Shown here one piece after another: positions 1 through 64,000 of a stretch of DNA of 64,000 nucleotides. The position numbers and the translations under genes are program-made. Within the stretch, counting starts at the first letter, position 1; the number at the start of each line of letters is the position of its first letter. This DNA is from Catellatospora sp. TT07R-123 (GTDB taxonomy: Bacteria; Actinomycetota; Actinomycetes; Mycobacteriales; Micromonosporaceae), in the NCBI RefSeq assembly GCF_018327705.1, contig NZ_BNEM01000001.1:2666001-2730000 (forward strand), in the 5' to 3' direction. The notes under the pieces were generated by a model. It made no database searches. It worked only from the letters and a program-made list of their open reading frames with translations, and was not told the origin of the DNA.

Positions 1-71
1 GGAGCGGGTGGAGATCTCGCGGTACGGCGGCCCGGGTCCGGCTTTCGCGCGCCAGACCCGCCCATCCTCAT
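1..71 (-). CDS. rsmH: 16S rRNA m4C1402 methyltransferase RsmH, N-terminal fragment (runs off the left edge)
   Basis: Only about 23 codons are visible. An ATG at 71-69 overlaps the TGA stop of mraZ in an ATGA arrangement, and the frame stays open to the edge of the window, beginning [15 protein letters not shown] second ATG at 65-63 is also possible. The assignment rests on position: in nearly all bacteria rsmH (mraW) follows mraZ directly in the division and cell-wall cluster. No RsmH domain can be seen in this stretch. The basic, Gly/Pro-rich residues would be an N-terminal extension before the usual HxPVL motif. Confidence 0.4.
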
Positions 72-499
72 AGACCGCCGGGCAGCACCCCCTCCTCGAT
101 GTCGGCGAACTCGTCCTCGTTCGCCGCGAGGTAGGACTCCCACGACGGCTTGTCCCAGATCTCGACCCGGGTGCTCGCCCCGATGACCACCAGGTCACGG
201 TCGAGCCCCGCGTATTCGCGCAGGTGGGACGGGATGTTGACCCGGCCCTGCCGGTCGGGGACCTCGTCGTGGGCGCCCGCGAAGAAGACCCGGCTGTAGG
301 CGCGGGCCGCCTTGTTCGTCATGGGCGCCTCGGCGAGCTGTCCCGCGATGCGCTGGAACTCGGGCACCGTGAAGACGTAGAGGCAGCGCTCCTGCCCTTT
401 GGTTATCACGACACCTCCCGCCAGCTCGTCCCGGAACCGGGCGGGCAGGATCAGCCGGCCCTTCTCGTCCAGCCGGGGAGTATGGGTGCCCAGGAACAT
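68..499 (-). CDS. mraZ: Division/cell wall cluster transcriptional regulator MraZ
   Basis: A 143-residue protein of the usual MraZ length. It starts at the ATG giving [16 protein letters not shown], the canonical N-terminus, although the frame is open further upstream. It holds two AbrB-like SpoVT motifs: [17 protein letters not shown] near residues 10-24 and [16 protein letters not shown] in the second half. In this family the two halves pack into a ring-forming DNA-binding protein that recognises repeated GTGG-type boxes in front of its own gene and controls the dcw cluster. A purine-rich stretch lies just before the start. The stop overlaps the presumed rsmH start. Three candidate boxes lie about 105-130 bp upstream. 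Confidence 0.95.
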
Positions 500-603
500 C
501 GGCCCCCACCCCCTCGTAGACCGACGCCGCGCTTCGGCTCGTTTCGCGGACGAGCCGGCACGCGGTGCCTGCGGGGCCGGCGGACCCACGGCCCGCCATT
601 GCG

Positions 604-635
604 CCCCACTTTACTCCACTTCCCTCCACCGTCAA
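604..635 (-). promoter_or_regulatory. mraZ promoter overlapped by three MraZ boxes
   Basis: On the minus strand a TTGACG -35 (635-630) and TAAAGT -10 (613-608) are separated by 16 nt. Three direct repeats, GTGGAG (629-624), GTGGAG (619-614) and GTGGGG (609-604), recur every 10 bp. Two fill the spacer and the third overlaps the -10. GTGGG-type repeats at about one helical turn are the known MraZ operator, so binding here would block RNA polymerase and give autorepression. The start site would leave a 5' UTR of about 100 nt. Confidence 0.75.
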
Positions 636-761
636 TGCGAAATCAGCCTTCCGGGTGCCTTAGCCCTCCATATCGCCGCAGCTCATCGACGGTGGCGCGG
701 AGTGGAGCGGCGGCGCGGCAGGTAACCAAGGTCATTCTTTTGACACCCGGATGCGGGTACG

Positions 762-831
762 CCGAAGGGCACTGCTCGTCACGTGGCGCACCGCGAGCGT
801 CGCGGTGCGTGTGCGAGACAGTGCCCTTCGG
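762..831 (-). terminator. Large hairpin downstream of the small secreted-protein gene
   Basis: A perfect 13-bp inverted repeat, CCGAAGGGCACTG (762-774) and its complement (819-831), encloses a second GC-rich one (786-796 with 800-810), so the 70 nt can fold into one long hairpin. It lies 60 bp after the stop at 891 and before the mraZ promoter. It could be a terminator or a palindromic repeat. There is no U-tract. Confidence 0.5.
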
Positions 832-890
832 CGGTGCTTCGACGGTGCTTCGGCGCCCGGCGGGCGGGCGTCTTCGAAAGGTTTTCGGAC

Positions 891-1100
891 TCAGGCCCGG
901 TCGTCGTCCGGCAGCGCCTCGTCGGCGTCCGGCGGCTGCGGGTGCTCGTCGTCGACCGACGCCTGCGCGGCGGCGGGCGGGCGCGGCGCGGCGGCCGCCG
1001 CGGGGGCGCCGAGCAGGCTCACGGCGGCCAGTCCCGCGCCCAGGGAGAGCACGAGGCGGGCGGGGTCGAAACGGGAACGGCGGTCGGAGGGTTCCTGCAT
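891..1100 (-). CDS. Small secreted acidic protein of unknown function
   Basis: A 69-residue protein. The start at 1100 has a clear AAGGA ribosome site 8 nt upstream. A basic N-terminus (MQEPSDRRSRFDPAR) is followed by a hydrophobic helix (residues 16-38) ending in AAAAAP, which looks like a signal peptide. The remaining 30 residues are acidic and Pro-rich (DDEHPQPPDADEALPDDD), with no recognisable domain. The mature part would be very short, so it may instead stay as a membrane-anchored peptide. It stands alone between mraZ and the divergent murT gene. I do not recognise a family. A chance reading frame is possible, but the ribosome site and signal sequence argue for a real gene. Confidence 0.6.
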   Translation of the reverse strand: MQEPSDRRSRFDPARLVLSLGAGLAAVSLLGAPAAAAAPRPPAAAQASVDDEHPQPPDADEALPDDDRA

Positions 1101-1373
1101 GGCGGGTCCTTCCCGGGTCCAGCGGCGGCCGCGCCGGGTACGCGCGGCGACTCGCCCCTGCCCGGGATCCACTGTGAGGGGGTGGCGCAAGCGGACCGGG
1201 CAGGGCTCGGTGGATCCGCCTGGCGCAGCAGCTCGGGAACCGGGTCGCGGCTCCCGCCACACGCGGCTGCCTACTCGTTTTATCCCATCAACGGGTAAAT
1301 AGGCAATACGCAGGGAAAACCCGTGGTCGGGCGGTGTTCTGCGCCACAGGTCCGGCCCGCGGCCCGAGTCAGG

Positions 1374-1389
1374 TAGCCTCTCCGGCGTG
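1374..1389 (+). promoter_or_regulatory. murT -10 element and leaderless start
   Basis: TAGCCT (1374-1379) is followed by 7 nt and the GTG start codon. This places the expected transcription start at or next to the start codon. No ribosome site precedes the GTG, so murT is probably translated from a leaderless mRNA. Confidence 0.5.
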
Positions 1390-2643
1390 ACGGAGAAGAA
1401 ACTGCCGCTGCGCGCGACCCTTGCGGCGTCGGTCTCGCGCACCGCCGCGGCCCTGTCCCGCGCCACCGGGCGTGGCGACGGATCGGTCATCGGCGGGCGC
1501 CTGGGCATGATGATCGACCCCGACCTGCTGGCCCACCTGGCCGCAGGCCGCCGGATAGCCCTGGTCTCCGGCACCAACGGCAAGACCACCACCACCCGGT
1601 TCACGGCCGCGGCCGTCGGCGTGCTGGGCGAGGTCGCCACCAACTCGTTCGGCGCCAACATGCCGACCGGCCACACCTCCGCCCTGGCCCGCGCCGGCGC
1701 CACGCCGTACGCGGTGCTGGAGGTCGACGAGCACTACCTGGCCCAGGTGCTGCGGGCCACGACTCCCCTGGTCGTGGCGCTGCTGAACCTGTCGCGCGAC
1801 CAGCTCGACCGGGCCAAGGAAGTCGCGATGATGGCCCAGCTGTGGCGCGACGCGCTGACCGAGCACCCCGACGTGCACGTCGTGGCCAACGCCGACGACC
1901 CCATGGTCGTGTACGCCGCCGCCGCGCACGCCGCCTCCGGCACCGGCGGGGTCACCTGGTTCTCCGCCGGCCAGCGCTGGCGTGAGGACGCCCACGTCTG
2001 CCCCGCCTGCGGCGCCCACATCGACCGCGACGAGACCGCGGACGGCTGGCGCTGCGCCACCGGCGACCTGGTCCGGCCGACCCCGCAGTGGACCGTCGGC
2101 GAGAACGCCGTGATCGACCCCGCGGGCGTGTCGCACGAGCTCAAGCTCCAGCTCCCCGGCAAGGTCAACGTCGGCAACGCGGCCACCGCGCTGGCCGTGG
2201 CGCACCGGTTCGGGGTCGACCCGGCCGCCGCCGCGCCCCGGCTCGCCGAGGTCGCCAGCGTCGCGGGCCGCTACGCCCAGGTCGACCGCGACGGCCGCAA
2301 CATCCGCCTGCTGCTGGCCAAGAACCCGGCCAGCTGGCTGGAGGCGTTCGACATGGCCGAGCAGCAGCCGACGCTGCTGTCCATCAACGCCCGCGACCCC
2401 GACGGCTTCGACACCAGCTGGCTGTTCGACGTCGACTTCGCGCCGCTGCGCGGCCGCCAGGTGCTGATCACCGGCGACCGGGCCTACGACCTCGCCGTGC
2501 GGCTGGAGGTCAACCAGGTGCCGTTCACGCACGTCAAGACCTTCGCCGAGGCGGTCGCGGCGGTGCCGCCCGGCCGGCTGGAAGTGATCGCGAACTACAC
2601 CGCGTTCCAGGACATCCGAGCGGAGTTGGATCGAGTTGTCTAG
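1387..2643 (+). CDS. murT: Lipid II isoglutaminyl synthase, MurT subunit
   Basis: A 418-residue Mur-ligase-like protein. Residues 62-70 (GTNGKTTTT) form the ATP-binding loop. The central domain carries a zinc ribbon beginning CPAC (205-208), and the C-terminal part matches the DUF1727 domain typical of MurT. With GatD it amidates the alpha-carboxyl of D-glutamate in lipid II, using ammonia from glutamine. The next gene, overlapping by 8 nt, is gatD, as expected for this two-subunit enzyme. Oddly, only three ribbon cysteines are seen (C205, C208, C223); residue 226, where a fourth is expected, is glycine. The GTG start follows a TAGCCT hexamer by 7 nt. Confidence 0.95.
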   Translation: MTEKKLPLRATLAASVSRTAAALSRATGRGDGSVIGGRLGMMIDPDLLAHLAAGRRIALVSGTNGKTTTTRFTAAAVGVLGEVATNSFGANMPTGHTSALARAGATPYAVLEVDEHYLAQVLRATTPLVVALLNLSRDQLDRAKEVAMMAQLWRDALTEHPDVHVVANADDPMVVYAAAAHAASGTGGVTWFSAGQRWREDAHVCPACGAHIDRDETADGWRCATGDLVRPTPQWTVGENAVIDPAGVSHELKLQLPGKVNVGNAATALAVAHRFGVDPAAAAPRLAEVASVAGRYAQVDRDGRNIRLLLAKNPASWLEAFDMAEQQPTLLSINARDPDGFDTSWLFDVDFAPLRGRQVLITGDRAYDLAVRLEVNQVPFTHVKTFAEAVAAVPPGRLEVIANYTAFQDIRAELDRVV

Positions 2644-3343
2644 CGCACTGCAGATCGTCTGGGTCTACCCCGACCTGCTCTCCACGTACGGCGACCGGGG
2701 CAACATGCTCATCCTGGAGCACCGGGCCAGGGCGCGCGGCATCCCCGTGCAGACCGTCGAGGTCCGCTCCGACCAGAAACTGCCCACCGGCGACATCTAC
2801 CTGCTCGGCGGCGGCGAGGACGGCCCGCAGGCCCTGGCCGCGCAGCGCCTCAACGCCGACGGGGGGCTGCACGACGCCGTCGAGCGGCGCGCCGTGGTGT
2901 TCGCCGTGTGCGCCGGATACCAGCTGCTCGGGCGCAGCTTCTACGCCAAGGGCGCCGAGTGCGCCGGGCTGAGCCTGCTCGACCTGTACTCCGACCGCGG
3001 CCCCACCCGGGCCGTCGGCGAGCTGGCCGGCGAGGTCGACCCGACGCTGGGCGTGCCCATGCTGACCGGGTTCGAGAACCACGGCGGCCGCACCCACCTC
3101 GGTCGCGGCGTCCGGCCGCTGGTCCGGGTGAAGACGGGCGTCGGCAACGACGGTGTCAGCGAGGGCGCCTGGTCGGGCACGGTCCTGGGGACGTACGCCC
3201 ACGGCCCGGCCCTGTCGCGCAACCCCGGCCTGGCCGACCTGCTGCTGCGCTGGGCCACCGGCATGGAGGCCCTGCCCGCGATGGACGACACCTGGCCGAG
3301 CCGGCTGCGCGCCGAGCGCATGGCCGCCACGGGAAACGCGTGA
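2636..3343 (+). CDS. gatD: Lipid II isoglutaminyl synthase, glutamine amidotransferase subunit GatD
   Basis: A 235-residue class I (triad-type) glutaminase. The nucleophile is C92 in VCAGYQLLG, and H189 in GTYAHGP is the likely catalytic histidine. It supplies ammonia to MurT for amidation of lipid II. The start is a TTG at 2636 that overlaps the murT stop by 8 nt, with GGAG about 10 nt upstream. No ATG or GTG lies near it in frame before residue 24, so the TTG is favoured. Translation is probably coupled to murT. The stop overlaps the GTG of the next gene (GTGA). Confidence 0.95.
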   Translation: MSSALQIVWVYPDLLSTYGDRGNMLILEHRARARGIPVQTVEVRSDQKLPTGDIYLLGGGEDGPQALAAQRLNADGGLHDAVERRAVVFAVCAGYQLLGRSFYAKGAECAGLSLLDLYSDRGPTRAVGELAGEVDPTLGVPMLTGFENHGGRTHLGRGVRPLVRVKTGVGNDGVSEGAWSGTVLGTYAHGPALSRNPGLADLLLRWATGMEALPAMDDTWPSRLRAERMAATGNA

Positions 3344-4131
3344 CGGGCACGATCCGCGACCCCGGGCCCGGCGACGCCGCGACCAGCGGCAGGCCGGACC
3401 CGGCGGGAGCGCCTTCGGCTGCCGACTCGGCGACCGTCCCCGCCGCCGCCCTGCCGGAGCCGCCGCAGGCCGGCAGGCCGCTGGTCACGCACTGGCGGCG
3501 GGCGGTCGGACTGGCGCTGCTGGTCGTCGCCGCGGCGGTCGGTGCGTGGCTGCTGCCGCTGGAACGGCTGCCCGCGTGGGTGGACCAGCTCGGTCCGTCC
3601 GCACCGGTCGTGGCCGTGCTGGTGTGCGCGGGGCTGCTCAGCGCCCTGGTCCCCCGTACCGCGATCTCGCTGGGCTGCGGGGCGCTGTTCGGTGCGGTCA
3701 TGGGCGCGACCTGGTCGATGGCGGCGGCGCTGATCGCCGCCGTGTTCACCTACGCCGCCGGGCGCTGGGCCGGGCGCGACCTGGTCGCCGCTCGCGCCGG
3801 GGACCGGTTGCAGCGGCTGGACCGCTGGCTCACCGCGCACGGGCTGCTGGCGGTGGTCGTGGTGCGGTTGCAGCCGATCGCGCCGTTCGGCCTGGTCGGC
3901 TACGCGTACGGCACGTCGACCACGCGGTTCCGGCACTACCTGCTGGGCACGCTCATCGGCGGGATCCCGTCCTCGTTCAGCTACGCCACCATCGGCGCGG
4001 CCGCGGTCGCCCCGCACACGCTGAGCTGGCTGACCTTCGTGCCCGCCGCCAGCGGCCTGCTCATCAGCGCCGCCGCCGCTGCGCACTGGCGCCGCCAGTC
4101 CCTGCGCAACCGCCGCCTCGCCCCGGCCTGA
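3340..4131 (+). CDS. TVP38/TMEM64 (DedA/VTT-like) family membrane protein
   Basis: A 263-residue integral membrane protein. About 50 residues of Pro/Ala-rich cytoplasmic N-terminus precede several hydrophobic helices. The VTT/SNARE-associated signature is visible: a glycine-rich re-entrant segment (LGCGALFGAVMGATWS) and the later RLQPIAPFGLVGYAYG and GGIPSSFSYATIGA. Relatives act in membrane lipid scrambling or transport; the bacterial substrate is not established. The GTG start overlaps the gatD stop, so it is likely the third gene of the murT-gatD operon. A palindromic repeat follows the stop by 17 bp and may end transcription. Confidence 0.85.
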   Translation: MTGTIRDPGPGDAATSGRPDPAGAPSAADSATVPAAALPEPPQAGRPLVTHWRRAVGLALLVVAAAVGAWLLPLERLPAWVDQLGPSAPVVAVLVCAGLLSALVPRTAISLGCGALFGAVMGATWSMAAALIAAVFTYAAGRWAGRDLVAARAGDRLQRLDRWLTAHGLLAVVVVRLQPIAPFGLVGYAYGTSTTRFRHYLLGTLIGGIPSSFSYATIGAAAVAPHTLSWLTFVPAASGLLISAAAAAHWRRQSLRNRRLAPA

Positions 4132-4148
4132 TCGCGCTTTCCAGTTCT

Positions 4149-4212
4149 TGATCCGAAATCGTGGACGCTGGGTGTTGCCATAGCAGCACCTGGCGTCCAC
4201 GATTCCGGATCA
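4149..4212 (+). repeat. Palindromic repeat family A, copy 1
   Basis: The outer arms 4149-4168 (TGATCCGAAATCGTGGACGC) and 4193-4212 pair with one mismatch. The inner arms continue the stem through several G.T pairs to a CATA loop. It lies between the TVP38 gene and the convergent DUF559 gene, and its last three bases (4210-4212) are the DUF559 stop codon. The same core (GTGGACGC...GCGTCCAC, with GCAGCACC on the right inner arm) recurs at 5255, 32351 and 45566. Confidence 0.9.
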
Positions 4213-5142
4213 CCCCCGCGACCACCCCGCGGCGCGCAACGCAGCACGCAGCGTTTCGAGCACTTCGTCCGGCTTGTTCCGCACGGCCCAGGCCGGGAAG
4301 CGCAGCACCCGCTCGCCCTGCACCCACAGCGCGTTCTGCCGCCGCATGTCCGCCCACCACGCGCGCACGTCCATGTGCTGAGCGCCGTCGACCTCGACCT
4401 GGACGCCGTAGCCGTCGAACAGGGCGTCCAGGTAGCGCTGCCTGCCGCCGCTGTCGCGGCGGCTGACCTGGAGCTTCGGCGTCGGCAGGCCGCCCCGGCG
4501 GCACAGCGCGACGAACTCCGCCTCCGGCAGCGACCCCGCGCCGCCCGCGCTGTCGTTGACGGCCTGGACGATCACGTCCCGGCGCACGATGTTCGGCATC
4601 CGGGCCAGCACGGCGCGGACCTCGGCCGGGTGCGTCAGGCGCTGCTGGAGCGTGGCCGCGATCAGCGTCTGCGCCTCGGCGTCGGAGCGGGCCCAGCGGG
4701 CGGCGTCGACCAGCGAGCGCGCGGGCATGGTGCACGGCGGGCTGCCCAGCTCGTGCACGTCGGCCGGATCGAGGCGGCGGGTGCGGTGCACGATCACGTC
4801 CATCGGGGTGTCGCGGTCGCGAGCGCCCGCGGGCAGCAGCAGGTGGATGCCGGGCACGTGGAAGCCGCGCAGGCCGTGCTGGGCGAGCGCGGTCCGGCCC
4901 GCGGTCACGGTGCCGGGCGGCCCGGCCAGGACCGCGATCCAGCGGCGCTGCTCGTCGTCGGCGGGCGTCGGCTGGAGCAGGTAGACGCCGCGCGCCGCGC
5001 GTACCCAGCGGCCGGAGGCGACACGGTGGCGGATGGCGGCGCTGGTGAAGTGCGCCAGCGCCTGGTCGCGGGTGAGCACATCGCGCTGGCGGAAGAGGAG
5101 GAAGTCGAGGTCGGCGGCGTCGTCGCGCGGTGGTGGTCGCAC
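4210..5142 (-). CDS. AbiEi-like N-terminus plus DUF559 (Vsr-like) C-terminus protein
   Basis: A 310-residue protein. The N-terminus (FLLFRQRDVLTRDQALAHFT then VASGRWVRAARGVYLL) resembles the winged-helix of AbiEi-type antitoxins. The C-terminus (residues 235-305) has the pattern of DUF559/Vsr-like PD-(D/E)xK folds: YLDALFDGYGVQVEVDG, an RR pair and ERVLRFPAW. Such proteins are abundant in actinobacteria, and their role is unproven. No AbiEii-type toxin gene is adjacent. The GTG start follows TAGGCT by 8 nt, so it may be leaderless. Inverted family A repeats flank it (4149-4212 and 5255-5316), suggesting it could have moved as a unit. Confidence 0.75.
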   Translation of the reverse strand: MRPPPRDDAADLDFLLFRQRDVLTRDQALAHFTSAAIRHRVASGRWVRAARGVYLLQPTPADDEQRRWIAVLAGPPGTVTAGRTALAQHGLRGFHVPGIHLLLPAGARDRDTPMDVIVHRTRRLDPADVHELGSPPCTMPARSLVDAARWARSDAEAQTLIAATLQQRLTHPAEVRAVLARMPNIVRRDVIVQAVNDSAGGAGSLPEAEFVALCRRGGLPTPKLQVSRRDSGGRQRYLDALFDGYGVQVEVDGAQHMDVRAWWADMRRQNALWVQGERVLRFPAWAVRNKPDEVLETLRAALRAAGWSRG

Positions 5143-5254
5143 GGTCGTCGAGCCTAGGGACGCGGTACGACAGCGATCGATGATCGCCGACCCGCGGCCT
5201 CCGGCCGACGCGGGCGGCCGCCGAAGTCGAGGCCGTGGGGTGGTGGCGGGGGAA

Positions 5255-5316
5255 GATCCGAAATCGTGGACGCCAGGTGCTGCTATAGCGACACTCAGCG
5301 TCCACGATTTCGGATC
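5255..5316 (-). repeat. Palindromic repeat family A, copy 2
   Basis: A 62-bp element whose outer 19-bp arms (GATCCGAAATCGTGGACGC and complement) pair perfectly, with loop TATA. The asymmetric inner arms show it is inverted relative to the copy at 4149. It lies just after the leuS stop and upstream of the DUF559 gene, so it may serve as the leuS terminator. Confidence 0.9.
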
Positions 5317-5329
5317 AAGCCGTGACCGG

Positions 5330-8143
5330 TCAGGCGACGATGCTGACCAGGCGGCCGGCTACGACGATGACCTTCTTCGGGTCCTTGCCGCCCAGCGCGT
5401 CGCTGACGGCCGACAGGGCCGCGGCGCGGACCTCGTCCTCGCTCGCGTCCGCGGCGACCTCGACGCGCCCGCGCACCTTGCCGTTGACCTGCACCGGGTA
5501 GGTCACCTGCGCGGCGGCCAGCAGTGCCGGGTCGGCGACCGGGAAGTCGGCGAAGGTCAGCGAGCCGTCGTGGCCCAGCTTGCGCCACAGCTCCTCGGCG
5601 ATGTGCGGGGCGACCGGGGCGACCATCAGCACCAGCGGCTCGGCGATCTCGCGCGGGGTGGCGCCGGCCTTGGTCACCGCGTTGGTCAGCTCGATCAGCT
5701 TCGCGATCGCGGTGTTGAAGCGCAGCGCCGCCATGTCCTCGCGGACCCCGGCGATGGTGCGGTGCAGCAGGCGGCGCAGCTCGTCGCCCGCCGGGGTGTC
5801 GACCACCACGACGTCGCCGGTCTGCTCGTCGACGATCGAACGCCAGACGCGCTGCAGGAACCGCTGGGCACCGATGACCGCGCGGGTGTCCCAGGGGCGG
5901 GACACCTCCAGCGGGCCCATCGACATCTCGTAGACGCGGAAGGTATCGGCGCCGTACCGCTCGCACATCTCGTCGGGCGTGACGACGTTCTTCAGCGACT
6001 TGCCCATCTTGCCGTACTCGCGGTCGACCTTCTCGCCGTTCCAGGTCCAGACGCCGGGCTGCTCCTCGGTGACCTCCTCGGCGGGCACGTACGTCTTGCG
6101 CTCGTCGGTGTAGGCGTACGCCTGGATGTAGCCCTGGTTGAACAGGCGGTGGTACGGCTCGAAGCTGCTGACGTGGCCCAGGTCGAACAGCACCTTGTGC
6201 CAGAACCGGGCGTACAGCAGGTGCAGCACGGCGTGCTCGACGCCGCCGACGTACAGGTCCACGCCGCCGGAGTCGCCCGGGTTGCGCGGCCCGACCCAGT
6301 AGGCCTCGTTCTGCGGGTCGACGAACGCCTTCTCGTTGGTCGGGTCCAGGTAGCGCAGCTGGTACCAGCACGAGCCGGCCCACTGCGGCATGGTGTTGGT
6401 CTCCCGGGTGTACTGCTTCGGCCCGTCGCCCAGGTCCAGCGTCACCTCGACCCAGTCGCCCTTGCGCGACAGCGGCGTCTCCGGCGAGGAGTTCGCGTCG
6501 TCGGCCGCGAAGGTCTTCGGCGAGAAGTCGTCGACCTCGGGCAGCTCGACGGGCAGCATCGACTCGGGCAGCGCGATCGGCTGGCCGTCCTGCGCGTACA
6601 CGATCGGGAAGGGCTCGCCCCAGTAGCGCTGGCGGCTGAACAGCCAGTCGCGCAGCCGGTACGTGATGGCGCCCTGGCCGCGGCCCTCGGACTCCAGCCA
6701 CTCGATGATCTTCGCCTTGGCCTCGGCGACGCCCAGGCCGTCCAGCATGCCGGAGTTGATCGCCGGGCCGTCGCCGGTGAACGCCTTGCCGTCGAAGCCC
6801 TCGGTCGGCTGCACGGTCCGGATGATCGGCAGCTCGAAGACCTCGGCGAACTCCCAGTCGCGCTCGTCCTGGCCGGGCACCGCCATGATCGCGCCGGTGC
6901 CGTAGCCGGCCAGCACGTAGTCGGCGATGAACACCGGGACCTTCGCCCCGTTGACCGGGTTGACCGCGAACGCGCCGGTGAAGACGCCGGTCTTGGTCTT
7001 GGCGTCGGCCTGGCGCTCCACGTCGGTCTTGCTCGCCGCGAACGCCCGGTAGGCGGCGACGGCCTGGGCCGGGGTGTCGTGCCCGCCGGTCCACACCGCG
7101 TGCGTGCCGTCCGGCCACGCCGCCGGGGCGATCGCGTCGACCAGCTCGTGCTCGGGCGCGACCACCATGTACGTGGCGCCGTAGACCGTGTCGGGCCGGG
7201 TGGTGAAGACCCGGACCTGCTGGTCGGAGCCGTCGACCTGGAACGAGATGTGGGCGCCGGTGGAGCGGCCGATCCAGTTGCGCTGCATCGCCTTGATGGC
7301 CTCGGGCCAGTCCAGCGTGTCCAGGTCGTCGATCAGGCGGTCGCCGTACGCGGTGATGCGCATCATCCACTGCTTCAGGCTGCGCTTGAAGACCGGGAAG
7401 TTGCCGCGCTCGCTGCGGCCGTCGGCGGTGACCTCTTCATTGGCCAGCACGGTGCCCAGGCCGGGGCACCAGTTGACCGGCGCCTCGCTGACGTACGCCA
7501 GGCGGTGGTCGTTGATGACCGCGCGGCGCTCGGCGGCGGACTTCGCGGCCCACGTCGGGTCCTCGGCGGCGAACTTCGCCTCCAGCTCGGCGATCGGGCG
7601 GGCGCGGCCGGCCTCGGCGTCGTACCAGGAGTTGAAGACCTGCAGGAAGATCCACTGGGTCCAGCGGTAGAAGTCCACGTCGGTGGTGGCGACCGAGCGG
7701 CGCGGGTCGTGGCCCAGGCCCAGCATGCGCAGCTGCTCGCGGTAGCGCGCGATGTTGCGCTCGGTGGTCACCCGCGGGTGGGTGCCGGTCTGCACCGCGT
7801 ACTGCTCGGCCGGCAGGCCGAAGGAGTCGAAGCCCATGGTGTGCAGCACGTTGAAGCCCGCCATGCGCTGGAAGCGGGCGAACACGTCGGTGCCGATGAA
7901 GCCCAGCGGGTGCCCCACGTGCAGGCCCGCGCCCGACGGGTACGGGAACATGTCCAGCACGAACTGCTTGGCGGCGCCGAAGCGGGGGTGCGCCGGGTCG
8001 GCCAGCGGGCCGGTCGGGTTGGGCGCGTGGAAGGTGCCGTGCTCGTCCCAGTAGTCCTGCCAGTGCCGCTCGATGTTGCCCGCCAGGGCGGCGGTGTAGC
8101 GGAACGCGGGAATGTCGGCCGAGGTCTCGGCTTGCTCACTCAT
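5330..8143 (-). CDS. leuS: Leucyl-tRNA synthetase
   Basis: A 937-residue class I aminoacyl-tRNA synthetase that charges tRNA-Leu. HIGH appears as HVGH at residues 75-78 within [20 protein letters not shown] appears as KMGKS near residue 712, and a CP1 editing domain lies between. The length fits actinobacterial LeuRS. The ATG at 8143 has GAGGAT 6 nt upstream. The 230 nt before the start hold a leader peptide with leucine codons, an intrinsic terminator and a second small frame, so regulation by attenuation is likely. A family A palindrome follows the stop. Confidence 0.97.
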
Positions 8144-8174
8144 GTCAAATCCTCAACGAATTCATTACGCGATC

Positions 8175-8231
8175 TCAGGTCATCGGGGTGTGCCGCCACC
8201 GCGCGGCCGTCCGGCTGGGGAGAGCGGACAT
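8175..8231 (-). CDS. Possible second small frame in the leuS leader
   Basis: An 18-codon frame beginning MSALPSRTAARWRHTP with a good CGGAGG ribosome site 6 nt upstream. It ends 31 nt before leuS. It has one leucine, so it is not an obvious sensor; it could couple ribosomes to the leuS start or be a chance frame. Confidence 0.3.
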   Translation of the reverse strand: MSALPSRTAARWRHTPMT

Positions 8232-8243
8232 GCTGTGCCTCCG

Positions 8244-8270
8244 TTTTATGTCCGCTTCGCGGACATAAAA
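8244..8270 (-). other. Second hairpin in the leuS leader
   Basis: A perfect 12-bp stem (TTTTATGTCCGC with its complement) with a 3-nt loop lies immediately after the attenuator. It overlaps the T-run, so the two structures may be mutually exclusive or act as tandem terminators. Confidence 0.55.
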
Positions 8271-8292
8271 AAGCCCCTCGCGCAGGAGGGGT
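8266..8292 (-). terminator. Intrinsic terminator (attenuator) in the leuS leader
   Basis: On the minus strand CCCCTC and GAGGGG pair around a 6-nt loop and are followed by GC and six T residues (8272-8267). A true U-tract is rare in this GC-rich window. It sits between the leader peptide and leuS. Confidence 0.75.
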
Positions 8293-8319
8293 CGCCGTGC
8301 TCACACGCGCTCTGTCGCG

Positions 8320-8358
8320 TCAGCACGGCCTGCTAAGGAGCGCCAGCTTCCGGGCCAT
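8320..8358 (-). CDS. Putative leuS leader peptide
   Basis: A 12-codon frame, MARKLALLSRPC, with three leucines in four codons (CTG GCG CTC CTT). It begins 6 nt after the TATCAT hexamer, so it would be leaderless. Its stop lies 28 nt before the terminator stem. Stalling at the leucine codons when charged tRNA-Leu is scarce would favour read-through into leuS. Confidence 0.55.
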   Translation of the reverse strand: MARKLALLSRPC

Positions 8359-8460
8359 GACCGCATGATACCCCGTACGCGCGCGGGACGGCATCTCGCA
8401 TACCGCCCATTGCGCGCACACCCACCGCGCGTAACACTGCGGTCACGACGGAACGTACTC

Positions 8461-8499
8461 GTCCGCTCGCGCGTCGCAGATGCGGCGCCGCGAGCGGAC
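8461..8499. repeat. Inverted repeat in the leuS-moxR divergent region
   Basis: GTCCGCTCGCG (8461-8471) pairs with CGCGAGCGGAC (8489-8499), and the inner bases nearly pair too, leaving an AGAT loop. It lies between the leuS promoter and moxR, and could be an operator or a structural hairpin. The rest of 8371-8582 shows nothing else I recognise. Confidence 0.45.
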
Positions 8500-8582
8500 G
8501 ATGTTCCCCAAGGCAACCAACGCCGCGACCATGAGCGTTCTGGTCTCGGCTAGGTGATCAGAATGGTGGGAGGCCGGTGACC

Positions 8583-8636
8583 ATGATCAGCGAGCACCAC
8601 GCGCCCCACGGTCGCGAACTTCAGGAGGACATGTGA
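8583..8636 (+). CDS. Possible 17-codon upstream frame coupled to moxR
   Basis: ATG at 8583 with GGGAGG 9 nt upstream encodes MISEHHAPHGRELQEDM. Its TGA stop overlaps the moxR GTG (GTGA). The moxR ribosome site AGGAGG lies inside it. It may couple translation to moxR, or the overlap may be chance. Confidence 0.3.
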   Translation: MISEHHAPHGRELQEDM

Positions 8637-9679
8637 CCACGCAACGAGGCGGGAGCGAACTCACCGACCCCATGACGGTCGAGGAGTTCCGGGCCACGAC
8701 CAACGCGATCGTGGCCAACATCGAGCAGGTCATCGAGGGCAAGACAGCCACCGTGCGGCTGGCGCTGGCGGTGCTGCTGGCCGAGGGGCACCTGCTCATC
8801 GAGGACGTACCCGGCGTCGGCAAGACCAAGCTGGCCAAGGCGCTGGCCCGGTCCATCGACTGCTCGGTGCGGCGCATCCAGTTCACCCCCGACCTGCTGC
8901 CCAGCGACGTGACCGGCGTCAGCGTCTACAACCAGGAGACGCGGGAGTTCGAGTTCAAGCCGGGCGCCGTCTTCGCCAACCTGGTGGTCGGCGACGAGAT
9001 CAACCGGGCCTCGCCGAAGACCCAGTCGGCGCTGCTGGAGTGCATGGAAGAGCACCAGGTCACGGTCGACGGCGAGACGTACTTCATGGACATGCCGTTC
9101 ATGGTGATCGCCACGCAGAACCCGATCGAGATGGAGGGCACGTACCCGCTGCCCGAGGCCCAGCGCGACCGGTTCACCGCCCGCATCGCGATGGGCTACC
9201 CGGACGCCGCCGCCGAGTACGCCATGCTCGACGGCTACCAGGCGCACGACCCCCTGGACGACCTCACCGCGGTCGCCGACGCGAGCGCGGTGCGCCGCCT
9301 GATCGCCACCGTACGCAGCGTGCACGTGGCCGAGCAGGTCAAGCGGTATGCGGTCGAGCTGGTCACCGCCACCCGCGAGGCCCCCGAACTGCGCCTGGGC
9401 GCGTCCCCGCGCTCGACGCTGCAACTGCTGCGCACCGCGAAGGCGGTCGCGGCGCTGGACGGCCGCGACTACGTCGTCCCCGACGACCTCCAGACGCTGG
9501 CCGTGCCGGTGCTGGCGCACCGGGTCATCCCCACCGCCGACGCGCAGCTGGCCCGGCGCACCACCGATGCGATCCTGTCGGAGCTGGTGCACCGGCTGCC
9601 CGTGCCGCACGACCGGCGCTCCCCCTACGACACCCGTCCGGCCACCCCGCCGAACTCCTTCTACGACCGGCGGGGCTGA
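8633..9679 (+). CDS. MoxR-family AAA+ ATPase
   Basis: A 348-residue AAA+ protein. Walker A is GVGKT (61-65) and Walker B is VVGDEINRASPKTQ (119-130), followed by the sensor stretch ATQNPIEMEGTYPLPEAQRDRF typical of MoxR. The GTG at 8633 has AGGAGG at 8622-8627. MoxR proteins act as chaperone-like ATPases for partners encoded beside them, usually DUF58 and transglutaminase or VWA proteins. The next two genes are DUF58 and TgpA, with gaps of 3 bp and -4 bp, so this is one operon. The substrate is unknown. Confidence 0.93.
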   Translation: MTTQRGGSELTDPMTVEEFRATTNAIVANIEQVIEGKTATVRLALAVLLAEGHLLIEDVPGVGKTKLAKALARSIDCSVRRIQFTPDLLPSDVTGVSVYNQETREFEFKPGAVFANLVVGDEINRASPKTQSALLECMEEHQVTVDGETYFMDMPFMVIATQNPIEMEGTYPLPEAQRDRFTARIAMGYPDAAAEYAMLDGYQAHDPLDDLTAVADASAVRRLIATVRSVHVAEQVKRYAVELVTATREAPELRLGASPRSTLQLLRTAKAVAALDGRDYVVPDDLQTLAVPVLAHRVIPTADAQLARRTTDAILSELVHRLPVPHDRRSPYDTRPATPPNSFYDRRG

Positions 9680-9682
9680 CCC

Positions 9683-10984
9683 ATGCGCGAGGCGCTGCGA
9701 GGGCTGACCACCCGGGGCCGGTCCTTCCTGGCCGCCGGGACGGCCGCGCTGCTGTGCGCGGTGGTGCTCGGCGAGAAGGACCTGATGCGGGTGGCGGTGC
9801 TCCTCGTGGCGCTGCCGCTGCTCGCGGCGCTGCACGTGGGCCGGGCGAGATACCGGCTCGCGTGCACGCGCAGCCTCGACCCGTACCGCGTGCAGGCGGG
9901 CGCCAGCGCCCGCGTGCTGCTGCGGCTGCAGAACGTGTCGCGGCTGCCCACCGGCACCCTGCTGCTGGAGGACCGGCTGCCCTACGCGCTGGGCAGCCGC
10001 CCCCGGCTGGTGCTGGAGCGGCTGGGCGCGCAGCAGGCCAGCTCGGTGGCGTACACCGTGCGCGCCGAACTGCGCGGCCGCTACGACGTCGGCCCGCTGA
10101 CGCTGCGGATGACCGACCCGTTCGGCCTGTGCGAGCTGACCCGCTCGTTCCCCAGCACCGACAAGCTCACCGTGATCCCGCAGGTGTCGGCGCTACAGCT
10201 GGTCCGGCTGGCCGGCGAGTACTCCGGCACCGGCGACAGCCGGGCCCGCTCGGTGGCGGTGCACGGCGAGGACGACGCGGCCACCCGCGAGTACCGCCGG
10301 GGCGACGACCTGCGCCGGGTGCACTGGCGCTCGACCGCCCGCGTCGGCGAGCTGATGGTGCGCCGCGAGGAGCAGCCCTGGGAGAGCCGGGCCACGGTGC
10401 TGCTGGACACCCGGTCCGCCGCCCACCGGGGCGAGGGCCCCACGGCCAGCTTCGAGTGGGCGGTGTCGGCGTCGGCGAGCATCGCGGTCCACCTGCGCCA
10501 GGCCGGGTACCGGCTGCGCATGGTCACCGACAGCGGCGCCGACCTCGACGCCACCGAGGCGACCGGCGACGGCCTGCTGCTGGACCACCTGGCCGAGGTG
10601 AAGACCTCCCAGCGCGGCGACGTGTCGAGCCTGGTCGACCAGGTGCGCCGCCGCGCCGACGGCGGCCTGATCATCGCGGTGCTCGGCCTGCTCACGCCGG
10701 GTGAGGCCCGGCTGCTGGCCGCGCTGCGCACCAGCGGCACCACCTGCGTGGCGCTGTTCATGGACACCAACACCTGGCTGAACCTGCCCGCGGCCACCCG
10801 CGAGGCCGCCGAGCGCGAGCACGCCACGGCGGCGCTGGCGCTGCTGCAGAGCGGCTGGCGCGTGCTGCGGGTCAAGCACGGCGACCAGCTGCCCTCGCTG
10901 TGGCCGCAGGCCGCCAAGGGCCAGCAGGGCTTCGCGGTGCGCGCCGCGATGGCCGAGACCGTCGGTATGGGAGGCGGCCGATGA
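9683..10984 (+). CDS. DUF58 domain-containing membrane protein
   Basis: A 433-residue protein with two N-terminal transmembrane helices (about residues 14-52) and a cytoplasmic domain. The DUF58 signature is clear near residues 203-230: REYRRGDDLRRVHWRSTAR then GELMVRREEQPW. The fold is VWA-like. DUF58 proteins are found between moxR and transglutaminase genes and are thought to work with them at the envelope. The ATG begins 3 bp after the moxR stop, and its own stop overlaps the next ATG (ATGA). Confidence 0.9.
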   Translation: MREALRGLTTRGRSFLAAGTAALLCAVVLGEKDLMRVAVLLVALPLLAALHVGRARYRLACTRSLDPYRVQAGASARVLLRLQNVSRLPTGTLLLEDRLPYALGSRPRLVLERLGAQQASSVAYTVRAELRGRYDVGPLTLRMTDPFGLCELTRSFPSTDKLTVIPQVSALQLVRLAGEYSGTGDSRARSVAVHGEDDAATREYRRGDDLRRVHWRSTARVGELMVRREEQPWESRATVLLDTRSAAHRGEGPTASFEWAVSASASIAVHLRQAGYRLRMVTDSGADLDATEATGDGLLLDHLAEVKTSQRGDVSSLVDQVRRRADGGLIIAVLGLLTPGEARLLAALRTSGTTCVALFMDTNTWLNLPAATREAAEREHATAALALLQSGWRVLRVKHGDQLPSLWPQAAKGQQGFAVRAAMAETVGMGGGR

Positions 10985-13434
10985 ACTCACGACGGCACCT
11001 GGGCCTGGTCGCGGCGGGCACGACGCTGCTCGCCTCGGCCCCGATCTCGCTGATCTTCGACGGGTACACCTGGCTGTTCCACGCGCTGCTGATGGTGGCG
11101 CTGGTGGCCGGGGCGGCGCTGGCCGCGCGCTCGCTGCGCGGGCGCACCTGGGCGCAGCTCATCGCCATGATCGCCGCGCTGTTGCTCGGCCTGACCTGGC
11201 TGTTCGGCGACGGCACCGCGGCCCTGGGACTGATCCCCACCCCGGGCACGTTCCGGCACTTCGGCGAGCTGCTGGCACTGTCCGGCGAGGAGATCCGCAG
11301 CAGCTACGTGCCCGTGCCCGACCTGCGCGGGCTGCTGTTCATCAGCGCGATGGGCATCGGCGCGGTGGCGATCCTGGTCGACCTGTGCGCGGTGAGCATC
11401 CGCCGCCCGGCGCTGGCGGGCCTGCCGATGCTGGCCATCTACTCGGTGCCGGTGGCGGTCTACGTCGACTCGGTGTCGCCGGTGCCGTTCGCGATCGGCG
11501 CGGTCGGCTTCCTGTGGCTGCTGGTCAGCGACAACGTCGACCGGGTGCGCCGGTTCGGCCGCCGCTTCACCGGTGAGGGCCGGGGCGTGGACGTGTGGGA
11601 GCCGTCCCCGCTGTCGTCGACCGGGCGGCGGCTGGCCACGGTCGGCGTGATCGCCGCGGTGCTGCTGCCGCTGGCGGTGCCCGCGATGGGCGTCGGCTTC
11701 TTCAGCCAGTTCGGCACCGGCGAGGGCCTGGGCCAGGCGGGCAAGGGCGGCCGGGGTGCCACCCGGGTCGATCTGTTCGCCGAGCTCAGCGGGCGGCTGC
11801 GGTCCTCGGCCGTACAGGACATGGTCAAGGTCAGCACCACTGACACCCGGCCGTTCTACCTGCGCTTCGGCGTCGCCGACGAGATCGGCGACAAGGGCTT
11901 CTCCAGCCGCCAGCCGGCCGGGCAGCCGGTCAACGACAACATGCCGACGCCGGTGGGCCTGGACACCAGCAACGTGGTGACCCTGCGCAACACGGCCCGG
12001 GTGGAGGTCACCCAGCAGTTCGCGATGCCGCTGGTCCCCGTGTTCGGGGCGCCGGTGTCGGTGCGCAAGCTCGGCTCGGCCTGGTCGTACGACCCCAACA
12101 TGCAGATCGTGTACTCCCAGCGGGAGAACTCGGCGGGCCGGTCCTACGAGTTCGACTACCTGCGGCCGGAGTTCACGCCCGACCAGCTGCGCACGGCCCA
12201 GCCGCTGGCGGCGTCGGACCCGGTGCAGCGGCAGTTCAGCCGGGTGCCGCAGGTGCAGTTCGTGGCGGACCTGGTCGAGCGGCTTACCAAGGACAAGACC
12301 ACGCCGTACGACAAGGTCCGTGGCCTGTACGACTACTTCTCCTCCAAGAACGAGTTCCGCTACGACCAGCTGGCCCCCAGCGGCACCAGCGGTGACGCGA
12401 TCGTCGACTTCCTGGAGGCCAAGCAGGGCTTCTGCGAGCAGTACGCGGCGGCGCTGGCGTGGATGGCGCGCACCGCGGGCATGCCCGCGCGGGTGGCGTT
12501 CGGGTTCGCGCTGGGCAACAACTTCCGCGAGGGCGTCTACACGCTGACCAACAAGAACCTGCACGCCTGGACCGAGGTGTACTTCGCCGGGTTCGGCTGG
12601 GTGCCGTTCGACGCCACCCCGGCCGCGTTCGTCATGGGCTCGGTCAACCCGGCCTGGGCGCCGAACGTGGACGCCCCGGACCTGACCCCGGGCAACCGCC
12701 CCTCGATCGCGCCCGGCGGCAGCGGCGGCCCGAACGCGAGCGGCGGGCCGACCCGCCGGCCGCTCGACCCGGGTGAGGACCTCGGCAGCGGCCCGATCAC
12801 GCCGACCTCGATCCCGGCGTGGGTGTGGTGGTCGCTGGGCGGCGGCCTGGTGCTGCTGCTGGTGCTGGCCGCACCGGCGCTGCGCCGGACGATGCTGCGG
12901 CGCCGCCGCGGCCTGCGTACGCCGGCCGGCCGGACCGCGCCACTGCCGGAGGGCGCCACCGACGCCGCGCCGCCGGAGCTGACCGTGAGCGGCGACCTGG
13001 ACGCGGCCCGCCGCCGCGCCCACCTGGCCTGGGACGAGCTCATCGATACGATGATCGACTTCCGGGTGACGGTGGACCCGGCGGAGACGCCGCGGGCCAC
13101 GGTGGACCGGCTGATCAGGACGCGGCTGACCGGGGCGGCCGAGCACGCCCGGCTGCTGGGCGTCGCCGAGGAGCGGGCCCGCTACGCGCCGGTGCCGCTG
13201 TCGGCCGACCGCCTCGGCGGCGCCGTGCGCGCGGTCCGGGCGGCGCTGGCAGCCGACGCCGACCGCGGCGTACGGCTCGCGGCGGTGCTCATGCCGCCAT
13301 CGGTCCTGCTGCGCTGGCGCAACGCGGTCTACAACGCCACCGCGGCGATGTCGGCCCGCTCATCGGCCCTGGGCGAGCGCCTGGTCCGCCTCACCCGCCC
13401 CCTGCGCATCCGCCGCCCCAAGCTCCTGCGCTGA
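10981..13434 (+). CDS. TgpA-type transmembrane transglutaminase-like protein (DUF3488)
   Basis: An 817-residue protein that starts at the ATG overlapping the DUF58 stop. The N-terminal third is a bundle of hydrophobic helices (DUF3488/TgpA_N). An extracytoplasmic transglutaminase-like domain follows, with catalytic Cys485 (QGFCEQYAAALAWMAR), His528 (LHAWTEVYF) and Asp544 (FDATP). Then come a Gly/Pro-rich linker (residues 575-610), another transmembrane helix (about 620-640) and a DUF4129-like cytoplasmic tail. It probably modifies or cleaves an envelope peptide bond; the substrate is unknown. It is the last gene of the moxR operon, followed by repeat C1 and a strong hairpin. Confidence 0.92.
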   Translation: MNSRRHLGLVAAGTTLLASAPISLIFDGYTWLFHALLMVALVAGAALAARSLRGRTWAQLIAMIAALLLGLTWLFGDGTAALGLIPTPGTFRHFGELLALSGEEIRSSYVPVPDLRGLLFISAMGIGAVAILVDLCAVSIRRPALAGLPMLAIYSVPVAVYVDSVSPVPFAIGAVGFLWLLVSDNVDRVRRFGRRFTGEGRGVDVWEPSPLSSTGRRLATVGVIAAVLLPLAVPAMGVGFFSQFGTGEGLGQAGKGGRGATRVDLFAELSGRLRSSAVQDMVKVSTTDTRPFYLRFGVADEIGDKGFSSRQPAGQPVNDNMPTPVGLDTSNVVTLRNTARVEVTQQFAMPLVPVFGAPVSVRKLGSAWSYDPNMQIVYSQRENSAGRSYEFDYLRPEFTPDQLRTAQPLAASDPVQRQFSRVPQVQFVADLVERLTKDKTTPYDKVRGLYDYFSSKNEFRYDQLAPSGTSGDAIVDFLEAKQGFCEQYAAALAWMARTAGMPARVAFGFALGNNFREGVYTLTNKNLHAWTEVYFAGFGWVPFDATPAAFVMGSVNPAWAPNVDAPDLTPGNRPSIAPGGSGGPNASGGPTRRPLDPGEDLGSGPITPTSIPAWVWWSLGGGLVLLLVLAAPALRRTMLRRRRGLRTPAGRTAPLPEGATDAAPPELTVSGDLDAARRRAHLAWDELIDTMIDFRVTVDPAETPRATVDRLIRTRLTGAAEHARLLGVAEERARYAPVPLSADRLGGAVRAVRAALAADADRGVRLAAVLMPPSVLLRWRNAVYNATAAMSARSSALGERLVRLTRPLRIRRPKLLR

Positions 13435-13477
13435 CAGCACTGCCACCGGCGGGGCGCCGTCCGCTCGCAGAGATCAC

Positions 13478-13539
13478 TGCAGTTTCGGGGAAACTGGCCG
13501 AATTCCGGCCCGCTTTCCAGCACTTTCCCCGAAACTGCA
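13478..13539 (-). repeat. Palindromic repeat family C, copy 1
   Basis: A 62-bp element with perfect 16-bp ends (TGCAGTTTCGGGGAAA at 13478-13493 and its complement at 13524-13539). The inner part can also pair (GGCCG-AATTC-CGGCC). The second copy, 23212-23273, has the same length, identical ends and the opposite orientation. Its interior differs at many positions. Confidence 0.85.
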
Positions 13540-13562
13540 CCCCTCGCGACGCGGCGCGGCGC

Positions 13563-13614
13563 ACGACTACGGCGAAGGGCCGCCCCGTCCGGGGCGGCCC
13601 TTCGCCGTAGTCGT
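13563..13614. terminator. Bidirectional terminator hairpin
   Basis: Two perfect 25-nt arms (13563-13587 and 13590-13614) around a 2-nt centre lie between the convergent tgpA and DUF3040 genes. Short ACT/AGT edges could act as weak T-tracts either way. The perfect symmetry could also mark a further palindromic repeat family. Confidence 0.7.
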
Positions 13615-13628
13615 AGATGGGGAGGGTG

Positions 13629-14012
13629 TCAGCGGTCGAACTCGCGGCGCTCGCGCCAGCGGCTCTCCAGCCGGTCGATGAGGCCCATGCCGCGGCGGGT
13701 GCGGCGGGTGGCGGTGCCGCCCACGGAACGCAGCTCGGTGCTCTGGCTGCGCCGGTGCGCGATCATCCAGTAGGCCGCCGCGCCCAGCATCAGCACGAAC
13801 CCGACCACGCCCAGCCACAGCTTGGAGCTGTCGGCCACGCCGTAGACCACCAGGCCCAGGCCGGCGAGGATGAGCACGATCGAGATGATGATCCGTCGAC
13901 GGGCTTGGAACTTCGGGTCGCTGTGGCGCACGGCCGAAGCGAACTTAGGGTCTTCGGACAGCGACCGCTCGATCTGCTCGAACAGCCTCTGCTCGTGCTC
14001 GGATAGCGGCAC
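13629..14012 (-). CDS. DUF3040 domain-containing membrane protein
   Basis: A 127-residue protein with the typical DUF3040 N-terminus MPLSEHEQRLFEQIERSL, followed by DPKF. Two hydrophobic helices (about residues 41-60 and 66-84) and a basic C-terminal tail follow. The family is actinobacterial, and its function is unknown. The GTG start has GGGGAGGAG about 4 nt upstream. A homologue (Rv2169c) lies near mraZ in M. tuberculosis. It sits alone between a terminator and the dinB end. Confidence 0.9.
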   Translation of the reverse strand: MPLSEHEQRLFEQIERSLSEDPKFASAVRHSDPKFQARRRIIISIVLILAGLGLVVYGVADSSKLWLGVVGFVLMLGAAAYWMIAHRRSQSTELRSVGGTATRRTRRGMGLIDRLESRWRERREFDR

Positions 14013-14141
14013 GGCACTCCTCCCCGGTCCGCCGGGTTCGGCGATTCCTCCCCCAGGGTGCGACGAGTCGCCCCATTCCCCAAGGTGATGATCGCCAAAC
14101 CGTGAATACGTGTCGCAGCCGGACGACTGCTACCCGTCAGT

Positions 14142-15452
14142 CTACGAGGGCAGTGGCGGGTCGGAAAGCGGGACGACCATGCCCGGAGCGGGATTTTGCG
14201 ACCCCGGCTCGCGCGGCGGCGCCTCGCGCCGGGTCGGCCCGAGAAGACTGGCCGGACGGACGGCCCCGCGACCGAACCGGGCGATGACCGCGTCGGCGGC
14301 GACCTCGGCGTCGCGCCACCCCTGCTCCGGCTCGTCCAGGGCGAGCTGCCGCACCGCCCCGTCGGCCGCCAGCAGGCCCTCCAGCCGTACGCCGACGAGC
14401 CGGATCCGCTGCTGGGACCGGACCGGCTCGAACAGCTCCCAGGCGGTGGTGAAGACGTCGTGGGCCACGTCGGTGGGGCCGCCCAGCGTCCGCGAGCGCG
14501 ACACCGTGCGGAAGTCGGCGAACCGCACCTTGATCGACACGGTGCGCCCGGCCTGCCCCGAGGCGCGGGCCCGCACCGCCACCTTCTGCGCCAGCGCCAG
14601 CAGGGTGCGGCGCAGCGCCTGCGGGTCGTCGACGTCGGTGTCGAAGGTCACCTCGGCCCCGATCGACTTCTCCTGATGCTCGGTGGTGACCCGGCGGGAG
14701 TCGCGCCCGGCGGCCAGCTCCCGCAGGTGCGCCGACAGGGCCGGGCCCAGCGCCCCGCGCAGCAGCCCGTCGGACGCCTGGGCCACGTCGCCGACCGTGT
14801 GCAGGCCGAGCTTGCGCAGCGTCTCCTCGGTACGCTCGCCGACGCCCCACAGCACCGACACCGGCAGCGGGTGCAGGAACGCCAGCACCCGGTCGGCCGG
14901 GATGACCAGCTGCCCGTCCGGTTTGGCCCGGGTGGAGCCGAGCTTGGCCAGGAACTTGTTGGACGCCACCCCGATAGAGCAGGTCAGCCGCTGCTCGGCG
15001 GCGACGCGGCGGCGGATCAGGTCGGCGATCTGCGTGGGCGGGCCGAACAGCCGGCGCGAACCCGTGACGTCGAGGAACGCCTCGTCCACCGAGAGCTGCT
15101 CGACCAGGGGCGTGATGTCGCGGAAGATCGCCATGACGGCGCGGGAGGCCTCGGCGTACGCGGACATGTCGGGCTGGATGAAGATCGCCTGCGGGCAGCG
15201 GGACCGGGCCACCGCGGTCGGCATGGCGCTGCGCACCCCGTAGGCGCGGGCCTCGTAGCTGGCCGACGACACCACTCCGCGACCGCCGGTGCCGCCCACC
15301 ACGACGGGCAGGCCGCGCAGTTCGGGCCGGCGGCGCACCTCCACCGAGGCGAAGAAGGCGTCCATGTCGATGTGCAGGATCGGGCAGCGCGAATCGTCGC
15401 CGGTCGGACCGAACCCGGCCACCGGCGCACCGCCACCCGACGCGCGCCCCAC
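14142..15452 (-). CDS. dinB: DNA polymerase IV (Y family)
   Basis: A 436-residue translesion polymerase. The catalytic carboxylates are D29 in HIDMDAFFASVE and D123-E124 in SVDEAFLDVTG, with phenylalanine as the likely steric gate. The little finger and the RPASLL motif lie near the C-terminus. A beta-clamp motif is not obvious at the very end. The GTG start follows TACGGT by 6 nt, so the mRNA is likely leaderless, and I see no LexA-like box near it. Together with the imuA'/imuB/dnaE2 genes 4 kb away, the region is rich in error-prone polymerases. Confidence 0.93.
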   Translation of the reverse strand: MGRASGGGAPVAGFGPTGDDSRCPILHIDMDAFFASVEVRRRPELRGLPVVVGGTGGRGVVSSASYEARAYGVRSAMPTAVARSRCPQAIFIQPDMSAYAEASRAVMAIFRDITPLVEQLSVDEAFLDVTGSRRLFGPPTQIADLIRRRVAAEQRLTCSIGVASNKFLAKLGSTRAKPDGQLVIPADRVLAFLHPLPVSVLWGVGERTEETLRKLGLHTVGDVAQASDGLLRGALGPALSAHLRELAAGRDSRRVTTEHQEKSIGAEVTFDTDVDDPQALRRTLLALAQKVAVRARASGQAGRTVSIKVRFADFRTVSRSRTLGGPTDVAHDVFTTAWELFEPVRSQQRIRLVGVRLEGLLAADGAVRQLALDEPEQGWRDAEVAADAVIARFGRGAVRPASLLGPTRREAPPREPGSQNPAPGMVVPLSDPPLPS

Positions 15453-15497
15453 GGGTGCACCGTACCGCGCGGGTCGGACAGCCGTTCGAACGGCGCG

Positions 15498-16643
15498 TCA
15501 GGCGCGGTAGACCAGCAGCGGGATCTGCATCTCGACCGGGGTCAGCGAGCCGTGCATGGCGACCATCGGCGCGATGCCGGGACCGTCGGTGCGCGAGGCC
15601 AGCAGCGCCCAGTCGTCGCGGCAGACCAGGACCACGTCGCCGATGCGGGCGGCGTGGTCGGCGCCGACCGGGCCGTACCAGCCGGTGGCGACGGCCTCGT
15701 CCCGGGTGCCCGCCCACACCGCGTGCCCGAACCGGGCCCGCCACACCGCGACCAGGTCGTCGGCGGCACCGGCGACGGTGTGCAGGTAGCGTGCCCGCGG
15801 CTCGCCCGCGACGTGCCGCACGCCGTCGTGCAGCGCGGGGTCGCCGTGCAGGTCGATGCGGCGGTGCATGGGGATGTCGCGCTGGCCGTGGTCGGCGGTG
15901 ACCACCAGCGCCGCGTCGGCGGGCAGCCCGTCGACCAGGATCGCCAGCAGCCGGTCGACCTCGGCGGCGGCCTGCGCCCACTGCGGCGAGGTGAGCCCGT
16001 GGTTATGCCCGGCCTTGTCCAGGTCGGGGTGGTAGCCGTAGACCAGGCTGGGACCCGGCTCGTCCTTGAGCGCGGCCAGCATCCCGGCCGCCACCTCGTC
16101 GACCCCGACCGCGGGGCAGTAGCGGGCGCCCGCGCTGGTGACGGTGGTCAGGCCGCTGCCGACGAACTCGGGCCGGCTCACGACGACCGTGCTCACCCCG
16201 GCGGCGCCCGCCGCGGCGTAGAGCGGGGGCACCGGCTGCCACCGGGCCGGGTCGGGGTCGTCGCGCCACTGGGTATGGCTGATCACGATCTCGGTGCCCG
16301 GCACCAGGCTGTAGAAGCCGAGCACGCCGTGCGCGCCCGGCACCGCACCGGTGTTGAGGCTGACCAGGCTGGTCGGGGTGGTGGAGGGGAAGCCGCAGGT
16401 GGTGAACCCGGCCGTGCCGAGCCGGCCGGCCAGCGTGTCGGCCATGGCCGGGCCGAAGCGCGCCAGCGCGGGCAGCTGCCCCCAGCCCATGCCGTCGACC
16501 AGCAGCACCGCCACCCGCCGCACCTCCGGCAGCCGGGCGGTCAGGCCCAGCCGGTCGGGCAGGCCGGGCACGCCGAGCGCGGTCAGCGCCCCGGGCAGCA
16601 CGTCGGCGATGGTGCCCTCGTCATAGCGCGGTGCGAGGAACAT
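15498..16643 (-). CDS. Type I phosphodiesterase/nucleotide pyrophosphatase family protein
   Basis: A 381-residue alkaline-phosphatase-superfamily hydrolase. The metal ligands are visible: LLVDGMGWGQ, the nucleophile Thr region FPSTTPTSL, HPDLDKAGHNHG, VTADHGQ and a C-terminal MHGSL. It probably cleaves a phosphodiester or pyrophosphate bond; the substrate is unknown. The ATG at 16643 has GGAGGGG about 10 nt upstream; an in-frame GTG at 16652 is an alternative but touches the ribosome site. It lies 36 bp after the methyltransferase gene on the same strand, so the two are likely cotranscribed. Confidence 0.88.
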   Translation of the reverse strand: MFLAPRYDEGTIADVLPGALTALGVPGLPDRLGLTARLPEVRRVAVLLVDGMGWGQLPALARFGPAMADTLAGRLGTAGFTTCGFPSTTPTSLVSLNTGAVPGAHGVLGFYSLVPGTEIVISHTQWRDDPDPARWQPVPPLYAAAGAAGVSTVVVSRPEFVGSGLTTVTSAGARYCPAVGVDEVAAGMLAALKDEPGPSLVYGYHPDLDKAGHNHGLTSPQWAQAAAEVDRLLAILVDGLPADAALVVTADHGQRDIPMHRRIDLHGDPALHDGVRHVAGEPRARYLHTVAGAADDLVAVWRARFGHAVWAGTRDEAVATGWYGPVGADHAARIGDVVLVCRDDWALLASRTDGPGIAPMVAMHGSLTPVEMQIPLLVYRA

Positions 16644-16679
16644 GTCGGCCACTCCCCTCCCCGGCGCGCGGCCGGTGCG

Positions 16680-17432
16680 TCAGTGCGCGGCGCGGCGCCG
16701 CGCGAGCAGGTGCACCTGGGTCGCCACATCCCGGTATGGCGGCAGGGCCGACACGGCCAGCTCGAACGCCGTCAGCGCCTCGGGGTCGGCGTCGGCCACG
16801 ACCCCGGGCACGGCGTCGGCCACGACGCGCACCCCGTGTACGGACTCCACGCCCAGGCCCGCCCCGGCCAGCAGCCGCTGGGCGCCGTCGAGGTCGAAGC
16901 GGCGCCGCAGCGTGTCGCGCGCGGTCAGCCGGGCGTCCGGGTCGGCCAGCAGGTCGGCGGCGGCGCGCCACTGCCCGGCCATGGCCCGCGACAGCACCGC
17001 CGCGGCCCGGTTGGCGACCAGCACGCTGGCCGCGCCGCCCGGCCGCAGCGTGTCGTGCAGCGCCTGCACGACCTCGGCCGGATCGTCGACGACCTCCAGC
17101 ACCGCGTGGCACAGCACCAGGTCGGCGCCGCCGGGCGGGACGAGGTCGCCGAGGGAGTCGGCGTCGCCCTGCATCGCGTGCACGCGGTCGGCGACCCCGG
17201 CGTCGGCGGCCCGGCGCAGCAGCGAGGCCAGCGCGTCAGGGCTCGGGTCGACGACGGTGACGCTGTGCCCGGCCTCGGCCAGCGGCACCGCGAACCCGCC
17301 GGTGCCGCCGCCGACGTCGACCACGGTGAGCCGCCGCCCGTCCTGTGCTGCCAGCTCGGCTCGCAGCACCGACCAGATCACGGCCGTCCGGGGCCCCGCG
17401 ATCCGGGGCTGGGCCACACTCGTCCGCTCCAC
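16680..17432 (-). CDS. Class I SAM-dependent methyltransferase
   Basis: A 250-residue Rossmann methyltransferase with SAM-binding motif I VVDVGGGTGGFAVPLA, an acidic residue after strand 2 (VVDPSPDAL) and LVLCHAVLEVVDDPAEV (motif IV region). The substrate cannot be read from the sequence. The GTG at 17432 is chosen because TAGGCT lies 7 nt before it; a longer in-frame version would add nine residues. It is the first gene of a pair with the phosphodiesterase. Confidence 0.85.
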   Translation of the reverse strand: MERTSVAQPRIAGPRTAVIWSVLRAELAAQDGRRLTVVDVGGGTGGFAVPLAEAGHSVTVVDPSPDALASLLRRAADAGVADRVHAMQGDADSLGDLVPPGGADLVLCHAVLEVVDDPAEVVQALHDTLRPGGAASVLVANRAAAVLSRAMAGQWRAAADLLADPDARLTARDTLRRRFDLDGAQRLLAGAGLGVESVHGVRVVADAVPGVVADADPEALTAFELAVSALPPYRDVATQVHLLARRRAAH

Positions 17433-17501
17433 GCTGGCGAGCCTAGCCGAACCGGGCACCGTCCGGGTCGGGCCACGACCGCACCGCGTATGCCGTTCGG
17501 G

Positions 17502-18194
17502 TCAGTCGCGTTGCGCGGTGCCCTTCTGGACCACGAGCGCCCCACGGTAGCGGGCGGTCAGCTCGGCGATCTCCCCGTCGCTGAGCGGCGCGGTCAGCAC
17601 GACCGCGCAGGCGATCGGGTCGATGCTGGTGCTGAAGCCCATCTTGTCCGCGCCGGGGACGAAGTCGCGCCGCCCCAGCTCCATCTGCACCCGCATGAGC
17701 TCGACCCAGCTGCGCTCGCAGGTCTGCACCCGGTACGGCGTGTTCCCGGCCACGGACTTGAGCTGCTGCAGGGTCTTGTTCAGATCGGCCGAGGAGGAGA
17801 CCGCCACCACCCAGGAACCGTCGCGGTCCTTGGCGATGCCGACGTAGGTCTCCCGGTCGGCGTCGACGACGGAGGGCAGTTTCGGCTCGGGCGAGCCGGC
17901 CACCACGATGGTGACGACCGTGCCCTCGGGCACCCGCGTGCCCGGTGCCGGCACCGTGCTGATGACGCCGCCGGTGGTCACGCCCGGCTCATACCTCAGG
18001 ATCGGTATCAGCTCGCCGTCGATGACGTCCTTCTCCACCACGGTCACGTTGGTCGAGGTCAGCTGCGGCACCACGGTCGTCCGGGTGCTGGCGCTCGGCG
18101 TGGGCGCGACGGGGTCCGCGGCCGACGGCCGCTGCGCGCACCCGGCCAGCAGCGCCAGCGCCGACGCGGCCAGCGTCAGTGTCCATCTGTGCAT
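17502..18194 (-). CDS. Lipoprotein with a PASTA-like domain
   Basis: A 230-residue protein. The signal peptide ends in a lipobox, LLAGC with Cys19, so it should be a membrane-anchored lipoprotein. Residues 45-100 look like a PASTA repeat (GELIPILRYEPG, ISTVPAPGTRVPEGTVVTIVV). The C-terminal half, with two cysteines that may form a disulfide, is unknown. A good ribosome site (GAGGGAG) precedes the ATG. It lies 63 bp after the protease gene on the same strand, so the two exported proteins may be made together. Confidence 0.75.
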   Translation of the reverse strand: MHRWTLTLAASALALLAGCAQRPSAADPVAPTPSASTRTTVVPQLTSTNVTVVEKDVIDGELIPILRYEPGVTTGGVISTVPAPGTRVPEGTVVTIVVAGSPEPKLPSVVDADRETYVGIAKDRDGSWVVAVSSSADLNKTLQQLKSVAGNTPYRVQTCERSWVELMRVQMELGRRDFVPGADKMGFSTSIDPIACAVVLTAPLSDGEIAELTARYRGALVVQKGTAQRD

Positions 18195-18257
18195 GTTGAC
18201 TCCCTCGATGGTTGCGGGGTCAGACGTGGTGGGCGCGCCGCCGGTTGCCGCCGGGGG

Positions 18258-19538
18258 TCAGGCGGTCAGCAGGGTCACACCGAGGTGACCCTCGGTGGTC
18301 GCGATCCGGTGGGACAGCACGACGGTGTTGGCGTTGCGGCTGCCGAGGTGCATGCCGATCGCGTACGCGTTGGTGGAGCCCGAACGCAGGTAGACGGGGG
18401 CACCGGAGTCGCCGCCCTGCGACAGCACCTCGTTGTTGCGCCAGCCCGACATCAGGCCCGTCGTGCAGCCGTCGGCGTCGCACAGCTTGTCCAGCAGGTC
18501 CAGCACCTCGATGTTGCACGTGGCCCGGGTCTTCATGCCGCTCTGGCAGAACAGGTCGCCGATCCTGGGGTTGTACCTGCCGATGATGTTGCGCTGGACC
18601 GGGCAGCACGGGTCGGAGTGGATGACGTTGTCGAACGTCTCCGTCGACGACAGCACCGCGATCATGTCGAAGTCCGGGTAGCCGTACTCGCCGCTGGCCA
18701 CTCCGACGTACTGCGGGCCGGAGTAGACGGACTGGCCGTTGGTGAAGCAGTGCCCGGCGGTGACGACACCCTTGGCACCGTCGCTGTTGCGCCGCACGGT
18801 GAAGCCCGCGGTGCAGGTGTTGTTCGCCGTGGTGCCGACGCCCGCCCGGATCCCCGAGCCGCCGAAGTGGGGCTCGCCGTCGTCGAGGCGGCCCTCGCGG
18901 CCGACCTGGTCGACGTCCACGACGACCAGGTCGCCCAGCGCCTGACGCAGCGCCTCGGCGGCCTCGGGGTAGCGGGGGTCGAAACCGACGTGGAAGCGCG
19001 AGTCGCGCGCGTCGAGGCCGTAGCTGAACGTCGCCTTGGCCGCGTCGGCGTGCCAGGCCCGCCCGTCCAGCACCTTCTCGGCCCGGAGCAGGTCGGCGGC
19101 GCTGTGGCAGCCCACCATGGTCCGGGTCTTGACCCCGACGGCCCGGACGCCTCCGGCGGTGGCGGACAGCCGCTTGCGCAGGCCGGGCACGTCGCGGAAC
19201 TCCGGGGCCAGCACCGTGACCACGGTCTGCGTCGTGTGGTCCAGGACCGTGCCGATGAGCCCGGACGACAGCTGCTCGGTCAGGCTCGTCGCCGGGGTCA
19301 GGTTCAGCGCCGCGTCCCGGTCGGCCTGGATCCGGTGGTTGAACTCGATCGCGTTCGCGTCGGTCAGCCACGCCTCGTATCGGGGGAGCTCGTCGGCGAC
19401 CAGCGAGCCGTCCAGGGTCACCGGCCGGGAGTCGACGCTGCATGCCGGGGCTGCGATCGCTGCTGCCTGGGCCGTATCACCCAAAAGGACGGCCAGCATT
19501 AGTCCGCAGGTAGATGCGGCAAGCAGCGATCTCCTCAT
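18258..19538 (-). CDS. Secreted trypsin-like (S1) serine protease
   Basis: A 426-residue protein that starts at the ATG giving MRRSLLAAS with a signal peptide to about residue 28. A pro-region of about 200 residues is followed by a chymotrypsin-fold domain of the streptogrisin/alpha-lytic type. The triad is H263 (VVTAGHCF), D291 (PDFDMIAV) and S378 (QGGDSGAPV), with several cysteine pairs. It should be active outside the cell; its targets are unknown. A longer in-frame start 26 codons upstream would spoil the signal peptide. It lies downstream of dnaE2, 108 bp away, and probably has its own promoter. Confidence 0.87.
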   Translation of the reverse strand: MRRSLLAASTCGLMLAVLLGDTAQAAAIAAPACSVDSRPVTLDGSLVADELPRYEAWLTDANAIEFNHRIQADRDAALNLTPATSLTEQLSSGLIGTVLDHTTQTVVTVLAPEFRDVPGLRKRLSATAGGVRAVGVKTRTMVGCHSAADLLRAEKVLDGRAWHADAAKATFSYGLDARDSRFHVGFDPRYPEAAEALRQALGDLVVVDVDQVGREGRLDDGEPHFGGSGIRAGVGTTANNTCTAGFTVRRNSDGAKGVVTAGHCFTNGQSVYSGPQYVGVASGEYGYPDFDMIAVLSSTETFDNVIHSDPCCPVQRNIIGRYNPRIGDLFCQSGMKTRATCNIEVLDLLDKLCDADGCTTGLMSGWRNNEVLSQGGDSGAPVYLRSGSTNAYAIGMHLGSRNANTVVLSHRIATTEGHLGVTLLTA

Positions 19539-19646
19539 GCCGGTGTCCGATCGTCTTGAGGGTGTGGGACGGACAGACGGTATCGGCACCATGCGGTCCA
19601 CACAAGACTTTCTCACGTCTGATATGGACTAGCAGTAATCAGCGGA

Positions 19647-22600
19647 CTACCTGAAGTCGCGTGACGATCCCGGGGTGGCGATGGCCAGCGGCTCCAGCCG
19701 GTCGGCGACGAGGTTGCGCACCCCCGAGGCCGACTCCAGCCGGCCCCGTACCACCAGCGCGGCGCTGGTCCGGGCCACCCGGCGGTAGCGCAGCCACAGC
19801 CCCGGCGAGCACACCACGTTGAGCATCCCGGTCTCGTCCTCCAGGTTGAGGAAGGTGACCCCGCCCGCCGTGGCCGGGCGCTGCCGGTGGGTGACCAGGC
19901 CGCCGACGGTCACCCGGGCGCCGGGTTCGACGCCGGACAGCTGCGCCACGGGCAGCACGCCGTCGGCGGACAGCTGCGGCCGTACCAGGCGGATGGGGTG
20001 GTCGTCCGGGGACAGCCCGGTCGCCCACACGTCGGCGACCAGCCGTTCCACCTCGTCCATGCCGGGCAGCATCGGCGCGTGCACGCCCACGGCGGTGCCG
20101 GGCAGCCGGTCGGGGGTGTCGGTGGCGGCGGCCCCGGCGGCCCACAGCGCCGCGCGCCGGTCCAGGCCGAAGCAGGCGAAGGCGTCCGCGGTGGCTAGGG
20201 CCTCCAGCTGGGCGGCGGCCAGACCGGTGCGCCGGGCCAGATCGGTCATGTCCGTGTACGGCCGGTCGCCGCGCCCCGCCACGATCCGCTCGGCCGCCTC
20301 CTGCCCCAGCGTGCGCACCGTGTCCAGGCCCAGCCGCACCGCCGGACCGCCCAGCCCCCACTTCGAGGGCGGCTCGCCCGGGGCGCTGCCCCACCGCGTG
20401 CCCGGATCGCCCTCCAGCGCCGCCCTGACCCCGCTGGCGTTGACGTCGGGCCGCAGCACCCGCACCCCGTGCCGCCGCGCGTCGTCGACCAGCGACTGCG
20501 GCGAGTAGAAGCCCATCGGCTGCGCCCCGAGCAGCGCCGCGCAGAACGCCGCCGGGTGGTAGCGCTTGAGCCAGGCGCTGGCGTACACCAGGTAGGCGAA
20601 GCTCATCGCGTGGCTCTCCGGGAAGCCGTAGTTGGCGAACGCGGCGAGCTTGTTGAAGATGTCGTCGGCCAGCTCGCCGGTGATGCCGTTGCGGGCCATA
20701 CCGTCGAACAGCCGGTCCTTGAGCCGGTCCATCCGCTCCATCGAGCGCTTGGAGCCCATCGCCCGGCGCAGCTGGTCGGCCTCGGTCGGGGTGAAGTCGG
20801 CGACGTCCACGGCCAGCTGCATCATCTGCTCCTGGAACAGCGGCACCCCCAGCGTCCGGGCCAGCGAGTTGCGCATGCGCGGATGCGGGATGTCCACCTC
20901 TTCCAGGCCGTTCTTGCGCCGGATGAACGGGTGCACCGAGCCGCCCTGGATCGGGCCCGGCCGGATCAGCGCCACCTCCACCACCAGGTCGTAGAAGCGC
21001 TCCGGGCGCAGCCGGGGCAGCGTGGACATCTGCGCGCGGCTCTCCACCTGGAACACCCCGACGGTGTCGGCGCGGCAGAGCATCTCGTACACCTCGGGGT
21101 CGTCCGGTTTGAGGTCGCCGAGGTCCAGCTCGTCGCCGAGGAAGTCGTGGGCGTAGTGCAGCGCCGACAGCATGCCCAGGCCCAGCAGGTCGAACTTGAC
21201 CAGGTCGATCGCGGCGCAGTCGTCCTTGTCCCACTGGAGCACGGTGCGGCCGGGCATGCGGGCCCACTCCACCGGGCACACCTCGATCACCGGGCGGTCG
21301 CAGATCACCATGCCGCCGGAGTGGATGCCCAGGTGGCGCGGCGCCTGGAGCAGCTGCCCGGCGTAGTCGAGCACATGCTGCGGGATGCCTTCCACATCCG
21401 CGGCGGAGATGCCGTTCCAGCGGTCGATCTGCTTGCTCCAGGCGTCCTGCTGGCCCGGCGAGAACCCGAAGGCGCGGGCCACGTCGCGCACGGCCGAGCG
21501 CGGCCGGTACGAGATCACGTTGGCCACCTGCGCGGTGTGCTCCCGCCCGTAGCGGGTGTACACGTACTGGATGACCTCTTCGCGCCGGTCGGACTCGATG
21601 TCGACGTCGATGTCGGGCGGCCCGTCGCGCTCCGGGGCCAGGAACCGCTCGAACATCAGCCCCCCGTCGGGGCCCAGCGGGTCCACGTTGGTGATCCGCA
21701 GCGCGTAGCAGACGGCCGAGTTCGCCGCCGACCCCCGCCCCTGGCAGTAGATCTTCTCCCGGCGGCAGAAGTCGACGATGTCCCACACCACCAGGAAGTA
21801 GCCCGGGAACTCCAGCTGCTCGATCATCGCCAGCTCGCGGTCGATCCGCTCGTACGCCTCCGGGTAGGCCTGCCTCGGCCCGTACCGCCGCGCCGCCCCC
21901 TCGTACGCCCGCTCCCGCAGGAACGCCGCCTCGTCGACCTCGACGCCCGGCGGGTAGGTGAACGGCGGCAGCTTCGGCGCCACCAGCCGCAGGTCGAAGG
22001 CCAGCTCCTCGCCCAGCCGCGCCGCGTACGCCACCGCCCCCGGGTACGCCGCGAACCGTGCCGCCATCTCCGCGCCCGAACGCAGGTGCGCGGCGGCCCC
22101 CGCCGGCAGCCAGCCGTCGAGCTGGTCCAGGCTGCTGCGGGCTCGCACCGCCGCGGTCACCGTGGCCAGCCGCCGCCGCCCCGGCGCGTGGTAGTGCACG
22201 TTGTTGGTCGCCAGCACCGGCAGCCCGGCGGCGGCCGCGAGCTGCGCCAGCGCGTCGTTGCGGTCGCCGTCCAGCGGATCACCGTGATCGGTCAGCTCCA
22301 CCACCACGTTCTCCTGGCCGAACAGGCCCACCAGCTCAGCCAGCTTCTTCGCGGCGGCGCTCATACCCCCGTCGCCCCCGCTGCCCGGCGGGGCCAGCAG
22401 CCCGGCCTGCAACGCCCGGGGCACCAGCCCCTTCCGGCACCCGGTCAGCACCACGCCCTGCCCGTCCAGGTGGTGGGCGATCTCGTTCAGGTCGTAGCTC
22501 GGGCGGCCCTTCTCGCCGCCCTTCAGGTGCGCCTTGGCGATGGCCCTGGCCAGGTTGGCGTAGCCCTGCGGGCCCCGGGCCAGCACCAGCAGGTGTTCCC

Positions 22601-23006
22601 CGACCGGGTCGGGCACGCCGCCCCGGGGCAGCCCGGCCAGGTTCAGCTCGGCGCCGAACACCGTCGGCAGGTCGTGCTCGCGGGCCGCCTCGGCGAAGCG
22701 GACCACGCCGTACAGGCCGTCGTGGTCGGTGATCGCCAGGGCGCCCAGCCCCAGGCGCACCGCCTCGGCGACCAGCTCCTCGGGATGGCTGGCGCCGTCG
22801 AGGAAGCTGAAGTTCGTGTGGCAGTGCAGCTCCGCGTACGGCACCCCCGCGCGCGGGCGCGCCACCGGCACCGGCCGGTACGGTTCCCGCTTGCGCGAGA
22901 ACGCGGGCGCGTCGCCGCCGTCGGCGAGCGGGTCGACGACCTTGCCGCCCCGCATCCGCCGCTCCAGCTCGGCCCACGACAACTTGTCGTTACTGCTCCA
23001 TCCCAT
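19647..23006 (-). CDS. dnaE2: Error-prone DNA polymerase III alpha subunit DnaE2
   Basis: A 1119-residue C-family polymerase. It has an N-terminal PHP domain (AELHCHTNFSFLDGASHPEE, ITDHDGLYG) and a catalytic palm (GPPDIDVDIESDRREE, then a third Asp in DLVKFDLLGLG). A helix-hairpin-helix region and a C-terminal OB fold follow. The length and mutasome context fit DnaE2 rather than replicative DnaE1. It extends stalled ends during damage-induced mutagenesis with ImuA' and ImuB, encoded just upstream on the same strand. The ATG at 23006 gives MGWSSNDKLSWAELERRMRG. A degenerate LexA-like box lies 4 bp before the start codon. Confidence 0.95.
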   Translation of the reverse strand: MGWSSNDKLSWAELERRMRGGKVVDPLADGGDAPAFSRKREPYRPVPVARPRAGVPYAELHCHTNFSFLDGASHPEELVAEAVRLGLGALAITDHDGLYGVVRFAEAAREHDLPTVFGAELNLAGLPRGGVPDPVGEHLLVLARGPQGYANLARAIAKAHLKGGEKGRPSYDLNEIAHHLDGQGVVLTGCRKGLVPRALQAGLLAPPGSGGDGGMSAAAKKLAELVGLFGQENVVVELTDHGDPLDGDRNDALAQLAAAAGLPVLATNNVHYHAPGRRRLATVTAAVRARSSLDQLDGWLPAGAAAHLRSGAEMAARFAAYPGAVAYAARLGEELAFDLRLVAPKLPPFTYPPGVEVDEAAFLRERAYEGAARRYGPRQAYPEAYERIDRELAMIEQLEFPGYFLVVWDIVDFCRREKIYCQGRGSAANSAVCYALRITNVDPLGPDGGLMFERFLAPERDGPPDIDVDIESDRREEVIQYVYTRYGREHTAQVANVISYRPRSAVRDVARAFGFSPGQQDAWSKQIDRWNGISAADVEGIPQHVLDYAGQLLQAPRHLGIHSGGMVICDRPVIEVCPVEWARMPGRTVLQWDKDDCAAIDLVKFDLLGLGMLSALHYAHDFLGDELDLGDLKPDDPEVYEMLCRADTVGVFQVESRAQMSTLPRLRPERFYDLVVEVALIRPGPIQGGSVHPFIRRKNGLEEVDIPHPRMRNSLARTLGVPLFQEQMMQLAVDVADFTPTEADQLRRAMGSKRSMERMDRLKDRLFDGMARNGITGELADDIFNKLAAFANYGFPESHAMSFAYLVYASAWLKRYHPAAFCAALLGAQPMGFYSPQSLVDDARRHGVRVLRPDVNASGVRAALEGDPGTRWGSAPGEPPSKWGLGGPAVRLGLDTVRTLGQEAAERIVAGRGDRPYTDMTDLARRTGLAAAQLEALATADAFACFGLDRRAALWAAGAAATDTPDRLPGTAVGVHAPMLPGMDEVERLVADVWATGLSPDDHPIRLVRPQLSADGVLPVAQLSGVEPGARVTVGGLVTHRQRPATAGGVTFLNLEDETGMLNVVCSPGLWLRYRRVARTSAALVVRGRLESASGVRNLVADRLEPLAIATPGSSRDFR

Positions 23007-23009
23007 GAT

Positions 23010-23025
23010 TCGAACAAGTGTACTA
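23010..23025 (-). promoter_or_regulatory. Degenerate LexA-like box at the dnaE2 start
   Basis: TCGAACAAGTGTACTA has a perfect left half (TCGAAC) and a poor right half against the actinobacterial TCGAAC-N4-GTTCGA. A TACACT hexamer on the minus strand overlaps it. It would place LexA on the dnaE2 promoter. Confidence 0.4.
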
Positions 23026-23097
23026 CTGAGTCGATCATGAATGCGCGGGGTTCGGGGAGTCCGGCACCCGCGTCGGGTGCGCACCCCGGGCCCCTCC

Positions 23098-23178
23098 CGC
23101 TTTTCATCGACGTTGGCCTATCACGTCGAGTTCGATCTCGCCCCAGTCGACGTAATAGGCCAGCGTCGATGAAAAGCG
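23098..23178. repeat. Palindromic repeat family B, copy 1
   Basis: Arms of 32 nt (23098-23129 and 23147-23178) pair with two mismatches. The core is ACGTTGGCCTAT and the loop contains GATC. It lies between imuB and dnaE2 and is followed 33 bp later by family C copy 2. Other B copies are at 28760, 36067 and 43694. Confidence 0.9.
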
Positions 23179-23211
23179 AGGCGCGTAGCGCCGGGCGCCG
23201 TGGTGGGTGCG

Positions 23212-23273
23212 TGCAGTTTCGGGGAAAGTGCGGGAATCCCGGCCGTGATTCGTGCAGTTTCCCCGAAACTGCA
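23212..23273 (+). repeat. Palindromic repeat family C, copy 2
   Basis: A 62-bp element with ends identical to the copy at 13478 (TGCAGTTTCGGGGAAA and complement) and a diverged centre. It sits 66 bp after the imuB stop and next to a family B element. Confidence 0.85.
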
Positions 23274-23339
23274 GCATCGCCGGAGGCCGCTCGCCCGAGG
23301 CGGGCGGGGCGGGCGGCGCGGGTGGGGTGGGTGGGGTGG

Positions 23340-24866
23340 TCAGTCGAAGTGGAGGGTGATGGTCCATTCGGCGGCGGCGAGGGTGAGCAGCAGGGCGCGG
23401 CCGTCGGCGAGCAGGACCTGGAGGCGTACCGCGCGCACCGACCGGCGCGAGTCCCACCACTGCTCGTCCACCGGCCACGGCCCGGCCCAGCCGACCACCT
23501 CGGCCGGGCCCCGGTCCAGCATCAGCCGGGCCGGGTCGGCGGTCAGCTCCAGCCGCGCGCTGACCCCCACCACCTGCCCGGACGCGTCCAGCAGCCGGGC
23601 CGGCTGCGGCTGGTCCAGCACCACCGCGGGCGACGGCGGCGGCAGCCGCCCCGGCCACGGCCCGGCAGCGCGGGCGGCGATCCGCTCGTCGCCCCACGGC
23701 ACCAGGGTCGCCTGCTCACGGGGGTCGCGGCCGCCGCCGAGCACCGCGGTGACCACCGCCTCCGGGCCGAGGATGCCCTGCACCCGGTGCAGGGCGCGGT
23801 GGGCCCGGTCGCGCTCGGCGCCGGGGTCGCCCCACAACCCGGCCTGCAACCCGACCTGGTGCACCAGCCCGTCGGGGATCAGCCGCAGCGCGACGATGCC
23901 CTGGTTCAGGCGCCGCTGGGTGATCCAGCCTTCGAGCTGCCAGCGGGTACGGTCGGCGATGCCGCCCGCGGTCAGGATGCCGTCGTGGCGCCATACCCGG
24001 TGCAGCTCGCGGCCGTCGGCGGTGACCGCGCCGATCGCCAGCCGTGTGCACGCCATCCCGTATCCGGCCAGCCGCTCGTGCAGCCGCTCGGCCAGGGCGC
24101 GGGCCGCGAACGCGGCAGTGTCGACCCGGTCCACGGGTTCGTCGAAGCGCTCGTCGACCTCCAGGTCGGGCGGGGCCTGGCGGACCGCCAGCGGCCGGTC
24201 GTCGCGCCCGGCGGCCAGCCGCTGGGCCAGGGCCGCGTCCAGCCCGAACCGGGCCAGCACGTCGCCCGGCGGCAGGGCGGCGTACGCGCCGAGGGTGGTG
24301 ATGCCGAGCCGGCGCAGCAGCCCGACCAGCTGCGGGCGTTCCAGCGTGGCCACGGGCAGCGCGGCCAGGAACTGCGGGGTCTGCCCCGGTGGGACGATGC
24401 GGCCCGTCCGCGCGGCCAGCAGCGCGGCGAACGTGCCGTCGGCGACGCCGATCTGGGCCTCGACCCGGCACTCCTGCGCCACCTGCTCGACGATCCGCTC
24501 GGCGGCGGCCTCCTCGCCCCCGTGGTACCGGGCCGGGCCGCGGGCGGCGAACGCGCACACCCCGGCCCGCAGCACCGCCACCGAGGCGGCCACCTGCTCG
24601 ACCGCGGCCAGCACCGGCTCGAACGCGCGCACGTCGCGCACCGGGTCGTGGTCGACGGCGATCAGCTGCGGGCAGCGGGCCTGCGCCTCCCGTTTGCGCA
24701 GCCCCCGGCGTACGCCCTCGGCACGGGCCGTGGCGGAGGAGGCCACCACCCGGTTGGCGTGCAGCACCGCCACCGGGCGGTCGGCGGGGACCCCGTCGAC
24801 GAGGTCGGCGGCGATGACGGGCCAGTCGGGGCACCAGACGAGCATGGTGCGCAGGGCGTCGCGCAT
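23340..24866 (-). CDS. imuB: ImuB, inactive Y-family polymerase of the mutasome
   Basis: A 508-residue DinB-like protein. It begins MRDALRTMLVWCPDWPV, where active Y polymerases have acidic metal ligands; here the region reads LVWCPDWPVIAA, as expected for ImuB. Helix-hairpin-helix and little-finger regions follow (LGITTLGAYAALPPGDVLAR), then a C-terminal extension. ImuB is the hub that links DnaE2 and ImuA' to the beta clamp in related species. The ATG lies 5 nt after the imuA' stop; a GTG overlapping that stop (24875) is an alternative start. Confidence 0.9.
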   Translation of the reverse strand: MRDALRTMLVWCPDWPVIAADLVDGVPADRPVAVLHANRVVASSATARAEGVRRGLRKREAQARCPQLIAVDHDPVRDVRAFEPVLAAVEQVAASVAVLRAGVCAFAARGPARYHGGEEAAAERIVEQVAQECRVEAQIGVADGTFAALLAARTGRIVPPGQTPQFLAALPVATLERPQLVGLLRRLGITTLGAYAALPPGDVLARFGLDAALAQRLAAGRDDRPLAVRQAPPDLEVDERFDEPVDRVDTAAFAARALAERLHERLAGYGMACTRLAIGAVTADGRELHRVWRHDGILTAGGIADRTRWQLEGWITQRRLNQGIVALRLIPDGLVHQVGLQAGLWGDPGAERDRAHRALHRVQGILGPEAVVTAVLGGGRDPREQATLVPWGDERIAARAAGPWPGRLPPPSPAVVLDQPQPARLLDASGQVVGVSARLELTADPARLMLDRGPAEVVGWAGPWPVDEQWWDSRRSVRAVRLQVLLADGRALLLTLAAAEWTITLHFD

Positions 24867-24871
24867 CCCGC

Positions 24872-25648
24872 TCACACCAGGTGCAGTCGGCGGGTCGGCG
24901 TCTCGGGGTGCCGGGGGGCGGCCGGGGGCGGGGACACCTCGGCGCTGACCTTGCCGTACAGCGTCGCGGCCAGGCCCGCGGTGGCGGGCAGCCACACCGT
25001 GGCCCGGCGGGGGCGGGCGGCGGCGCCGCGGCCGGACGCGCTGACGCTCAGTTCCCGGCCGCGCAGGCGGCCCCGGCCCGGCCCCAGGCCCTGCCAGGCA
25101 CCGTCGACCAGGTTGAGGGTGAGGTCGGCGCCGTCCCAGGCGCGGCCGGGGGCGCAGAACGGCACCAGCACGGCGCCGCGCTGGCGGGCCCGCGCGGCGA
25201 GCTGGCCGCGCACGGTCGGGGCGACCGAGCCGGTCGGGGCGACCACGACCACGTCGAACCCGTCGAGCAGCGCACCGGCGACGGTGGCCCACTGCGGTCC
25301 CGGGTGCGGCACCAGCGCGAACCGTTCCAGCACGATGCCCAGCTCGGCGGCGGCGGCCATCCCCAGGGTGGGCAGGCCCACCACGGCGCACCAGGAGCCG
25401 GCCGCCGAGGCCGCCGCCAGCAGCGACAGCAGCAGCGAGGTAGCCCCGCCGCAGCCGGGGTCGGGGCTGGGGGCGACCGCGACCGTGCTGCCCCGGCGCA
25501 GGCCGCCGGGCAGCAGCGCCCGCAGTTCGGGCAGCACCGGCAGCGTACGGTCGGTGCTGAGGCCGGCGTCGGCGTCGGTGAGGTCGCTGGCGCGCCGCAC
25601 CGATCCGTGCCGCAACTCCACTGACCGGGCCAGGCTCAGCCCCGCCAT
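24872..25648 (-). CDS. imuA': ImuA'-like RecA-fold accessory protein of the mutasome
   Basis: A 258-residue protein with a degenerate RecA core. The Walker A region reads SPDPGCGGATSLLL without a clean GKT, and LLDGFDVVVVAPTG resembles Walker B. In mycobacteria ImuA' (Rv3395c) supports ImuB- and DnaE2-dependent mutagenesis. The ATG at 25648 has AGGGGGCGG upstream. It precedes imuB with almost no gap and lies after the HEPN gene, so the run from 26203 to 19647 may be one SOS-controlled unit. Confidence 0.82.
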   Translation of the reverse strand: MAGLSLARSVELRHGSVRRASDLTDADAGLSTDRTLPVLPELRALLPGGLRRGSTVAVAPSPDPGCGGATSLLLSLLAAASAAGSWCAVVGLPTLGMAAAAELGIVLERFALVPHPGPQWATVAGALLDGFDVVVVAPTGSVAPTVRGQLAARARQRGAVLVPFCAPGRAWDGADLTLNLVDGAWQGLGPGRGRLRGRELSVSASGRGAAARPRRATVWLPATAGLAATLYGKVSAEVSPPPAAPRHPETPTRRLHLV

Positions 25649-25795
25649 GGTGTCCGCCCCCTGTCGTCGTGCTCGGTGTCGTCGCGATCGGTGAAGTGTG
25701 GTGGTGCCGGGCCGCGGTCTGCGGGAAGCCGTGCTTCGGGGGGCGCCGATGGCGGCACCTTCCCGCGGCCGCGGCCCGATGCGGGTCGGGGGCGG

Positions 25796-26203
25796 TCAGG
25801 CCGCGAGGTCGAGCATCTGCTCGATGAGCTCGATGAAGCGCCCGGCCTGCTGCACGATCGTCTCGGCCTCCTCGGCGGTGACCCGCGCGATGCCCGCCTC
25901 GGCCGCGGACCGCTTGGCGGCACCGGCGGAGAAGAACGTCGACCAGGGGGTCAGCTCGGGGGCGACCATGCTCAGCAGGACCCAGACGCTGGTGATCTGC
26001 TTGCGGCGGGCGGGCGCGGGAGTGGCCCGGGCGGCGATGACCGCGGCGGCGGCACGCAGGGCGGCCAGGTGGGCAGCGGCGTACTGCTGGGCGTGTTCGT
26101 CCGCGTCGCGCGCCTCGGCCAGGCCGCGGTGGGCCAGGTGCATCAGCTCGATCGGGGTGCGGTGCGGCAACGTGTGCGCCGGCACCGTCGTCGTTGCTCT
26201 CAT
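25796..26203 (-). CDS. SAV_6107-family HEPN domain protein
   Basis: A 135-residue, mostly alpha-helical, Ala-rich protein. The pattern IELMHLAHRGLAEARDA followed by AAAHLAALRAAAAVIAAR fits the SAV_6107 HEPN family, which is common just before imuA' in actinomycetes. The Rx4-6H RNase motif of toxin HEPNs is not evident, so the function is unknown. The ATG has GAGGAGGG upstream. Its constant neighbourhood suggests a link to DNA damage responses. The 380 bp upstream contain no gene that I can support. Confidence 0.75.
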   Translation of the reverse strand: MRATTTVPAHTLPHRTPIELMHLAHRGLAEARDADEHAQQYAAAHLAALRAAAAVIAARATPAPARRKQITSVWVLLSMVAPELTPWSTFFSAGAAKRSAAEAGIARVTAEEAETIVQQAGRFIELIEQMLDLAA

Positions 26204-26549
26204 CTCGGCGTTCCCTCCTCGTCGGCCGCGAGCGGCCAGCGCCTGGGCGTGCCGCCACCGTGCGGCGTCGCACGGCTACTGACGACATGCCCACGTTCAC
26301 AGCTGTCTCACCAGCCACGGAGGAAGAGCGTGGAGTTGCGGTGCCGGTCGGGCGTGGAGCTTCCCCACGCCACGCCCGGACCGGCACGCCGGTCGGGCGC
26401 ACCGCGCGCTGCCCGGGGGTCGGTGGGCAGCGTGCGGCGTCCCGCCTGCTGATCAGCGAAGCCGCGAATCTCCGCCGATCGGTGACGGTGTCGCGAACAC
26501 CGTCCCAGGGTCCGCGTCGCGAACCGCTCGCCCTGGAGAACTCATCTCA
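26204..26549. other. Intergenic stretch without a supported gene
   Basis: About 350 bp between the HEPN gene and the LexA-like boxes. Long GC-driven frames exist on both strands but lack ribosome sites and domain-like composition. It may be the 5' leader of the HEPN-imuA'-imuB-dnaE2 unit. It includes a possible second SOS-like half site (TCGCGAACACC near 26490). Confidence 0.4.
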
Positions 26550-26583
26550 GTTCAACATCTTTGTCAGTTCAACATCATTGTCT
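26550..26583 (+). repeat. 17-bp tandem repeat
   Basis: Two adjacent copies, AGTTCAACATCTTTGTC and AGTTCAACATCATTGTC, differ at one position and sit immediately before the LexA-like boxes. The AT-rich composition stands out here. Confidence 0.75.
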
Positions 26584-26622
26584 CGAACACCTGTCCGAAC
26601 AACGAGTAGAACATTAGTTCGA
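26583..26622. promoter_or_regulatory. Two LexA-like SOS boxes
   Basis: TCGAACACCTGTCCGA (26583-26598) and TAGAACATTAGTTCGA (26607-26622) each match the actinobacterial LexA consensus TCGAAC-N4-GTTCGA at 11 of 12 fixed positions, 24 bp apart. The nearest leftward genes are the HEPN-imuA'-imuB-dnaE2 set, known SOS targets elsewhere. The rightward gene is EamA, whose promoter begins 44 bp away. Confidence 0.7.
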
Positions 26623-26665
26623 TAACCCCGGGTTGTAAACCCTGACCCGCCCGGTAAGGACCAAA

Positions 26666-26704
26666 TTGAGATTCGCACGTGACACCAGGTAGCCTCGACC
26701 AGTG
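26666..26704 (+). promoter_or_regulatory. EamA gene promoter, leaderless
   Basis: TTGAGA (26666-26671) and TAGCCT (26690-26695) are 18 nt apart. The GTG start follows the -10 by 6 nt, so transcription should begin at the start codon. Confidence 0.6.
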
Positions 26705-27748
26705 CCGTTCCGTCCCCGCCCCGCGCTGGGCATGCTCATGGTCCTGGTGTCGGGACTCCTGTTCGCACTCAACGGCACCGTCTCCAAACTGATCCTGCGC
26801 GGCGGCGTCAGCGCGCCCGACCTGACCACGCTGCGGGCCCTGGGCGCCTGCCTCGGCCTGGTCGCGCTGGGCGCCGCGCTGCGCCCCGGCTGGCGCCGCT
26901 TCCGGGTCACCGCCGGGCAGCTGCCGCTGCTCATCGCGTACGGCCTGACCGGCTTCCTCGGCGTGCCGATGCTCTACTTCGTCGCCATCTCCCGCATGCC
27001 CGTCGGCATCGCGCTGCTGTTCGAGTACACCGCGCCGCTGCTGGTGGCGCTGTGGGCCCGCTTCGGCCAGCACCAGCCGGTCCGGCCCCGGCTGTGGGCC
27101 GGGCTGGCGCTGTGCCTGCTCGGCCTGGCCTGCGTCGCCGAGGTATGGGGCGACCTGCACCTGGACGGCCTCGGCCTGGCCGCCGGGCTCGGCGCCGCCG
27201 CCCTGCTCGCGTGCTACTACATCTTCGGCGCGAAGGGCGTGAGCAGCCGTGACACCGTCTCGCTCACCGGCTGGGCCTTCGGCGTGTCGGCCGTGGCCGG
27301 GCTGGCCTTCCGCCTGGTCACCGGCGCCGCCCCGGACTGGAGCGCGCTGGGCGGGCACACCGCGGGCGGCACACCGCTGTGGCTGCTGGCGGCCTACCTG
27401 CTCGTGCTCGGCACGATCGTGCCGTACCTGCTGGTCGCCGGGGCGCTGCGGCACCTGCCCGCCACCAGCGTCGGCATCCTCGGCATGGTCGAGCCGGTCT
27501 TCGCCACCGCCGCCGCGTGGCTGGTGCTCGGCGAGTGGCTGAACCCGGCCCAGCTCGCGGGCGGGGCGCTGGTGCTGGCCGGGGTGGTGCTCGCCGAGAC
27601 CGCCCGGATGCCCGCGGCGCCGCCCGCACCGGCGGCTCGCCTTGACAGCCTGCCTGAACGGCGGACCATCGACGTCTCCCCATCAGCGCTGGGGCAGAAT
27701 GAGACCCATGTCGCACCCGAACGTGACCGCAGTCCAGCACGCCCTTGA
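26702..27748 (+). CDS. EamA/DMT-superfamily transporter
   Basis: A 348-residue membrane protein with ten predicted helices in two EamA halves (first GLLFALNGTVSKLIL, second GWAFGVSAVAGLAFR, and the typical ending VEPVFATAAAWLVLGEWLN). These are drug/metabolite exporters; the substrate is unknown. The GTG start is leaderless. The last 40 residues are polar and overlap the start of the YbaK gene by 41 bp in another frame, an unusually long overlap that may reflect a lost earlier stop. Confidence 0.88.
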   Translation: MPFRPRPALGMLMVLVSGLLFALNGTVSKLILRGGVSAPDLTTLRALGACLGLVALGAALRPGWRRFRVTAGQLPLLIAYGLTGFLGVPMLYFVAISRMPVGIALLFEYTAPLLVALWARFGQHQPVRPRLWAGLALCLLGLACVAEVWGDLHLDGLGLAAGLGAAALLACYYIFGAKGVSSRDTVSLTGWAFGVSAVAGLAFRLVTGAAPDWSALGGHTAGGTPLWLLAAYLLVLGTIVPYLLVAGALRHLPATSVGILGMVEPVFATAAAWLVLGEWLNPAQLAGGALVLAGVVLAETARMPAAPPAPAARLDSLPERRTIDVSPSALGQNETHVAPERDRSPARP

Positions 27749-28199
27749 CGCCGCCGACGCGCGCGACTCCGCCGGCGCGGGCTGCCGGGTGATCGAACTC
27801 GACGACGGCGTGCACACCGCGGTCGCGGCCGCGCAGGCGCTCGGGGTCGAGGTCGGCCAGATCGCCAACTCGCTGATCTTCGAGGTGGACGGCGAGCCGC
27901 TGCTGGTGCTCACCTCCGGCCGCCACCGCGTCGACACCGCGAAGGTCGCCGCCGACCTGGGCGTGTCCAAGCTGCACCGGGCCACGCCGGAGTTCGTCCG
28001 CGAGCACACCGGCCAGCCCATCGGCGGCGTCGCCCCGCTGGGCCACCCCAAGCCGGTGCGCACGCTGATCGACACCGCGCTGGCCGACTACGACCAGATC
28101 TGGGCCGCGGGCGGGGTGCCCCGCGCGGTCTTCCCCGTCACGTATGCCGAGCTGCTGCGGGTCACCTCGGCGACCCCGGCCCAGGTCGCGGCCGCATGA
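27708..28199 (+). CDS. YbaK/EbsC-type aminoacyl-tRNA deacylase
   Basis: A 163-residue protein of the YbaK/ProX editing family. It matches in the hydrophobic core (GVEVGQIANSLIFEVDGEPLLVL), the basic stretch, and GQPIGGVAPLGHPKPVRTLID near residues 103-123. Relatives hydrolyse mischarged tRNAs such as Cys- or Ala-tRNA-Pro; the exact substrate is unclear. The ATG at 27708 is 7 nt after CAGAAT. The stop overlaps the next ATG (ATGA), so it is coupled to the GNAT gene. Confidence 0.9.
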   Translation: MSHPNVTAVQHALDAADARDSAGAGCRVIELDDGVHTAVAAAQALGVEVGQIANSLIFEVDGEPLLVLTSGRHRVDTAKVAADLGVSKLHRATPEFVREHTGQPIGGVAPLGHPKPVRTLIDTALADYDQIWAAGGVPRAVFPVTYAELLRVTSATPAQVAAA

Positions 28200-28759
28200 G
28201 GCTGGTGCCCTGGACGCCGGACGACCTCGCCCGGCGCATGGACGACGTGCTGTCGGTGTTCGGCGAGGCGATGTCGTACCAGGCCGACGCCCTGGCGGTG
28301 CGGCGCGGCTACATCTCCGCCCACCTGCGGCGGCCGCAGTTCCGGGCCATCGCCGCGCTCAGCCTCCAGGGCCACCTGCTCGGCTTCGCCTACGGCTACC
28401 ACTCCGCACCCGGCCAGTGGTGGCACGACGTGGTCAGCTCCGTGCTCACCGACGCCCAGCGCACCCACTGGATGACCGACTGCTTCGAGGTCGTGGAGCT
28501 GCACGTACGGCCCAGCGCGCAGGGTCACGGCCTGGGCGAGGCCCAGCTGCGGGCACTGCTGTCGATGACCCGTGCCCGGACCACGCTGCTGTCCACCCCC
28601 GAGGCCGACGAGCGGGCGTCACGCGCGTGGCGGCTCTACCGGCGCACCGGCTTCAGCGACGTCTGCCGCCACCTGCTGTTCCCCGGCGACCCCCGCCCCT
28701 TCGCCATCCTCGGCAACACCCTCCCCCTGCCGACCCCGCCCAGCACCCCCACCCCGTGA
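28196..28759 (+). CDS. GNAT-family N-acetyltransferase
   Basis: A 187-residue acetyltransferase. The acetyl-CoA motif is VVELHVRPSAQGHGLGEAQL, near residues 100-119, and YRRTGFSDV is the usual C-terminal strand-helix. The acceptor is unknown; a GNAT gene (Rv2170) occupies the corresponding place in M. tuberculosis. The start overlaps the YbaK stop. A family B palindrome follows the stop codon directly. Confidence 0.85.
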   Translation: MRLVPWTPDDLARRMDDVLSVFGEAMSYQADALAVRRGYISAHLRRPQFRAIAALSLQGHLLGFAYGYHSAPGQWWHDVVSSVLTDAQRTHWMTDCFEVVELHVRPSAQGHGLGEAQLRALLSMTRARTTLLSTPEADERASRAWRLYRRTGFSDVCRHLLFPGDPRPFAILGNTLPLPTPPSTPTP

Positions 28760-28845
28760 CCCGTTTTACATAAACGTTGGCCTATCTCATCGACTCGGAC
28801 AAGATCGAAGTCGACGAGATAGGCCAACGTTTATGAAAGACGGGG
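28760..28845. repeat. Palindromic repeat family B, copy 2
   Basis: CATAAACGTTGGCCTATCTC and its complement form the core of a 26-bp stem (28769-28794 with 28810-28835). Looser outer CCCGTTTT/AAAGACGGG pairing extends to both edges. It lies between convergent genes, and family D copy 1 follows 25 bp later. Confidence 0.9.
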
Positions 28846-28869
28846 CAGGTGGGCGAGCGAGCGAGCGAC

Positions 28870-28936
28870 GGCCAAGTTGCCTGGCAATCGGGCGTAAACG
28901 GGTCCATGATTCGCCCGATTGCCCGGCAACTTGGCC
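28870..28936 (+). repeat. Palindromic repeat family D, copy 1
   Basis: Arms of 25 nt (28870-28894, 28912-28936) with one mismatch and a 17-nt loop. The inner 57-bp core (28875-28931), AGTTGCC...GGCAACT with TCGGGCG, has the same length as the copy at 55933-55989. It lies downstream of the convergent phosphatidyltransferase-like gene. Confidence 0.85.
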
Positions 28937-28965
28937 GATCGGCTGTGCGCAGGATCGGTGCCCGG

Positions 28966-29691
28966 CTACGCGAGGACCTTGCGGACGATGCCCAGGAGCT
29001 GGCCGAGGCCGAGCACCGCGAGGGTGATCCAGAGGACCAGCATCATGGTGACCACACCTGCGGCCAGGTCGGCGCCGATCTGGGTGCCGGTCACCGCGGC
29101 CAGCATGAGCGAGAGCAGGGCCAGCCAGATCCGGGTGGCGTGGTCGCCGATGGTGGCCGACCCGGCGGCCCGCAGGCCCACCGCCCCGGCCCGCGCCCGG
29201 ACGTACTCGTGCAGCCAGACCAGCGCCCCGCACAGCAGCACCACCGTCTGCTGCGCGCCGAGCGCGGCCAGCGCCGCCAGCCAGCACATCTCGCTCATCC
29301 GGTCGAGCATCGCCCGGTAGAACCCGCCGAGCCGGGTCGACCGCCGCAGCAGCACGGCCAGCGTCTGCGCGACCGTGTCGGCGGCGACGCCCGCGAGCAG
29401 GACCAGGGCCGCCAGCGCGGGCCAGGCACCGCCGCGGGCGGCCAGCAGCGGCACGAGCGGCGCGCACGCCGCGGCGACCAGCATCGGGTACGACGGCCGC
29501 AGCCCGAACCGCGCCAGCACCCCGCCGGCCGTGAACGCGATCCGCAGCCACCGCCGCAGCAGGGGACCGGCGTGGCGCGGGTCGAAGCCGTCGTGCGTGC
29601 TCGACCAGCCGGCGACGTATCCGTCCCAGCTCATCGGCGCCGCTGCGGCCTGCGGCGGCGCCGGTGTCGTCGGTGTCGTCGGTGTCGTCAT
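28966..29691 (-). CDS. CDP-alcohol phosphatidyltransferase-like membrane protein with degenerate active site
   Basis: A 241-residue membrane protein with about six helices and a family-like arrangement. The region AADTVAQTLAVLLRRSTRLG then GFYRAMLDRMSE aligns with the CDP-alcohol motif D-x2-D-G-x2-A-R...G-x3-D-x3-D. However, the second Asp, the Gly, the Arg and the third Asp are replaced (A, Q, V and R respectively). Catalysis is therefore doubtful. An in-frame GTG at 29700 is an alternative start. It precedes repeats D1 and B2 and follows metF on the same strand by 40 bp. Confidence 0.65.
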   Translation of the reverse strand: MTTPTTPTTPAPPQAAAAPMSWDGYVAGWSSTHDGFDPRHAGPLLRRWLRIAFTAGGVLARFGLRPSYPMLVAAACAPLVPLLAARGGAWPALAALVLLAGVAADTVAQTLAVLLRRSTRLGGFYRAMLDRMSEMCWLAALAALGAQQTVVLLCGALVWLHEYVRARAGAVGLRAAGSATIGDHATRIWLALLSLMLAAVTGTQIGADLAAGVVTMMLVLWITLAVLGLGQLLGIVRKVLA

Positions 29692-29731
29692 GCCCCCCAC
29701 TCCCGGCCGGGATCGGCCGGCCCGGGCGGGG

Positions 29732-30652
29732 CTACACCGTGGCGCCCACCCGAAGCCGCTGCCACACCTCGCGCGTGGCAGTCGACCGGTTCAACGTGAT
29801 GAAGTGCAGGCCGGGTGCGCCCTCGGCGAGAAGCTTCGTGCACAGCTCGGTCGCGAACTCCACGCCGATCGCCCGCACCGCCTGCGGATCGTCGGCGACG
29901 GCGCGCAGCCGCTGCGCCAGATCGGCCGGGAACACCGCCCCGGACAGCTGCGCCATCCGCTCGATCTGGCTGACGTTGGTCACCGGCATCACGCCCGGGA
30001 TGATCGGCACTTCGCAGCCGGACGCGTGCACCGCGTCGCGCAGGCGCGCCCAGTCCTCCCAGTTGAAGAAGAACTGCGTGATCGCGTAGTCGGCCCCCGC
30101 CCGGCACTTGCGCACGAAATGGCGCACGTCGGAGTCGAGGTCGGGCGAGCGCGGATGCTTCTCCGGGAACGCCGCCACGCCCACGCAGTAGTCGCCGCTC
30201 TCCTTCAGCAGCCGCACCAGCTCCTCGGCGTAGTGCAGCCCCTCGGGGTGCGCCGTCCACGGGGCCTGCGGGTCGCTGCCCGGCGGGTCGCCCCGCAGCG
30301 CCAGCACGTTGCGCACGCCCGCGTCGGAGTAGTGCCCGATCACGTGCCGCAGCTCGGCGACCGAATGGTTGACCGCGGTCAGGTGCCCCAGCGGCAGCAG
30401 CGTCGTCTCGGTCGCGATCCGCTCGGTGAGCTGCACGGTGGTGTCCCGGGTGCTGCCGCCGGCGCCGTACGTGATCGAGACGAACGACGGCTGTAGCGAC
30501 TCCAGCTCACGGATGGCCTGCCAGAGCAGGCGCTCACCGTCGGGCGTCTTCGGCGGGAAGAACTCGAACGAGAACGTCGGCTCCCCCGACGACAGCAGGT
30601 CTCGGACCGTCGGGCGGGGCCCCGGCATGGTGGAGGGAGCGCGCAGTGTCAC
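29732..30652 (-). CDS. metF: Methylenetetrahydrofolate reductase
   Basis: A 306-residue flavoprotein that reduces 5,10-methylene-THF to 5-methyl-THF for methionine synthesis. Diagnostic stretches are [47 protein letters not shown] and [14 protein letters not shown]. The start is taken as the GTG at 30652 because TAGAGT lies 7 nt upstream; the frame could extend 28 codons further. The orientation and place match Rv2172c in M. tuberculosis, here with the full MTHFR motifs. Confidence 0.95.
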
Positions 30653-30732
30653 CCTGCCGACTCTATCGGCGATCGGGTACGGCCGGCCGTGCCATCTCAG
30701 CGTGTGGCGGGCGTACCTCCTGGTGATCGTGA

Positions 30733-31026
30733 TCACCGGGCACCGCGCGGCGGCTCGTCAGCAGCCAGGAACCAGTCGGTGAACGCGGCCGCGCCCCGGC
30801 CCGTCACCGGATGTCGGCACGCCGCGAGAAGGCCCCGCTCGGCGTAGCGCCGGGCCGGGCACGGCCAGGCCAGCTCGCACACCCGGCACCGGGCCACCGG
30901 CCATGAGCCGGCGGCGGTCACATGGTCGTGCAGCAGGCGGGCGGCCAGCCGCCACATCAGCGGCTGGGCGACCCCGTCGGGCGGGTCGAGCGGCGGGTTC
31001 TCCCAGTCGACCGGGGGCAACTCCAT
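30733..31026 (-). CDS. Small Cys-rich protein beside a GntR regulator
   Basis: A 97-residue protein that starts at ATG 31026 with a near-ideal GGAGG site 4 nt upstream. Four cysteines are arranged as [10 protein letters not shown] then a later AACRHP, which could bind metal. The N-terminus is Pro-rich ([18 protein letters not shown]). I recognise no named family. It is the third gene of a minus-strand set with gntR (31514) and another Cys-rich protein (31235), likely sharing control. Function unknown. Confidence 0.7.
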
Positions 31027-31047
31027 CGGACCTCCAGGAAGGGGGGA

Positions 31048-31089
31048 CCGGGACGGCGCGAGCACTTGGGAGATGACACGCCGTCCCGG
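31048..31089. promoter_or_regulatory. Inverted repeat upstream of the Cys-rich gene
   Basis: CCGGGACGGCG (31048-31058) and CGCCGTCCCGG (31079-31089) are perfect 11-bp arms with a 20-nt spacer, about 20 bp before the start at 31026. It may be a transcript hairpin in the 5' region or an operator. Confidence 0.4.
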
Positions 31090-31234
31090 CACCTGCGTCC
31101 GGGCCATGGGAGTGGTCGACCGCCGCAGGTGTCTTCAGCAAAGCGCATCCAGCGCGCCTTGGGAGGGGCCAGCTGTATGTGGGCCAGCGGCGTTTGAGTC
31201 CTTACACCACCAACCCAGAAGGTACAAAAAACAC

Positions 31235-31432
31235 TTATGGGTACGGCGCCCAGTCCTCAAACTGAACGATCAGGCGGCCCGCGTACGTCCGGACCTCACA
31301 CGGATGCGGCCTACCGCAGCTGCGGCAGCAGCCCGAGCCGTCACGCCGATGCACCCGCAGCAGACCCCTGGCCCGCGCCGCATGGGCTTCGGCATACGAC
31401 TGGAATTCGAGCTCGCCGACAGGTTCGCCCAT
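31235..31432 (-). CDS. Small CxxC-type Cys-rich protein downstream of gntR
   Basis: A 65-residue protein with a strong AAAGGAGG site before ATG 31432. The cysteines form CCRSCGRPHPC near residues 39-49, a knuckle that could bind zinc. The ending QFEDWAPYP is aromatic. No family is recognised. It lies 81 bp after the gntR stop, with a paired palindrome between. An upstream in-frame start would not use the ribosome site. Confidence 0.65.
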   Translation of the reverse strand: MGEPVGELEFQSYAEAHAARARGLLRVHRRDGSGCCRSCGRPHPCEVRTYAGRLIVQFEDWAPYP

Positions 31433-31475
31433 GTCACCCGGCCTCCTTTGTGGACGGTGTGACATCTGTCAAGCA

Positions 31476-31513
31476 CAACTGTTCCGAACAATCAACACTG
31501 TTCGGAACAGTTG
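31476..31513. promoter_or_regulatory. Paired TGTTCSGAACA palindromes, candidate GntR operator
   Basis: Perfect 15-bp arms (CAACTGTTCCGAACA and its complement) flank 8 nt. Each arm itself holds the palindrome TGTTC[C/G]GAACA, with centres 19 bp apart. On the minus strand TTGACA lies just downstream, ahead of the 31432 start. A partial copy (CTGTTCCGAA) lies in the gntR promoter. Confidence 0.55.
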
Positions 31514-32257
31514 TCAGGCAGGGAAGGAGTACTCCAGCTCGTAGGCATCAGCGTCGAGAATCATTCGGGTGACCTCGACGCAACGCTCCCCCGAGTAGGC
31601 TGCCCGCGTCACCTCCAGTACACGGGCGCCATCAGCAGCCAGATCAAGCGCGACGACCTCGTCTGGTGTCGGGCTGCGGCCGATGATCCGCTCAGTGAAC
31701 CGGTCGGGCGCACAACCCTGCTCGGCGAGACGGCCGTAGGTGCCGCCCGGCCCGGTGTCGGTGTGCTCGATGCGCGTGCCGCGGGTCAGCTCCGTAGGCA
31801 GGTAGGACACGGCGAGCTGCACCACCCGCTCCTCGACCGCGAAACGCCGGGAGCGGGAGAGAACCGTGTCGCCGATGTCTACGCCCAGCGCACTCGCCGC
31901 GAATTCCGGAGCCGGCACGTCGCCGACGACGACATCGACCGTACGCGGTCGAGGACCGGTGTCATGGTCCTGGATCGAGGCGCCCGCACCCCACCGCGCC
32001 TGGGCCAGCCGACCAGGCGAGCTACGGATGATCCGTTCGAATCGACGCACGAACGTGCCCGCGCCCGGACGGGACATGACCAGGCCGTCGGCGCGGAGGA
32101 CGTCCAGGGCACGGGTGGCGATACCCACTGCGACGTCGTACTGCGCGGCTATCTCGCGCAGCGACGGCAGCCGGGCGCCTTCGGGCAATTCTCCGGACAG
32201 AATCCGTTGGCGGAGCTGATCGGCCACCCGCCGGTACGCCGCCTGCTCGCCCGCCAT
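31514..32257 (-). CDS. GntR/HutC-family transcriptional regulator
   Basis: A 247-residue regulator. The N-terminal winged helix is RRVADQLRQRILSGELPEG then LPSLREIAAQYDVAVGIATR (residues 9-50). The UTRA-type ligand domain (residues 85-245) has SRSRRFAVEERVVQLAVSYL. The ligand is unknown. The candidate operators are the paired TGTTCSGAACA sites after its stop and a half copy at its own promoter, which suggests autoregulation plus control of the following Cys-rich gene. Confidence 0.88.
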   Translation of the reverse strand: MAGEQAAYRRVADQLRQRILSGELPEGARLPSLREIAAQYDVAVGIATRALDVLRADGLVMSRPGAGTFVRRFERIIRSSPGRLAQARWGAGASIQDHDTGPRPRTVDVVVGDVPAPEFAASALGVDIGDTVLSRSRRFAVEERVVQLAVSYLPTELTRGTRIEHTDTGPGGTYGRLAEQGCAPDRFTERIIGRSPTPDEVVALDLAADGARVLEVTRAAYSGERCVEVTRMILDADAYELEYSFPA

Positions 32258-32276
32258 CGCGCCGGACCACCCCTCA

Positions 32277-32299
32277 TCCTTCGGAACAGTCGCACTCTA
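32277..32299 (-). promoter_or_regulatory. gntR promoter with a partial operator
   Basis: On the minus strand TAGAGT (32299-32294) is followed by GCGA and CTGTTCCGAAGG. That sequence repeats most of the paired operator at 31476-31513 and would cover the transcription start. Confidence 0.45.
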
Positions 32300-32350
32300 C
32301 GGCACCAAACCACTCGCAGTTCCCGCCGACCGCCGCCGGAGAAGCGCGAA

Positions 32351-32412
32351 GATCCGTTTTCGTGGACGCCTGGTGTCGCTATAGCAGCACCCAGCGTCCA
32401 CAAGAACGGATC
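32351..32412 (+). repeat. Palindromic repeat family A, copy 3
   Basis: 62 bp with the conserved GTGGACGC/GCGTCCAC core, GATC ends, TATA loop and the GCAGCACC right inner arm. In the outer stem AAAT of copies 1-2 is replaced by TTTT with a matching change in the other arm, so pairing is kept. The flank AAGCC after GGATC is shared with copy 2. It lies between gntR and the divergent HEAT-like gene. Confidence 0.9.
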
Positions 32413-32484
32413 AAGCCACTCCCACAAAGCGTGCGCGGCAAATTGGTGGTGGCGGAACGGGGCTGGCAGCCATCCTGGGCCGCG

Positions 32485-33687
32485 ATGAGCGATACCGACG
32501 AACAGCCGCCCTCGTGGCGGTACGCCCACACCGACACCCTCGACGGCGCCCTGCAGCGCGGTCGCGGCATCGGCGCCCTCATGGCGCTGCGGGATCCCGC
32601 AGCGCCCGAGGCTGTCTACGCCTGCATCCGCCGCGACCACCGCTGGGACCAGCAGGTCGACGACCGTGCCGACTATCTGGCCCGCCTGGTGCGCGACCTG
32701 GACCTGGACCTGACCCCGATCGCCGACCAGTTATACGAACCCGTCGACCCGGACGTGGATCCCGACAACACCTTCCAACTCGGCGCCGACGTGCTCACCG
32801 CGCTCGGCAGAGGCGGCGACCAGTCCGCCGTCGCGGTCTTGCGTGCCTATCTCGCCGAAGGCACATGCTGGTCGTCGGTACTCTCCCGCATCGAGTCGCA
32901 GTGGCCGGCCGACGATTGGGACGATCTCGACGCGGTGTGCGTGGCGCGCCTGTCCGAACAGGATGAGGACGAGTTCGCCTTCTCCTGTCCGCTGGCCCTC
33001 GCACGCTGGGCGCCCCGGCAACCGCGCCTGGCCGGGATTCTGCGTCGGCACGAGCAGCGTGGTCCGCACGCCCGCTCGGCGATTCCGGACCGAAGCTCCG
33101 ATGAACTGGTCACGGTGCTGGCCGACCCCGACGTCCCCCGGCACCGGAAACTGACAGCGCTGCGTGAGCTGGAACGTCTCGGCAAACCCGAACCCCGGCT
33201 GCTCGACCTGATCGACGCGGGCTTGGACCTGCCGCTGCTGGCCCGATCACTGCGGCGGCTGGGCGCGGCCGCGGTCGACCGGGCCCGCGGCTGGACGCCT
33301 GACCTGGGTGCGCAGCGGTACTGGTTCGGCAACCTGGTGCTGGCCAGGCACGGCACCGCCGCCGACCTCCCGCGGCTGCTGGAGGCGTGGAACTGGCTGC
33401 GGGACCGGCCGGACGACTGGTGCGGCTTCGACCGCCTCGCCGACGGCTTCGCGCGGTTCGGCACGGCCGCCGCCGAGGCGATGCCAGGGCTGACCGGGGT
33501 ATGGCGATGGACGCCGCACTCGTACGAGCGCGCGGCCGTCCTGCGCGCCATGCTCGCCGTCGACCCGGTCCGCGCCCAGCGCGCCCTCGGGCCCGCCCTG
33601 CTCGACTGCGAGGTCGGCACACGCGAGGTCGCCGCCGCAGCAGCTGCCCGGGACAGACAGCCGGGGGTTGTCGTACCTGGACGGTAG
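32485..33687 (+). CDS. HEAT-repeat-like protein of unknown function
   Basis: A 400-residue protein made of helical pairs resembling HEAT repeats (for example residues 217-245, ADPDVPRHRKLTALRELERL). No catalytic motif is seen. It probably binds other proteins. The ATG at 32485 gives MSDTDEQPPSWRYAHTDTLD; a frame extending upstream through repeat A3 is unlikely to be real. No clear ribosome site precedes it. The base composition is slightly less GC-skewed than its neighbours, and the flanking repeat suggests an accessory gene. It overlaps nothing and is followed by an XRE regulator. Confidence 0.65.
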   Translation: MSDTDEQPPSWRYAHTDTLDGALQRGRGIGALMALRDPAAPEAVYACIRRDHRWDQQVDDRADYLARLVRDLDLDLTPIADQLYEPVDPDVDPDNTFQLGADVLTALGRGGDQSAVAVLRAYLAEGTCWSSVLSRIESQWPADDWDDLDAVCVARLSEQDEDEFAFSCPLALARWAPRQPRLAGILRRHEQRGPHARSAIPDRSSDELVTVLADPDVPRHRKLTALRELERLGKPEPRLLDLIDAGLDLPLLARSLRRLGAAAVDRARGWTPDLGAQRYWFGNLVLARHGTAADLPRLLEAWNWLRDRPDDWCGFDRLADGFARFGTAAAEAMPGLTGVWRWTPHSYERAAVLRAMLAVDPVRAQRALGPALLDCEVGTREVAAAAAARDRQPGVVVPGR

Positions 33688-33757
33688 GAAGGGTGGCGGC
33701 GCACGGGGTCAGCGCCGGGGGTCGGCCTGCAGGAACACCACGGGGTGGGAGGCCGCC

Positions 33758-34984
33758 ATGTCACCGTCCTCGCTGGGTCGGCTGATCGCGCAGCAGCGTC
33801 GGCTGCGCGGCTACAGCCAGGCCCGGTTAGCCGAACTGCTGTGCGCCGCCGCGGGCAGCCCGACCGTGACCCGGCACGAGGTGAGCCGCTGGGAACGCGG
33901 CGAGCGCCTGCCCGGTGTGCAGTGGCTGGGCTGGCTGGCCCATGTGCTCGGCCTGTCCCCCACCCGCCTGGGGCTGGCGGCCGGGCCGGACCTGCGCCGG
34001 GTCTCGACCGCCGAGGTCACCGATCTGTGCCTGCTCGCCGGGAGCTGGCTGCGGCAGGATCCAGGTGGTGATCCGCAGGCGGCCGCGCCCGATCCCGGCA
34101 TCGGTGCGCTGCGGCGGATGGACGACCTGGTGGGCGGGGCCGACCTGGCTCCGCTCGCGGCCCGGCACCGGCGGCAGGCGCTGGCGGCCCTGCGCCCGGC
34201 GCGCGGCACCGGCCGGCGGCTGCTGCTGGCACCCGCCGTGGAGCTGTCGCAACTGGCGGGCTGGACCGCGGCCGACGCCGGGCAGCCCCGGGCCGCGCTG
34301 GGGGCCTACCGGGAGGGGCTGGTGCTGGCGATGGAGGCCGGGGACCGGCAGCTCGGGGCACATCTGCTGGGCAGCGCCAGCCACCTGCTGGGCGAGCAGG
34401 AGCCGGGATCGGCCTGGCAGCTGGCCCGGGTCGCCGCCGCGGGCGCACGGGCGCACGGCAGCGCCGGGCTGCGGGCCCTGCTGGCGCAGCGGGCGGCGTA
34501 CGCGGCGGCGCGGTGCGGCGACCGGCGGGCGGCGCACGGCTGCCTGCTGGTGGCGCAGCGGCTGGGCGAACGCCTCGTCCCGGAGCGGGAACCGCCCTGG
34601 CTCTACTGGCTGGACCAGGCGGAACTGGCCGCGATGACCGGCCGCTGCCTAGTGGTGCTGGACCGGCCGCTGCGCGCGCTGCCGCTGCTGTCCCGCCCGG
34701 AGCTGCGCGGTTCGCGGCAGCCGCGCTCGGTCGCGGTCTACTCGGGGTGGCTGGCTCGGGCTCTGCTCGGCGTCGGGGAGCTGGAGGAGGCGTGCGCGGT
34801 CGGGGCGGGCGGCGTCATCGCCTCGGTGCGGTCGGGCTCGGTGCGCGCCGCCGAGCAGACCCGGGAACTGGCCGCCCGGCTGGCCCCGAGGCAGGACGTG
34901 CGGGCGGTGCGTGAGCTGAGTGACCTGATCAGCTACGTCACGTCCTACCTCCCGGGCGCGCGGGGCCTGCGGCGACTCGTCTAA
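33758..34984 (+). CDS. XRE-family regulator with C-terminal TPR-like region
   Basis: A 408-residue protein. The N-terminal helix-turn-helix is LGRLIAQQRRLRGYSQARLA then HEVSRWERGERLPG (residues 5-52). The remaining 350 residues are Ala/Leu-rich helices with TPR character (DAGQPRAALGAYREGLVLAM). Such regulators are common in actinomycetes and often act with signals or partner proteins. The ATG at 33758 has GGGAGG 6 nt upstream. Its stop overlaps the -10 of the following isoprenyl synthase gene. Confidence 0.85.
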   Translation: MSPSSLGRLIAQQRRLRGYSQARLAELLCAAAGSPTVTRHEVSRWERGERLPGVQWLGWLAHVLGLSPTRLGLAAGPDLRRVSTAEVTDLCLLAGSWLRQDPGGDPQAAAPDPGIGALRRMDDLVGGADLAPLAARHRRQALAALRPARGTGRRLLLAPAVELSQLAGWTAADAGQPRAALGAYREGLVLAMEAGDRQLGAHLLGSASHLLGEQEPGSAWQLARVAAAGARAHGSAGLRALLAQRAAYAAARCGDRRAAHGCLLVAQRLGERLVPEREPPWLYWLDQAELAAMTGRCLVVLDRPLRALPLLSRPELRGSRQPRSVAVYSGWLARALLGVGELEEACAVGAGGVIASVRSGSVRAAEQTRELAARLAPRQDVRAVRELSDLISYVTSYLPGARGLRRLV

Positions 34985-34994
34985 GTTCATGTTC

Positions 34995-36065
34995 ATGACC
35001 ATGCACCCGGTGGATCGCGCCGCCCTGCGCCCGCGGGTGGAGAAGGCGCTGGCGGTGTTCCTTGCCGAACGCCGTACGCATATGGCCGCCATCGACGACG
35101 GCCTGCTCCCCCTCGCCGACGCCGTCGAGTCGTTCATCCTCGGCGGCGGCAAGCGGCTGCGCCCCGCCTTCGCGTACTGGGGTTACCGGGGCGCGGGCGG
35201 GGACGACCGCGACGACGTCGTCACGGCGCTCGCCTCGCTGGAGCTGGTCCAGGCCAGCGCCCTGATGCACGACGACCTGATGGACGCCTCCGACACGCGC
35301 CGGGGCGAGCCGTCGGTGCACCGCCGCTTCGAGGCGCTGCACCGGCAGCGCAGCTGGCAGGGCGAGCCGGGCGGGTTCGGCGCCGCGGCGGCGTTGCTGC
35401 TCGGCGACCTGTGCCTGGTCTGGTCGGACGAGCTGCTGCACGGCAGCGGCCTGGACCCGGCCGTGGTCGCGCACGCCCGCCCCGTGTACGACCTGATGCG
35501 CACCGAGGTCATGGTCGGCCAGTATCTCGACGTGCTGACCCAGGCCAGCGCCGACACCTCGGTGAGCCGGGCCAGCAAGGTGGCGCGGTTCAAGTCCGCC
35601 AAGTACACGGTCGAGCACCCGCTGCTGTTCGGGGCGGCGCTGGCCGGGGCCCCGGCGGAGCTGAGCGAGGCGTACTCGGCGTTCGGGCTGCCGCTGGGCG
35701 AGGCGTTCCAGCTGCGTGACGACGTGCTCGGGGTGTTCGGCGACCCGGCCGCGACCGGCAAGCCCGCCGGGGACGACCTGCGCGAGGGCAAGCGGACGTA
35801 CCTGATCGCGAAGGCGTTCGAGGGGGCCGGGCCGGACGACCGGGCGGCGCTGGCGGCCGGGCTGGGGCGGCCGGACCTCGACGAGGCGGGCGTGGCCCGG
35901 CTGCGGCAGATCATCACCGACACGGGGGCGCTGGCGCAGACGGAGGCGTACATCCGGCAGCTGACGGACACGGCGCTGGCGGCGCTGGCGGCGGCACCGG
36001 TCGAGCCGGAGGCGGCCGAGGTGCTGCGCGCGCTGGCCGACGCGGCGGTCCGCCGCGCCACCTAG
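34995..36065 (+). CDS. idsA: Polyprenyl (geranylgeranyl-type) diphosphate synthase
   Basis: A 356-residue all-helical prenyltransferase. GGGKRLRP binds IPP. The first Asp-rich motif is LMHDDLMD, and the second is FQLRDDVLGVFGD. It elongates allylic diphosphates; the residues before the first motif include bulky ones, so chain length is uncertain. The start at 34995 follows TAAGTT by 7 nt, and an ATG at 34989 is an alternative. The place matches Rv2173 (idsA2). The lycopene cyclase genes 2.2 kb on hint at carotenoid precursor supply. Confidence 0.92.
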   Translation: MTMHPVDRAALRPRVEKALAVFLAERRTHMAAIDDGLLPLADAVESFILGGGKRLRPAFAYWGYRGAGGDDRDDVVTALASLELVQASALMHDDLMDASDTRRGEPSVHRRFEALHRQRSWQGEPGGFGAAAALLLGDLCLVWSDELLHGSGLDPAVVAHARPVYDLMRTEVMVGQYLDVLTQASADTSVSRASKVARFKSAKYTVEHPLLFGAALAGAPAELSEAYSAFGLPLGEAFQLRDDVLGVFGDPAATGKPAGDDLREGKRTYLIAKAFEGAGPDDRAALAAGLGRPDLDEAGVARLRQIITDTGALAQTEAYIRQLTDTALAALAAAPVEPEAAEVLRALADAAVRRAT

Positions 36066-36066
36066 C

Positions 36067-36131
36067 ATCGACACTGGCCCATCTGAAGCACGGATCTTGG
36101 AAAACAGTCCACTGGATAGGCCAGCGTCGAT
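36067..36131. repeat. Palindromic repeat family B, copy 3 (diverged)
   Basis: Arms ATCGACACTGGCCCATC (36067-36083) and GATAGGCCAGCGTCGAT (36115-36131) pair with two mismatches around a 31-nt unpaired centre that contains GATC. It lies between convergent idsA and the RNase gene. The most degenerate B copy. Confidence 0.8.
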
Positions 36132-36198
36132 CAAAACGGGTCGGCGCAAGCCGGTGGGCGCAAGCCTGGTGGGCCAAGCCGGGTCGGCGCAGGCCAGG

Positions 36199-36633
36199 TC
36201 AGCGCAGGATCTGGCGGAAGCTCTCGTAGTGGTCGCCGGTGTAGTACAGGTCCCCGTCGCGCCCGGCGATGATCCGGCGGGCGCCCCGGTCGGGTGAGCC
36301 CGGCGTGGGCACCGTGAACTCGCGGTAGTACCCGTTGGGCCGCGCGGGCAGCAGCTTCTCCTGGTTGGCGAAGACCGTGCCGTCCTTGCGGTACGGGTAC
36401 GGCCCACCGCGGTCGATCAGCGCCAGCGTCGCCGCCGCCTCCGGGGGCAGGTCGCGCAGCGGCACCGTGCCCAGCCCCGACACCGGGGTCGCCCTGGGCC
36501 CGCCGGGCACCGCCGACGGCTCGGGCGACAGCGCGGTACGCGCGCAGAAGCCCACCACCGCCATGACCGCCACCAGCAGGACCGCCGCCACGGCGGCCAG
36601 GGTCAGCGTGCGCCGCGATACCTGCCTGTCCAC
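36199..36633 (-). CDS. Membrane-anchored guanyl-specific ribonuclease (RNase Sa-like)
   Basis: A 144-residue protein. A basic N-terminus and one transmembrane helix (about residues 9-30) precede an 80-residue domain that matches Streptomyces RNase Sa through its length: DRGGPYPYRKDGTVFANQE, LPARPNGYYREFTVPTPG, RGARRIIAG, YYTGDHYESF. The catalytic residues of RNase Sa correspond to E105, R116 and H135, all present. The RNase Sa disulfide is absent. It should cleave RNA after guanosine outside the membrane. No barstar-like inhibitor is adjacent. The GTG start follows CACACT by 7 nt; an ATG at 36684 is an alternative. Confidence 0.85.
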   Translation of the reverse strand: MDRQVSRRTLTLAAVAAVLLVAVMAVVGFCARTALSPEPSAVPGGPRATPVSGLGTVPLRDLPPEAAATLALIDRGGPYPYRKDGTVFANQEKLLPARPNGYYREFTVPTPGSPDRGARRIIAGRDGDLYYTGDHYESFRQILR

Positions 36634-36690
36634 ACCAGGCAGTGTGCGGGCTGCGCCGCCGACGATCAAGAACCGTGCGATCATCGACCG

Positions 36691-38277
36691 GTGTTCCCCC
36701 ACGGCAGGCGGCGTGCCGCGCTCCCCCTCGGCTGCGTCTCGGGTGTGCTGCTGGCGGTCTCGGCGTACCTGTCCGGGGCGCTGCCCGGCGGCGACCCCGG
36801 CCCCGGGCTGCGCACCGGCGGGTTCGGCGCGGTCGGCGGCCCGTTCCTGCTCGGGCTGGCCTGCTGGCTGGCCGGGCTGACCGGCTGGACGCTGGCCTGG
36901 TGGTGGTCGCGCCCTGCCGAGCCGGGCCCGGAGCCCGCCGACCGGACCGGGTCCACCGCGCGGCGGATGCTCGCGCGGGGCGCGCTGTGGGCGGTGCCGC
37001 TGCTGGTCGCGCCACCGCTGGGCAGCCGCGACGTTTACGCGTACGCCTGCCAGGGCTGGCTGTGGCGCACCGGGCTCGACCCGTACGCCCTCGGGGTCGC
37101 CGACGGCGGCTGCCCCTGGACCGACGCCGTCCCGCAGCTGTGGTGGCACACGCCGACGCCGTACGGCCCGCTCGCGGTCGCCCTGTCCGGCGCCGGTACC
37201 TGGGCGAACCTGCTCGCCGCCGTGGCCTGGCTGCGCCTGCTGGCCGTGGCCGGGCTGGTGCTGGTCGCGGCCGGCGTGCCCCGGCTGGCCCGCGCCTGCG
37301 GCGTGGCCCCGGCCGCCGCCTACTGGCTCGCCCTGCTCAGCCCCCTGGTCGCGGTGCACGCCCTCTCCGGCGCCCACAACGACGCCCTGGTGGCGGGCCT
37401 GGCCGTCGCCGCCCTGGCCACCGCCCTGCCCGTGGCGGCGCTCCGCGCGACCGACGCGGCACCCAGCCGCCCGGACTCGACGGCGGCACCGGAGCCGGGG
37501 ACGACACCGGACGCGACGGCGGCACCGGAGGCGGGGACGGCACCGGACGGCACGATGGCACCGGAGGCGGGGACGGCGCCGGGCGGGTCCGGTCCTCGGC
37601 TCGGCTGGGCGGTGCTGGCGGGGGTGCTGCTCGCCGGCGCCGTCGCGATCAAGGTGACCGCGCTGGTGGCGCTGCCGTTCCTGCTGCTGCTCGCCGGGCG
37701 GCGCTGGTGGGCGGCGCTGGGCGCGGCGGTGGCCGCGTTCGCCGGGCTGAGCCTGGGCACCGGCCTCGGCCTGGGCTGGGTGGCCGCGCTGCGCGGCACC
37801 GGCGAGCTGGCCCAGTGGAGTTCGCCGCCGACGGCGGTCGGCATGGCCGCGGGCTACCTGCTGCGGGTCGCGGGCCGGGGCGGCTGGTTCGACGGGGCGG
37901 TCGCGGCCGGGCGGGTCCTCGGGCTGCTGGCGCTGGCCGCGGCGGCGCTGCTCGCGCTGCGCTCGGCGTGGCGGGGGCGGCGTGAACCGGCCCGTGTCCT
38001 GGCCGCCTGCGGCTGGCTCGCCGCGGCGGCGGCCCTGCTCGGCCCGGTCTTCTATCCCTGGTACGCGCTGGTGCCGCTGGCCCTGCTCGGCGCGGTCGAG
38101 GCCGACCCGGGGCGCCGCCGGGCGCTGGCCGTGGCCGCGATCGTCTGTGCCTGCCTCACCCTGCCCAACGGGCTGGGCGTGCCGGTGCTGACCAAGACGG
38201 TCGGCGCGTTCGCCGTCACCGGCCTGGTGGTGTGGGCCGCCGTACGGCTGCGGCGCGGGTCCACAGCGACAGCGTGA
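36691..38277 (+). CDS. GT-C alpha-(1,6)-mannosyltransferase (MptA/MptB-like)
   Basis: A 528-residue multi-spanning glycosyltransferase. SRDVYAYACQGWLWRTGLDP (residues 112-131) carries the Asp and aromatic motif of polyprenol-phosphate-mannose-dependent mannosyltransferases. A GPLAVAL stretch and many helices follow. It should extend mannan chains on the outer membrane face. The location equals Rv2174 (mptA). An Ala/Pro/Thr-rich, repeat-coded loop (residues 264-299) interrupts the middle. The end overlaps the opposite-strand lycopene cyclase gene by 62 bp. Confidence 0.83.
   Translation: MFPHGRRRAALPLGCVSGVLLAVSAYLSGALPGGDPGPGLRTGGFGAVGGPFLLGLACWLAGLTGWTLAWWWSRPAEPGPEPADRTGSTARRMLARGALWAVPLLVAPPLGSRDVYAYACQGWLWRTGLDPYALGVADGGCPWTDAVPQLWWHTPTPYGPLAVALSGAGTWANLLAAVAWLRLLAVAGLVLVAAGVPRLARACGVAPAAAYWLALLSPLVAVHALSGAHNDALVAGLAVAALATALPVAALRATDAAPSRPDSTAAPEPGTTPDATAAPEAGTAPDGTMAPEAGTAPGGSGPRLGWAVLAGVLLAGAVAIKVTALVALPFLLLLAGRRWWAALGAAVAAFAGLSLGTGLGLGWVAALRGTGELAQWSSPPTAVGMAAGYLLRVAGRGGWFDGAVAAGRVLGLLALAAAALLALRSAWRGRREPARVLAACGWLAAAAALLGPVFYPWYALVPLALLGAVEADPGRRRALAVAAIVCACLTLPNGLGVPVLTKTVGAFAVTGLVVWAAVRLRRGSTATA
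37480..37590 (+). repeat. In-frame tandem repeat inside the mannosyltransferase
   Basis: About three imperfect 33-36 bp units, each with GGCACCGGAGSCGGGGACG, encode APEPGTTPDAT, APEAGTAPDGT and APEAGTAPGGS. The units are in frame, so copy number could change without breaking the gene. Confidence 0.75.
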
Positions 38278-38530
38278 CCAGCACCAGCGCGAACCCGAAC
38301 AGCAGGTCCTCGACCGGCGCGTACGCCACGCGCAGCCCGGTGATCGCGGCCGGGTCGTAGCGGACCACCCCGCGCCCGGTCAGCACCCCGTTGCTGAGCA
38401 GCTGGAACAGCAGCACGATCGGGTACGTCGCCCAGAACGCCACCCCGAGCAGCAGCCGGGTGCGCAGCAGCACCAGGTCGAGCAGAACCGCGGCCAGGAC
38501 ACCGAGCGCGGCGGCCACGGTGTAGCTCAT
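38216..38530 (-). CDS. crtYd: Lycopene cyclase subunit, CrtYd-like
   Basis: A 104-residue membrane protein with three helices and the shared lycopene cyclase motif VAYAPVEDLLFGFALVLVT (residues 68-86). GVVRYDP precedes it. With the other subunit it forms a heterodimeric lycopene beta- or epsilon-cyclase. The ATG overlaps the crtYc stop (ATGA). The final 62 bp overlap the end of the mannosyltransferase gene on the opposite strand. No crtB or crtI lies in the window. Confidence 0.85.
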   Translation of the reverse strand: MSYTVAAALGVLAAVLLDLVLLRTRLLLGVAFWATYPIVLLFQLLSNGVLTGRGVVRYDPAAITGLRVAYAPVEDLLFGFALVLVTLSLWTRAAAVRRPTPPGR

Positions 38531-38838
38531 CGCCGCCGCGCCAGCACGGTGCGGACCGCCTCGAACCCCAGGATCGCGCACAGCGGCACGACCAGGAAGA
38601 ACAGCACCTCCTCCAGGGGCAGGCCGCCGGGCAGCCATACCCCCAGGAGCTGGGTGGGGTCGAAGCTCCACTGGCCGGCGGCGACCGCGGCGAGATCCCA
38701 CAGCAGGAACACCGCGGCCACCGGCAGCACCGTGACGGCCAGCCGCCGCCGCTGGCGCAGCACGCCCACCTTCAGCACCGGCTCCAGCCACAGCGCGCAC
38801 AGCAGGCAGCCACCGAGCACGGCCAGGTAGGCGTACAC
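38527..38838 (-). CDS. crtYc: Lycopene cyclase subunit, CrtYc-like
   Basis: A 103-residue three-helix membrane protein. The stretches FLLWDLAAVAAGQWSFDP and GLPLEEVLFFLVVPLC (residues 72-87) match CrtYc/LitA-type subunits. It works with the overlapping crtYd product to cyclise lycopene. The GTG start lies 5 bp after the Rv2175c-like stop, so the three genes 39223-38216 may form one transcript. Confidence 0.87.
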   Translation of the reverse strand: MYAYLAVLGGCLLCALWLEPVLKVGVLRQRRRLAVTVLPVAAVFLLWDLAAVAAGQWSFDPTQLLGVWLPGGLPLEEVLFFLVVPLCAILGFEAVRTVLARRR

Positions 38839-38842
38839 GCGG

Positions 38843-39223
38843 TCAGAAGGCGATGGCCTGGGCTCGGCGCTTGACCTCGCGGGCGCGGTCGCCGCCCAGT
38901 GCCTTGGCCGGGGTGCCCGGGAGCGTGTCGTCGGGCGTGTACAGCCACCGCAGCGCCTCTTCGTCGTTGTACCCGGCGTCGCGCAGCAACGTCAGGACGC
39001 CGGGGAGGTGCTTGAGCACGGTGTCGTTCGCCACCAGCTCAGCGGGCACCTGCCGCACGCCCTCGTGGCGTACGGCGATCAGCATGCCGTCCTTGATCAG
39101 CTGGTGCACCTTGATGATCGACAGCCCGAGCCGCTCGGCGACGTCGGGAAGCGGCAGCCAGCCCTCCGGTGCGAAGGTCGCCTGCCCGGTGTCTGTCGAT
39201 TGCGAAGTCTCGGCCACCTCCAC
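38843..39223 (-). CDS. Rv2175c-family DNA-binding protein
   Basis: A 126-residue protein with an excisionase/MerR-like helix-turn-helix (WLPLPDVAERLGLSIIKVHQ, residues 22-41) and a helical C-terminus rich in basic residues. In M. tuberculosis Rv2175c binds DNA and is phosphorylated by PknL, whose counterpart starts 770 bp away on the opposite strand. Thr residues near the N-terminus (T6, T10, T12) are possible sites. The GTG at 39223 or an in-frame GTG at 39217 could be the start. Confidence 0.88.
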   Translation of the reverse strand: MEVAETSQSTDTGQATFAPEGWLPLPDVAERLGLSIIKVHQLIKDGMLIAVRHEGVRQVPAELVANDTVLKHLPGVLTLLRDAGYNDEEALRWLYTPDDTLPGTPAKALGGDRAREVKRRAQAIAF

Positions 39224-39313
39224 ACCTTGCCACGTCGCGGGCCGGGCCCACCACCGCATCCCCCCTGAACACCCGACCCCGCCCGCCCCGGATCCGCGGG
39301 AAAGGAGCGACCG

Positions 39314-39904
39314 ATGAATCCCTGGCAGCTCATCCGGCGCGAGATCGAGGGCGCCCGGCGCTCGGTGCGCTACGACCTCGACCGCCGCCGGACCCACGAA
39401 CGGACCGCCGTGATCAGCATGGACACCGACGGCCCGGCGCCGCGTGGGCGCCGCCGGGTGATGCTGGCCACCGGCGCGCTGCTGATGGTCTCGACCGGCG
39501 TCGGCGGCTACTACGCGGTCGCGGGCGGGCTGGAGGCGCTGCTGGGCGACGGCGCGCCGCCCAGCGCCCTGCCCCGGGTCCCGGCCACCGGCAGCGCGGT
39601 GCCGACACCGGCGCCGAGCCCGACGCCGCGGCGGCCCAGCCCGACCCCGTCGGCCGGGTCGCAGCTCGTGCCGGCGCACGGCCTGCCCAGCACCCGCCGC
39701 CCGTCGCCGCGGCCGACCCCGCCGGGCGGCGCCTCGCCGAGCCCCAGCCCGACGCCGTCGCCGAGCCCGTCGGCGGAGCCCTCGCCGTCGGACAGCCCGT
39801 CGCCGTCGCCGTCAGTGAGCCCGGACACAGCAGAGTCCACCCCCGCCGCCCCGCGGGTCACCGAGCCCGGCCGGCTCGCCCCGGACCCGGGCAGGCTCGA
39901 ATGA
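39314..39904 (+). CDS. Single-pass membrane protein with Pro/Ser-rich tail
   Basis: A 196-residue protein. A basic N-terminus of 47 residues (RREIEGARRSVRYDLDRRRT) precedes one helix (48-70) and a long Pro/Ser/Thr tail (PSPSPTPSPSPSAEPSPSDS and similar) that is likely extracellular and perhaps glycosylated. No domain is recognised. The ATG has AAAGGAG upstream. It lies immediately before pknL, and its tail has the features of wall-spanning linkers. Confidence 0.7.
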   Translation: MNPWQLIRREIEGARRSVRYDLDRRRTHERTAVISMDTDGPAPRGRRRVMLATGALLMVSTGVGGYYAVAGGLEALLGDGAPPSALPRVPATGSAVPTPAPSPTPRRPSPTPSAGSQLVPAHGLPSTRRPSPRPTPPGGASPSPSPTPSPSPSAEPSPSDSPSPSPSVSPDTAESTPAAPRVTEPGRLAPDPGRLE

Positions 39905-39988
39905 TCAGCACCCGAAACGCCCGGTCGGGATACGGTCGCGCCCTCGGGTGTACGCCGTTGGGCCTTCCCTGACTTAGACTGCGCTGCG

Positions 39989-41977
39989 ATGAACACTCAG
40001 GTCGCCGATCAGCTGCTCGGCACACTCGTCGACGGGCGCTACCGCATTCGCGGTCGCGTGGCCCGTGGTGGCATGGCGACGGTGTACATGGCCGTGGATG
40101 AGCGACTGGAACGCACAGTCGCCCTGAAGATCATTCACCCGGCACAGGTGCGCGACGCGAACGGGCAATCCTTCAGCCTCGACCGGTTCACCGACGAGGC
40201 CAAGACCATCGCCCGGTTGACCCACCCCAACGTGGTCGCCGTATACGACCAGGGGACCCACAACGGCCTGCCCTACCTCGTGATGGAGTACGTCCGCGGC
40301 CGCACCCTGCGCGACATCCTCGCCGAGCGCCGCCGGCTCAGCCCGGTCGAGGCGCTGGCGGTGCTGGAGCAGGTGCTGTCGGCGCTGGGCGCCGCGCACC
40401 GGGCAGGCCTGGTGCACCGCGACGTCAAGCCCGAGAACGTGCTCGTCGCCGAGGCCCCCAGCGGCGGCAGCCACAACCTGATCGACGCCGTCGCGAAGGT
40501 GGCCGACTTCGGGCTGGCCCGCGCGGTGGAGGCCAGCGCCGCCGACGACCCCGGCACCGGCCAGCTCATGGCCACCGTGGCGTACGTCGCGCCGGAGCTC
40601 GTCCGCGACGGCCACGCCGACCCGCGCAGCGACGTGTACAGCGCCGGGATCGTGCTGTTCGAGATGCTCACCGGCCGGGTGCCCTACGACGGCGAGCGCC
40701 CCGTCGACGTGGCCTGGCAGCACGTCGACCGCGACGTGCCGCCGCCCTCGCGCTTCGTGCCCGGTCTGCCGCCGGCGCTGGACGAGCTGGTCGCCTCGGC
40801 GACGCGCCGCCAGGCCTCGGCCCGGCCCACCGACGCCGGAGCGCTGCTCGTCGCGGCCCAGAGCGCCCGCGAGTCGGTCGTGTCCGGCGCCGCCACGCAG
40901 CGGCTGCGCCCGGTCATGGAGCAGGCCACGGTCGTGGTCAGCCAGGTCTCCCCGGCAGAGCGTCCGGCGTGGGCCAAGCTGCCCTCGCCGCAGCAGCCGG
41001 CCCCCCGAACCCGGCGGCGCGCGCAGGCGGCCCCCGAGAGCCCGCTCGACCGGATGAGGACCACGTACCAGCAGCTCATGCGCGATCCGCGCGGCCGCAT
41101 GGCGCTGATCGCCGGCGCCGTCGTGGTCGCCCTGCTCGTGCTCGTCGGCGGCTGGTGGCTCGGCTTCGGCCGGTACGAGGTGACCCCGCAGCTGGTCAAC
41201 ATGACCAGGTCGCAGGCGGAGGCGACGCTGACCCAGGCGGGCCTGACGGTGAAGTACGCCCCGGGGCAGTACCGCGAGAACGTCGAGAAGGACGTCGTGC
41301 TCATCCAGGACCCGCCCGTGGGCGACCGGGTGGTGCGCGGCGGCGTGGTGACGCTGACGCTGTCACTCGGTCCCGAGCGCTACATGGTCCCGGACGTGTC
41401 GGGCAAGACCTACGACATGGCCCTGGTCGACCTCCAGGCCGACCCGCTGAAGCTCAAGGTCAAGAAGGGTGCCGACCGGTTCGACGACCTGATCCCGAAG
41501 GGCGTGGTCCTGGAGACCAACCCGAAGGCGGGCACCGAGGTCAAGTCCGGCGCCGACATCGAGGTCATCGTCAGCAAGGGCCGTGCCCCGCTGACCGTGC
41601 CGTACGTCGTCGGCAAGAACCTGACCGACGCCAGGGAGATCCTGGAGGGCATGGGCCTGCGGGTCGAGACCGAGCAGGTCACCTCGGACAAGCCGTACGA
41701 CGAGGTGGTCGAGCAGAACCCGCCGACGGGTGCGGGCGTCGAGGCGAACACCGTGATCCACCTCAAGGTCAGCAACAACCCGACCGGCACCCCCATGCCG
41801 CCGGTGCAGAACATGGGCTGCCAGGACGCCGCCAACCAGCTACGCGCGATGCAGCTCGACGTCGAGGTCGCCGGCAACGACATGGAGAAGTGGGTCGGCC
41901 ACGTCGAGCGGCAGACCCCGGACGCGGGCGTCCCGGTGCAGCCGGGCCAGCACGTCCGGATCAGGTGCAAGATCTGA
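39989..41977 (+). CDS. pknL: Ser/Thr protein kinase PknL/PknB-type with four PASTA domains
   Basis: A 662-residue membrane kinase. The kinase domain (13-290) has the glycine loop RGGMATVY, Lys47, HRDVKPEN (D145), ADFGLAR and YVAPEL. A basic linker leads to one transmembrane helix (372-393). Four PASTA repeats (about 395-460, 462-530, 532-598, 600-662) lie outside. Position next to Rv2175c supports PknL; the M. tuberculosis PknL lacks PASTA domains, so this one keeps the probably older form. TAGACT lies 8 nt before the ATG. It overlaps the nfo gene by 1 nt. Confidence 0.93.
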   Translation: MNTQVADQLLGTLVDGRYRIRGRVARGGMATVYMAVDERLERTVALKIIHPAQVRDANGQSFSLDRFTDEAKTIARLTHPNVVAVYDQGTHNGLPYLVMEYVRGRTLRDILAERRRLSPVEALAVLEQVLSALGAAHRAGLVHRDVKPENVLVAEAPSGGSHNLIDAVAKVADFGLARAVEASAADDPGTGQLMATVAYVAPELVRDGHADPRSDVYSAGIVLFEMLTGRVPYDGERPVDVAWQHVDRDVPPPSRFVPGLPPALDELVASATRRQASARPTDAGALLVAAQSARESVVSGAATQRLRPVMEQATVVVSQVSPAERPAWAKLPSPQQPAPRTRRRAQAAPESPLDRMRTTYQQLMRDPRGRMALIAGAVVVALLVLVGGWWLGFGRYEVTPQLVNMTRSQAEATLTQAGLTVKYAPGQYRENVEKDVVLIQDPPVGDRVVRGGVVTLTLSLGPERYMVPDVSGKTYDMALVDLQADPLKLKVKKGADRFDDLIPKGVVLETNPKAGTEVKSGADIEVIVSKGRAPLTVPYVVGKNLTDAREILEGMGLRVETEQVTSDKPYDEVVEQNPPTGAGVEANTVIHLKVSNNPTGTPMPPVQNMGCQDAANQLRAMQLDVEVAGNDMEKWVGHVERQTPDAGVPVQPGQHVRIRCKI

Positions 41978-42822
41978 TGTCGCACGGCATCGGCGCGCAC
42001 GCGCCTGTCGCGGGCGGGCTGGCGAAAGCCGCGCTGCCGTACGTCGACGCGGTCTCGGCCGGGTCGGTCCAGGTCTTCGTGGGCAATCCACGGGGCTGGG
42101 CCCGCCCGGCCGGCAACCCGGCGCAGGACGAGGCGTTCGCGGCGGGCTGCCACCAGCGGGCCATCCCGGCGTACGTGCACGCGTCGCTGCTGGTCAACAT
42201 CGGCTCGCCGACCGAGGCCACGGTCGAGCAGTCCCGCGAGACGCTGACGCACGGCCTGCTGCGCGCGGCGCGCATCGGTGCCGCCGGAGTGGTGTTCCAT
42301 GCCGGGTCGGCCGTCGACAGCGAGCACGCGCCGCAGGCGTTCCGGCAGGTGCGCGAGGTGCTGCTGCCGCTGCTGGACGCGCTGCCCGACGACGGCCCCC
42401 GGCTGCTGGTCGAGCCCAGCGCGGGCGGCGGCCGGTCGCTGGCGGCCCGGGTCGAGGACCTGGGGCCGTACTTCGAGGCGGTCGACTTCCACCCCCGGCT
42501 GGCGGTCTGCTTCGACACCTGCCACGCCTGGGCGGCCGGGCACGACCTGGCCAAGCCGGGCGGCATGGCGCAGACGCTGGACGAGCTGGTCGCGGTGTGC
42601 GGTGAGGGCCGACTGGCGCTGGTGCACGCGAACGACTCCCGCGACACCTGCGGGTCGCTGCGCGACCGGCACGAGACCATCGGCAGGGGCACGATCGGCG
42701 CGGCCGCGTTCGCCGAGCTGATGCGGCATCCGGCCGTGGCGGGCGTGCCGGTGATCGTCGAGACCCCCGGTGAGCTGCATGCCACTGACATTTCCCTGCT
42801 CAGGGGCTTGCGCGACGAATAA
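41977..42822 (+). CDS. nfo: Deoxyribonuclease IV (endonuclease IV, AP endonuclease)
   Basis: A 281-residue TIM-barrel AP endonuclease. Zinc ligands are seen in VVFHAGS, RLLVEPSA, VCFDTCHAWAAGHD, LVHANDS, DRHETIGRG and VIVETPG. It incises abasic sites in base excision repair. The ATG overlaps the pknL stop (TGATG), indicating translational coupling. Neither gene is an obvious functional partner of the other. Confidence 0.92.
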   Translation: MSHGIGAHAPVAGGLAKAALPYVDAVSAGSVQVFVGNPRGWARPAGNPAQDEAFAAGCHQRAIPAYVHASLLVNIGSPTEATVEQSRETLTHGLLRAARIGAAGVVFHAGSAVDSEHAPQAFRQVREVLLPLLDALPDDGPRLLVEPSAGGGRSLAARVEDLGPYFEAVDFHPRLAVCFDTCHAWAAGHDLAKPGGMAQTLDELVAVCGEGRLALVHANDSRDTCGSLRDRHETIGRGTIGAAAFAELMRHPAVAGVPVIVETPGELHATDISLLRGLRDE

Positions 42823-42840
42823 CCATTAGGGCACCCTTAC

Positions 42841-42859
42841 TGAGGCAAGGCTAGCTTGA
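42841..42859 (+). promoter_or_regulatory. IdeR/DmdR-type iron box before bfd-bfr
   Basis: TGAGGCAAGGCTAGCTTGA matches 13 of 19 positions of the iron box TTAGGTTAGGCTAACCTAA and keeps its symmetry. A weaker TTAGGGCACCCTTAC overlaps from 42827. It lies 30 bp before the bfd start, so iron-dependent regulation is likely. Confidence 0.65.
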
Positions 42860-42889
42860 GCAGAGCGGCCCACTCCTCGGCCGAAGGGT

Positions 42890-43084
42890 ATGTCCGTGTT
42901 CGTATGTATCTGTGAGCGGGTGCGCGAGTGCGAGATCCGTTCCGTGATCCGCGCCGGCAACCGCTGCGAGGAGAGCGTCGGCACCGCCTGCGGTGCGGGC
43001 ACCGGCTGCGGCACCTGCCTCGACCGCATCTGCGACCTGATCGAGGAAGAGGGCGCCGACACGCTCGCGGTCAGTGCGGCGTAA
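42890..43084 (+). CDS. bfd: Bacterioferritin-associated ferredoxin
   Basis: A 64-residue protein. Cysteines C6 and C8 (VCICERV) and C40/C43 (TGCGTCLDRICDL) match the [2Fe-2S] ligands of Bfd, which reduces bacterioferritin to release iron. The N-terminus is slightly longer than usual. It precedes bfr by 57 bp on the same strand and follows an iron box. The distance between the ATG and GAAGG is short (3 nt). Confidence 0.9.
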   Translation: MSVFVCICERVRECEIRSVIRAGNRCEESVGTACGAGTGCGTCLDRICDLIEEEGADTLAVSAA

Positions 43085-43141
43085 CGGACAATATGGCGTA
43101 GATTGCCCCCTATACCGTAAATTCTGGGGGGTTTCTTTTCC

Positions 43142-43621
43142 ATGCAAGGCGACGCCCGGGTCATCGAGTTCCTCAACGAGCAGCTGACGGCCGAGCTCAC
43201 GGCCATCAACCAGTACTTCCTGCACGCCAAGATGCAGGAGAACTGGGGCTACACCAAGCTCGCCAAGTACACCCGGCACGAGTCGATCGACGAGATGCGC
43301 CACGCCGAGGTGCTCACCGACCGCATCCTGTTCCTCGAAGGCCTGCCGAACTACCAGAAGCTGTTCGCGCTGCGCATCGGCGAGACCGTCAAGGAGCAGT
43401 TCGAGTGCGACATGAAGGTCGAGGTCGAGGCGGTCGAGCGGCTGCGCGGCGGGATCGACTACATGCGCTCGGTCGGTGACGTGACCTCGGCGAAGATCTT
43501 CGAGGAGATCCTCCGGGACGAGGAGTCGCACGTCGACTACCTGGAGACCCAGCTCGGCCTCATCGCCAGCCTCGGCGAGGCCCTGTACCTCCAGAACGTC
43601 ACCGAACACCCGGAAGCCTGA
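43142..43621 (+). CDS. bfr: Bacterioferritin
   Basis: A 159-residue ferritin-like protein. The ferroxidase ligands are visible in helix B (ESIDEMRHAEVL: Glu51, His54), with E18, Glu94 and E127/H130 (RDEESHVDYLE). Met52 is the usual haem ligand at the dimer interface. It stores iron as ferric mineral in a 24-mer. Its partner bfd lies just upstream under an iron box; a weak TAGATT lies between them. A near-perfect family B palindrome follows the stop. Confidence 0.96.
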   Translation: MQGDARVIEFLNEQLTAELTAINQYFLHAKMQENWGYTKLAKYTRHESIDEMRHAEVLTDRILFLEGLPNYQKLFALRIGETVKEQFECDMKVEVEAVERLRGGIDYMRSVGDVTSAKIFEEILRDEESHVDYLETQLGLIASLGEALYLQNVTEHPEA

Positions 43622-43693
43622 CCGGACGGCGCCCACACCGGCCGCCCCGACCGAGTGCCGACCGACGCGCCACACACTCCCCACCCCCGCCCC

Positions 43694-43784
43694 CACCCCG
43701 TTTTTCATAGACGTTGGCCTATTACATCGACTGAATCGAGATCGAAGTCGATGTAATAGGCCAACGTCTATGAAAAACGGGGTG
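43694..43784. repeat. Palindromic repeat family B, copy 4 (perfect)
   Basis: Two perfectly complementary 39-nt arms (43694-43732 and 43746-43784) flank a 13-nt loop that contains GATC. It lies between convergent bfr and the threonine aldolase gene. A perfect 39-bp stem implies a recent origin or strong selection. It may also terminate transcription both ways. Confidence 0.93.
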
Positions 43785-43815
43785 GAGTCCGCCACAGCCG
43801 GGACGGGCGGGCGGG

Positions 43816-44847
<1,032 letters not shown>

Positions 44848-44945
44848 CCCTCGTTCCTACCGCATCGCCCCGGCCGCACGCTGGCCACCCCTGCTTCTCG
44901 CCGGGAGGACGGCATGCCTGGCGGACGATCGCTACGCTGCCGGGC

Positions 44946-45554
44946 ATGACCGAGCCGACCGCCCAGGTGGCGGCCCTCGCCCCCACCGCGCGAACCGGCT
45001 CCCGGCGCCGCATCGTGCTGGCGCTGTCCCTGGCCGCCCTCCTGCTGTCGGCGTTGACCGCGTGGCAGCTGACCGCCCGTAATTACACTCTGGCTGCGGG
45101 CGAGGCCGGCAGCGCTCCGCCGAGCGCGGTCGAACAGGTCCTCGGCGTCAGGAGCGAATACGTCATCCCGCTGGACGGCGGGTCGCACCAGTTCCGGATC
45201 CCGATCACGAATCCCGGACCGGCCCCGGTGACGTTGACGGAGGTGGGCTCGCGCTTCGAAGTCGCGCCGCCGATGTTCCCGGTCGAGCGGATGGACGTCG
45301 TCCGGTGGCACGACGGCTGCTGCGCCCCAGCCGACAAGGTCGCCTTCGGGCCGACGGTCATCCACCCGGACGAGACCGTGTTCGTCTACATCACCGTCCG
45401 GACCGCAGCCGTCTCCTCGGTCGGCGGCTGCCAGCGGCGGTGGTTCGCCAGCATCCTGGTGAAGTTCACGGTGCTGGGACTCCAGCGCGAGCAGACGCTT
45501 TCGCTGAAGCGCACCATCAGTTACCAGACGCCCGGAGCCGACTGCCGCTTCTGA
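44946..45554 (+). CDS. Membrane-anchored extracellular protein, paralogue 1
   Basis: A 202-residue protein with one N-terminal helix (about 23-42) and a beta-rich outer domain with four cysteines. The ending ([28 protein letters not shown]) is homologous to the next gene's. No named family is recognised. The ATG lies 7 nt after TACGCT, with the same promoter-to-start arrangement as paralogue 2. The pair is a tandem duplication separated by repeat A4. Confidence 0.75.
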
Positions 45555-45565
45555 CGGCCTGCGAA

Positions 45566-45627
45566 GATCCAGGATCGTGGACGCCCGGTGTCGCCAGAGC
45601 AGCACCTGGCGTCCACGGGACCAGATC
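45566..45627 (+). repeat. Palindromic repeat family A, copy 4
   Basis: 62 bp with the family core GTGGACGC/GCGTCCAC, GATC at both ends and GCAGCACC on the right inner arm; the loop is CAGA. The outer stem has several mismatches. It lies between the two paralogous genes, 30 bp before the second promoter. Confidence 0.85.
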
Positions 45628-45669
45628 ATGGGACAGCGGCCGGGGCAGTCCGCCACTACGCTGCCCGCC

Positions 45670-46281
45670 ATGACCGAGACGATCACCCCTGCCACGGCTG
45701 CCGCGGCTCCCGCCGCCCGACCCGGCGGCCGCCGCCGCGCCGCCCTGGCCTGGGCGCTGCTCGCCGTCGCGGTGCTGGCTCTGGGCGGCTGGCAGGCCGC
45801 CGCGCGCACCTACGCGCTGGAGCCGGGGTATTTCGGCCTGCGGGCGCCCGAAGCCGTGGAGCATGTCGCGGGCGGCATACATGAGTACCGCTATCCGCTG
45901 GTCCACGGGACGTCGCATCGGATCTCGGTCTCCATGCGCAACCCCGGCCCGCTGCCAGTGCGGGTGACCGGGTTCGGCGGTGACCCGCATGAGTGGCCGC
46001 AGTCGATGTTCCCCATAACCTCGATCGAGGTGAACCGCGACGCCGTCGGCGACCTGGCCTCGGGGCAGCCGTTCGCGCCGTTCACGCTCGCCCCGCAGCA
46101 GGCGGTGCTCGTACACCTCACCGTGCGGGTGGAGGACGTCGATGTGGTCGACGGGTGCTCGCGGACGTGGTGGGGAACCCTGCCGGTGCGCTACACGGTG
46201 CTCGGGGTCGACCGCGAGCAGCAGCTCGCGCTCGACCCCGTCATCGCCTTCCAGACACCCGGAGAGGACTGCCTGGACTAG
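45670..46281 (+). CDS. Membrane-anchored extracellular protein, paralogue 2
   Basis: A 203-residue paralogue of the preceding gene: an N-terminal helix (about 23-44), an outer beta-rich domain, and the matching end VRYTVLGVDREQQLALD then FQTPGEDC. TACGCT lies 7 nt before the ATG, and both genes begin ATGACCGAG. The stop TAG is part of the CTAG duplicated by the IS element that follows. The function is unknown; the domain could bind a partner at the surface. Confidence 0.75.
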   Translation: MTETITPATAAAAPAARPGGRRRAALAWALLAVAVLALGGWQAAARTYALEPGYFGLRAPEAVEHVAGGIHEYRYPLVHGTSHRISVSMRNPGPLPVRVTGFGGDPHEWPQSMFPITSIEVNRDAVGDLASGQPFAPFTLAPQQAVLVHLTVRVEDVDVVDGCSRTWWGTLPVRYTVLGVDREQQLALDPVIAFQTPGEDCLD

Positions 46282-47262
46282 ATGACTGATTCCTAATGGT
46301 CGTACGCGGTCAGTGATCGTTTCTCGGGTGCGTCGGTCAGCCAGTTGTGCCAGATCACGGCTGCGAGGGCGGCCAGGCGTTGTGCGATGCGGGCGTGCAC
46401 CCCTGCGGGTGTGCGCCCGCCGTGCTGTTCGAGGCTGAGCTGACCTTTCAGGGTGTCGAAGATCGATTCGATGCGTTGACGGACCGGGGCCAGGTTGCCG
46501 TGGCGTCGGGCTTCGTCGCGGCGGTCGGGGCGTATGAACACGATTTTCAGGTCGCGTGTCTGTTGCTCGAACGCGCGGCCGGCGAAGCCCTTGTCACCGA
46601 TGAGCACGACTCCGGCGGGTAGGAGGCCGTGGTCGCGGGCGTGTTCGAGCAGTTCGGCGGCGACTTCTCGTTCGCCCAGGCTCGGGGTGGCCAGGCACCA
46701 GGTGACCGGTGTGCCGTCCAAGGCGGTGACGAGGTAGAGCTTCAGGCCCCAGATCCAGCGGGAGTGCGATCTGCAGTAGCCGTACCCGGCCCATCCGGCC
46801 AGGGCCGAGCCGATCGCGGTCTGGCGGGACATCCCGCACGGGATCACGGTGGCGTCGATGAGGCGGATGCCGTCGTGGCCGGCCGGGGTCTGGGCGGCCA
46901 GGCGTGTGATGACGGTGGTGATCAGCGGCGCGGCCGCGGTGACGCGTTTGTGGTAGCCGGCCTGTTTGGGCAGGTACGGGAACATGCGGCCGAGCCTGCC
47001 GTAGCAGAACCGCAGCCAGTGGTGCTGCGACGGGAACCCGAGCAGGACCTGCGCCACGGCCAGGCAGACCAGCTCGGCGTCGGTCAGCTTCTTCGGGCGT
47101 CCGGGACGGCGCCGGGACGCGGTGATGACATGGTCATCGACGAACACGTACAGTGCCGTCAGAAGGGTATCGAGGTCTGTCTTCACACACTGACATCGAT
47201 ACCCTTCCCCATACCCGCGTCAAGACCACGGACCAAACCAACCCTGATTAGGAATCAATCAT
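46282..47262 (-). mobile_element. IS982-family-like insertion sequence with CTAG duplication
   Basis: A 981-bp element with 16-bp terminal inverted repeats, ATGACTGATTCCTAAT at the left and its complement at the right (one mismatch). The flanking CTAG (46278-46281 and 47263-47266) is a 4-bp target duplication. It carries one intact transposase gene and appears recent. It separates the tails of two convergent genes whose stop codons are both within CTAG. Confidence 0.9.
46293..47186 (-). CDS. IS982-family-like DDE transposase
   Basis: A 297-residue transposase. It begins MKTDLDTLLTALYVFVDDHV. RPKKLTDAELVCLAVAQVLLG follows, and the DDE residues probably lie in RLIDATVIPCG (D), LIGDKGFAG (D) and RQRIESIFDTLKGQL (E). 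The sequence pattern SRSHSRWIWGLKLYLVT and the tail IWHNWLTDAPEKRSLTAYDH fit IS982-type actinobacterial elements. The TAG stop overlaps the left terminal repeat. The frame is intact. Confidence 0.9.
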   Translation of the reverse strand: MKTDLDTLLTALYVFVDDHVITASRRRPGRPKKLTDAELVCLAVAQVLLGFPSQHHWLRFCYGRLGRMFPYLPKQAGYHKRVTAAAPLITTVITRLAAQTPAGHDGIRLIDATVIPCGMSRQTAIGSALAGWAGYGYCRSHSRWIWGLKLYLVTALDGTPVTWCLATPSLGEREVAAELLEHARDHGLLPAGVVLIGDKGFAGRAFEQQTRDLKIVFIRPDRRDEARRHGNLAPVRQRIESIFDTLKGQLSLEQHGGRTPAGVHARIAQRLAALAAVIWHNWLTDAPEKRSLTAYDH

Positions 47263-48768
<1,506 letters not shown>

Positions 48769-48834
48769 TCACCAGTCCTGCTACGCCCCGAGAACAGCAC
48801 CGGCTGTCCCGCAACCTGGGATCGTTGATCAGGT

Positions 48835-49320
48835 ATGACCGTACTGCCGCGCGTGGCCGACTACCGCCCGCACCGCACCGTGCCCGACATCGACCTGGAG
48901 GGGCACGTGGTGCCCGGCCTGACCGGCGAGTTCTTCCGCCGCCCCGACGGCGACCGCGTCGCGACCGTCGGCCTCTACCGGTACCGGGGTGCGGAGCTGT
49001 TCATGGCGTGGGGCTTCGTCGGCGAGGCGCACTGCCGGTGGACCGCCTACCGCGGCGAGGACGGCTGGACCGCACCGCACGAGGGCTGCCCCCGGGTCCG
49101 CCGCGAGGCAGGCACCCTGCTGGTGGACACCGGCCGCGCCCGGATCGCGCTGCCCGTGCAGGCCGCCTCGCCCGAGGCTGCCTGGCCTGAGCACGCCGAC
49201 GCCCGGCCCGGACCGGCCGGGTCGGACGTCGGTGCTGTGGCGCTGACGGCCGTACACGATGGATCGCATCCGGCCGTCAGCGGTTCGCTGTGCGCCACCG
49301 GCGCGGGCCTGCCTGGCTGA
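48835..49320 (+). CDS. Hypothetical protein
   Basis: A 161-residue protein of unknown function. A beta-rich first part (LTGEFFRRPDGDRVATVGLY, ELFMAWGFVGEAHCRWTAYR) is followed by a poorly conserved-looking Ala/Gly-rich tail. No signal peptide or membrane helix is seen. It is transcribed divergently from aroG, and no clear ribosome site precedes the ATG. The tail may result from a frame running past an older stop. Confidence 0.5.
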   Translation: MTVLPRVADYRPHRTVPDIDLEGHVVPGLTGEFFRRPDGDRVATVGLYRYRGAELFMAWGFVGEAHCRWTAYRGEDGWTAPHEGCPRVRREAGTLLVDTGRARIALPVQAASPEAAWPEHADARPGPAGSDVGAVALTAVHDGSHPAVSGSLCATGAGLPG

Positions 49321-49329
49321 CCGGCGGGC

Positions 49330-49698
49330 TCAGTTGGCCACTTCGGCCGTGGCCACGGCGCGGGCCTCGCGGCGGACGTACACGATGGAGGTGGCGGTGA
49401 TGCCGAGGCTGGTGACCAGGGCCACCGTGTGCAGCACCGGATCGGGGATGGGCGCGAAGGCCAGCACCCCGGCCGGGATCTGCACCAGGCCGATCAGGAC
49501 GAGCAGCATCGGCGTGCGGCGGCCCCGGGACCAGGTGAAGGCCGTCCACACCGGTGCCGTCACGACGGCGAGGGTCAGCACGTCGAGCAGCGCGTGCAGG
49601 TAGGGGTTGTGGACCCGGTCGTGCGCGTACGCGTACGCCGGGGCCGAGATCATGACTGCGGCGAGAGTGGTCCCGAGGATGGTCAGGGCGCGTCGCAT
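49330..49698 (-). CDS. Small integral membrane protein
   Basis: A 122-residue protein with a signal-like N-terminus (LTILGTTLAAVMISAPAYA) and three further hydrophobic segments (40-55, 63-80, 88-106). No enzyme motif. AGGAGGC lies 4 nt before the ATG. It stands alone between the 48835 gene, whose end is 9 bp away, and proC. Function unknown. Confidence 0.7.
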   Translation of the reverse strand: MRRALTILGTTLAAVMISAPAYAYAHDRVHNPYLHALLDVLTLAVVTAPVWTAFTWSRGRRTPMLLVLIGLVQIPAGVLAFAPIPDPVLHTVALVTSLGITATSIVYVRREARAVATAEVAN

Positions 49699-49856
49699 GG
49701 CCGCCTCCTAGCAGCTCGGCGGGGTGGGGCTGGATGAATCCCCAGGTCCGAGCCTAAGTCGGGGGTGGACGGAGCCGGAACCCCCACAGGCGTGAATGAT
49801 GCGCGTGACCTGCGGCCGCGCGATGAATCTCGCACACCCGCGGGGGTATGACCGCC

Positions 49857-50663
49857 TCAGGCGGCCTGTTCGGCGATCTCCCGCGCCCGGTCCCGGGCGG
49901 CCTCCAGCGCGGCCAGCAGCGCGGCTCGTACCGCGTGGTTCTCCAGCTCGCGGATGGCCGAGATGGTGGTGCCCGCGGGCGAGGTGACCGCCTCGCGCAG
50001 CTTCACCGGGTGCTCGCCGGAGTCGCGCAGCATGATCGCCGAGCCGATCGCGGTCTGCACGATCAGGTCGTGCGCCACCTGGCGCGGCAGGCCGAGCAGG
50101 ATGCCCGCGTCGGTCATCGCCTCGACCAGGTAGTAGAAGTACGCCGGGCCCGAGCCGGACAGCGCGGTGACCGCGTCCTGCTGGCTCTCCGGCACCCGGA
50201 TGGTCCGCCCCAGCGGCGTGAACAGCTCCTCCACGACGGCCATGTGCTCGGCGGTGGCGTGCGGCCCCGCCGAGATCGCCGTCATCGCCTCGTCCACCAG
50301 CGCGGGCGTGTTCGTCATCACCCGTACGATCGGCACCGCGTCGTTGAGCCACTTGGTGAAGAACGCCGTCGGCAGGCCGGCGCACAGCGACACCACCAGC
50401 TTGCCCGCCGGGATCAGCGGCCCGAGTTCCGCCATCAGCGCCCCGGCGTCCTGCGGCTTCACCGCGATGGCCACCACATCGGCCGCCTCGACGGCCGCCG
50501 CGTTGTCCAGCACCCGAATCCCGTACCGCTCCCGCAACTGCTCAGCCCGCTCCACCCGCCGCGCCGTAGCCACCAGCCGATCCACCGGCCACCCAGCCTT
50601 CACCAGCCCGGACAGCAGCACCTCACCGATCTTCCCCGCCCCGACAACCGCAACCGTCCGCAC
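49857..50663 (-). CDS. proC: Pyrroline-5-carboxylate reductase
   Basis: A 268-residue NADPH-dependent reductase, last step of proline synthesis. Rossmann motif VAVVGAGKIGEVLL, AIAVKPQD, RVMTNTPALV and the family signature TALSGSGPAYFYYLVEAM with SPAGTT near the C-terminus. The GTG at 50663 is chosen because GGGAGG is then 7 nt upstream; a GTG two codons earlier is almost touching the ribosome site. Repeat E lies just upstream. Confidence 0.94.
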   Translation of the reverse strand: MRTVAVVGAGKIGEVLLSGLVKAGWPVDRLVATARRVERAEQLRERYGIRVLDNAAAVEAADVVAIAVKPQDAGALMAELGPLIPAGKLVVSLCAGLPTAFFTKWLNDAVPIVRVMTNTPALVDEAMTAISAGPHATAEHMAVVEELFTPLGRTIRVPESQQDAVTALSGSGPAYFYYLVEAMTDAGILLGLPRQVAHDLIVQTAIGSAIMLRDSGEHPVKLREAVTSPAGTTISAIRELENHAVRAALLAALEAARDRAREIAEQAA

Positions 50664-50695
50664 CGCCACGCCTCCCGCACTCCCGCCTCGACTAG

Positions 50696-50755
50696 TTGAT
50701 CATGAAGTTATGGGGGTCGACACACCGTCGAACACGACCATAAGTTCATGATCAA
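50696..50755. repeat. Palindromic repeat family E, single copy
   Basis: Arms TTGATCATGAAGTTATGG (50696-50713) and 50738-50755 pair with one mismatch. The inner GTCGAC/GTCGAAC pairs loosely, for a 60-bp element. It lies between pfp and proC. Only one copy is in the window. Confidence 0.75.
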
Positions 50756-50767
50756 CGGGAAGAGGGG

Positions 50768-50800
50768 CCCGCGGCCCGCACCGGTGGTGCGGGCCGCGGG
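50768..50800 (-). terminator. Terminator hairpin after the phosphofructokinase gene
   Basis: A perfect 15-bp GC-rich stem (CCCGCGGCCCGCACC with its complement) and a GGT loop lie 9 bp after the pfp stop. Confidence 0.7.
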
Positions 50801-50808
50801 TGGCGGCA

Positions 50809-51834
50809 TCAGCCGAAGAAGGCCTCGGCCTCGTTGTAGCGGTGGACCGGGACGGTCTTCAGCTCGCGGGTGGCCTCGATGAGGGGCACCCGGACGATCT
50901 CGGTGCCGCGCAACGCGACCATCTTGCCGAAGTCGCCCTCGTGCACGGCGTCGATCGCGTGCAGGCCGAAGCGGGTGGCCAGCACCCGGTCGAAGGCGGT
51001 CGGCGTGCCACCGCGCTGGACGTGGCCCAGCACGACCGCGCGCGCCTCCTTGCCGGTGCGCTTCTCCAGCTGGTCGGCCAGCCAGTTGCCGATGCCGCCG
51101 AGGCGGACGTGGCCGAACGCGTCGAGCTCGCCGTTGAGAGTGATCAGGTCGCCGTCGGTGGGCATGGCGCCCTCCGAGATGACGATGATCGGCGAGTAGT
51201 TGGTCTTGAAGCGGGTCTCGACGTGCTCGACGACCTTCTCCAGGTCGAACTTCTGCTCCGGCAGCAGGATGACGTTGGCGCCGCCGGCCAGGCCGGCGTG
51301 CAGCGCGATCCAGCCCGCGTGGCGGCCCATGACCTCGACGACCACGGTGCGGTGGTGCGACTCGGCGGTGGTGTGCAGCCGGTCGATGGCCTCCATCGCG
51401 ATGTTGACCGCGGTGTCGAAGCCGAAGGTGAAGTCGGTGGCGCCCAGGTCGTTGTCAATCGTCTTCGGCACGCCGACGACGTTCACGCCCAGGTCGGTCA
51501 GCTTGGTGGCCACGCCGAGGGTGTCCTCGCCGCCGATGGCGACCAGGGCGTCCACACCCAGGTTGGCGAGGTTGTCCTTGATCCGCTCGACGCCGCCCTC
51601 GATCTTGAACGGGTTGGTCCGGGACGAGCCCAGGATCGTGCCGCCACGGGGCAGGATGCCGCGCACCTCCGGGATGCCCAGCGGGCGGGTCATGCCCTCC
51701 AGCGGGCCCTTCCAGCCGTCGCGGAACCCGACGAACTCGTGCCCGTAGGTGCCCACGCCCTTGCGGACCACGGCGCGGATGACCGCGTTGAGACCGGGGC
51801 AGTCGCCGCCGCCGGTGAGTACGCCGATACGCAT
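50809..51834 (-). CDS. pfp: 6-phosphofructokinase, PPi-dependent type by sequence
   Basis: A 341-residue group III phosphofructokinase. GGGDCPGLNAVIR, GRGGT-like PRGGTILGS, PKTIDNDL and MGRHAGWIAL are all present. Residues 101-105 read GGEDT, so position 104 is Asp, and position 124 is Lys (VPKTIDND). In this family D104 and K124 mark pyrophosphate-dependent enzymes; G at both marks ATP users. The predicted reaction is reversible PPi-driven phosphorylation of fructose-6-phosphate. The ATG has GGGAGG 9 nt upstream. A hairpin follows the stop. Confidence 0.9.
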   Translation of the reverse strand: MRIGVLTGGGDCPGLNAVIRAVVRKGVGTYGHEFVGFRDGWKGPLEGMTRPLGIPEVRGILPRGGTILGSSRTNPFKIEGGVERIKDNLANLGVDALVAIGGEDTLGVATKLTDLGVNVVGVPKTIDNDLGATDFTFGFDTAVNIAMEAIDRLHTTAESHHRTVVVEVMGRHAGWIALHAGLAGGANVILLPEQKFDLEKVVEHVETRFKTNYSPIIVISEGAMPTDGDLITLNGELDAFGHVRLGGIGNWLADQLEKRTGKEARAVVLGHVQRGGTPTAFDRVLATRFGLHAIDAVHEGDFGKMVALRGTEIVRVPLIEATRELKTVPVHRYNEAEAFFG

Positions 51835-52096
51835 TGTTCTCGTCCTCCCGAATACGGGTAGTCACATTGCCTAGCCCCGGGATGACGAGTGAACACGGCT
51901 ACGCTGCCGGCCGGGGCGGGCCGCAAATGGGCACTGTACTGCGACCACCCGGATAGGGCCAGCACGCCCCGCCCACGTCCGAATGTCAGGCGGATGTCGG
52001 GGCGGCGAATTCCGTACCAGGAGGGCGCAACAGCCTCGCAATGACGAGGTTACTCGCCGTTGACAGGGCGTGGTGGCGCGGCTCACCGTGCCGCGG

Positions 52097-52600
52097 TCAC
52101 CGCTTGCGGGCCGTCATCGCCTGCCAGCGGGCCAGGTTGTGCCGCGCGTCGACCAGCGCGTCGTGACGCGCCGTGGCCGCCTCGGGCAGGCCCGGCCGGC
52201 CGGTCTCGTCCCACAGCTGCCGCAGCTCCTTGGTGAAGCGCGGGATCACCCGGGGCAGGGCCACCATCGGGCCCCACAGCTGCGCCAGGCAGACGTGGTC
52301 GTACGCGCCGTACCAGGCCCACAGCTCCAGGGTCTCGTTCGGGCGGCCCTTGACCGGCTCGCTGAGGAACTCCAGCAGGTCGGTGCGGATGCGCTCGCGC
52401 GAGCGCCACGCCTTGTCCGCCGGGGACGGCAGCAGGTTGAGCACGTTGTCGCGCACCCACGGGATCGCCTTGGCCGGGTCGAACTCGGTCGAGACCGCGT
52501 AGAACTCCCGGCCGTACTCGTCGACCACGCCGATCGAGACCAGGTCGATCGTGGTCCCGTCCTCGATGAACTCGCAGTCGTAGAAGTAGCGATACGCCAT
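52097..52600 (-). CDS. 3'-5' exoribonuclease AS family protein (Rv2179c-like)
   Basis: A 167-residue DEDD-type nuclease. The first motif is YDCEFIEDG (D8, E10), a middle Asp lies in GAYDHVCLAQLWG, and the last motif is RHDALVDARHNLARW. The length and motifs match Rv2179c, reported as a 3' exoribonuclease that prefers poly(A). It may trim RNA 3' ends. The ATG at 52600 gives MAYRYFYDCEF. GGAGGG is about 13 nt upstream. It lies divergently to DUF1028 with a 47-bp gap. Confidence 0.93.
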   Translation of the reverse strand: MAYRYFYDCEFIEDGTTIDLVSIGVVDEYGREFYAVSTEFDPAKAIPWVRDNVLNLLPSPADKAWRSRERIRTDLLEFLSEPVKGRPNETLELWAWYGAYDHVCLAQLWGPMVALPRVIPRFTKELRQLWDETGRPGLPEAATARHDALVDARHNLARWQAMTARKR

Positions 52601-52647
52601 GTGAACCGGTCTTCCCTCCGCGCCGACGCCGCGCCTACCCTGACGCG

Positions 52648-53475
52648 ATGACGTTCTCGATCGTCGCGCGTTCGGCTGACGGCACCGCACACGGGGTCGC
52701 CGTGGCGAGCAAATTCCTGGCCGTCGGGGCGGCCGTGCCCGCCGCCGAGGCGGCCGTCGGGGCACTGGCGACGCAGTCCTACGCCAACCTCGCCTACCGC
52801 CCGCAGGGCCTGGCCCTGCTGCGCACGGGCACGGCGGCGGCCGACGTCGTGGCCGGGCTCACCGCCGCCGATCCGGGCCGGGCGCAACGCCAGCTCGGCG
52901 TCGTGGGTACGGGCGGTGACGGCGCGGGCTGGACCGGCCCCGGCTGCCACGGCTGGGCCGGCGGCGCCTACGGCGACGGCTTCGCGATCCAGGGCAACAT
53001 CCTGACCGGACCCGAGGTCGTCGAGGCGATGCGGCTGGCGTGGCTGGCCGGCGACCCGGCCGCTCCCCTGGCCCGGCGGCTGCTCGCGGCGCTGCGCGCC
53101 GGGGACGCGGCAGGCGGCGACAAGCGCGGGCGGCAGAGTGCGGCCCTGCTGGTGGTCAGCCCCGGCCAGGGGTACGGCGGCACCGGCGACACCGTCGTCG
53201 ACCTGCGCGTGGACGACCACCCCGCCCCGTGCGCCGAACTGGCCCGCCTACTCGGCATCCACTCCCTCCTGTTCGACCGCCCCGACCCGGCCACCCTGCT
53301 CGACCTCGACGGCGACCTGGCCACCGAGATCCGCACCCTGCTCACGGTCCGCGGCCACACCCACTCCGATCTCGACACCGCCCTGGCCTCCTGGGCCGGC
53401 GTGGAGAACCTCGAAGAACGCCTGGTCCCCGGCCGCATCGACCCCCTGGTCCTCACCCACCTCCGCACAACCTGA
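52648..53475 (+). CDS. DUF1028 family protein
   Basis: A 275-residue protein. The typical start MTFSIVARSADGTAHGVAVASKF and GAVPAAEAAVGALATQSYAN match the DUF1028 (Ntn-hydrolase-like) family; the C-terminus has a peptidoglycan-binding-like tail of unclear role. The function is not established. TACCCT lies 6 nt before the ATG, so the transcript is likely leaderless. It overlaps no gene; the following 630 bp are repeat-rich. Confidence 0.88.
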   Translation: MTFSIVARSADGTAHGVAVASKFLAVGAAVPAAEAAVGALATQSYANLAYRPQGLALLRTGTAAADVVAGLTAADPGRAQRQLGVVGTGGDGAGWTGPGCHGWAGGAYGDGFAIQGNILTGPEVVEAMRLAWLAGDPAAPLARRLLAALRAGDAAGGDKRGRQSAALLVVSPGQGYGGTGDTVVDLRVDDHPAPCAELARLLGIHSLLFDRPDPATLLDLDGDLATEIRTLLTVRGHTHSDLDTALASWAGVENLEERLVPGRIDPLVLTHLRTT

Positions 53476-53577
53476 CCCCACCCCACCCCACCCCGGGCTG
53501 CGCCTGCGCCATCGCCCGCGCCCGCGCCATCGCCCGCGCCTGCGCCTTCGCGCTCTGCGGCTGCGCTCTGCGGCTGC

Positions 53578-53625
53578 GGCGGCAGCGGCAGCGGCGGCAG
53601 CGGCGGCAGCGGCAGCGGCAGCGGC
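53578..53625 (+). repeat. GGCAGC/GGCGGCAGC microsatellite
   Basis: About eight units of GGCAGC and GGCGGC, directly before the first GAAGATC element. Prone to slippage. Confidence 0.85.
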
Positions 53626-53692
53626 GAAGATCGTCGTCTGCGGTCGAAAGCTCGCATGACAGCACCGTTTCTGACCGCAGACGGTGATCTTC
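53626..53692. repeat. Inverted pair around GAAGATC (F1)
   Basis: GAAGATCGTCGTCTGCGGTC (53626-53645) and GACCGCAGACGGTGATCTTC (53673-53692) pair with two mismatches around 27 nt. A looser pair follows at 53708-53726 with 53801-53819. Confidence 0.8.
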
Positions 53693-53856
53693 ACCGTCAG
53701 CGTGGCCAAGATCGCGCTCTGCGGTCAGGGACGGCCTGCCGCCACCGCGCCGCCCGAGTCAACCCCGACGTCCAGCTGCCGACCCAACAGCCCACGCTCC
53801 GACCGCGGACGCCGATCTTCAAGCGAGATCGTGGTTTCCGGTCACGAAGTGGGCCG

Positions 53857-54085
53857 CGAGCGAAGTTCTCGACCGCGAACAGCGATCTTCAGCGCCACAG
53901 CCGCAGCTACGGCCAGCGCGCGGCCCGTGAGCTAAGTTCCCGACCACGAACAGCGATCTTCAGCGCAACAGCCACAGCTACAGCCGCAGTTGCGGCCAGC
54001 CCACGGGACGCGAGCGAAGTCCTCGACCGCGAGCAGTGATCTTCAGCGCCACAGCCGCAGCCATGGCCGCAGTTGCGGTCGGCTG
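53857..54085 (+). repeat. Three degenerate direct repeats with GATCTTCAGCGC
   Basis: Units beginning near 53857, 53928 and 54011 share GAGCxAAGTYCYCGACC, then CAGYGATCTTCAGCGC and ACAGCCRCAGC. Spacing is 71 and 83 bp. They diverge by small indels, so they look old or under relaxed constraint. Confidence 0.75.
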
Positions 54086-54107
54086 CGGCGGCGCGGGGGA
54101 CGCAAGA

Positions 54108-54992
54108 TCAGCCGAGCAGGGCGTCGCGTGCGTCGTGCAGGCCCCGGCGGTTGTCGGACTGGTCGGCCACGCCGGTGAGGTCGCCGGTGGCGATGCGGGC
54201 GGCGAACCAGTCGGCCTGCACCGCCCAGCGGAAGCGCAGCAGCACGTCCAGGCTGGCCTCGATCTCGGCGCGGGGCACCACCCCGGTCGCGGCGTACGCC
54301 GACAGCAGCTCCCGGGCCCGGTCCGAGCCTCCCGCGTACATGACCGCCGAGGCGACGTCGTACATGAGCGGCCCGGCCCCCGCCGAGCCCCAGTCGATGA
54401 CACCGATGCGGCCGGTGCCGGGGTCGAGCAGGAACGCCCCGTGGCACGGGTCCCCGTGCAGCGCCCCGTACGTGAGCCGGTCGGTGACCTGGAGTTTCGT
54501 CAGCGTGTTGACGGCGGCGGCGACCGCGGGACGCACCCAGTCCTCGACGTCCAGGTGCGGCGCGTCGGGGCGTACCCAGTGCCAGGCCGGCAGGCCCGGG
54601 TGGCGGAACTCGCGCAGCACCCGGTGCACGGCGCCGAGCCGGTCGCCCCACCACTGCTGGTCGAGGGGATCGTCGGCCTCCAGTTCCCGGCCGGGCACGT
54701 GGTGCAGCAGCGCCAGCACGTGGTCGCCGACGGGCACGGTCAGCGCGCCGTCGGCGGTACGCAGCGGGGCGCCCGCGTCGACGCCGTGGCGCGACAGGTG
54801 CTCGGCGGCGGACAGACCAGCTTCGAATTGCGCTTTCTGCGCAGGTCGGACGGCCTTTGCGACGTAGTGGAGGCCACCGGCACTGACCGATACGGTGGTC
54901 GACGTCATCCCACCGGACAGAGGAGTGAAGCCGTCCGGCTGAAGATGCCATGCCGTCCGAAGTGTCGTGCGGAACGTATCGTCAGCCAGCAC
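54108..54992 (-). CDS. Aminoglycoside-phosphotransferase-like kinase
   Basis: A 294-residue protein of the APH/choline kinase fold. The Brenner motif reads HGDPCHGA, so the metal-binding Asn is replaced by Ala; the following IDWGSAGAGP keeps its Asp. LHYVAKAVRP carries the ATP lysine. It may phosphorylate a small molecule weakly or have lost activity. The GTG at 54992 follows GATAAT by 6 nt, the best -10 of the window; a longer in-frame start is unlikely. Confidence 0.8.
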   Translation of the reverse strand: MLADDTFRTTLRTAWHLQPDGFTPLSGGMTSTTVSVSAGGLHYVAKAVRPAQKAQFEAGLSAAEHLSRHGVDAGAPLRTADGALTVPVGDHVLALLHHVPGRELEADDPLDQQWWGDRLGAVHRVLREFRHPGLPAWHWVRPDAPHLDVEDWVRPAVAAAVNTLTKLQVTDRLTYGALHGDPCHGAFLLDPGTGRIGVIDWGSAGAGPLMYDVASAVMYAGGSDRARELLSAYAATGVVPRAEIEASLDVLLRFRWAVQADWFAARIATGDLTGVADQSDNRRGLHDARDALLG

Positions 54993-55004
54993 GGGCGGAT
55001 TATC
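54990..55004 (-). promoter_or_regulatory. Leaderless promoter of the phosphotransferase gene
   Basis: On the minus strand TGATAAT is followed by CCGCCC and the GTG start at 54992. Confidence 0.55.
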
Positions 55005-55181
55005 ACATGGCCAGCCCAGCCGCCATATCCATCGGCGGTGTCCGCGATCCGGCAGATCCGCCGGTGGTCGGTCCACGGAGTGGACTCAACGGCTCACTCA
55101 AGCGATGATCTGTCCAGGGTTACGCCGACCGCTCACGACCGTGGACTGGTCGGTCGGGGTGGGAGACGGAAGGGGTAGGCG

Positions 55182-55874
55182 GTGGAGATTCGCATTCCGG
55201 ATGCCGCGGATGCGCTGACCGGAGTCGAGATGTTCGCTGGCCTGGAGCCGGAGGTGCGCCAGCGGGTGATCGCCGCCGCGGTGCCGCGCACCTTCCGCAA
55301 GGGCCAGCTGCTGTTCGTGGAGAACGACCCCGGCGAGACCCTGATCGTGCTCAAGCGCGGTTCGGTAGCGGTGTTCCGCACCTCCCCGACCGGCGAGCGC
55401 GCCGTGCTGTCGGTGCTGCGCCCGCCGGACACGCTGGGCGAGGTGTCGCTTCTGGACGGATCGGCCCGCTCGGCCTCGGCCGAGGCGCTGGAGGACTGCA
55501 CGGCGCTGGCGCTGTCGCGCGGGGCGTTCATGGAACTGGTGCACTCGAACCCGCGCATCCTCGACGCGGTCATGCGCTCGCTGGGCGCGCTGATCCGGCG
55601 GCTGACCGAGCAGAACGCCGACCACGTCTTCCTGGACCTGCCGGGCCGGGTGGCCAAGACGCTGGTGCGGCTGGCGGGCGAGAGCCAGGCTCCGATGATC
55701 ACGATCGAGCTGAACCAGAGCCAGCTGGCCGAGATGGCGGGCGGTTCGCGGCAGAGCGTGAATCAGGCCATCGGCTCGTTCGCCAGCCGGGGCTGGCTGC
55801 GTACGGAGGGGCGCCGCATCGTGGTGATGGACGTCCCCGCCCTGCGCCGCCGCGCCGGCATGCAGGACCGCTAG
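55182..55874 (+). CDS. Crp/Fnr-family transcriptional regulator
   Basis: A 230-residue regulator. The cyclic-nucleotide fold (20-125) has DTLGEVSLLDGSARSASAEA, close to the cAMP phosphate-binding cassette. The dimer helix leads to a winged helix with LNQSQLAEMAGGSRQSVNQ (residues 175-193). The ligand is probably a cyclic nucleotide; a cyclase gene lies 2.5 kb downstream. The GTG has GGAAGGGG upstream. A strong hairpin follows the stop. Confidence 0.88.
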   Translation: MEIRIPDAADALTGVEMFAGLEPEVRQRVIAAAVPRTFRKGQLLFVENDPGETLIVLKRGSVAVFRTSPTGERAVLSVLRPPDTLGEVSLLDGSARSASAEALEDCTALALSRGAFMELVHSNPRILDAVMRSLGALIRRLTEQNADHVFLDLPGRVAKTLVRLAGESQAPMITIELNQSQLAEMAGGSRQSVNQAIGSFASRGWLRTEGRRIVVMDVPALRRRAGMQDR

Positions 55875-55880
55875 CCCTCA

Positions 55881-55912
55881 CGCGGCCGCCCGCCGGGGGG
55901 CGAGCGGCCGCG
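55881..55912 (+). terminator. Terminator hairpin after the Crp gene
   Basis: 14-bp arms CGCGGCCGCCCGCC and GGCGAGCGGCCGCG with one mismatch and a GGGG loop, 7 bp after the stop. Confidence 0.65.
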
Positions 55913-55932
55913 CACCGGCTTCAAGATCGCGC

Positions 55933-55989
55933 AGTTGCCGGGCAGTCGGGCGTATCAGTGCACCTGATACGCCCGACTGCCCGGCAACT
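55933..55989. repeat. Palindromic repeat family D, copy 2
   Basis: Perfect 26-nt arms (AGTTGCCGGGCAGTCGGGCG and onward, 55933-55958 with 55964-55989) and a 5-nt loop, 57 bp in total as in copy 1. It lies between the Crp terminator and the GH5 promoter. Confidence 0.9.
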
Positions 55990-56081
55990 TTGCTTCACGA
56001 CTGGCCGCGCCGGGGCGGCGCTGGCCCGGCGGGGCGGGCGGAGCGGGGCAGGCGGAGCGGGGCAGGGTGGAACTGAACCGC

Positions 56082-56123
56082 TTTACCAAGGGTGGGGACC
56101 GGTCTAGCATGGGAGCGCTTCCA
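56082..56123 (+). promoter_or_regulatory. GH5 gene promoter with CebR-type operator
   Basis: TTTACC (56082-56087) and TAGCAT (56105-56110) are 17 nt apart. TGGGAGCGCTTCCA (56110-56123) matches the CebR/cellobiose repressor operator TGGGAGCGCTCCCA at 13 of 14 positions and covers the start site. Cello-oligosaccharide induction is inferred. Confidence 0.78.
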
Positions 56124-56199
56124 TCGACAGCGGTTCCCACTGCCCCGCGGTTGCCCGACCGCGTACGGGGACCGCCGCGCCGTTCCCCGAGGAGTCCGC

Positions 56200-57849
56200 A
56201 TGTCCCGAAACCTCCGACGGTCGCTGCTCGCCGCGCTCTCGGCGATGCTCGCGGCCGTCACCCTGGCACTGCCGTTCGTGGGTGCCCCGGCCGCGCAGGC
56301 CGCCGACCCGCGCGACAGCTTCATCACCCGCTGCGGCATCCGCTTCTGCCTCGACAACCGGCCGTACTACTTCGCCGGCACCAACACCTACGACGTGTTC
56401 ACCTTCGGCTACGACTGGCTGCCCGGCGAGCAGTACGTCGACAAGGCCAAGATCGACGCGCACATGCTGCGGCTGCAGAACGACAAGGTGCAGGTGCTGC
56501 GCCTGTGGATGTTCAGCCACGAGGACTGGATGGGCTTCGAGGCGGCCAAGGGCGTCTACACCGAGGAGGCGTTCGTCCTCTTCGACTACGTCATCAAGTC
56601 CGCGCGCGAGCACAACCTCCGGCTCGTCCCGGTGTTCGAGAACTTCTGGGAGGCGTACGGCGGCATCGACAAGCGCCTGGCCTGGGAGGGCCTGCCCACC
56701 GGATACGCCAACCGCTGGCGCTTCTTCAACAAGACCGCCTGCCCCGGCTGCTTCACGCAGTACAAGAACTACGTGAACAAGGCGCTCACCCGGGTCAACT
56801 CGATCACCGGCGTCGCCTGGAAGAACGACCCGACGATCCTGGCCTGGGAGCTCATGAACGAGCCCCGCTACCCCGACGCCACCCCCAACGAGAACACCAC
56901 CGGCACCACGCTGCGGGCCTGGGTCGACGAGATGGGCGCGTACGTCAAGAGCCTCGACCCCAAGCACCTGCTCGGCACCGGCCAGGAGGGCCAGCAGACG
57001 GCGTACGGCTACGGCGGCGACTCCGGCGGCCCGTTCGTCTACATCCAGCAGTCGCCCTACATCGACTTCACCTCGGCGCACATGTACCCGACCGAGGGCT
57101 GGGCGGGGCTGAACTTCGCCTCGGCGCGCACCCTGCTCAAGAAGTGGATCAGCGACTCGCACAGCCTGGTCGGCAAGCCGTTCTTCCTCGGCGAGTGGAA
57201 CGCCCACGACGACAAGACGACCTGGTGGACCGAGATCTACGCCGAGATGGAGGCCAGCGGCGGCGACGGGGACGCGTTCTGGTGGTACCCGGCGAACACC
57301 AGCTGCGGCGGGTTCGACTCCGGGGAGGGGTGCGCGGAGCACGCGGTGTTCCGTACCCACTCGCAGAACATGATCAATAAGACCGGCGTGGTCGACCTGA
57401 CCCTGAGCCCGAGCCCGTCCCGCTCGGCCAGCCCGTCGCCCAGCACCTCCCCCTCGCGCTCGGCCAGCCCGTCGCCCAGTGCCAGCCCGTCGGCCAGCGC
57501 CTCGCCGAGCCCGTCGGCCAGCCCGCAGACCGGGGCGGCCTGCAAGGTCACCTGGCGCATCGACAGCTCGTGGCCCAGCGGCTTCAACGCCTCGCTGGTC
57601 ATCGCGAACACCGGCACCACCACGTTCACCAACTGGGTGCTGACGCTGACGCTCGCCGGTGGGCAGACCGTGGTCAACGGCTGGAACGGCACGTTCACCG
57701 TCAGCGGCTCGAATGTGACGATCACCGCACCGGCCTGGGCGCCCAACCTCGCCCCGGGCCAGGCCTGGACCGCCAGCTTCACCGGTGCCGGCCCGACCAC
57801 CGCGCCGAGCAACGTCAAGCTCAACGGCGTGCCCTGCGCCACCGCGTGA
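56200..57849 (+). CDS. Secreted GH5 beta-glycanase (mannanase/endoglucanase) with CBM2
   Basis: A 549-residue secreted enzyme. A signal peptide (residues 1-35, ending AAQAADP) precedes a GH5 catalytic domain: acid/base E221 in LMNEPR and nucleophile E332 in LGEWN. A Ser/Pro-rich linker (residues 404-445) leads to a C-terminal CBM2 (CKVTWRIDSSWPSGFNASLV) with paired end cysteines and conserved Trp residues. It probably cleaves mannan or cellulose; the subfamily is unclear. GAGGAG is 6 nt before the ATG. The promoter carries a CebR-type box. Confidence 0.9.
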   Translation: MSRNLRRSLLAALSAMLAAVTLALPFVGAPAAQAADPRDSFITRCGIRFCLDNRPYYFAGTNTYDVFTFGYDWLPGEQYVDKAKIDAHMLRLQNDKVQVLRLWMFSHEDWMGFEAAKGVYTEEAFVLFDYVIKSAREHNLRLVPVFENFWEAYGGIDKRLAWEGLPTGYANRWRFFNKTACPGCFTQYKNYVNKALTRVNSITGVAWKNDPTILAWELMNEPRYPDATPNENTTGTTLRAWVDEMGAYVKSLDPKHLLGTGQEGQQTAYGYGGDSGGPFVYIQQSPYIDFTSAHMYPTEGWAGLNFASARTLLKKWISDSHSLVGKPFFLGEWNAHDDKTTWWTEIYAEMEASGGDGDAFWWYPANTSCGGFDSGEGCAEHAVFRTHSQNMINKTGVVDLTLSPSPSRSASPSPSTSPSRSASPSPSASPSASASPSPSASPQTGAACKVTWRIDSSWPSGFNASLVIANTGTTTFTNWVLTLTLAGGQTVVNGWNGTFTVSGSNVTITAPAWAPNLAPGQAWTASFTGAGPTTAPSNVKLNGVPCATA

Positions 57850-57861
57850 GCTGAGCGCAGC

Positions 57862-57892
57862 AAGAAGGCGGGCCGAACCGGCCCGCCTTCTT
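57862..57892. terminator. Bidirectional terminator
   Basis: A perfect 14-bp stem (AAGAAGGCGGGCCG and complement) with a 3-nt loop, ending in TTCTTC. Between the convergent GH5 and WVGPG genes. Confidence 0.8.
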
Positions 57893-57899
57893 CACGAAA

Positions 57900-58184
57900 T
57901 CAGGGCTTCTCCGGGTCCTCCGGGTCGTCCGGCGTCGGCGAGCCGGGACCCACCCAGCCGTTGGCCTCCGCGTCCGGGGTCGGCGCACCGGGGCCCACCC
58001 ACTTGTCCGGCGTCGGGGAACCAGGGCCGACCCACTTGTCGGGCTCGGACACCTTGTCGACGTTCTCCACCACTCCCAGCTCCTCAAGCTCGGCGAGGGT
58101 GACCGCGTCGATGTCGACAAGCTCGCCAACGCCGTGCGCGACCCCGAAGGGGTCGGTCCAGGCGACCGCCAGTCGCACCAACAT
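57900..58184 (-). CDS. Small protein with WVGPG repeats
   Basis: A 94-residue protein. The first 55 residues (MLVRLAVAWTDPFGV, LVDIDAVTLAELEELGVVEN) form a compact domain, followed by three repeats of the type KWVGPGSPTPD / KWVGPGAPTPD / GWVGPGSPTPD. No family is recognised. The regular Trp-Gly-Pro units might bind a partner. ATG at 58184 with GGGAGG 11 nt upstream is preferred; an ATG at 58214 would add ten residues. Convergent with the GH5 gene. Confidence 0.6.
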   Translation of the reverse strand: MLVRLAVAWTDPFGVAHGVGELVDIDAVTLAELEELGVVENVDKVSEPDKWVGPGSPTPDKWVGPGAPTPDAEANGWVGPGSPTPDDPEDPEKP

Positions 58185-58342
58185 CGTTTGCTCGGCCTCC
58201 CCCGCGATCGGCATAATTCGATCGGACAGCGATCCACAAGACCACGACCAGCGTCACGGTCTTGCGTGCACGAAACTGTAGCCGCGCGGCGGTGTTGCCG
58301 TATGCCCCTTGTCGAGTTAGCTACACCAGGACGACAACATTC

Positions 58343-58371
58343 CCGGAGGTCAGGCCATACTGGACCTCCGG
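58343..58371 (+). promoter_or_regulatory. Hairpin just before the cyclase gene
   Basis: CCGGAGGTC and GACCTCCGG pair around an 11-nt loop, 15 bp before the GTG start. It could be an operator, or an mRNA structure that masks the ribosome site. Confidence 0.4.
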
Positions 58372-58386
58372 CGAACTGGCGGAGAC

Positions 58387-61300
58387 GTGAACACCCCAAC
58401 TTGCGTGCACTGTTCCCGAGTGGCAGGCCCGGACGACAGGTTCTGCGGCGGCTGCGGGGCGAGCCTCACTCCACCGTGCGTCCACTGCGGACGCGCGGTG
58501 GCCTTCGGTGACGCTTTCTGCACCGGTTGCGGCAGCCCGCTCACCGCGCCCGTCGCCGCCGTCGTGCACGAGGACCGGCGCCAGGTCAGCGTGCTGTTCC
58601 TGGACATGGTGGGCTTCACCACCTTCTCCGAGCAGGCCGACCCCGAGCAGGTCCGCACCCTCCAGCAGGAATACTTCGCCACCGTGCGCCAGGTGGTGCG
58701 CCAGTACGGCGGCGTGGTGGAGAAGTACATCGGCGACGCGGTGATGGCCATCTTCGGCGCACCCGTGGCCACCGAGACCGACGCGCTGCGCGCGGTGCGG
58801 GCCGGGCTGGAGGCGCAGCGCGTGCTCGGCCGCGGCCGCCTCGGCACCGCCGTCGCCTTCCGGGCCGGGGTGGCCACCGGCGAGGCGCTGGTCGACGTCG
58901 GCGCCGCCCGCGACGGCGGGCAGGCCATCGTCGCCGGCGACGTCGTCAACACCGCCGCCCGGCTCCAGGCGGCCGCCGAGCCCGGCTCGGTGCTGGTGTG
59001 CGCCGAGACCGCCCAGACCACCGCCGAGGACATCGAGTACGACGAGCGCCCCGCGCGCACCCTGCGCGGCCGTACCGCCAGCAGCCGGGTGTTCCTGGCC
59101 GTCTCCGCCCGGCTGCGCCGCCGCGACCGCGACGAGTCCACCCCGATGGTCAACCGCGACCACGAGCGCGGGCTGCTGGTCACCGCGCTGCACCGCAGCA
59201 TCCGCGACCGCAGCACCCAGCTGGTCACCGTCTTCGGCCCGGCGGGCATCGGCAAGAGCCGTCTGCTGCGCGAGCTGTCCCGCCACGCCGAGCGCATCCC
59301 GGACACCGCCGTCACCTGGCGGGTGGGCCACTGCCCGCCCTTCGGCGAGAACGTGACGTTCGCCGCACTGGCCGAGATCGTCAAGGCGCAGGTCGGCATC
59401 CTCGACACCGACGACGAGGGCACCGCGCGCACCCGGCTGGAGACCGCGCTGCGGGCGATGGTCGGCGAGCTGGAGGCGGCGCGGCTGGCCGACGCGCTCG
59501 GCCCCCTGGTCGGCCTGCCCGGCGCGGGGCTGAGCCCCGGCGAGACCGAGTCGGCGTGGCGGCGGTTCCTGCTGGCGATGACGAAGGCGGCGCCGACGGT
59601 GCTGGTCTTCGAGGACATGCACTGGGCCGACGAGGCGATGCTGCGCTTCGTGGAGATGCTGGGCAGCATCGGGCCGGGGGTGCCGCTGCTGGTCATCGCG
59701 ACGGCCCGGCCCGAGCTGCGCGAGCGCCGCCCCGACTGGACCAGCGCGGTCACCGGCGCGGTGTCGGTGTCGCTGGGCCCGATGCACGACGAGCACATCG
59801 CGGCGATGTACCGGCTGATGTTCGGTCAGGCCGTCTTCCCCAGCACCGGGGTCAAGCCGCTGGTGGAGCTGGCCGGAGGCAATCCGCTCTACGCCCATGA
59901 GTTCGTCCGGATGCTGGTCGAGCGCGGCGAGCTGCGCCCGGTCGGGGCCAACTGGGCGCTGGCGGGCGGCGACACCACCCCGATGCCGCAGACCGTGCAG
60001 GCCGTCATCGCCAACCGGCTCGACCTGCTCGACCCCACCGACCGGGCGGTGCTCCAGGCCGCGGCGGTGGTCGGCACCCAGTTCTGGCCGGGCCCGGTCG
60101 CGGCCGCGCTCAACGTCACCCCCGACGTGGTGGTGCGCTCGCTGCGGCGGCTTCAGCAGCGCGACATCGTGGCCGAGCACCCGGCCTCCGCCATGGCGGG
60201 CGAGCCCGAGTACGGCTTCCGCCACGTGCTCGTGCGCGACGTCTGCTACCAGCGGCTGCCGCGGGCCGAGCGGGTCAGCCGGCACCAGCGCACCGCGGAC
60301 TGGCTGGAGCAGATCAGCGACAACCGCGCCACCGACCTGGCCGAGGTGCTGGCCAACCACCGCTGGGCCGCGCACGAGATCGCCCGGACGCTGGGCATGG
60401 ACCCGACGCCGTACGCTCCGCCCGCCCGCGCGGCGCTGCACCGGGCGGCCCTGCGCGCGTACGCGCTGCACGCGCTGGACACCGCGGCGATGCTGGTCGA
60501 CCGGGCGCTGAGCCTGAAGCTCGACGGCGACCCGGTGCTGGAGCTGTTCTCCATCGAGCTGGCGCTGTTCCGCGATCCCGCCGCCTTCGGGCGCGACAAC
60601 GGGGTGCAGCAGCTGGCCGATCTCGCCGAGGAGCTGACCCGGGCCGGGGAGCGGGCCGCCGCGGCGCGGGCGCTGACGCTGCTGGGCACGGTCGCCTGGA
60701 GCCGGGCCGACCGCGCCGCGACCCTGGCCTACCTGGACTCCGCCGTCGAGCGGTACGAGGAGCTGCCCGAGACCCTGGAGAAGGCCGAGGCGCTGCTCGA
60801 ACTGGCCCGGGTGCACATGATGAACTTCGAGACCGAGCCGGCGATCGCCGCGTCGGAGGCGGCCGCCGACATCGCCGACCGGCTGGGGCTGGCCGAGGCG
60901 CGCGCCAACGCCCGGATCACCTCGGCGATCTCGCGGTACATGGCCGGGGACCCGACCGGCTTCGCCGACCTGGAGGTGCTCACCGACCACTGCCGCGAGC
61001 ACCGGCTGACCAGCCGCCGCCGGGCGGTGCAGAACCTGGCCTGGGCCTGCCTGGAGGAGGGCGACCTGGCCCGGCACTACCGGCTGCTGGCCGAGCAGCG
61101 CACCGTGGACGTGGCGGGCGGGCTGAGCCTGGCCACCAGCTTCCACAAGGAGGCCGCCGACGCGTACTTCGCGGGCGACTGGGTGACCCAGGTGCGGGCG
61201 ATCAGCGAGACCATGCGCACCAACGCCGCCGAGTGGGACCCGACCTCGGTGCTGACCTCGTCATGGATCCGGGTGCTCCGCGGCGAGCCGACCGACGACG

Positions 61301-61839
61301 ACGCCATCGAGCAGGTGCTGCACCTGGCCCGGCGCAGCGGCTTCCACCGGGTGCTGCGGGGGGCGGCGGCGCACGCGGCCCTGTGCCGGGCGTTGCAGGG
61401 CCGGGCCGAGGAGGCCGTGTCGCTGCTGGGCGAGCTGGACCGCGACTGGCGGGCCCGGGTGATGCTGCCGTACGGCGAGTGGGCGGCCGCGGCGGGCCAC
61501 GCGGGCAGCGTGCTGGGCGCGGAGGCGGCCGTGCGGGTGCGGACCATGCTGGAGCTGTCGCCGCGGCGTACGCCGTGGGTCCAGGCCGCCCTGGCGACCG
61601 TGACCGGCGACCACCTGGCGGCCGCGGCGCACTTCGCCCGGATCGGCGACGCCAGCGACCGCGCGCTGTCGCTGTCCTGGGCCGCCCGCACCGGCGGCCT
61701 GGACCAGCCGCTGCTCACCGAACTGCACGACTTCGCCGCCCGCAACCACGCGCCGGGCCTGCTCCCCCCGCCCCCTACGGCCTCAGCCACCCGCCCCGGT
61801 GCCGCCCGCCCCTCGCGCCGCACCCGCCCACCCCGTTGA
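58387..61839 (+). CDS. Zinc-ribbon/class III cyclase/AAA-TPR regulatory protein
   Basis: A 1150-residue protein. Two zinc ribbons open it (C6/C9/C20/C23 and C31/C34/C45/C48). A class III nucleotidyl cyclase domain follows (65-215: D73 in LFLDMVGFTTF, K113 and D117 in EKYIGDAV, N188 and R192). Then come an AAA/STAND ATPase (Walker A GPAGIGKSRLL near 284, Walker B LVFEDMHWADEA) and a long TPR-like helical half. The usual base-specifying Asp of adenylyl cyclases is Ile181, so the product is uncertain. A Crp regulator lies 2.5 kb upstream. Confidence 0.9.
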   Translation: MNTPTCVHCSRVAGPDDRFCGGCGASLTPPCVHCGRAVAFGDAFCTGCGSPLTAPVAAVVHEDRRQVSVLFLDMVGFTTFSEQADPEQVRTLQQEYFATVRQVVRQYGGVVEKYIGDAVMAIFGAPVATETDALRAVRAGLEAQRVLGRGRLGTAVAFRAGVATGEALVDVGAARDGGQAIVAGDVVNTAARLQAAAEPGSVLVCAETAQTTAEDIEYDERPARTLRGRTASSRVFLAVSARLRRRDRDESTPMVNRDHERGLLVTALHRSIRDRSTQLVTVFGPAGIGKSRLLRELSRHAERIPDTAVTWRVGHCPPFGENVTFAALAEIVKAQVGILDTDDEGTARTRLETALRAMVGELEAARLADALGPLVGLPGAGLSPGETESAWRRFLLAMTKAAPTVLVFEDMHWADEAMLRFVEMLGSIGPGVPLLVIATARPELRERRPDWTSAVTGAVSVSLGPMHDEHIAAMYRLMFGQAVFPSTGVKPLVELAGGNPLYAHEFVRMLVERGELRPVGANWALAGGDTTPMPQTVQAVIANRLDLLDPTDRAVLQAAAVVGTQFWPGPVAAALNVTPDVVVRSLRRLQQRDIVAEHPASAMAGEPEYGFRHVLVRDVCYQRLPRAERVSRHQRTADWLEQISDNRATDLAEVLANHRWAAHEIARTLGMDPTPYAPPARAALHRAALRAYALHALDTAAMLVDRALSLKLDGDPVLELFSIELALFRDPAAFGRDNGVQQLADLAEELTRAGERAAAARALTLLGTVAWSRADRAATLAYLDSAVERYEELPETLEKAEALLELARVHMMNFETEPAIAASEAAADIADRLGLAEARANARITSAISRYMAGDPTGFADLEVLTDHCREHRLTSRRRAVQNLAWACLEEGDLARHYRLLAEQRTVDVAGGLSLATSFHKEAADAYFAGDWVTQVRAISETMRTNAAEWDPTSVLTSSWIRVLRGEPTDDDAIEQVLHLARRSGFHRVLRGAAAHAALCRALQGRAEEAVSLLGELDRDWRARVMLPYGEWAAAAGHAGSVLGAEAAVRVRTMLELSPRRTPWVQAALATVTGDHLAAAAHFARIGDASDRALSLSWAARTGGLDQPLLTELHDFAARNHAPGLLPPPPTASATRPGAARPSRRTRPPR

Positions 61840-61855
61840 TCGACGGGCCGGGAGG

Positions 61856-62554
61856 TCAGGCGGCGGGAGCCGGGGTGGGGGTGGGGGCGTTCTTGAGTTT
61901 GGCGGCGTAGATGTCGACGTACTGGCGGCCGGAGAGCTCCATGAGCTCGTACATGATCTCGTCGGTGGCGGCGCGTTCGACGAAGCGGTCGCCGGCCATG
62001 CCCTCGTAGCGGGAGAAGTCGAGCGGGGCGCCGAAGCGGATGCCGACACGCATCACCCGGGGAATGATCTTGCCGGTCGGCTGGACGACGTCGGAGTTGA
62101 GCATCGCGACGGGGATCACCACCGCGCCGCTCTCCAGCGCCAGCCGGGCCACGCCGGTCTTGCCGCGGAACAGGCGGCCGTCCGGCGAGCGGGTGCCCTC
62201 GGGGTAGATGCCGGCCAGGCCGCCCGCGCGCAGCACCCGCAGCTGGGTGTCCAGGGCCGCCTGCGCGGCCCGGCCGCCGGAGCGGTCCACCGGGATCGTC
62301 CCGGTGCCCACGAAGAACATCTTGGTCAGCCAGCCCTTGAGCCCCTTGCCGGTGAAGTACTCCGCCTTGGCCACGAAGGTGACCTTCCGCTTCACGACCA
62401 GTGGCATGAAGATGGAGTCCGAGAAGGAGAGGTGGTTGCTGGCGAGGATCGCCGGACCGGTGTCGGGCACGTGCTCCAGGCCCTCCACCTGCGGACGGAA
62501 GATCAACTTCAGCAGCGGCCCCAGGATGATGTACTTCAGCAGCCAGTAGAGCAC
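61856..62554 (-). CDS. plsC: 1-acyl-sn-glycerol-3-phosphate acyltransferase-like protein
   Basis: A 232-residue membrane-associated acyltransferase. The catalytic HX4D motif is SNHLSFSDS (H41, D46), and the acceptor motif is YPEGTRSPDG. An N-terminal helix anchors it. It should acylate lysophosphatidate or a related lipid. GTG start at 62554. The C-terminal tail is Pro-rich. It is the counterpart of Rv2182c and closes the conserved mycobacterial block. Confidence 0.9.
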   Translation of the reverse strand: MLYWLLKYIILGPLLKLIFRPQVEGLEHVPDTGPAILASNHLSFSDSIFMPLVVKRKVTFVAKAEYFTGKGLKGWLTKMFFVGTGTIPVDRSGGRAAQAALDTQLRVLRAGGLAGIYPEGTRSPDGRLFRGKTGVARLALESGAVVIPVAMLNSDVVQPTGKIIPRVMRVGIRFGAPLDFSRYEGMAGDRFVERAATDEIMYELMELSGRQYVDIYAAKLKNAPTPTPAPAA

Positions 62555-62694
62555 TTAGTCCCGTCCAGGTCTGATTGGGCGAACGTGGCATGCATCGCAG
62601 AGCCTACTGCCGCAACTCGGGGGAAACGTGTCAGGATTTGATGCGGTGCCCACCGGCGCCGATCGAGCCCCATAGCCGCCAAGGAGTGTGTCAG

Positions 62695-63264
62695 GTGCCA
62701 GCCACCGACGACCCGGACCGCACCCCGGCCGAGCCGGCCCGGGGCGGCCACTCGGGCGACCAGGCCACGCCCGAGCAGGTGGACGCCGAGTTCGCGCGGA
62801 TCGTGGCCGCCTTCGACCGCCCGGTCGCCACCCCCACCTGGCCCGCGCCCGAGGAAGCCCCGAGCAGCGGAACCACCGCCGGGCCGATCTGGCCTGCCGG
62901 CGGGCCCATGCTGAACCGCCCCGCACTGTCCGGCGACCCGCGCGCGGCCGGACCGCACGACCCGTCGCTGCTCGACGGGCTGGACACGTTCGGTTCCGGG
63001 CTGCCCGACGACGCCCCCGAGGAGTTCGTCCCGCCGCCGCCCCCGCCGCTGCCCCGGGTCCCGTTCGCGGCGGTCCTGGCCGTGGTGTCGATCGTGTTCG
63101 GTTTCGTGCTGTTCTTCGACACCAGCCTGCTGCCGCTCAACGAGCGGGTGAACATGCTGCTGGCGCTCACCGGCATCCTGGGCGGCGCGACCGCGCTGGT
63201 GCTGCGGCTGCGCCCCGGCGACGAGGACGACGAGCAGCCCCACGACGACGGCGCGGTGGTCTGA
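62695..63264 (+). CDS. Membrane protein with an acidic, Pro-rich cytoplasmic N-terminus
   Basis: A 189-residue protein. About 120 residues of Pro/Ala/Asp-rich sequence (PEQVDAEFARIVAAFDRPV, and a PPPPPPLPRVP run) precede two hydrophobic helices (about 126-145, 155-170) and an acidic tail. No family is recognised. The GTG at 62695 has AAGGAG 8 nt upstream, so the longer reading frame is rejected. It is divergent from plsC. Confidence 0.7.
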   Translation: MPATDDPDRTPAEPARGGHSGDQATPEQVDAEFARIVAAFDRPVATPTWPAPEEAPSSGTTAGPIWPAGGPMLNRPALSGDPRAAGPHDPSLLDGLDTFGSGLPDDAPEEFVPPPPPPLPRVPFAAVLAVVSIVFGFVLFFDTSLLPLNERVNMLLALTGILGGATALVLRLRPGDEDDEQPHDDGAVV

Positions 63265-63283
63265 CCGCCCGGGGCCCGACAGG

Positions 63284-63311
63284 CCGTCCGGCCGGATACC
63301 CGGCCGGACGG
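63284..63311. terminator. Bidirectional terminator
   Basis: A perfect 12-bp stem, CCGTCCGGCCGG and complement, with an ATAC loop. Between the convergent 62695 and 63324 genes. Confidence 0.75.
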
Positions 63312-63323
63312 TGACCGGCGCCG

Positions 63324-64000
63324 TCAGCTCGACTTCTCCAGCCAGTCGAGGATGGCGTCGATGGGCTCGCGCCACCGCGTGTCCAGCATCAGGTCATGGC
63401 CCATGCCCGGGAACAGCAGCGGGGCGCCGCCGTAGTGACGGGCCACCCGGCGCAGCGCCGACGCGGACACGATCCGGTCGTCGGGGCTGCCCACGACCAG
63501 CACCGGCGGGTCGCCCACCGGCGGCTCGGGCTTGCGTCCGGCCAGCAGCTGCCACTGGGCGCGGCTGGAGGCCCGGCCCAGGCGGGCGGCGTAGGCGCGG
63601 CCCGCGCTGGCGGGCAGCTCCCGGCTGAACAACTGCCCGGCGGGCAGCCGCAGCCCGGCTCCGAACGCCGCCGGCAGGCTCACCGTCGGGTTGCGCAGCG
63701 CGGTGCCCAGGCCGCCGAAGACCGGCGACAGCAGCACCGCGGCGCGGGCCGGGTAGCGCGCGAGCGCGTGCGCGGTCACCAGGGCGCCGGCGCCGTGGCC
63801 CACGATCACGGCCCGGCGCGGCAGGCTCGCCGCGGCCTGGGCCACATCGTGGGCGTACGCCCGAAGGTCCGCCTTGCGCACCTTGGCGCTCTCGCCGTGC
63901 CCGCGCAGGCTCACCGCGTACGCGGCGAAGCCCCGGTCGGCGGCGTGCTCCAGCCAGTGCTCGGCGAAGACCCAGGCCCCGTGGCCGAAGCCGGGGACGA
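63324..64000 (-). CDS. Alpha/beta hydrolase-fold protein, 5' end outside the window
   Basis: 225 codons are visible, and the frame is still open at the right edge. VPGFGHGAW matches the oxyanion segment, and SLRGHGESAK follows. The nucleophile elbow reads GHGAG, not GxSxG, so the catalytic Ser is Gly. The Asp (VVGSPDDRIVS) and His (PGMGHDLMLD) remain. It may be inactive, or use a different nucleophile. The gene lies convergently to 62695 with a terminator between. The identity of the start cannot be judged. Confidence 0.8.
   Translation of the reverse strand, partial: VPGFGHGAWVFAEHWLEHAADRGFAAYAVSLRGHGESAKVRKADLRAYAHDVAQAAASLPRRAVIVGHGAGALVTAHALARYPARAAVLLSPVFGGLGTALRNPTVSLPAAFGAGLRLPAGQLFSRELPASAGRAYAARLGRASSRAQWQLLAGRKPEPPVGDPPVLVVGSPDDRIVSASALRRVARHYGGAPLLFPGMGHDLMLDTRWREPIDAILDWLEKSS

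Follow-up and report, generated by a model that had tools for sequence, protein, structure and literature searches.

The genome of the actinobacterium Catellatospora sp. TT07R-123 contains at least seven families of palindromes (A, B, C, D, F, G and H, with B' as a subfamily of B), which are probably non-autonomous dispersed palindromic repeats of a REPIN-like kind, moved by a trans-acting enzyme of a type other than Y1 and kept at the 3' ends of genes. An earlier, sequence-only reading of one 64-kb stretch of this genome (the window) had reported 13 recurring intergenic palindromes in five families, A to E. The recurrence proved real: families A (four copies), B (four, one degenerate), C (two) and D (two) were recovered at the places given there, and further copies lie elsewhere in the genome. 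The count changed, since E belongs to no family and families F (one copy, 50697-50754 within the span listed below) and G (two copies) had been missed; our models find 15 family elements in the window, and family H was found outside it only. The elements of the window are as follows, G with a number denoting a related genome.

4149..4213: A1, a palindrome of family A that lies between convergent genes
5254..5317: A2, a second palindrome of family A; a gene for a 310-aa AbiEi_4/DUF559 protein stands between A1 and A2
13478..13539: C1, a 62-bp element of family C with two inverted arms
13563..13614: E hairpin, perfect 25-bp stem and loop of 2; terminator-like, not a dispersed family
23083..23181: B1, of family B, with C2 about 30 bp away
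23212..23273: C2, family C
28747..28852: B2, family B; the slot in G009 is 66 bp without a known element
28869..28937: D1, family D; a C element occupies the same slot in G005
32350..32413: A3, family A, bordering stretches that differ by presence or absence in G009 and G005
36063..36136: B3, a degenerate element of subfamily B'; gives the TAG stop of gene 34989-36065
43684..43788: B4, family B, 40-bp perfect arms; the same slot in G005 and G009 holds subfamily B'
45565..45628: A4, family A
50686..50765: F element; by sequence reading, related palindromes occupy this slot in each of the five relatives compared
53626..53691: first copy of G
53826..53890: second copy of G, on the opposite strand to the first
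55933..55989: D2, family D, 26-bp perfect arms

That one element supplies a stop codon, as had been noticed, is borne out by B3 at 36063. The five relatives have CTGA at this place, a comparison of letters and not of the relatives' reading frame; the slot measures only 9-29 bp in G005, G001, G008 and G003 and holds a B' element in G009. The adjacency of B copies to C or D copies also holds, with B1 next to C2 and B beside D as well, and the description of conserved arms with diverged centres is confirmed for C and D.

A palindrome scan of 850 kb containing the window yielded 138 strong palindromes, compared with none in the control, a single Markov-1 sequence of equal length, and eight models (the families plus B') place 145 elements in these 850 kb. 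Searching the whole genome, as the sequence-only reading had proposed, yielded at least 177 copies of C (176 forward, 177 reverse; control 0), 147 of D (reversed-pattern control 0), 37 of H (18+19, all at separate places; control 0), 40 scored sites of B among 109 candidates, and 23 family sites of A among the 24 sites listed at no more than one mismatch. Only low-mismatch hits of A were counted, because the hits at up to three mismatches (29+34) barely exceed those of the reversed-pattern control (25+21). For A, B, C, D and H together the direct genome-wide minimum is thus about 420. Extrapolation of 145 elements per 850 kb would give about 1,560 in the genome, a figure that is probably too high, because A, and by their pattern D and H, fall two- to four-fold below their share.

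These numbers bear on one possible explanation, namely that the palindromes are ordinary intrinsic terminators that resemble one another by chance. E fits this description: a hairpin stands at its site in five of five relatives compared, similar in sequence in four and different in G008, and it clusters with just one other sequence, again a GC-rich terminator-like hairpin, so that E does not stand as a fifth family. A terminator scan of 20 kb found four sites where 2.7 were expected; one of them touches the edge of B1 and another falls within B3. For the families proper, however, chance resemblance is extremely improbable, given the copy numbers of C and D against reversed-pattern controls of zero and a near lack of the T run of canonical terminators, as just 4 of 165 tandem elements have five or more T in the 12 nucleotides downstream. 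The window gave no Rfam match at gathering score.

The elements have terminal inverted repeats and variable, non-coding centres. In the 850 kb, inverted doublets outnumber singlet arms in D (27:2), C (17:5) and B (21:7); the corresponding ratios are 3:15 for A, 1:19 for F, 5:9 for H and an intermediate 28:25 for G, and short or one-sided arm patterns contribute to the low doublet counts of these four. Each arm of C and H is able to form a small hairpin of its own, and the two inverted arms of an element could pair to give a single long hairpin in single-stranded DNA or in RNA. Mean folding energy is -30 to -53 kcal/mol in every family except F (-18). Stem alignments contain 14 (A) and 20 (D) cells changed on both sides, values reached by none of 500 shuffles, which points to a preserved stem. 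Covariation is uneven, however: pairs changed on both sides are matched by 61 (A) and 127 (D) of 500 shuffles, and double-changed cells are not in excess in C, where 485 of 500 shuffles reach the observed value. REPINs are REP doublets that form hairpins (Bertels and Rainey 2011, PMC3116915), and, as far as the accessible part of that source describes them, the present elements resemble them in being extragenic inverted doublets with conserved arms, a variable spacer and a predicted single hairpin, in the rarity of singlets for B, C and D, and in signs of within-genome spread. Unlike REPINs as described there, they comprise several unrelated families side by side in a high-GC actinobacterium, in a genome that gave no Y1_Tnp match, with GTAG in part of H only.

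As had been claimed, the elements are intergenic; they also favor convergent genes, between which several had been seen. By the gene calls made in this analysis, 143 of 145 element midpoints in the 850 kb lie outside called genes. In six stretches totaling 2.4 Mb, 329 of 342 elements could be placed: 142 lie between convergent genes, 157 between tandem genes and 30 between divergent genes, where element-free intergenic DNA is 12.8% convergent, 51.3% tandem and 35.9% divergent. Elements are therefore enriched where genes converge and scarce where they diverge, and the median distance is 42 bp to a neighboring stop and 99 bp to a neighboring start. Insertions may survive where they are least harmful or somewhat useful, just 3' of stop codons and above all between convergent genes, and their retention there could be near-neutral.

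The strong convergent bias and the nearness to stops would also be expected of functional 3'-end elements, that is, selected bidirectional terminators or RNA-stabilizing hairpins in old slots, homogenized within species by gene conversion. This reading, which we regard as rather unlikely, accommodates the folding energies and the double-changed cells of A and D. It also draws on an excess of G-U over A-C mismatches on the sense strand of tandem slots (216 vs 172, binomial p 0.03), on the tandem orientation of F (24 vs 10), and on the fixed arm lying nearer its stop in convergent slots for F (13/14, p 0.002), C (15/20, 0.04) and H (22/32, 0.05). However, the G-U excess is small and disappears in convergent slots (155 vs 174), tandem orientation is not significantly biased in seven of the eight models, 81 of 131 convergent junctions lack an element, and the downstream T runs are almost lacking. 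For the earlier idea of processed RNAs, these data offer weak hints. If the elements are dispersed repeats, as we prefer, they might secondarily contribute to 3'-end processing or insulate convergent genes from each other.

Comparison with relatives revealed shared slots, empty slots and slots taken by a different family. The 48 of 126 slots comparable with G005 include 30 with the same family, 13 empty and 5 with another family; among the 43 comparable with G003 the numbers are 8, 26 and 9 (B and B' treated as one family, empty meaning without a known element). The presence/absence differences anticipated by the sequence-only reading thus exist, and copies are not always at orthologous positions. 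Abundance is lineage-specific: copies of C number at least 177, 239 and 145 in three sister species, this genome among them, and a larger strand count of 0-23 in the other eight genomes of the genus. Selective survival at gene ends would lead to such species-specific, turning-over family sets in the same slots. The 13 of 48 sister slots without a known element stand against old, selected 3'-end elements; several shared slots with B in one species opposite B' in another speak for them. Among 33 same-family elements in slots shared with G005, 13 resemble their counterpart more closely than the best-matching unrelated copy does and 20 do not, and the sequence differences within these slots could reflect in-place conversion rather than new insertion. 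Nine occupied/empty pairs of about 90% identity showed no clean common junctions for A, C, D or H, and additional sequence often accompanies the element.

Family A was also considered as the border of a gene-cassette system, and this candidate was rejected. A3 and A4 border stretches that vary between species. The stretch from A1 to A2 is unaligned in G005, G008 and G003, which have 764-784 bp of other sequence in its place, and in G001 the AbiEi_4/DUF559 gene is inverted between two A-like elements. The genes beside A were compared at 12 loci (3 kb each) and at 6 sites of the 850 kb. Except for one 35%-identical gene pair shared by two sites and two neighboring genes at A4 that are 41% identical, they include no recurrent family; a cassette system is therefore not claimed.

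Identical copies occur in unrelated surroundings. Two D copies 241 kb apart agree in 59 of 59 bp with unrelated flanks, and 14 H copies taken from two species end sharply and have nothing in common in their flanks, 13 of them forming five groups of identical copies. Active transposition would account for this pattern. The terminal inverted repeats, the variable centers and the DDE-type genes that exist in the genome suggest another source of mobility: the families could be MITEs that arose by deletion from DDE insertion sequences, each family with the terminal inverted repeats of a different IS. In the 14 H copies, however, there is no constant target-site duplication, the best hypothesis fitting 1 of 14 where shuffled pairs average 1.79. 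Eleven same-family pairs lie 0.35-3.5 kb apart in the 850 kb, and the enclosed genes were scanned in seven. Two of the seven enclose genes that we take, from their HTH_38 and rve matches, to be IS30-like, with the palindrome split at its center as the IS target; the other five enclose no transposase, and no parent IS with family ends was found among the seven. A MITE origin is therefore doubtful in our view. Searches of plasmids with B4 and with an H copy matched nothing, as did a search of phages with an H copy.

Multiple copies, intergenic placement, convergent bias and presence/absence differences agree with the REP/MITE-like behavior originally proposed. In what is accessible of PMC10969869, prokaryotic MITEs are likewise small, non-autonomous, intergenic and bounded by inverted repeats, and the present families differ from them in lacking a target duplication in H and a parent IS in the DNA examined. 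REPs have been described as IS targets (Tobes and Pareja 2006, PMC1525189), and here too IS elements lie inside palindromes; the part of that source available names IS3, IS110, IS4, IS256 and IS5, in contrast to the IS30-like elements here.

The REPIN-like doublets of B, C and D raise the further possibility of a strict REP-RAYT system whose RAYT was recently lost in this clade. The RAYT (TnpA-REP) partner looked for was not found: the genome has no Y1_Tnp (PF01797) match, nor does either C-rich sister species, though the same search is positive in E. coli. Six of 11 genus genomes contain Y1 matches, nine in all; at the four of these nine examined (3.4-kb loci), none of the eight models has an element within about 1.5 kb. 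Since the C-rich genomes gave no Y1_Tnp match and no family copy lies at the four Y1 loci examined, membership in a REP-RAYT system is not shown. Sequence tags point both ways, as GTAG occurs anywhere in the element in 33 of 56 H copies but is rare outside H (12/73 in G, 0-4 copies per family from A to F). All 17 copies of A contain CGTC, inside the paired arm and not as an end tag, and the motif is common in B, B' and F. A strict REP-RAYT system with a recently lost RAYT is very unlikely.

We found these families described in none of the open-access texts searched, which are a part of the whole literature, in keeping with the earlier statement that no described actinobacterial family matches; the arm strings, searched as text, gave only an unrelated match, and PMC3610266, in its accessible part, has no relevance to these palindromes. 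The nearest systems were seen in parts of their sources. The GTAG/CGTC REPs of PMC3733652 are also short, high-copy palindromes that form dimers and supply a TAG stop, and the CGTC REPs are said there to be without a dedicated transposase too; the present elements differ in being about 50-100 bp as a whole with long arms and in having the CGTC of A within the arm, and the word 'Actinobacteria' is absent from the available text of that source. The RepRanger catalogue (PMC12306157) predicts REPs across many phyla, its table including three Actinomycetota genomes other than this one. In contrast to the present families it is a broad structural prediction, and its accessible part contains no Micromonosporaceae, no dispersed family with these sequences and no occurrence of RAYT.

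Taken together, these observations favor dispersed repeats copied to new places by a putative trans-acting enzyme other than a transposase of the Y1/RAYT type, perhaps through a single-stranded intermediate. On the other side stand the failure to find a mobilizer, the lack of target-site duplications in H, the want of clean junctions, the possible in-place conversion in shared slots, the uneven covariation and the single-arm counts of A, F and H. More tentatively, a single putative hairpin-recognizing, non-Y1 enzyme of Catellatospora might mobilize the unrelated families by shape, with families rising and falling in the same downstream-of-gene slots as a RAYT-independent counterpart of REPINs. 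REP-like repeats with a proposed mobilizer are best known alongside RAYT transposases, and Catellatospora, with at least seven families and with C abundant in a three-species clade that has no Y1 match, is a good place to seek other movers of hairpins. The system bears on whether gene ends are safe harbors or selected homes for such elements and on how palindromes are homogenized within genomes, and its slots provide a dense set of markers for following how genomes change among closely related species.

Searches of the window for inverted and direct repeats recovered palindrome families A, B, C and D where the sequence-only reading had placed them. Its family E did not hold up as a repeat family, being a terminator-like hairpin with counterparts at the same site in five relatives. 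The window occupies G000:C1:2666001-2730000 of the Catellatospora sp. TT07R-123 genome (9.17 Mb, two contigs). An 850-kb stretch of this genome that includes the window contains 138 strong palindromes, against none in one Markov-1 control sequence. Families were defined by clustering and then by iterated nucleotide models, giving A, B with subfamily B', C, D and the additional families F, G and H. The models place 145 elements in the 850 kb (G 32, D 29, C 22, B 19, H 15, F 14, B' 8, A 6); the window accounts for 15. Some G elements of this stretch lie in close pairs or triplets (as at 2278465, 2278583 and 2278717), and one overlaps three 83-nt direct repeats at window 53823-54059. A single operator-like palindrome at window 31475-31514, ACAACTGTTCCGAAC...GTTCGGAACAGTTGT, belongs to no family found.

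Direct genome-wide counts gave 23 family sites for A at up to one mismatch, 40 sites for B (scored among 109 candidates), at least 177 for C, 147 for D and 37 for H, together about 420. Even extrapolation of the 850 kb yields about 1,560 elements of all families. This is probably an overestimate, since direct counting gives two- to four-fold lower figures for A, D and H (the D and H search patterns being also stricter than their models).

The spread of the families was examined in genomes of the genus, 11 in all, and of other genera. Family C reaches no fewer than 177, 239 and 145 copies in three sister species; in the other eight genomes its forward and reverse matches, where one site may match both strands, range from 0+0 to 23+22. 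Two Catellatospora were searched for family D, which numbers 147 copies in the own genome and 46 in the second, and it was found in none of 39 genomes of other genera; two of its copies are identical over 59 bp with unrelated flanks. The A core, scanned across the GTDB collection, was met in 11 stretches, all in two Catellatospora genomes; outside the genus, 4 of 30 genomes had 1-4 matches each to A, and 1 of 30 had a single weak match to B. Two other Catellatospora matched H at least 78+80 and 86+86 times, and beyond the genus 5 of 58 genomes gave H matches, up to 40+38. Among the matches listed, H is of the GGGCCCC type in the relative G009 and nearly always GGGCACC in the own genome and G002. 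This split is a sign of species-specific amplification, although no strict rule, because the types are mixed in G005. Fourteen H copies from two species, picked from the lowest-mismatch hits (one, L251, being the second copy of its stretch in place of the listed one), have sharp ends: A precedes AGGAAGG in 14 of 14, and CCCTTCT is followed by T, A, A and C in 13, 11, 14 and 14 of them. Outside these ends the 14 copies showed no consistent sequence and no target duplication.

Intergenic slots were compared between species, leaving out those missing from the compared stretch, too far apart or inverted. Against G005, 48 of 126 slots were comparable (30 same family, 13 empty, 5 other); against G009, 17 of 126 (14, 2 and 1); and against G003, 43 of 126 (8, 26 and 9). 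Within the window, no known element occupies the slot of the second B and first D copies in G009; G005 carries a C there, and G001 and G008 carry palindromes of other kinds. The third B copy is absent in G005, G001, G008 and G003, and each of the five relatives has a palindrome related to the F element at its site. Of 33 same-family elements in slots shared with G005, 13 were closer to their counterpart than to any unrelated copy, the other 20 were not, and six fitted best when flipped. One F element (G000:C1:2438153, own genome, versus G005:C46:24351) is inverted in an otherwise colinear slot and 96% identical when flipped. Besides being gained and lost, elements are thus either re-inserted at favoured slots or converted in place.

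Two parts of the window also vary between species. An AbiEi_4/DUF559 gene lies between the first two A copies (4149-5317); in G001 it is inverted between two A-like elements, and in its place G005, G008 and G003 carry a different sequence, 764-784 bp long, that includes an open stretch of 210-238 codons. The stretch 44880-47263, which holds the fourth A copy and two related 200-aa genes (41% identical), varies between species and includes a DDE_Tnp_1 gene at 46293-47186.

Relative to genes called with our own simple gene caller, only 2 of the 145 elements have their midpoint inside a gene, one being half of an insertion-split element. By junction, 67 are convergent, 59 tandem and 17 divergent, occupying 50 of 131, 53 of 463 and 16 of 130 such junctions. 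Across six stretches (2.4 Mb; 329 of 342 elements placed), 142 were convergent, 157 tandem and 30 divergent; element-free intergenic DNA is 12.8% convergent, 51.3% tandem and 35.9% divergent. Median distances are 42 bp to the adjacent stop and 99 bp to the adjacent start. An orientation bias in tandem slots occurs in F only (24 to 10), and in convergent slots one arm lies nearer its stop in F (13/14), C (15/20) and H (22/32). Hardly any element is followed by a T run (4 of 165 tandem elements). The palindrome families are not canonical terminators.

Counts of single arms showed that those of B, C and D occur mostly in inverted pairs, with G intermediate; in A, F and H they do not. The D core is 55 bp in 34 of 38 model hits without fixed length (regular-expression window 51-57), and the 28 C hits of at least 59 bp measure 62 (15), 61 (11) or 60 bp (2). 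As read from the sequence, a small hairpin is possible within each single arm of C and H. Long-stem pairing is kept in A and D: cells that changed on both sides number 14 and 20, respectively, which none of 500 shuffles reaches; the number of both-side-changed pairs is reached by 61 (A) and 127 (D) of 500. The shuffles take no account of relatedness, and the A alignment was oriented by us, by its centre. Family C showed no excess of double-changed cells over shuffles. Mean folding energies were -30 to -53 kcal/mol in all families except F (-18), with mono-nucleotide shuffles used.

A RAYT gene, which the sequence-only reading had proposed to look for, was not detected: searches for Y1_Tnp (PF01797), the domain of RAYT transposases, gave no match in the own genome or in G009, G005, G002 and G007. 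The same search matched in E. coli, a RAYT-bearing species, and in 6 of the 11 genus genomes. All three C-rich species lack a Y1_Tnp match, and no family element lies in the 3.4-kb loci of the four examined out of nine Y1 matches.

Two palindromes in the 850 kb, one C and one B, are interrupted by IS30-like elements:

G000:C1:2362545-2363785, IS30-like element (L153), located close to the palindrome's centre
G000:C1:2398411-2399618, IS30-like element (L154), located close to the palindrome's centre

The two differ (48% protein identity), and a tblastn search of 2.4 Mb gave no further copy related to them. At both sites the palindrome is the target of the insertion sequence, not its source. Where PMC1525189 names five REP-targeting families, IS30 is not among them.

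Of the REP/MITE-like character originally suggested, MITE status is not proven. By anatomy in B, C and D, and by behaviour, these palindromes are REPIN-like; they are not established as REP-RAYT members.
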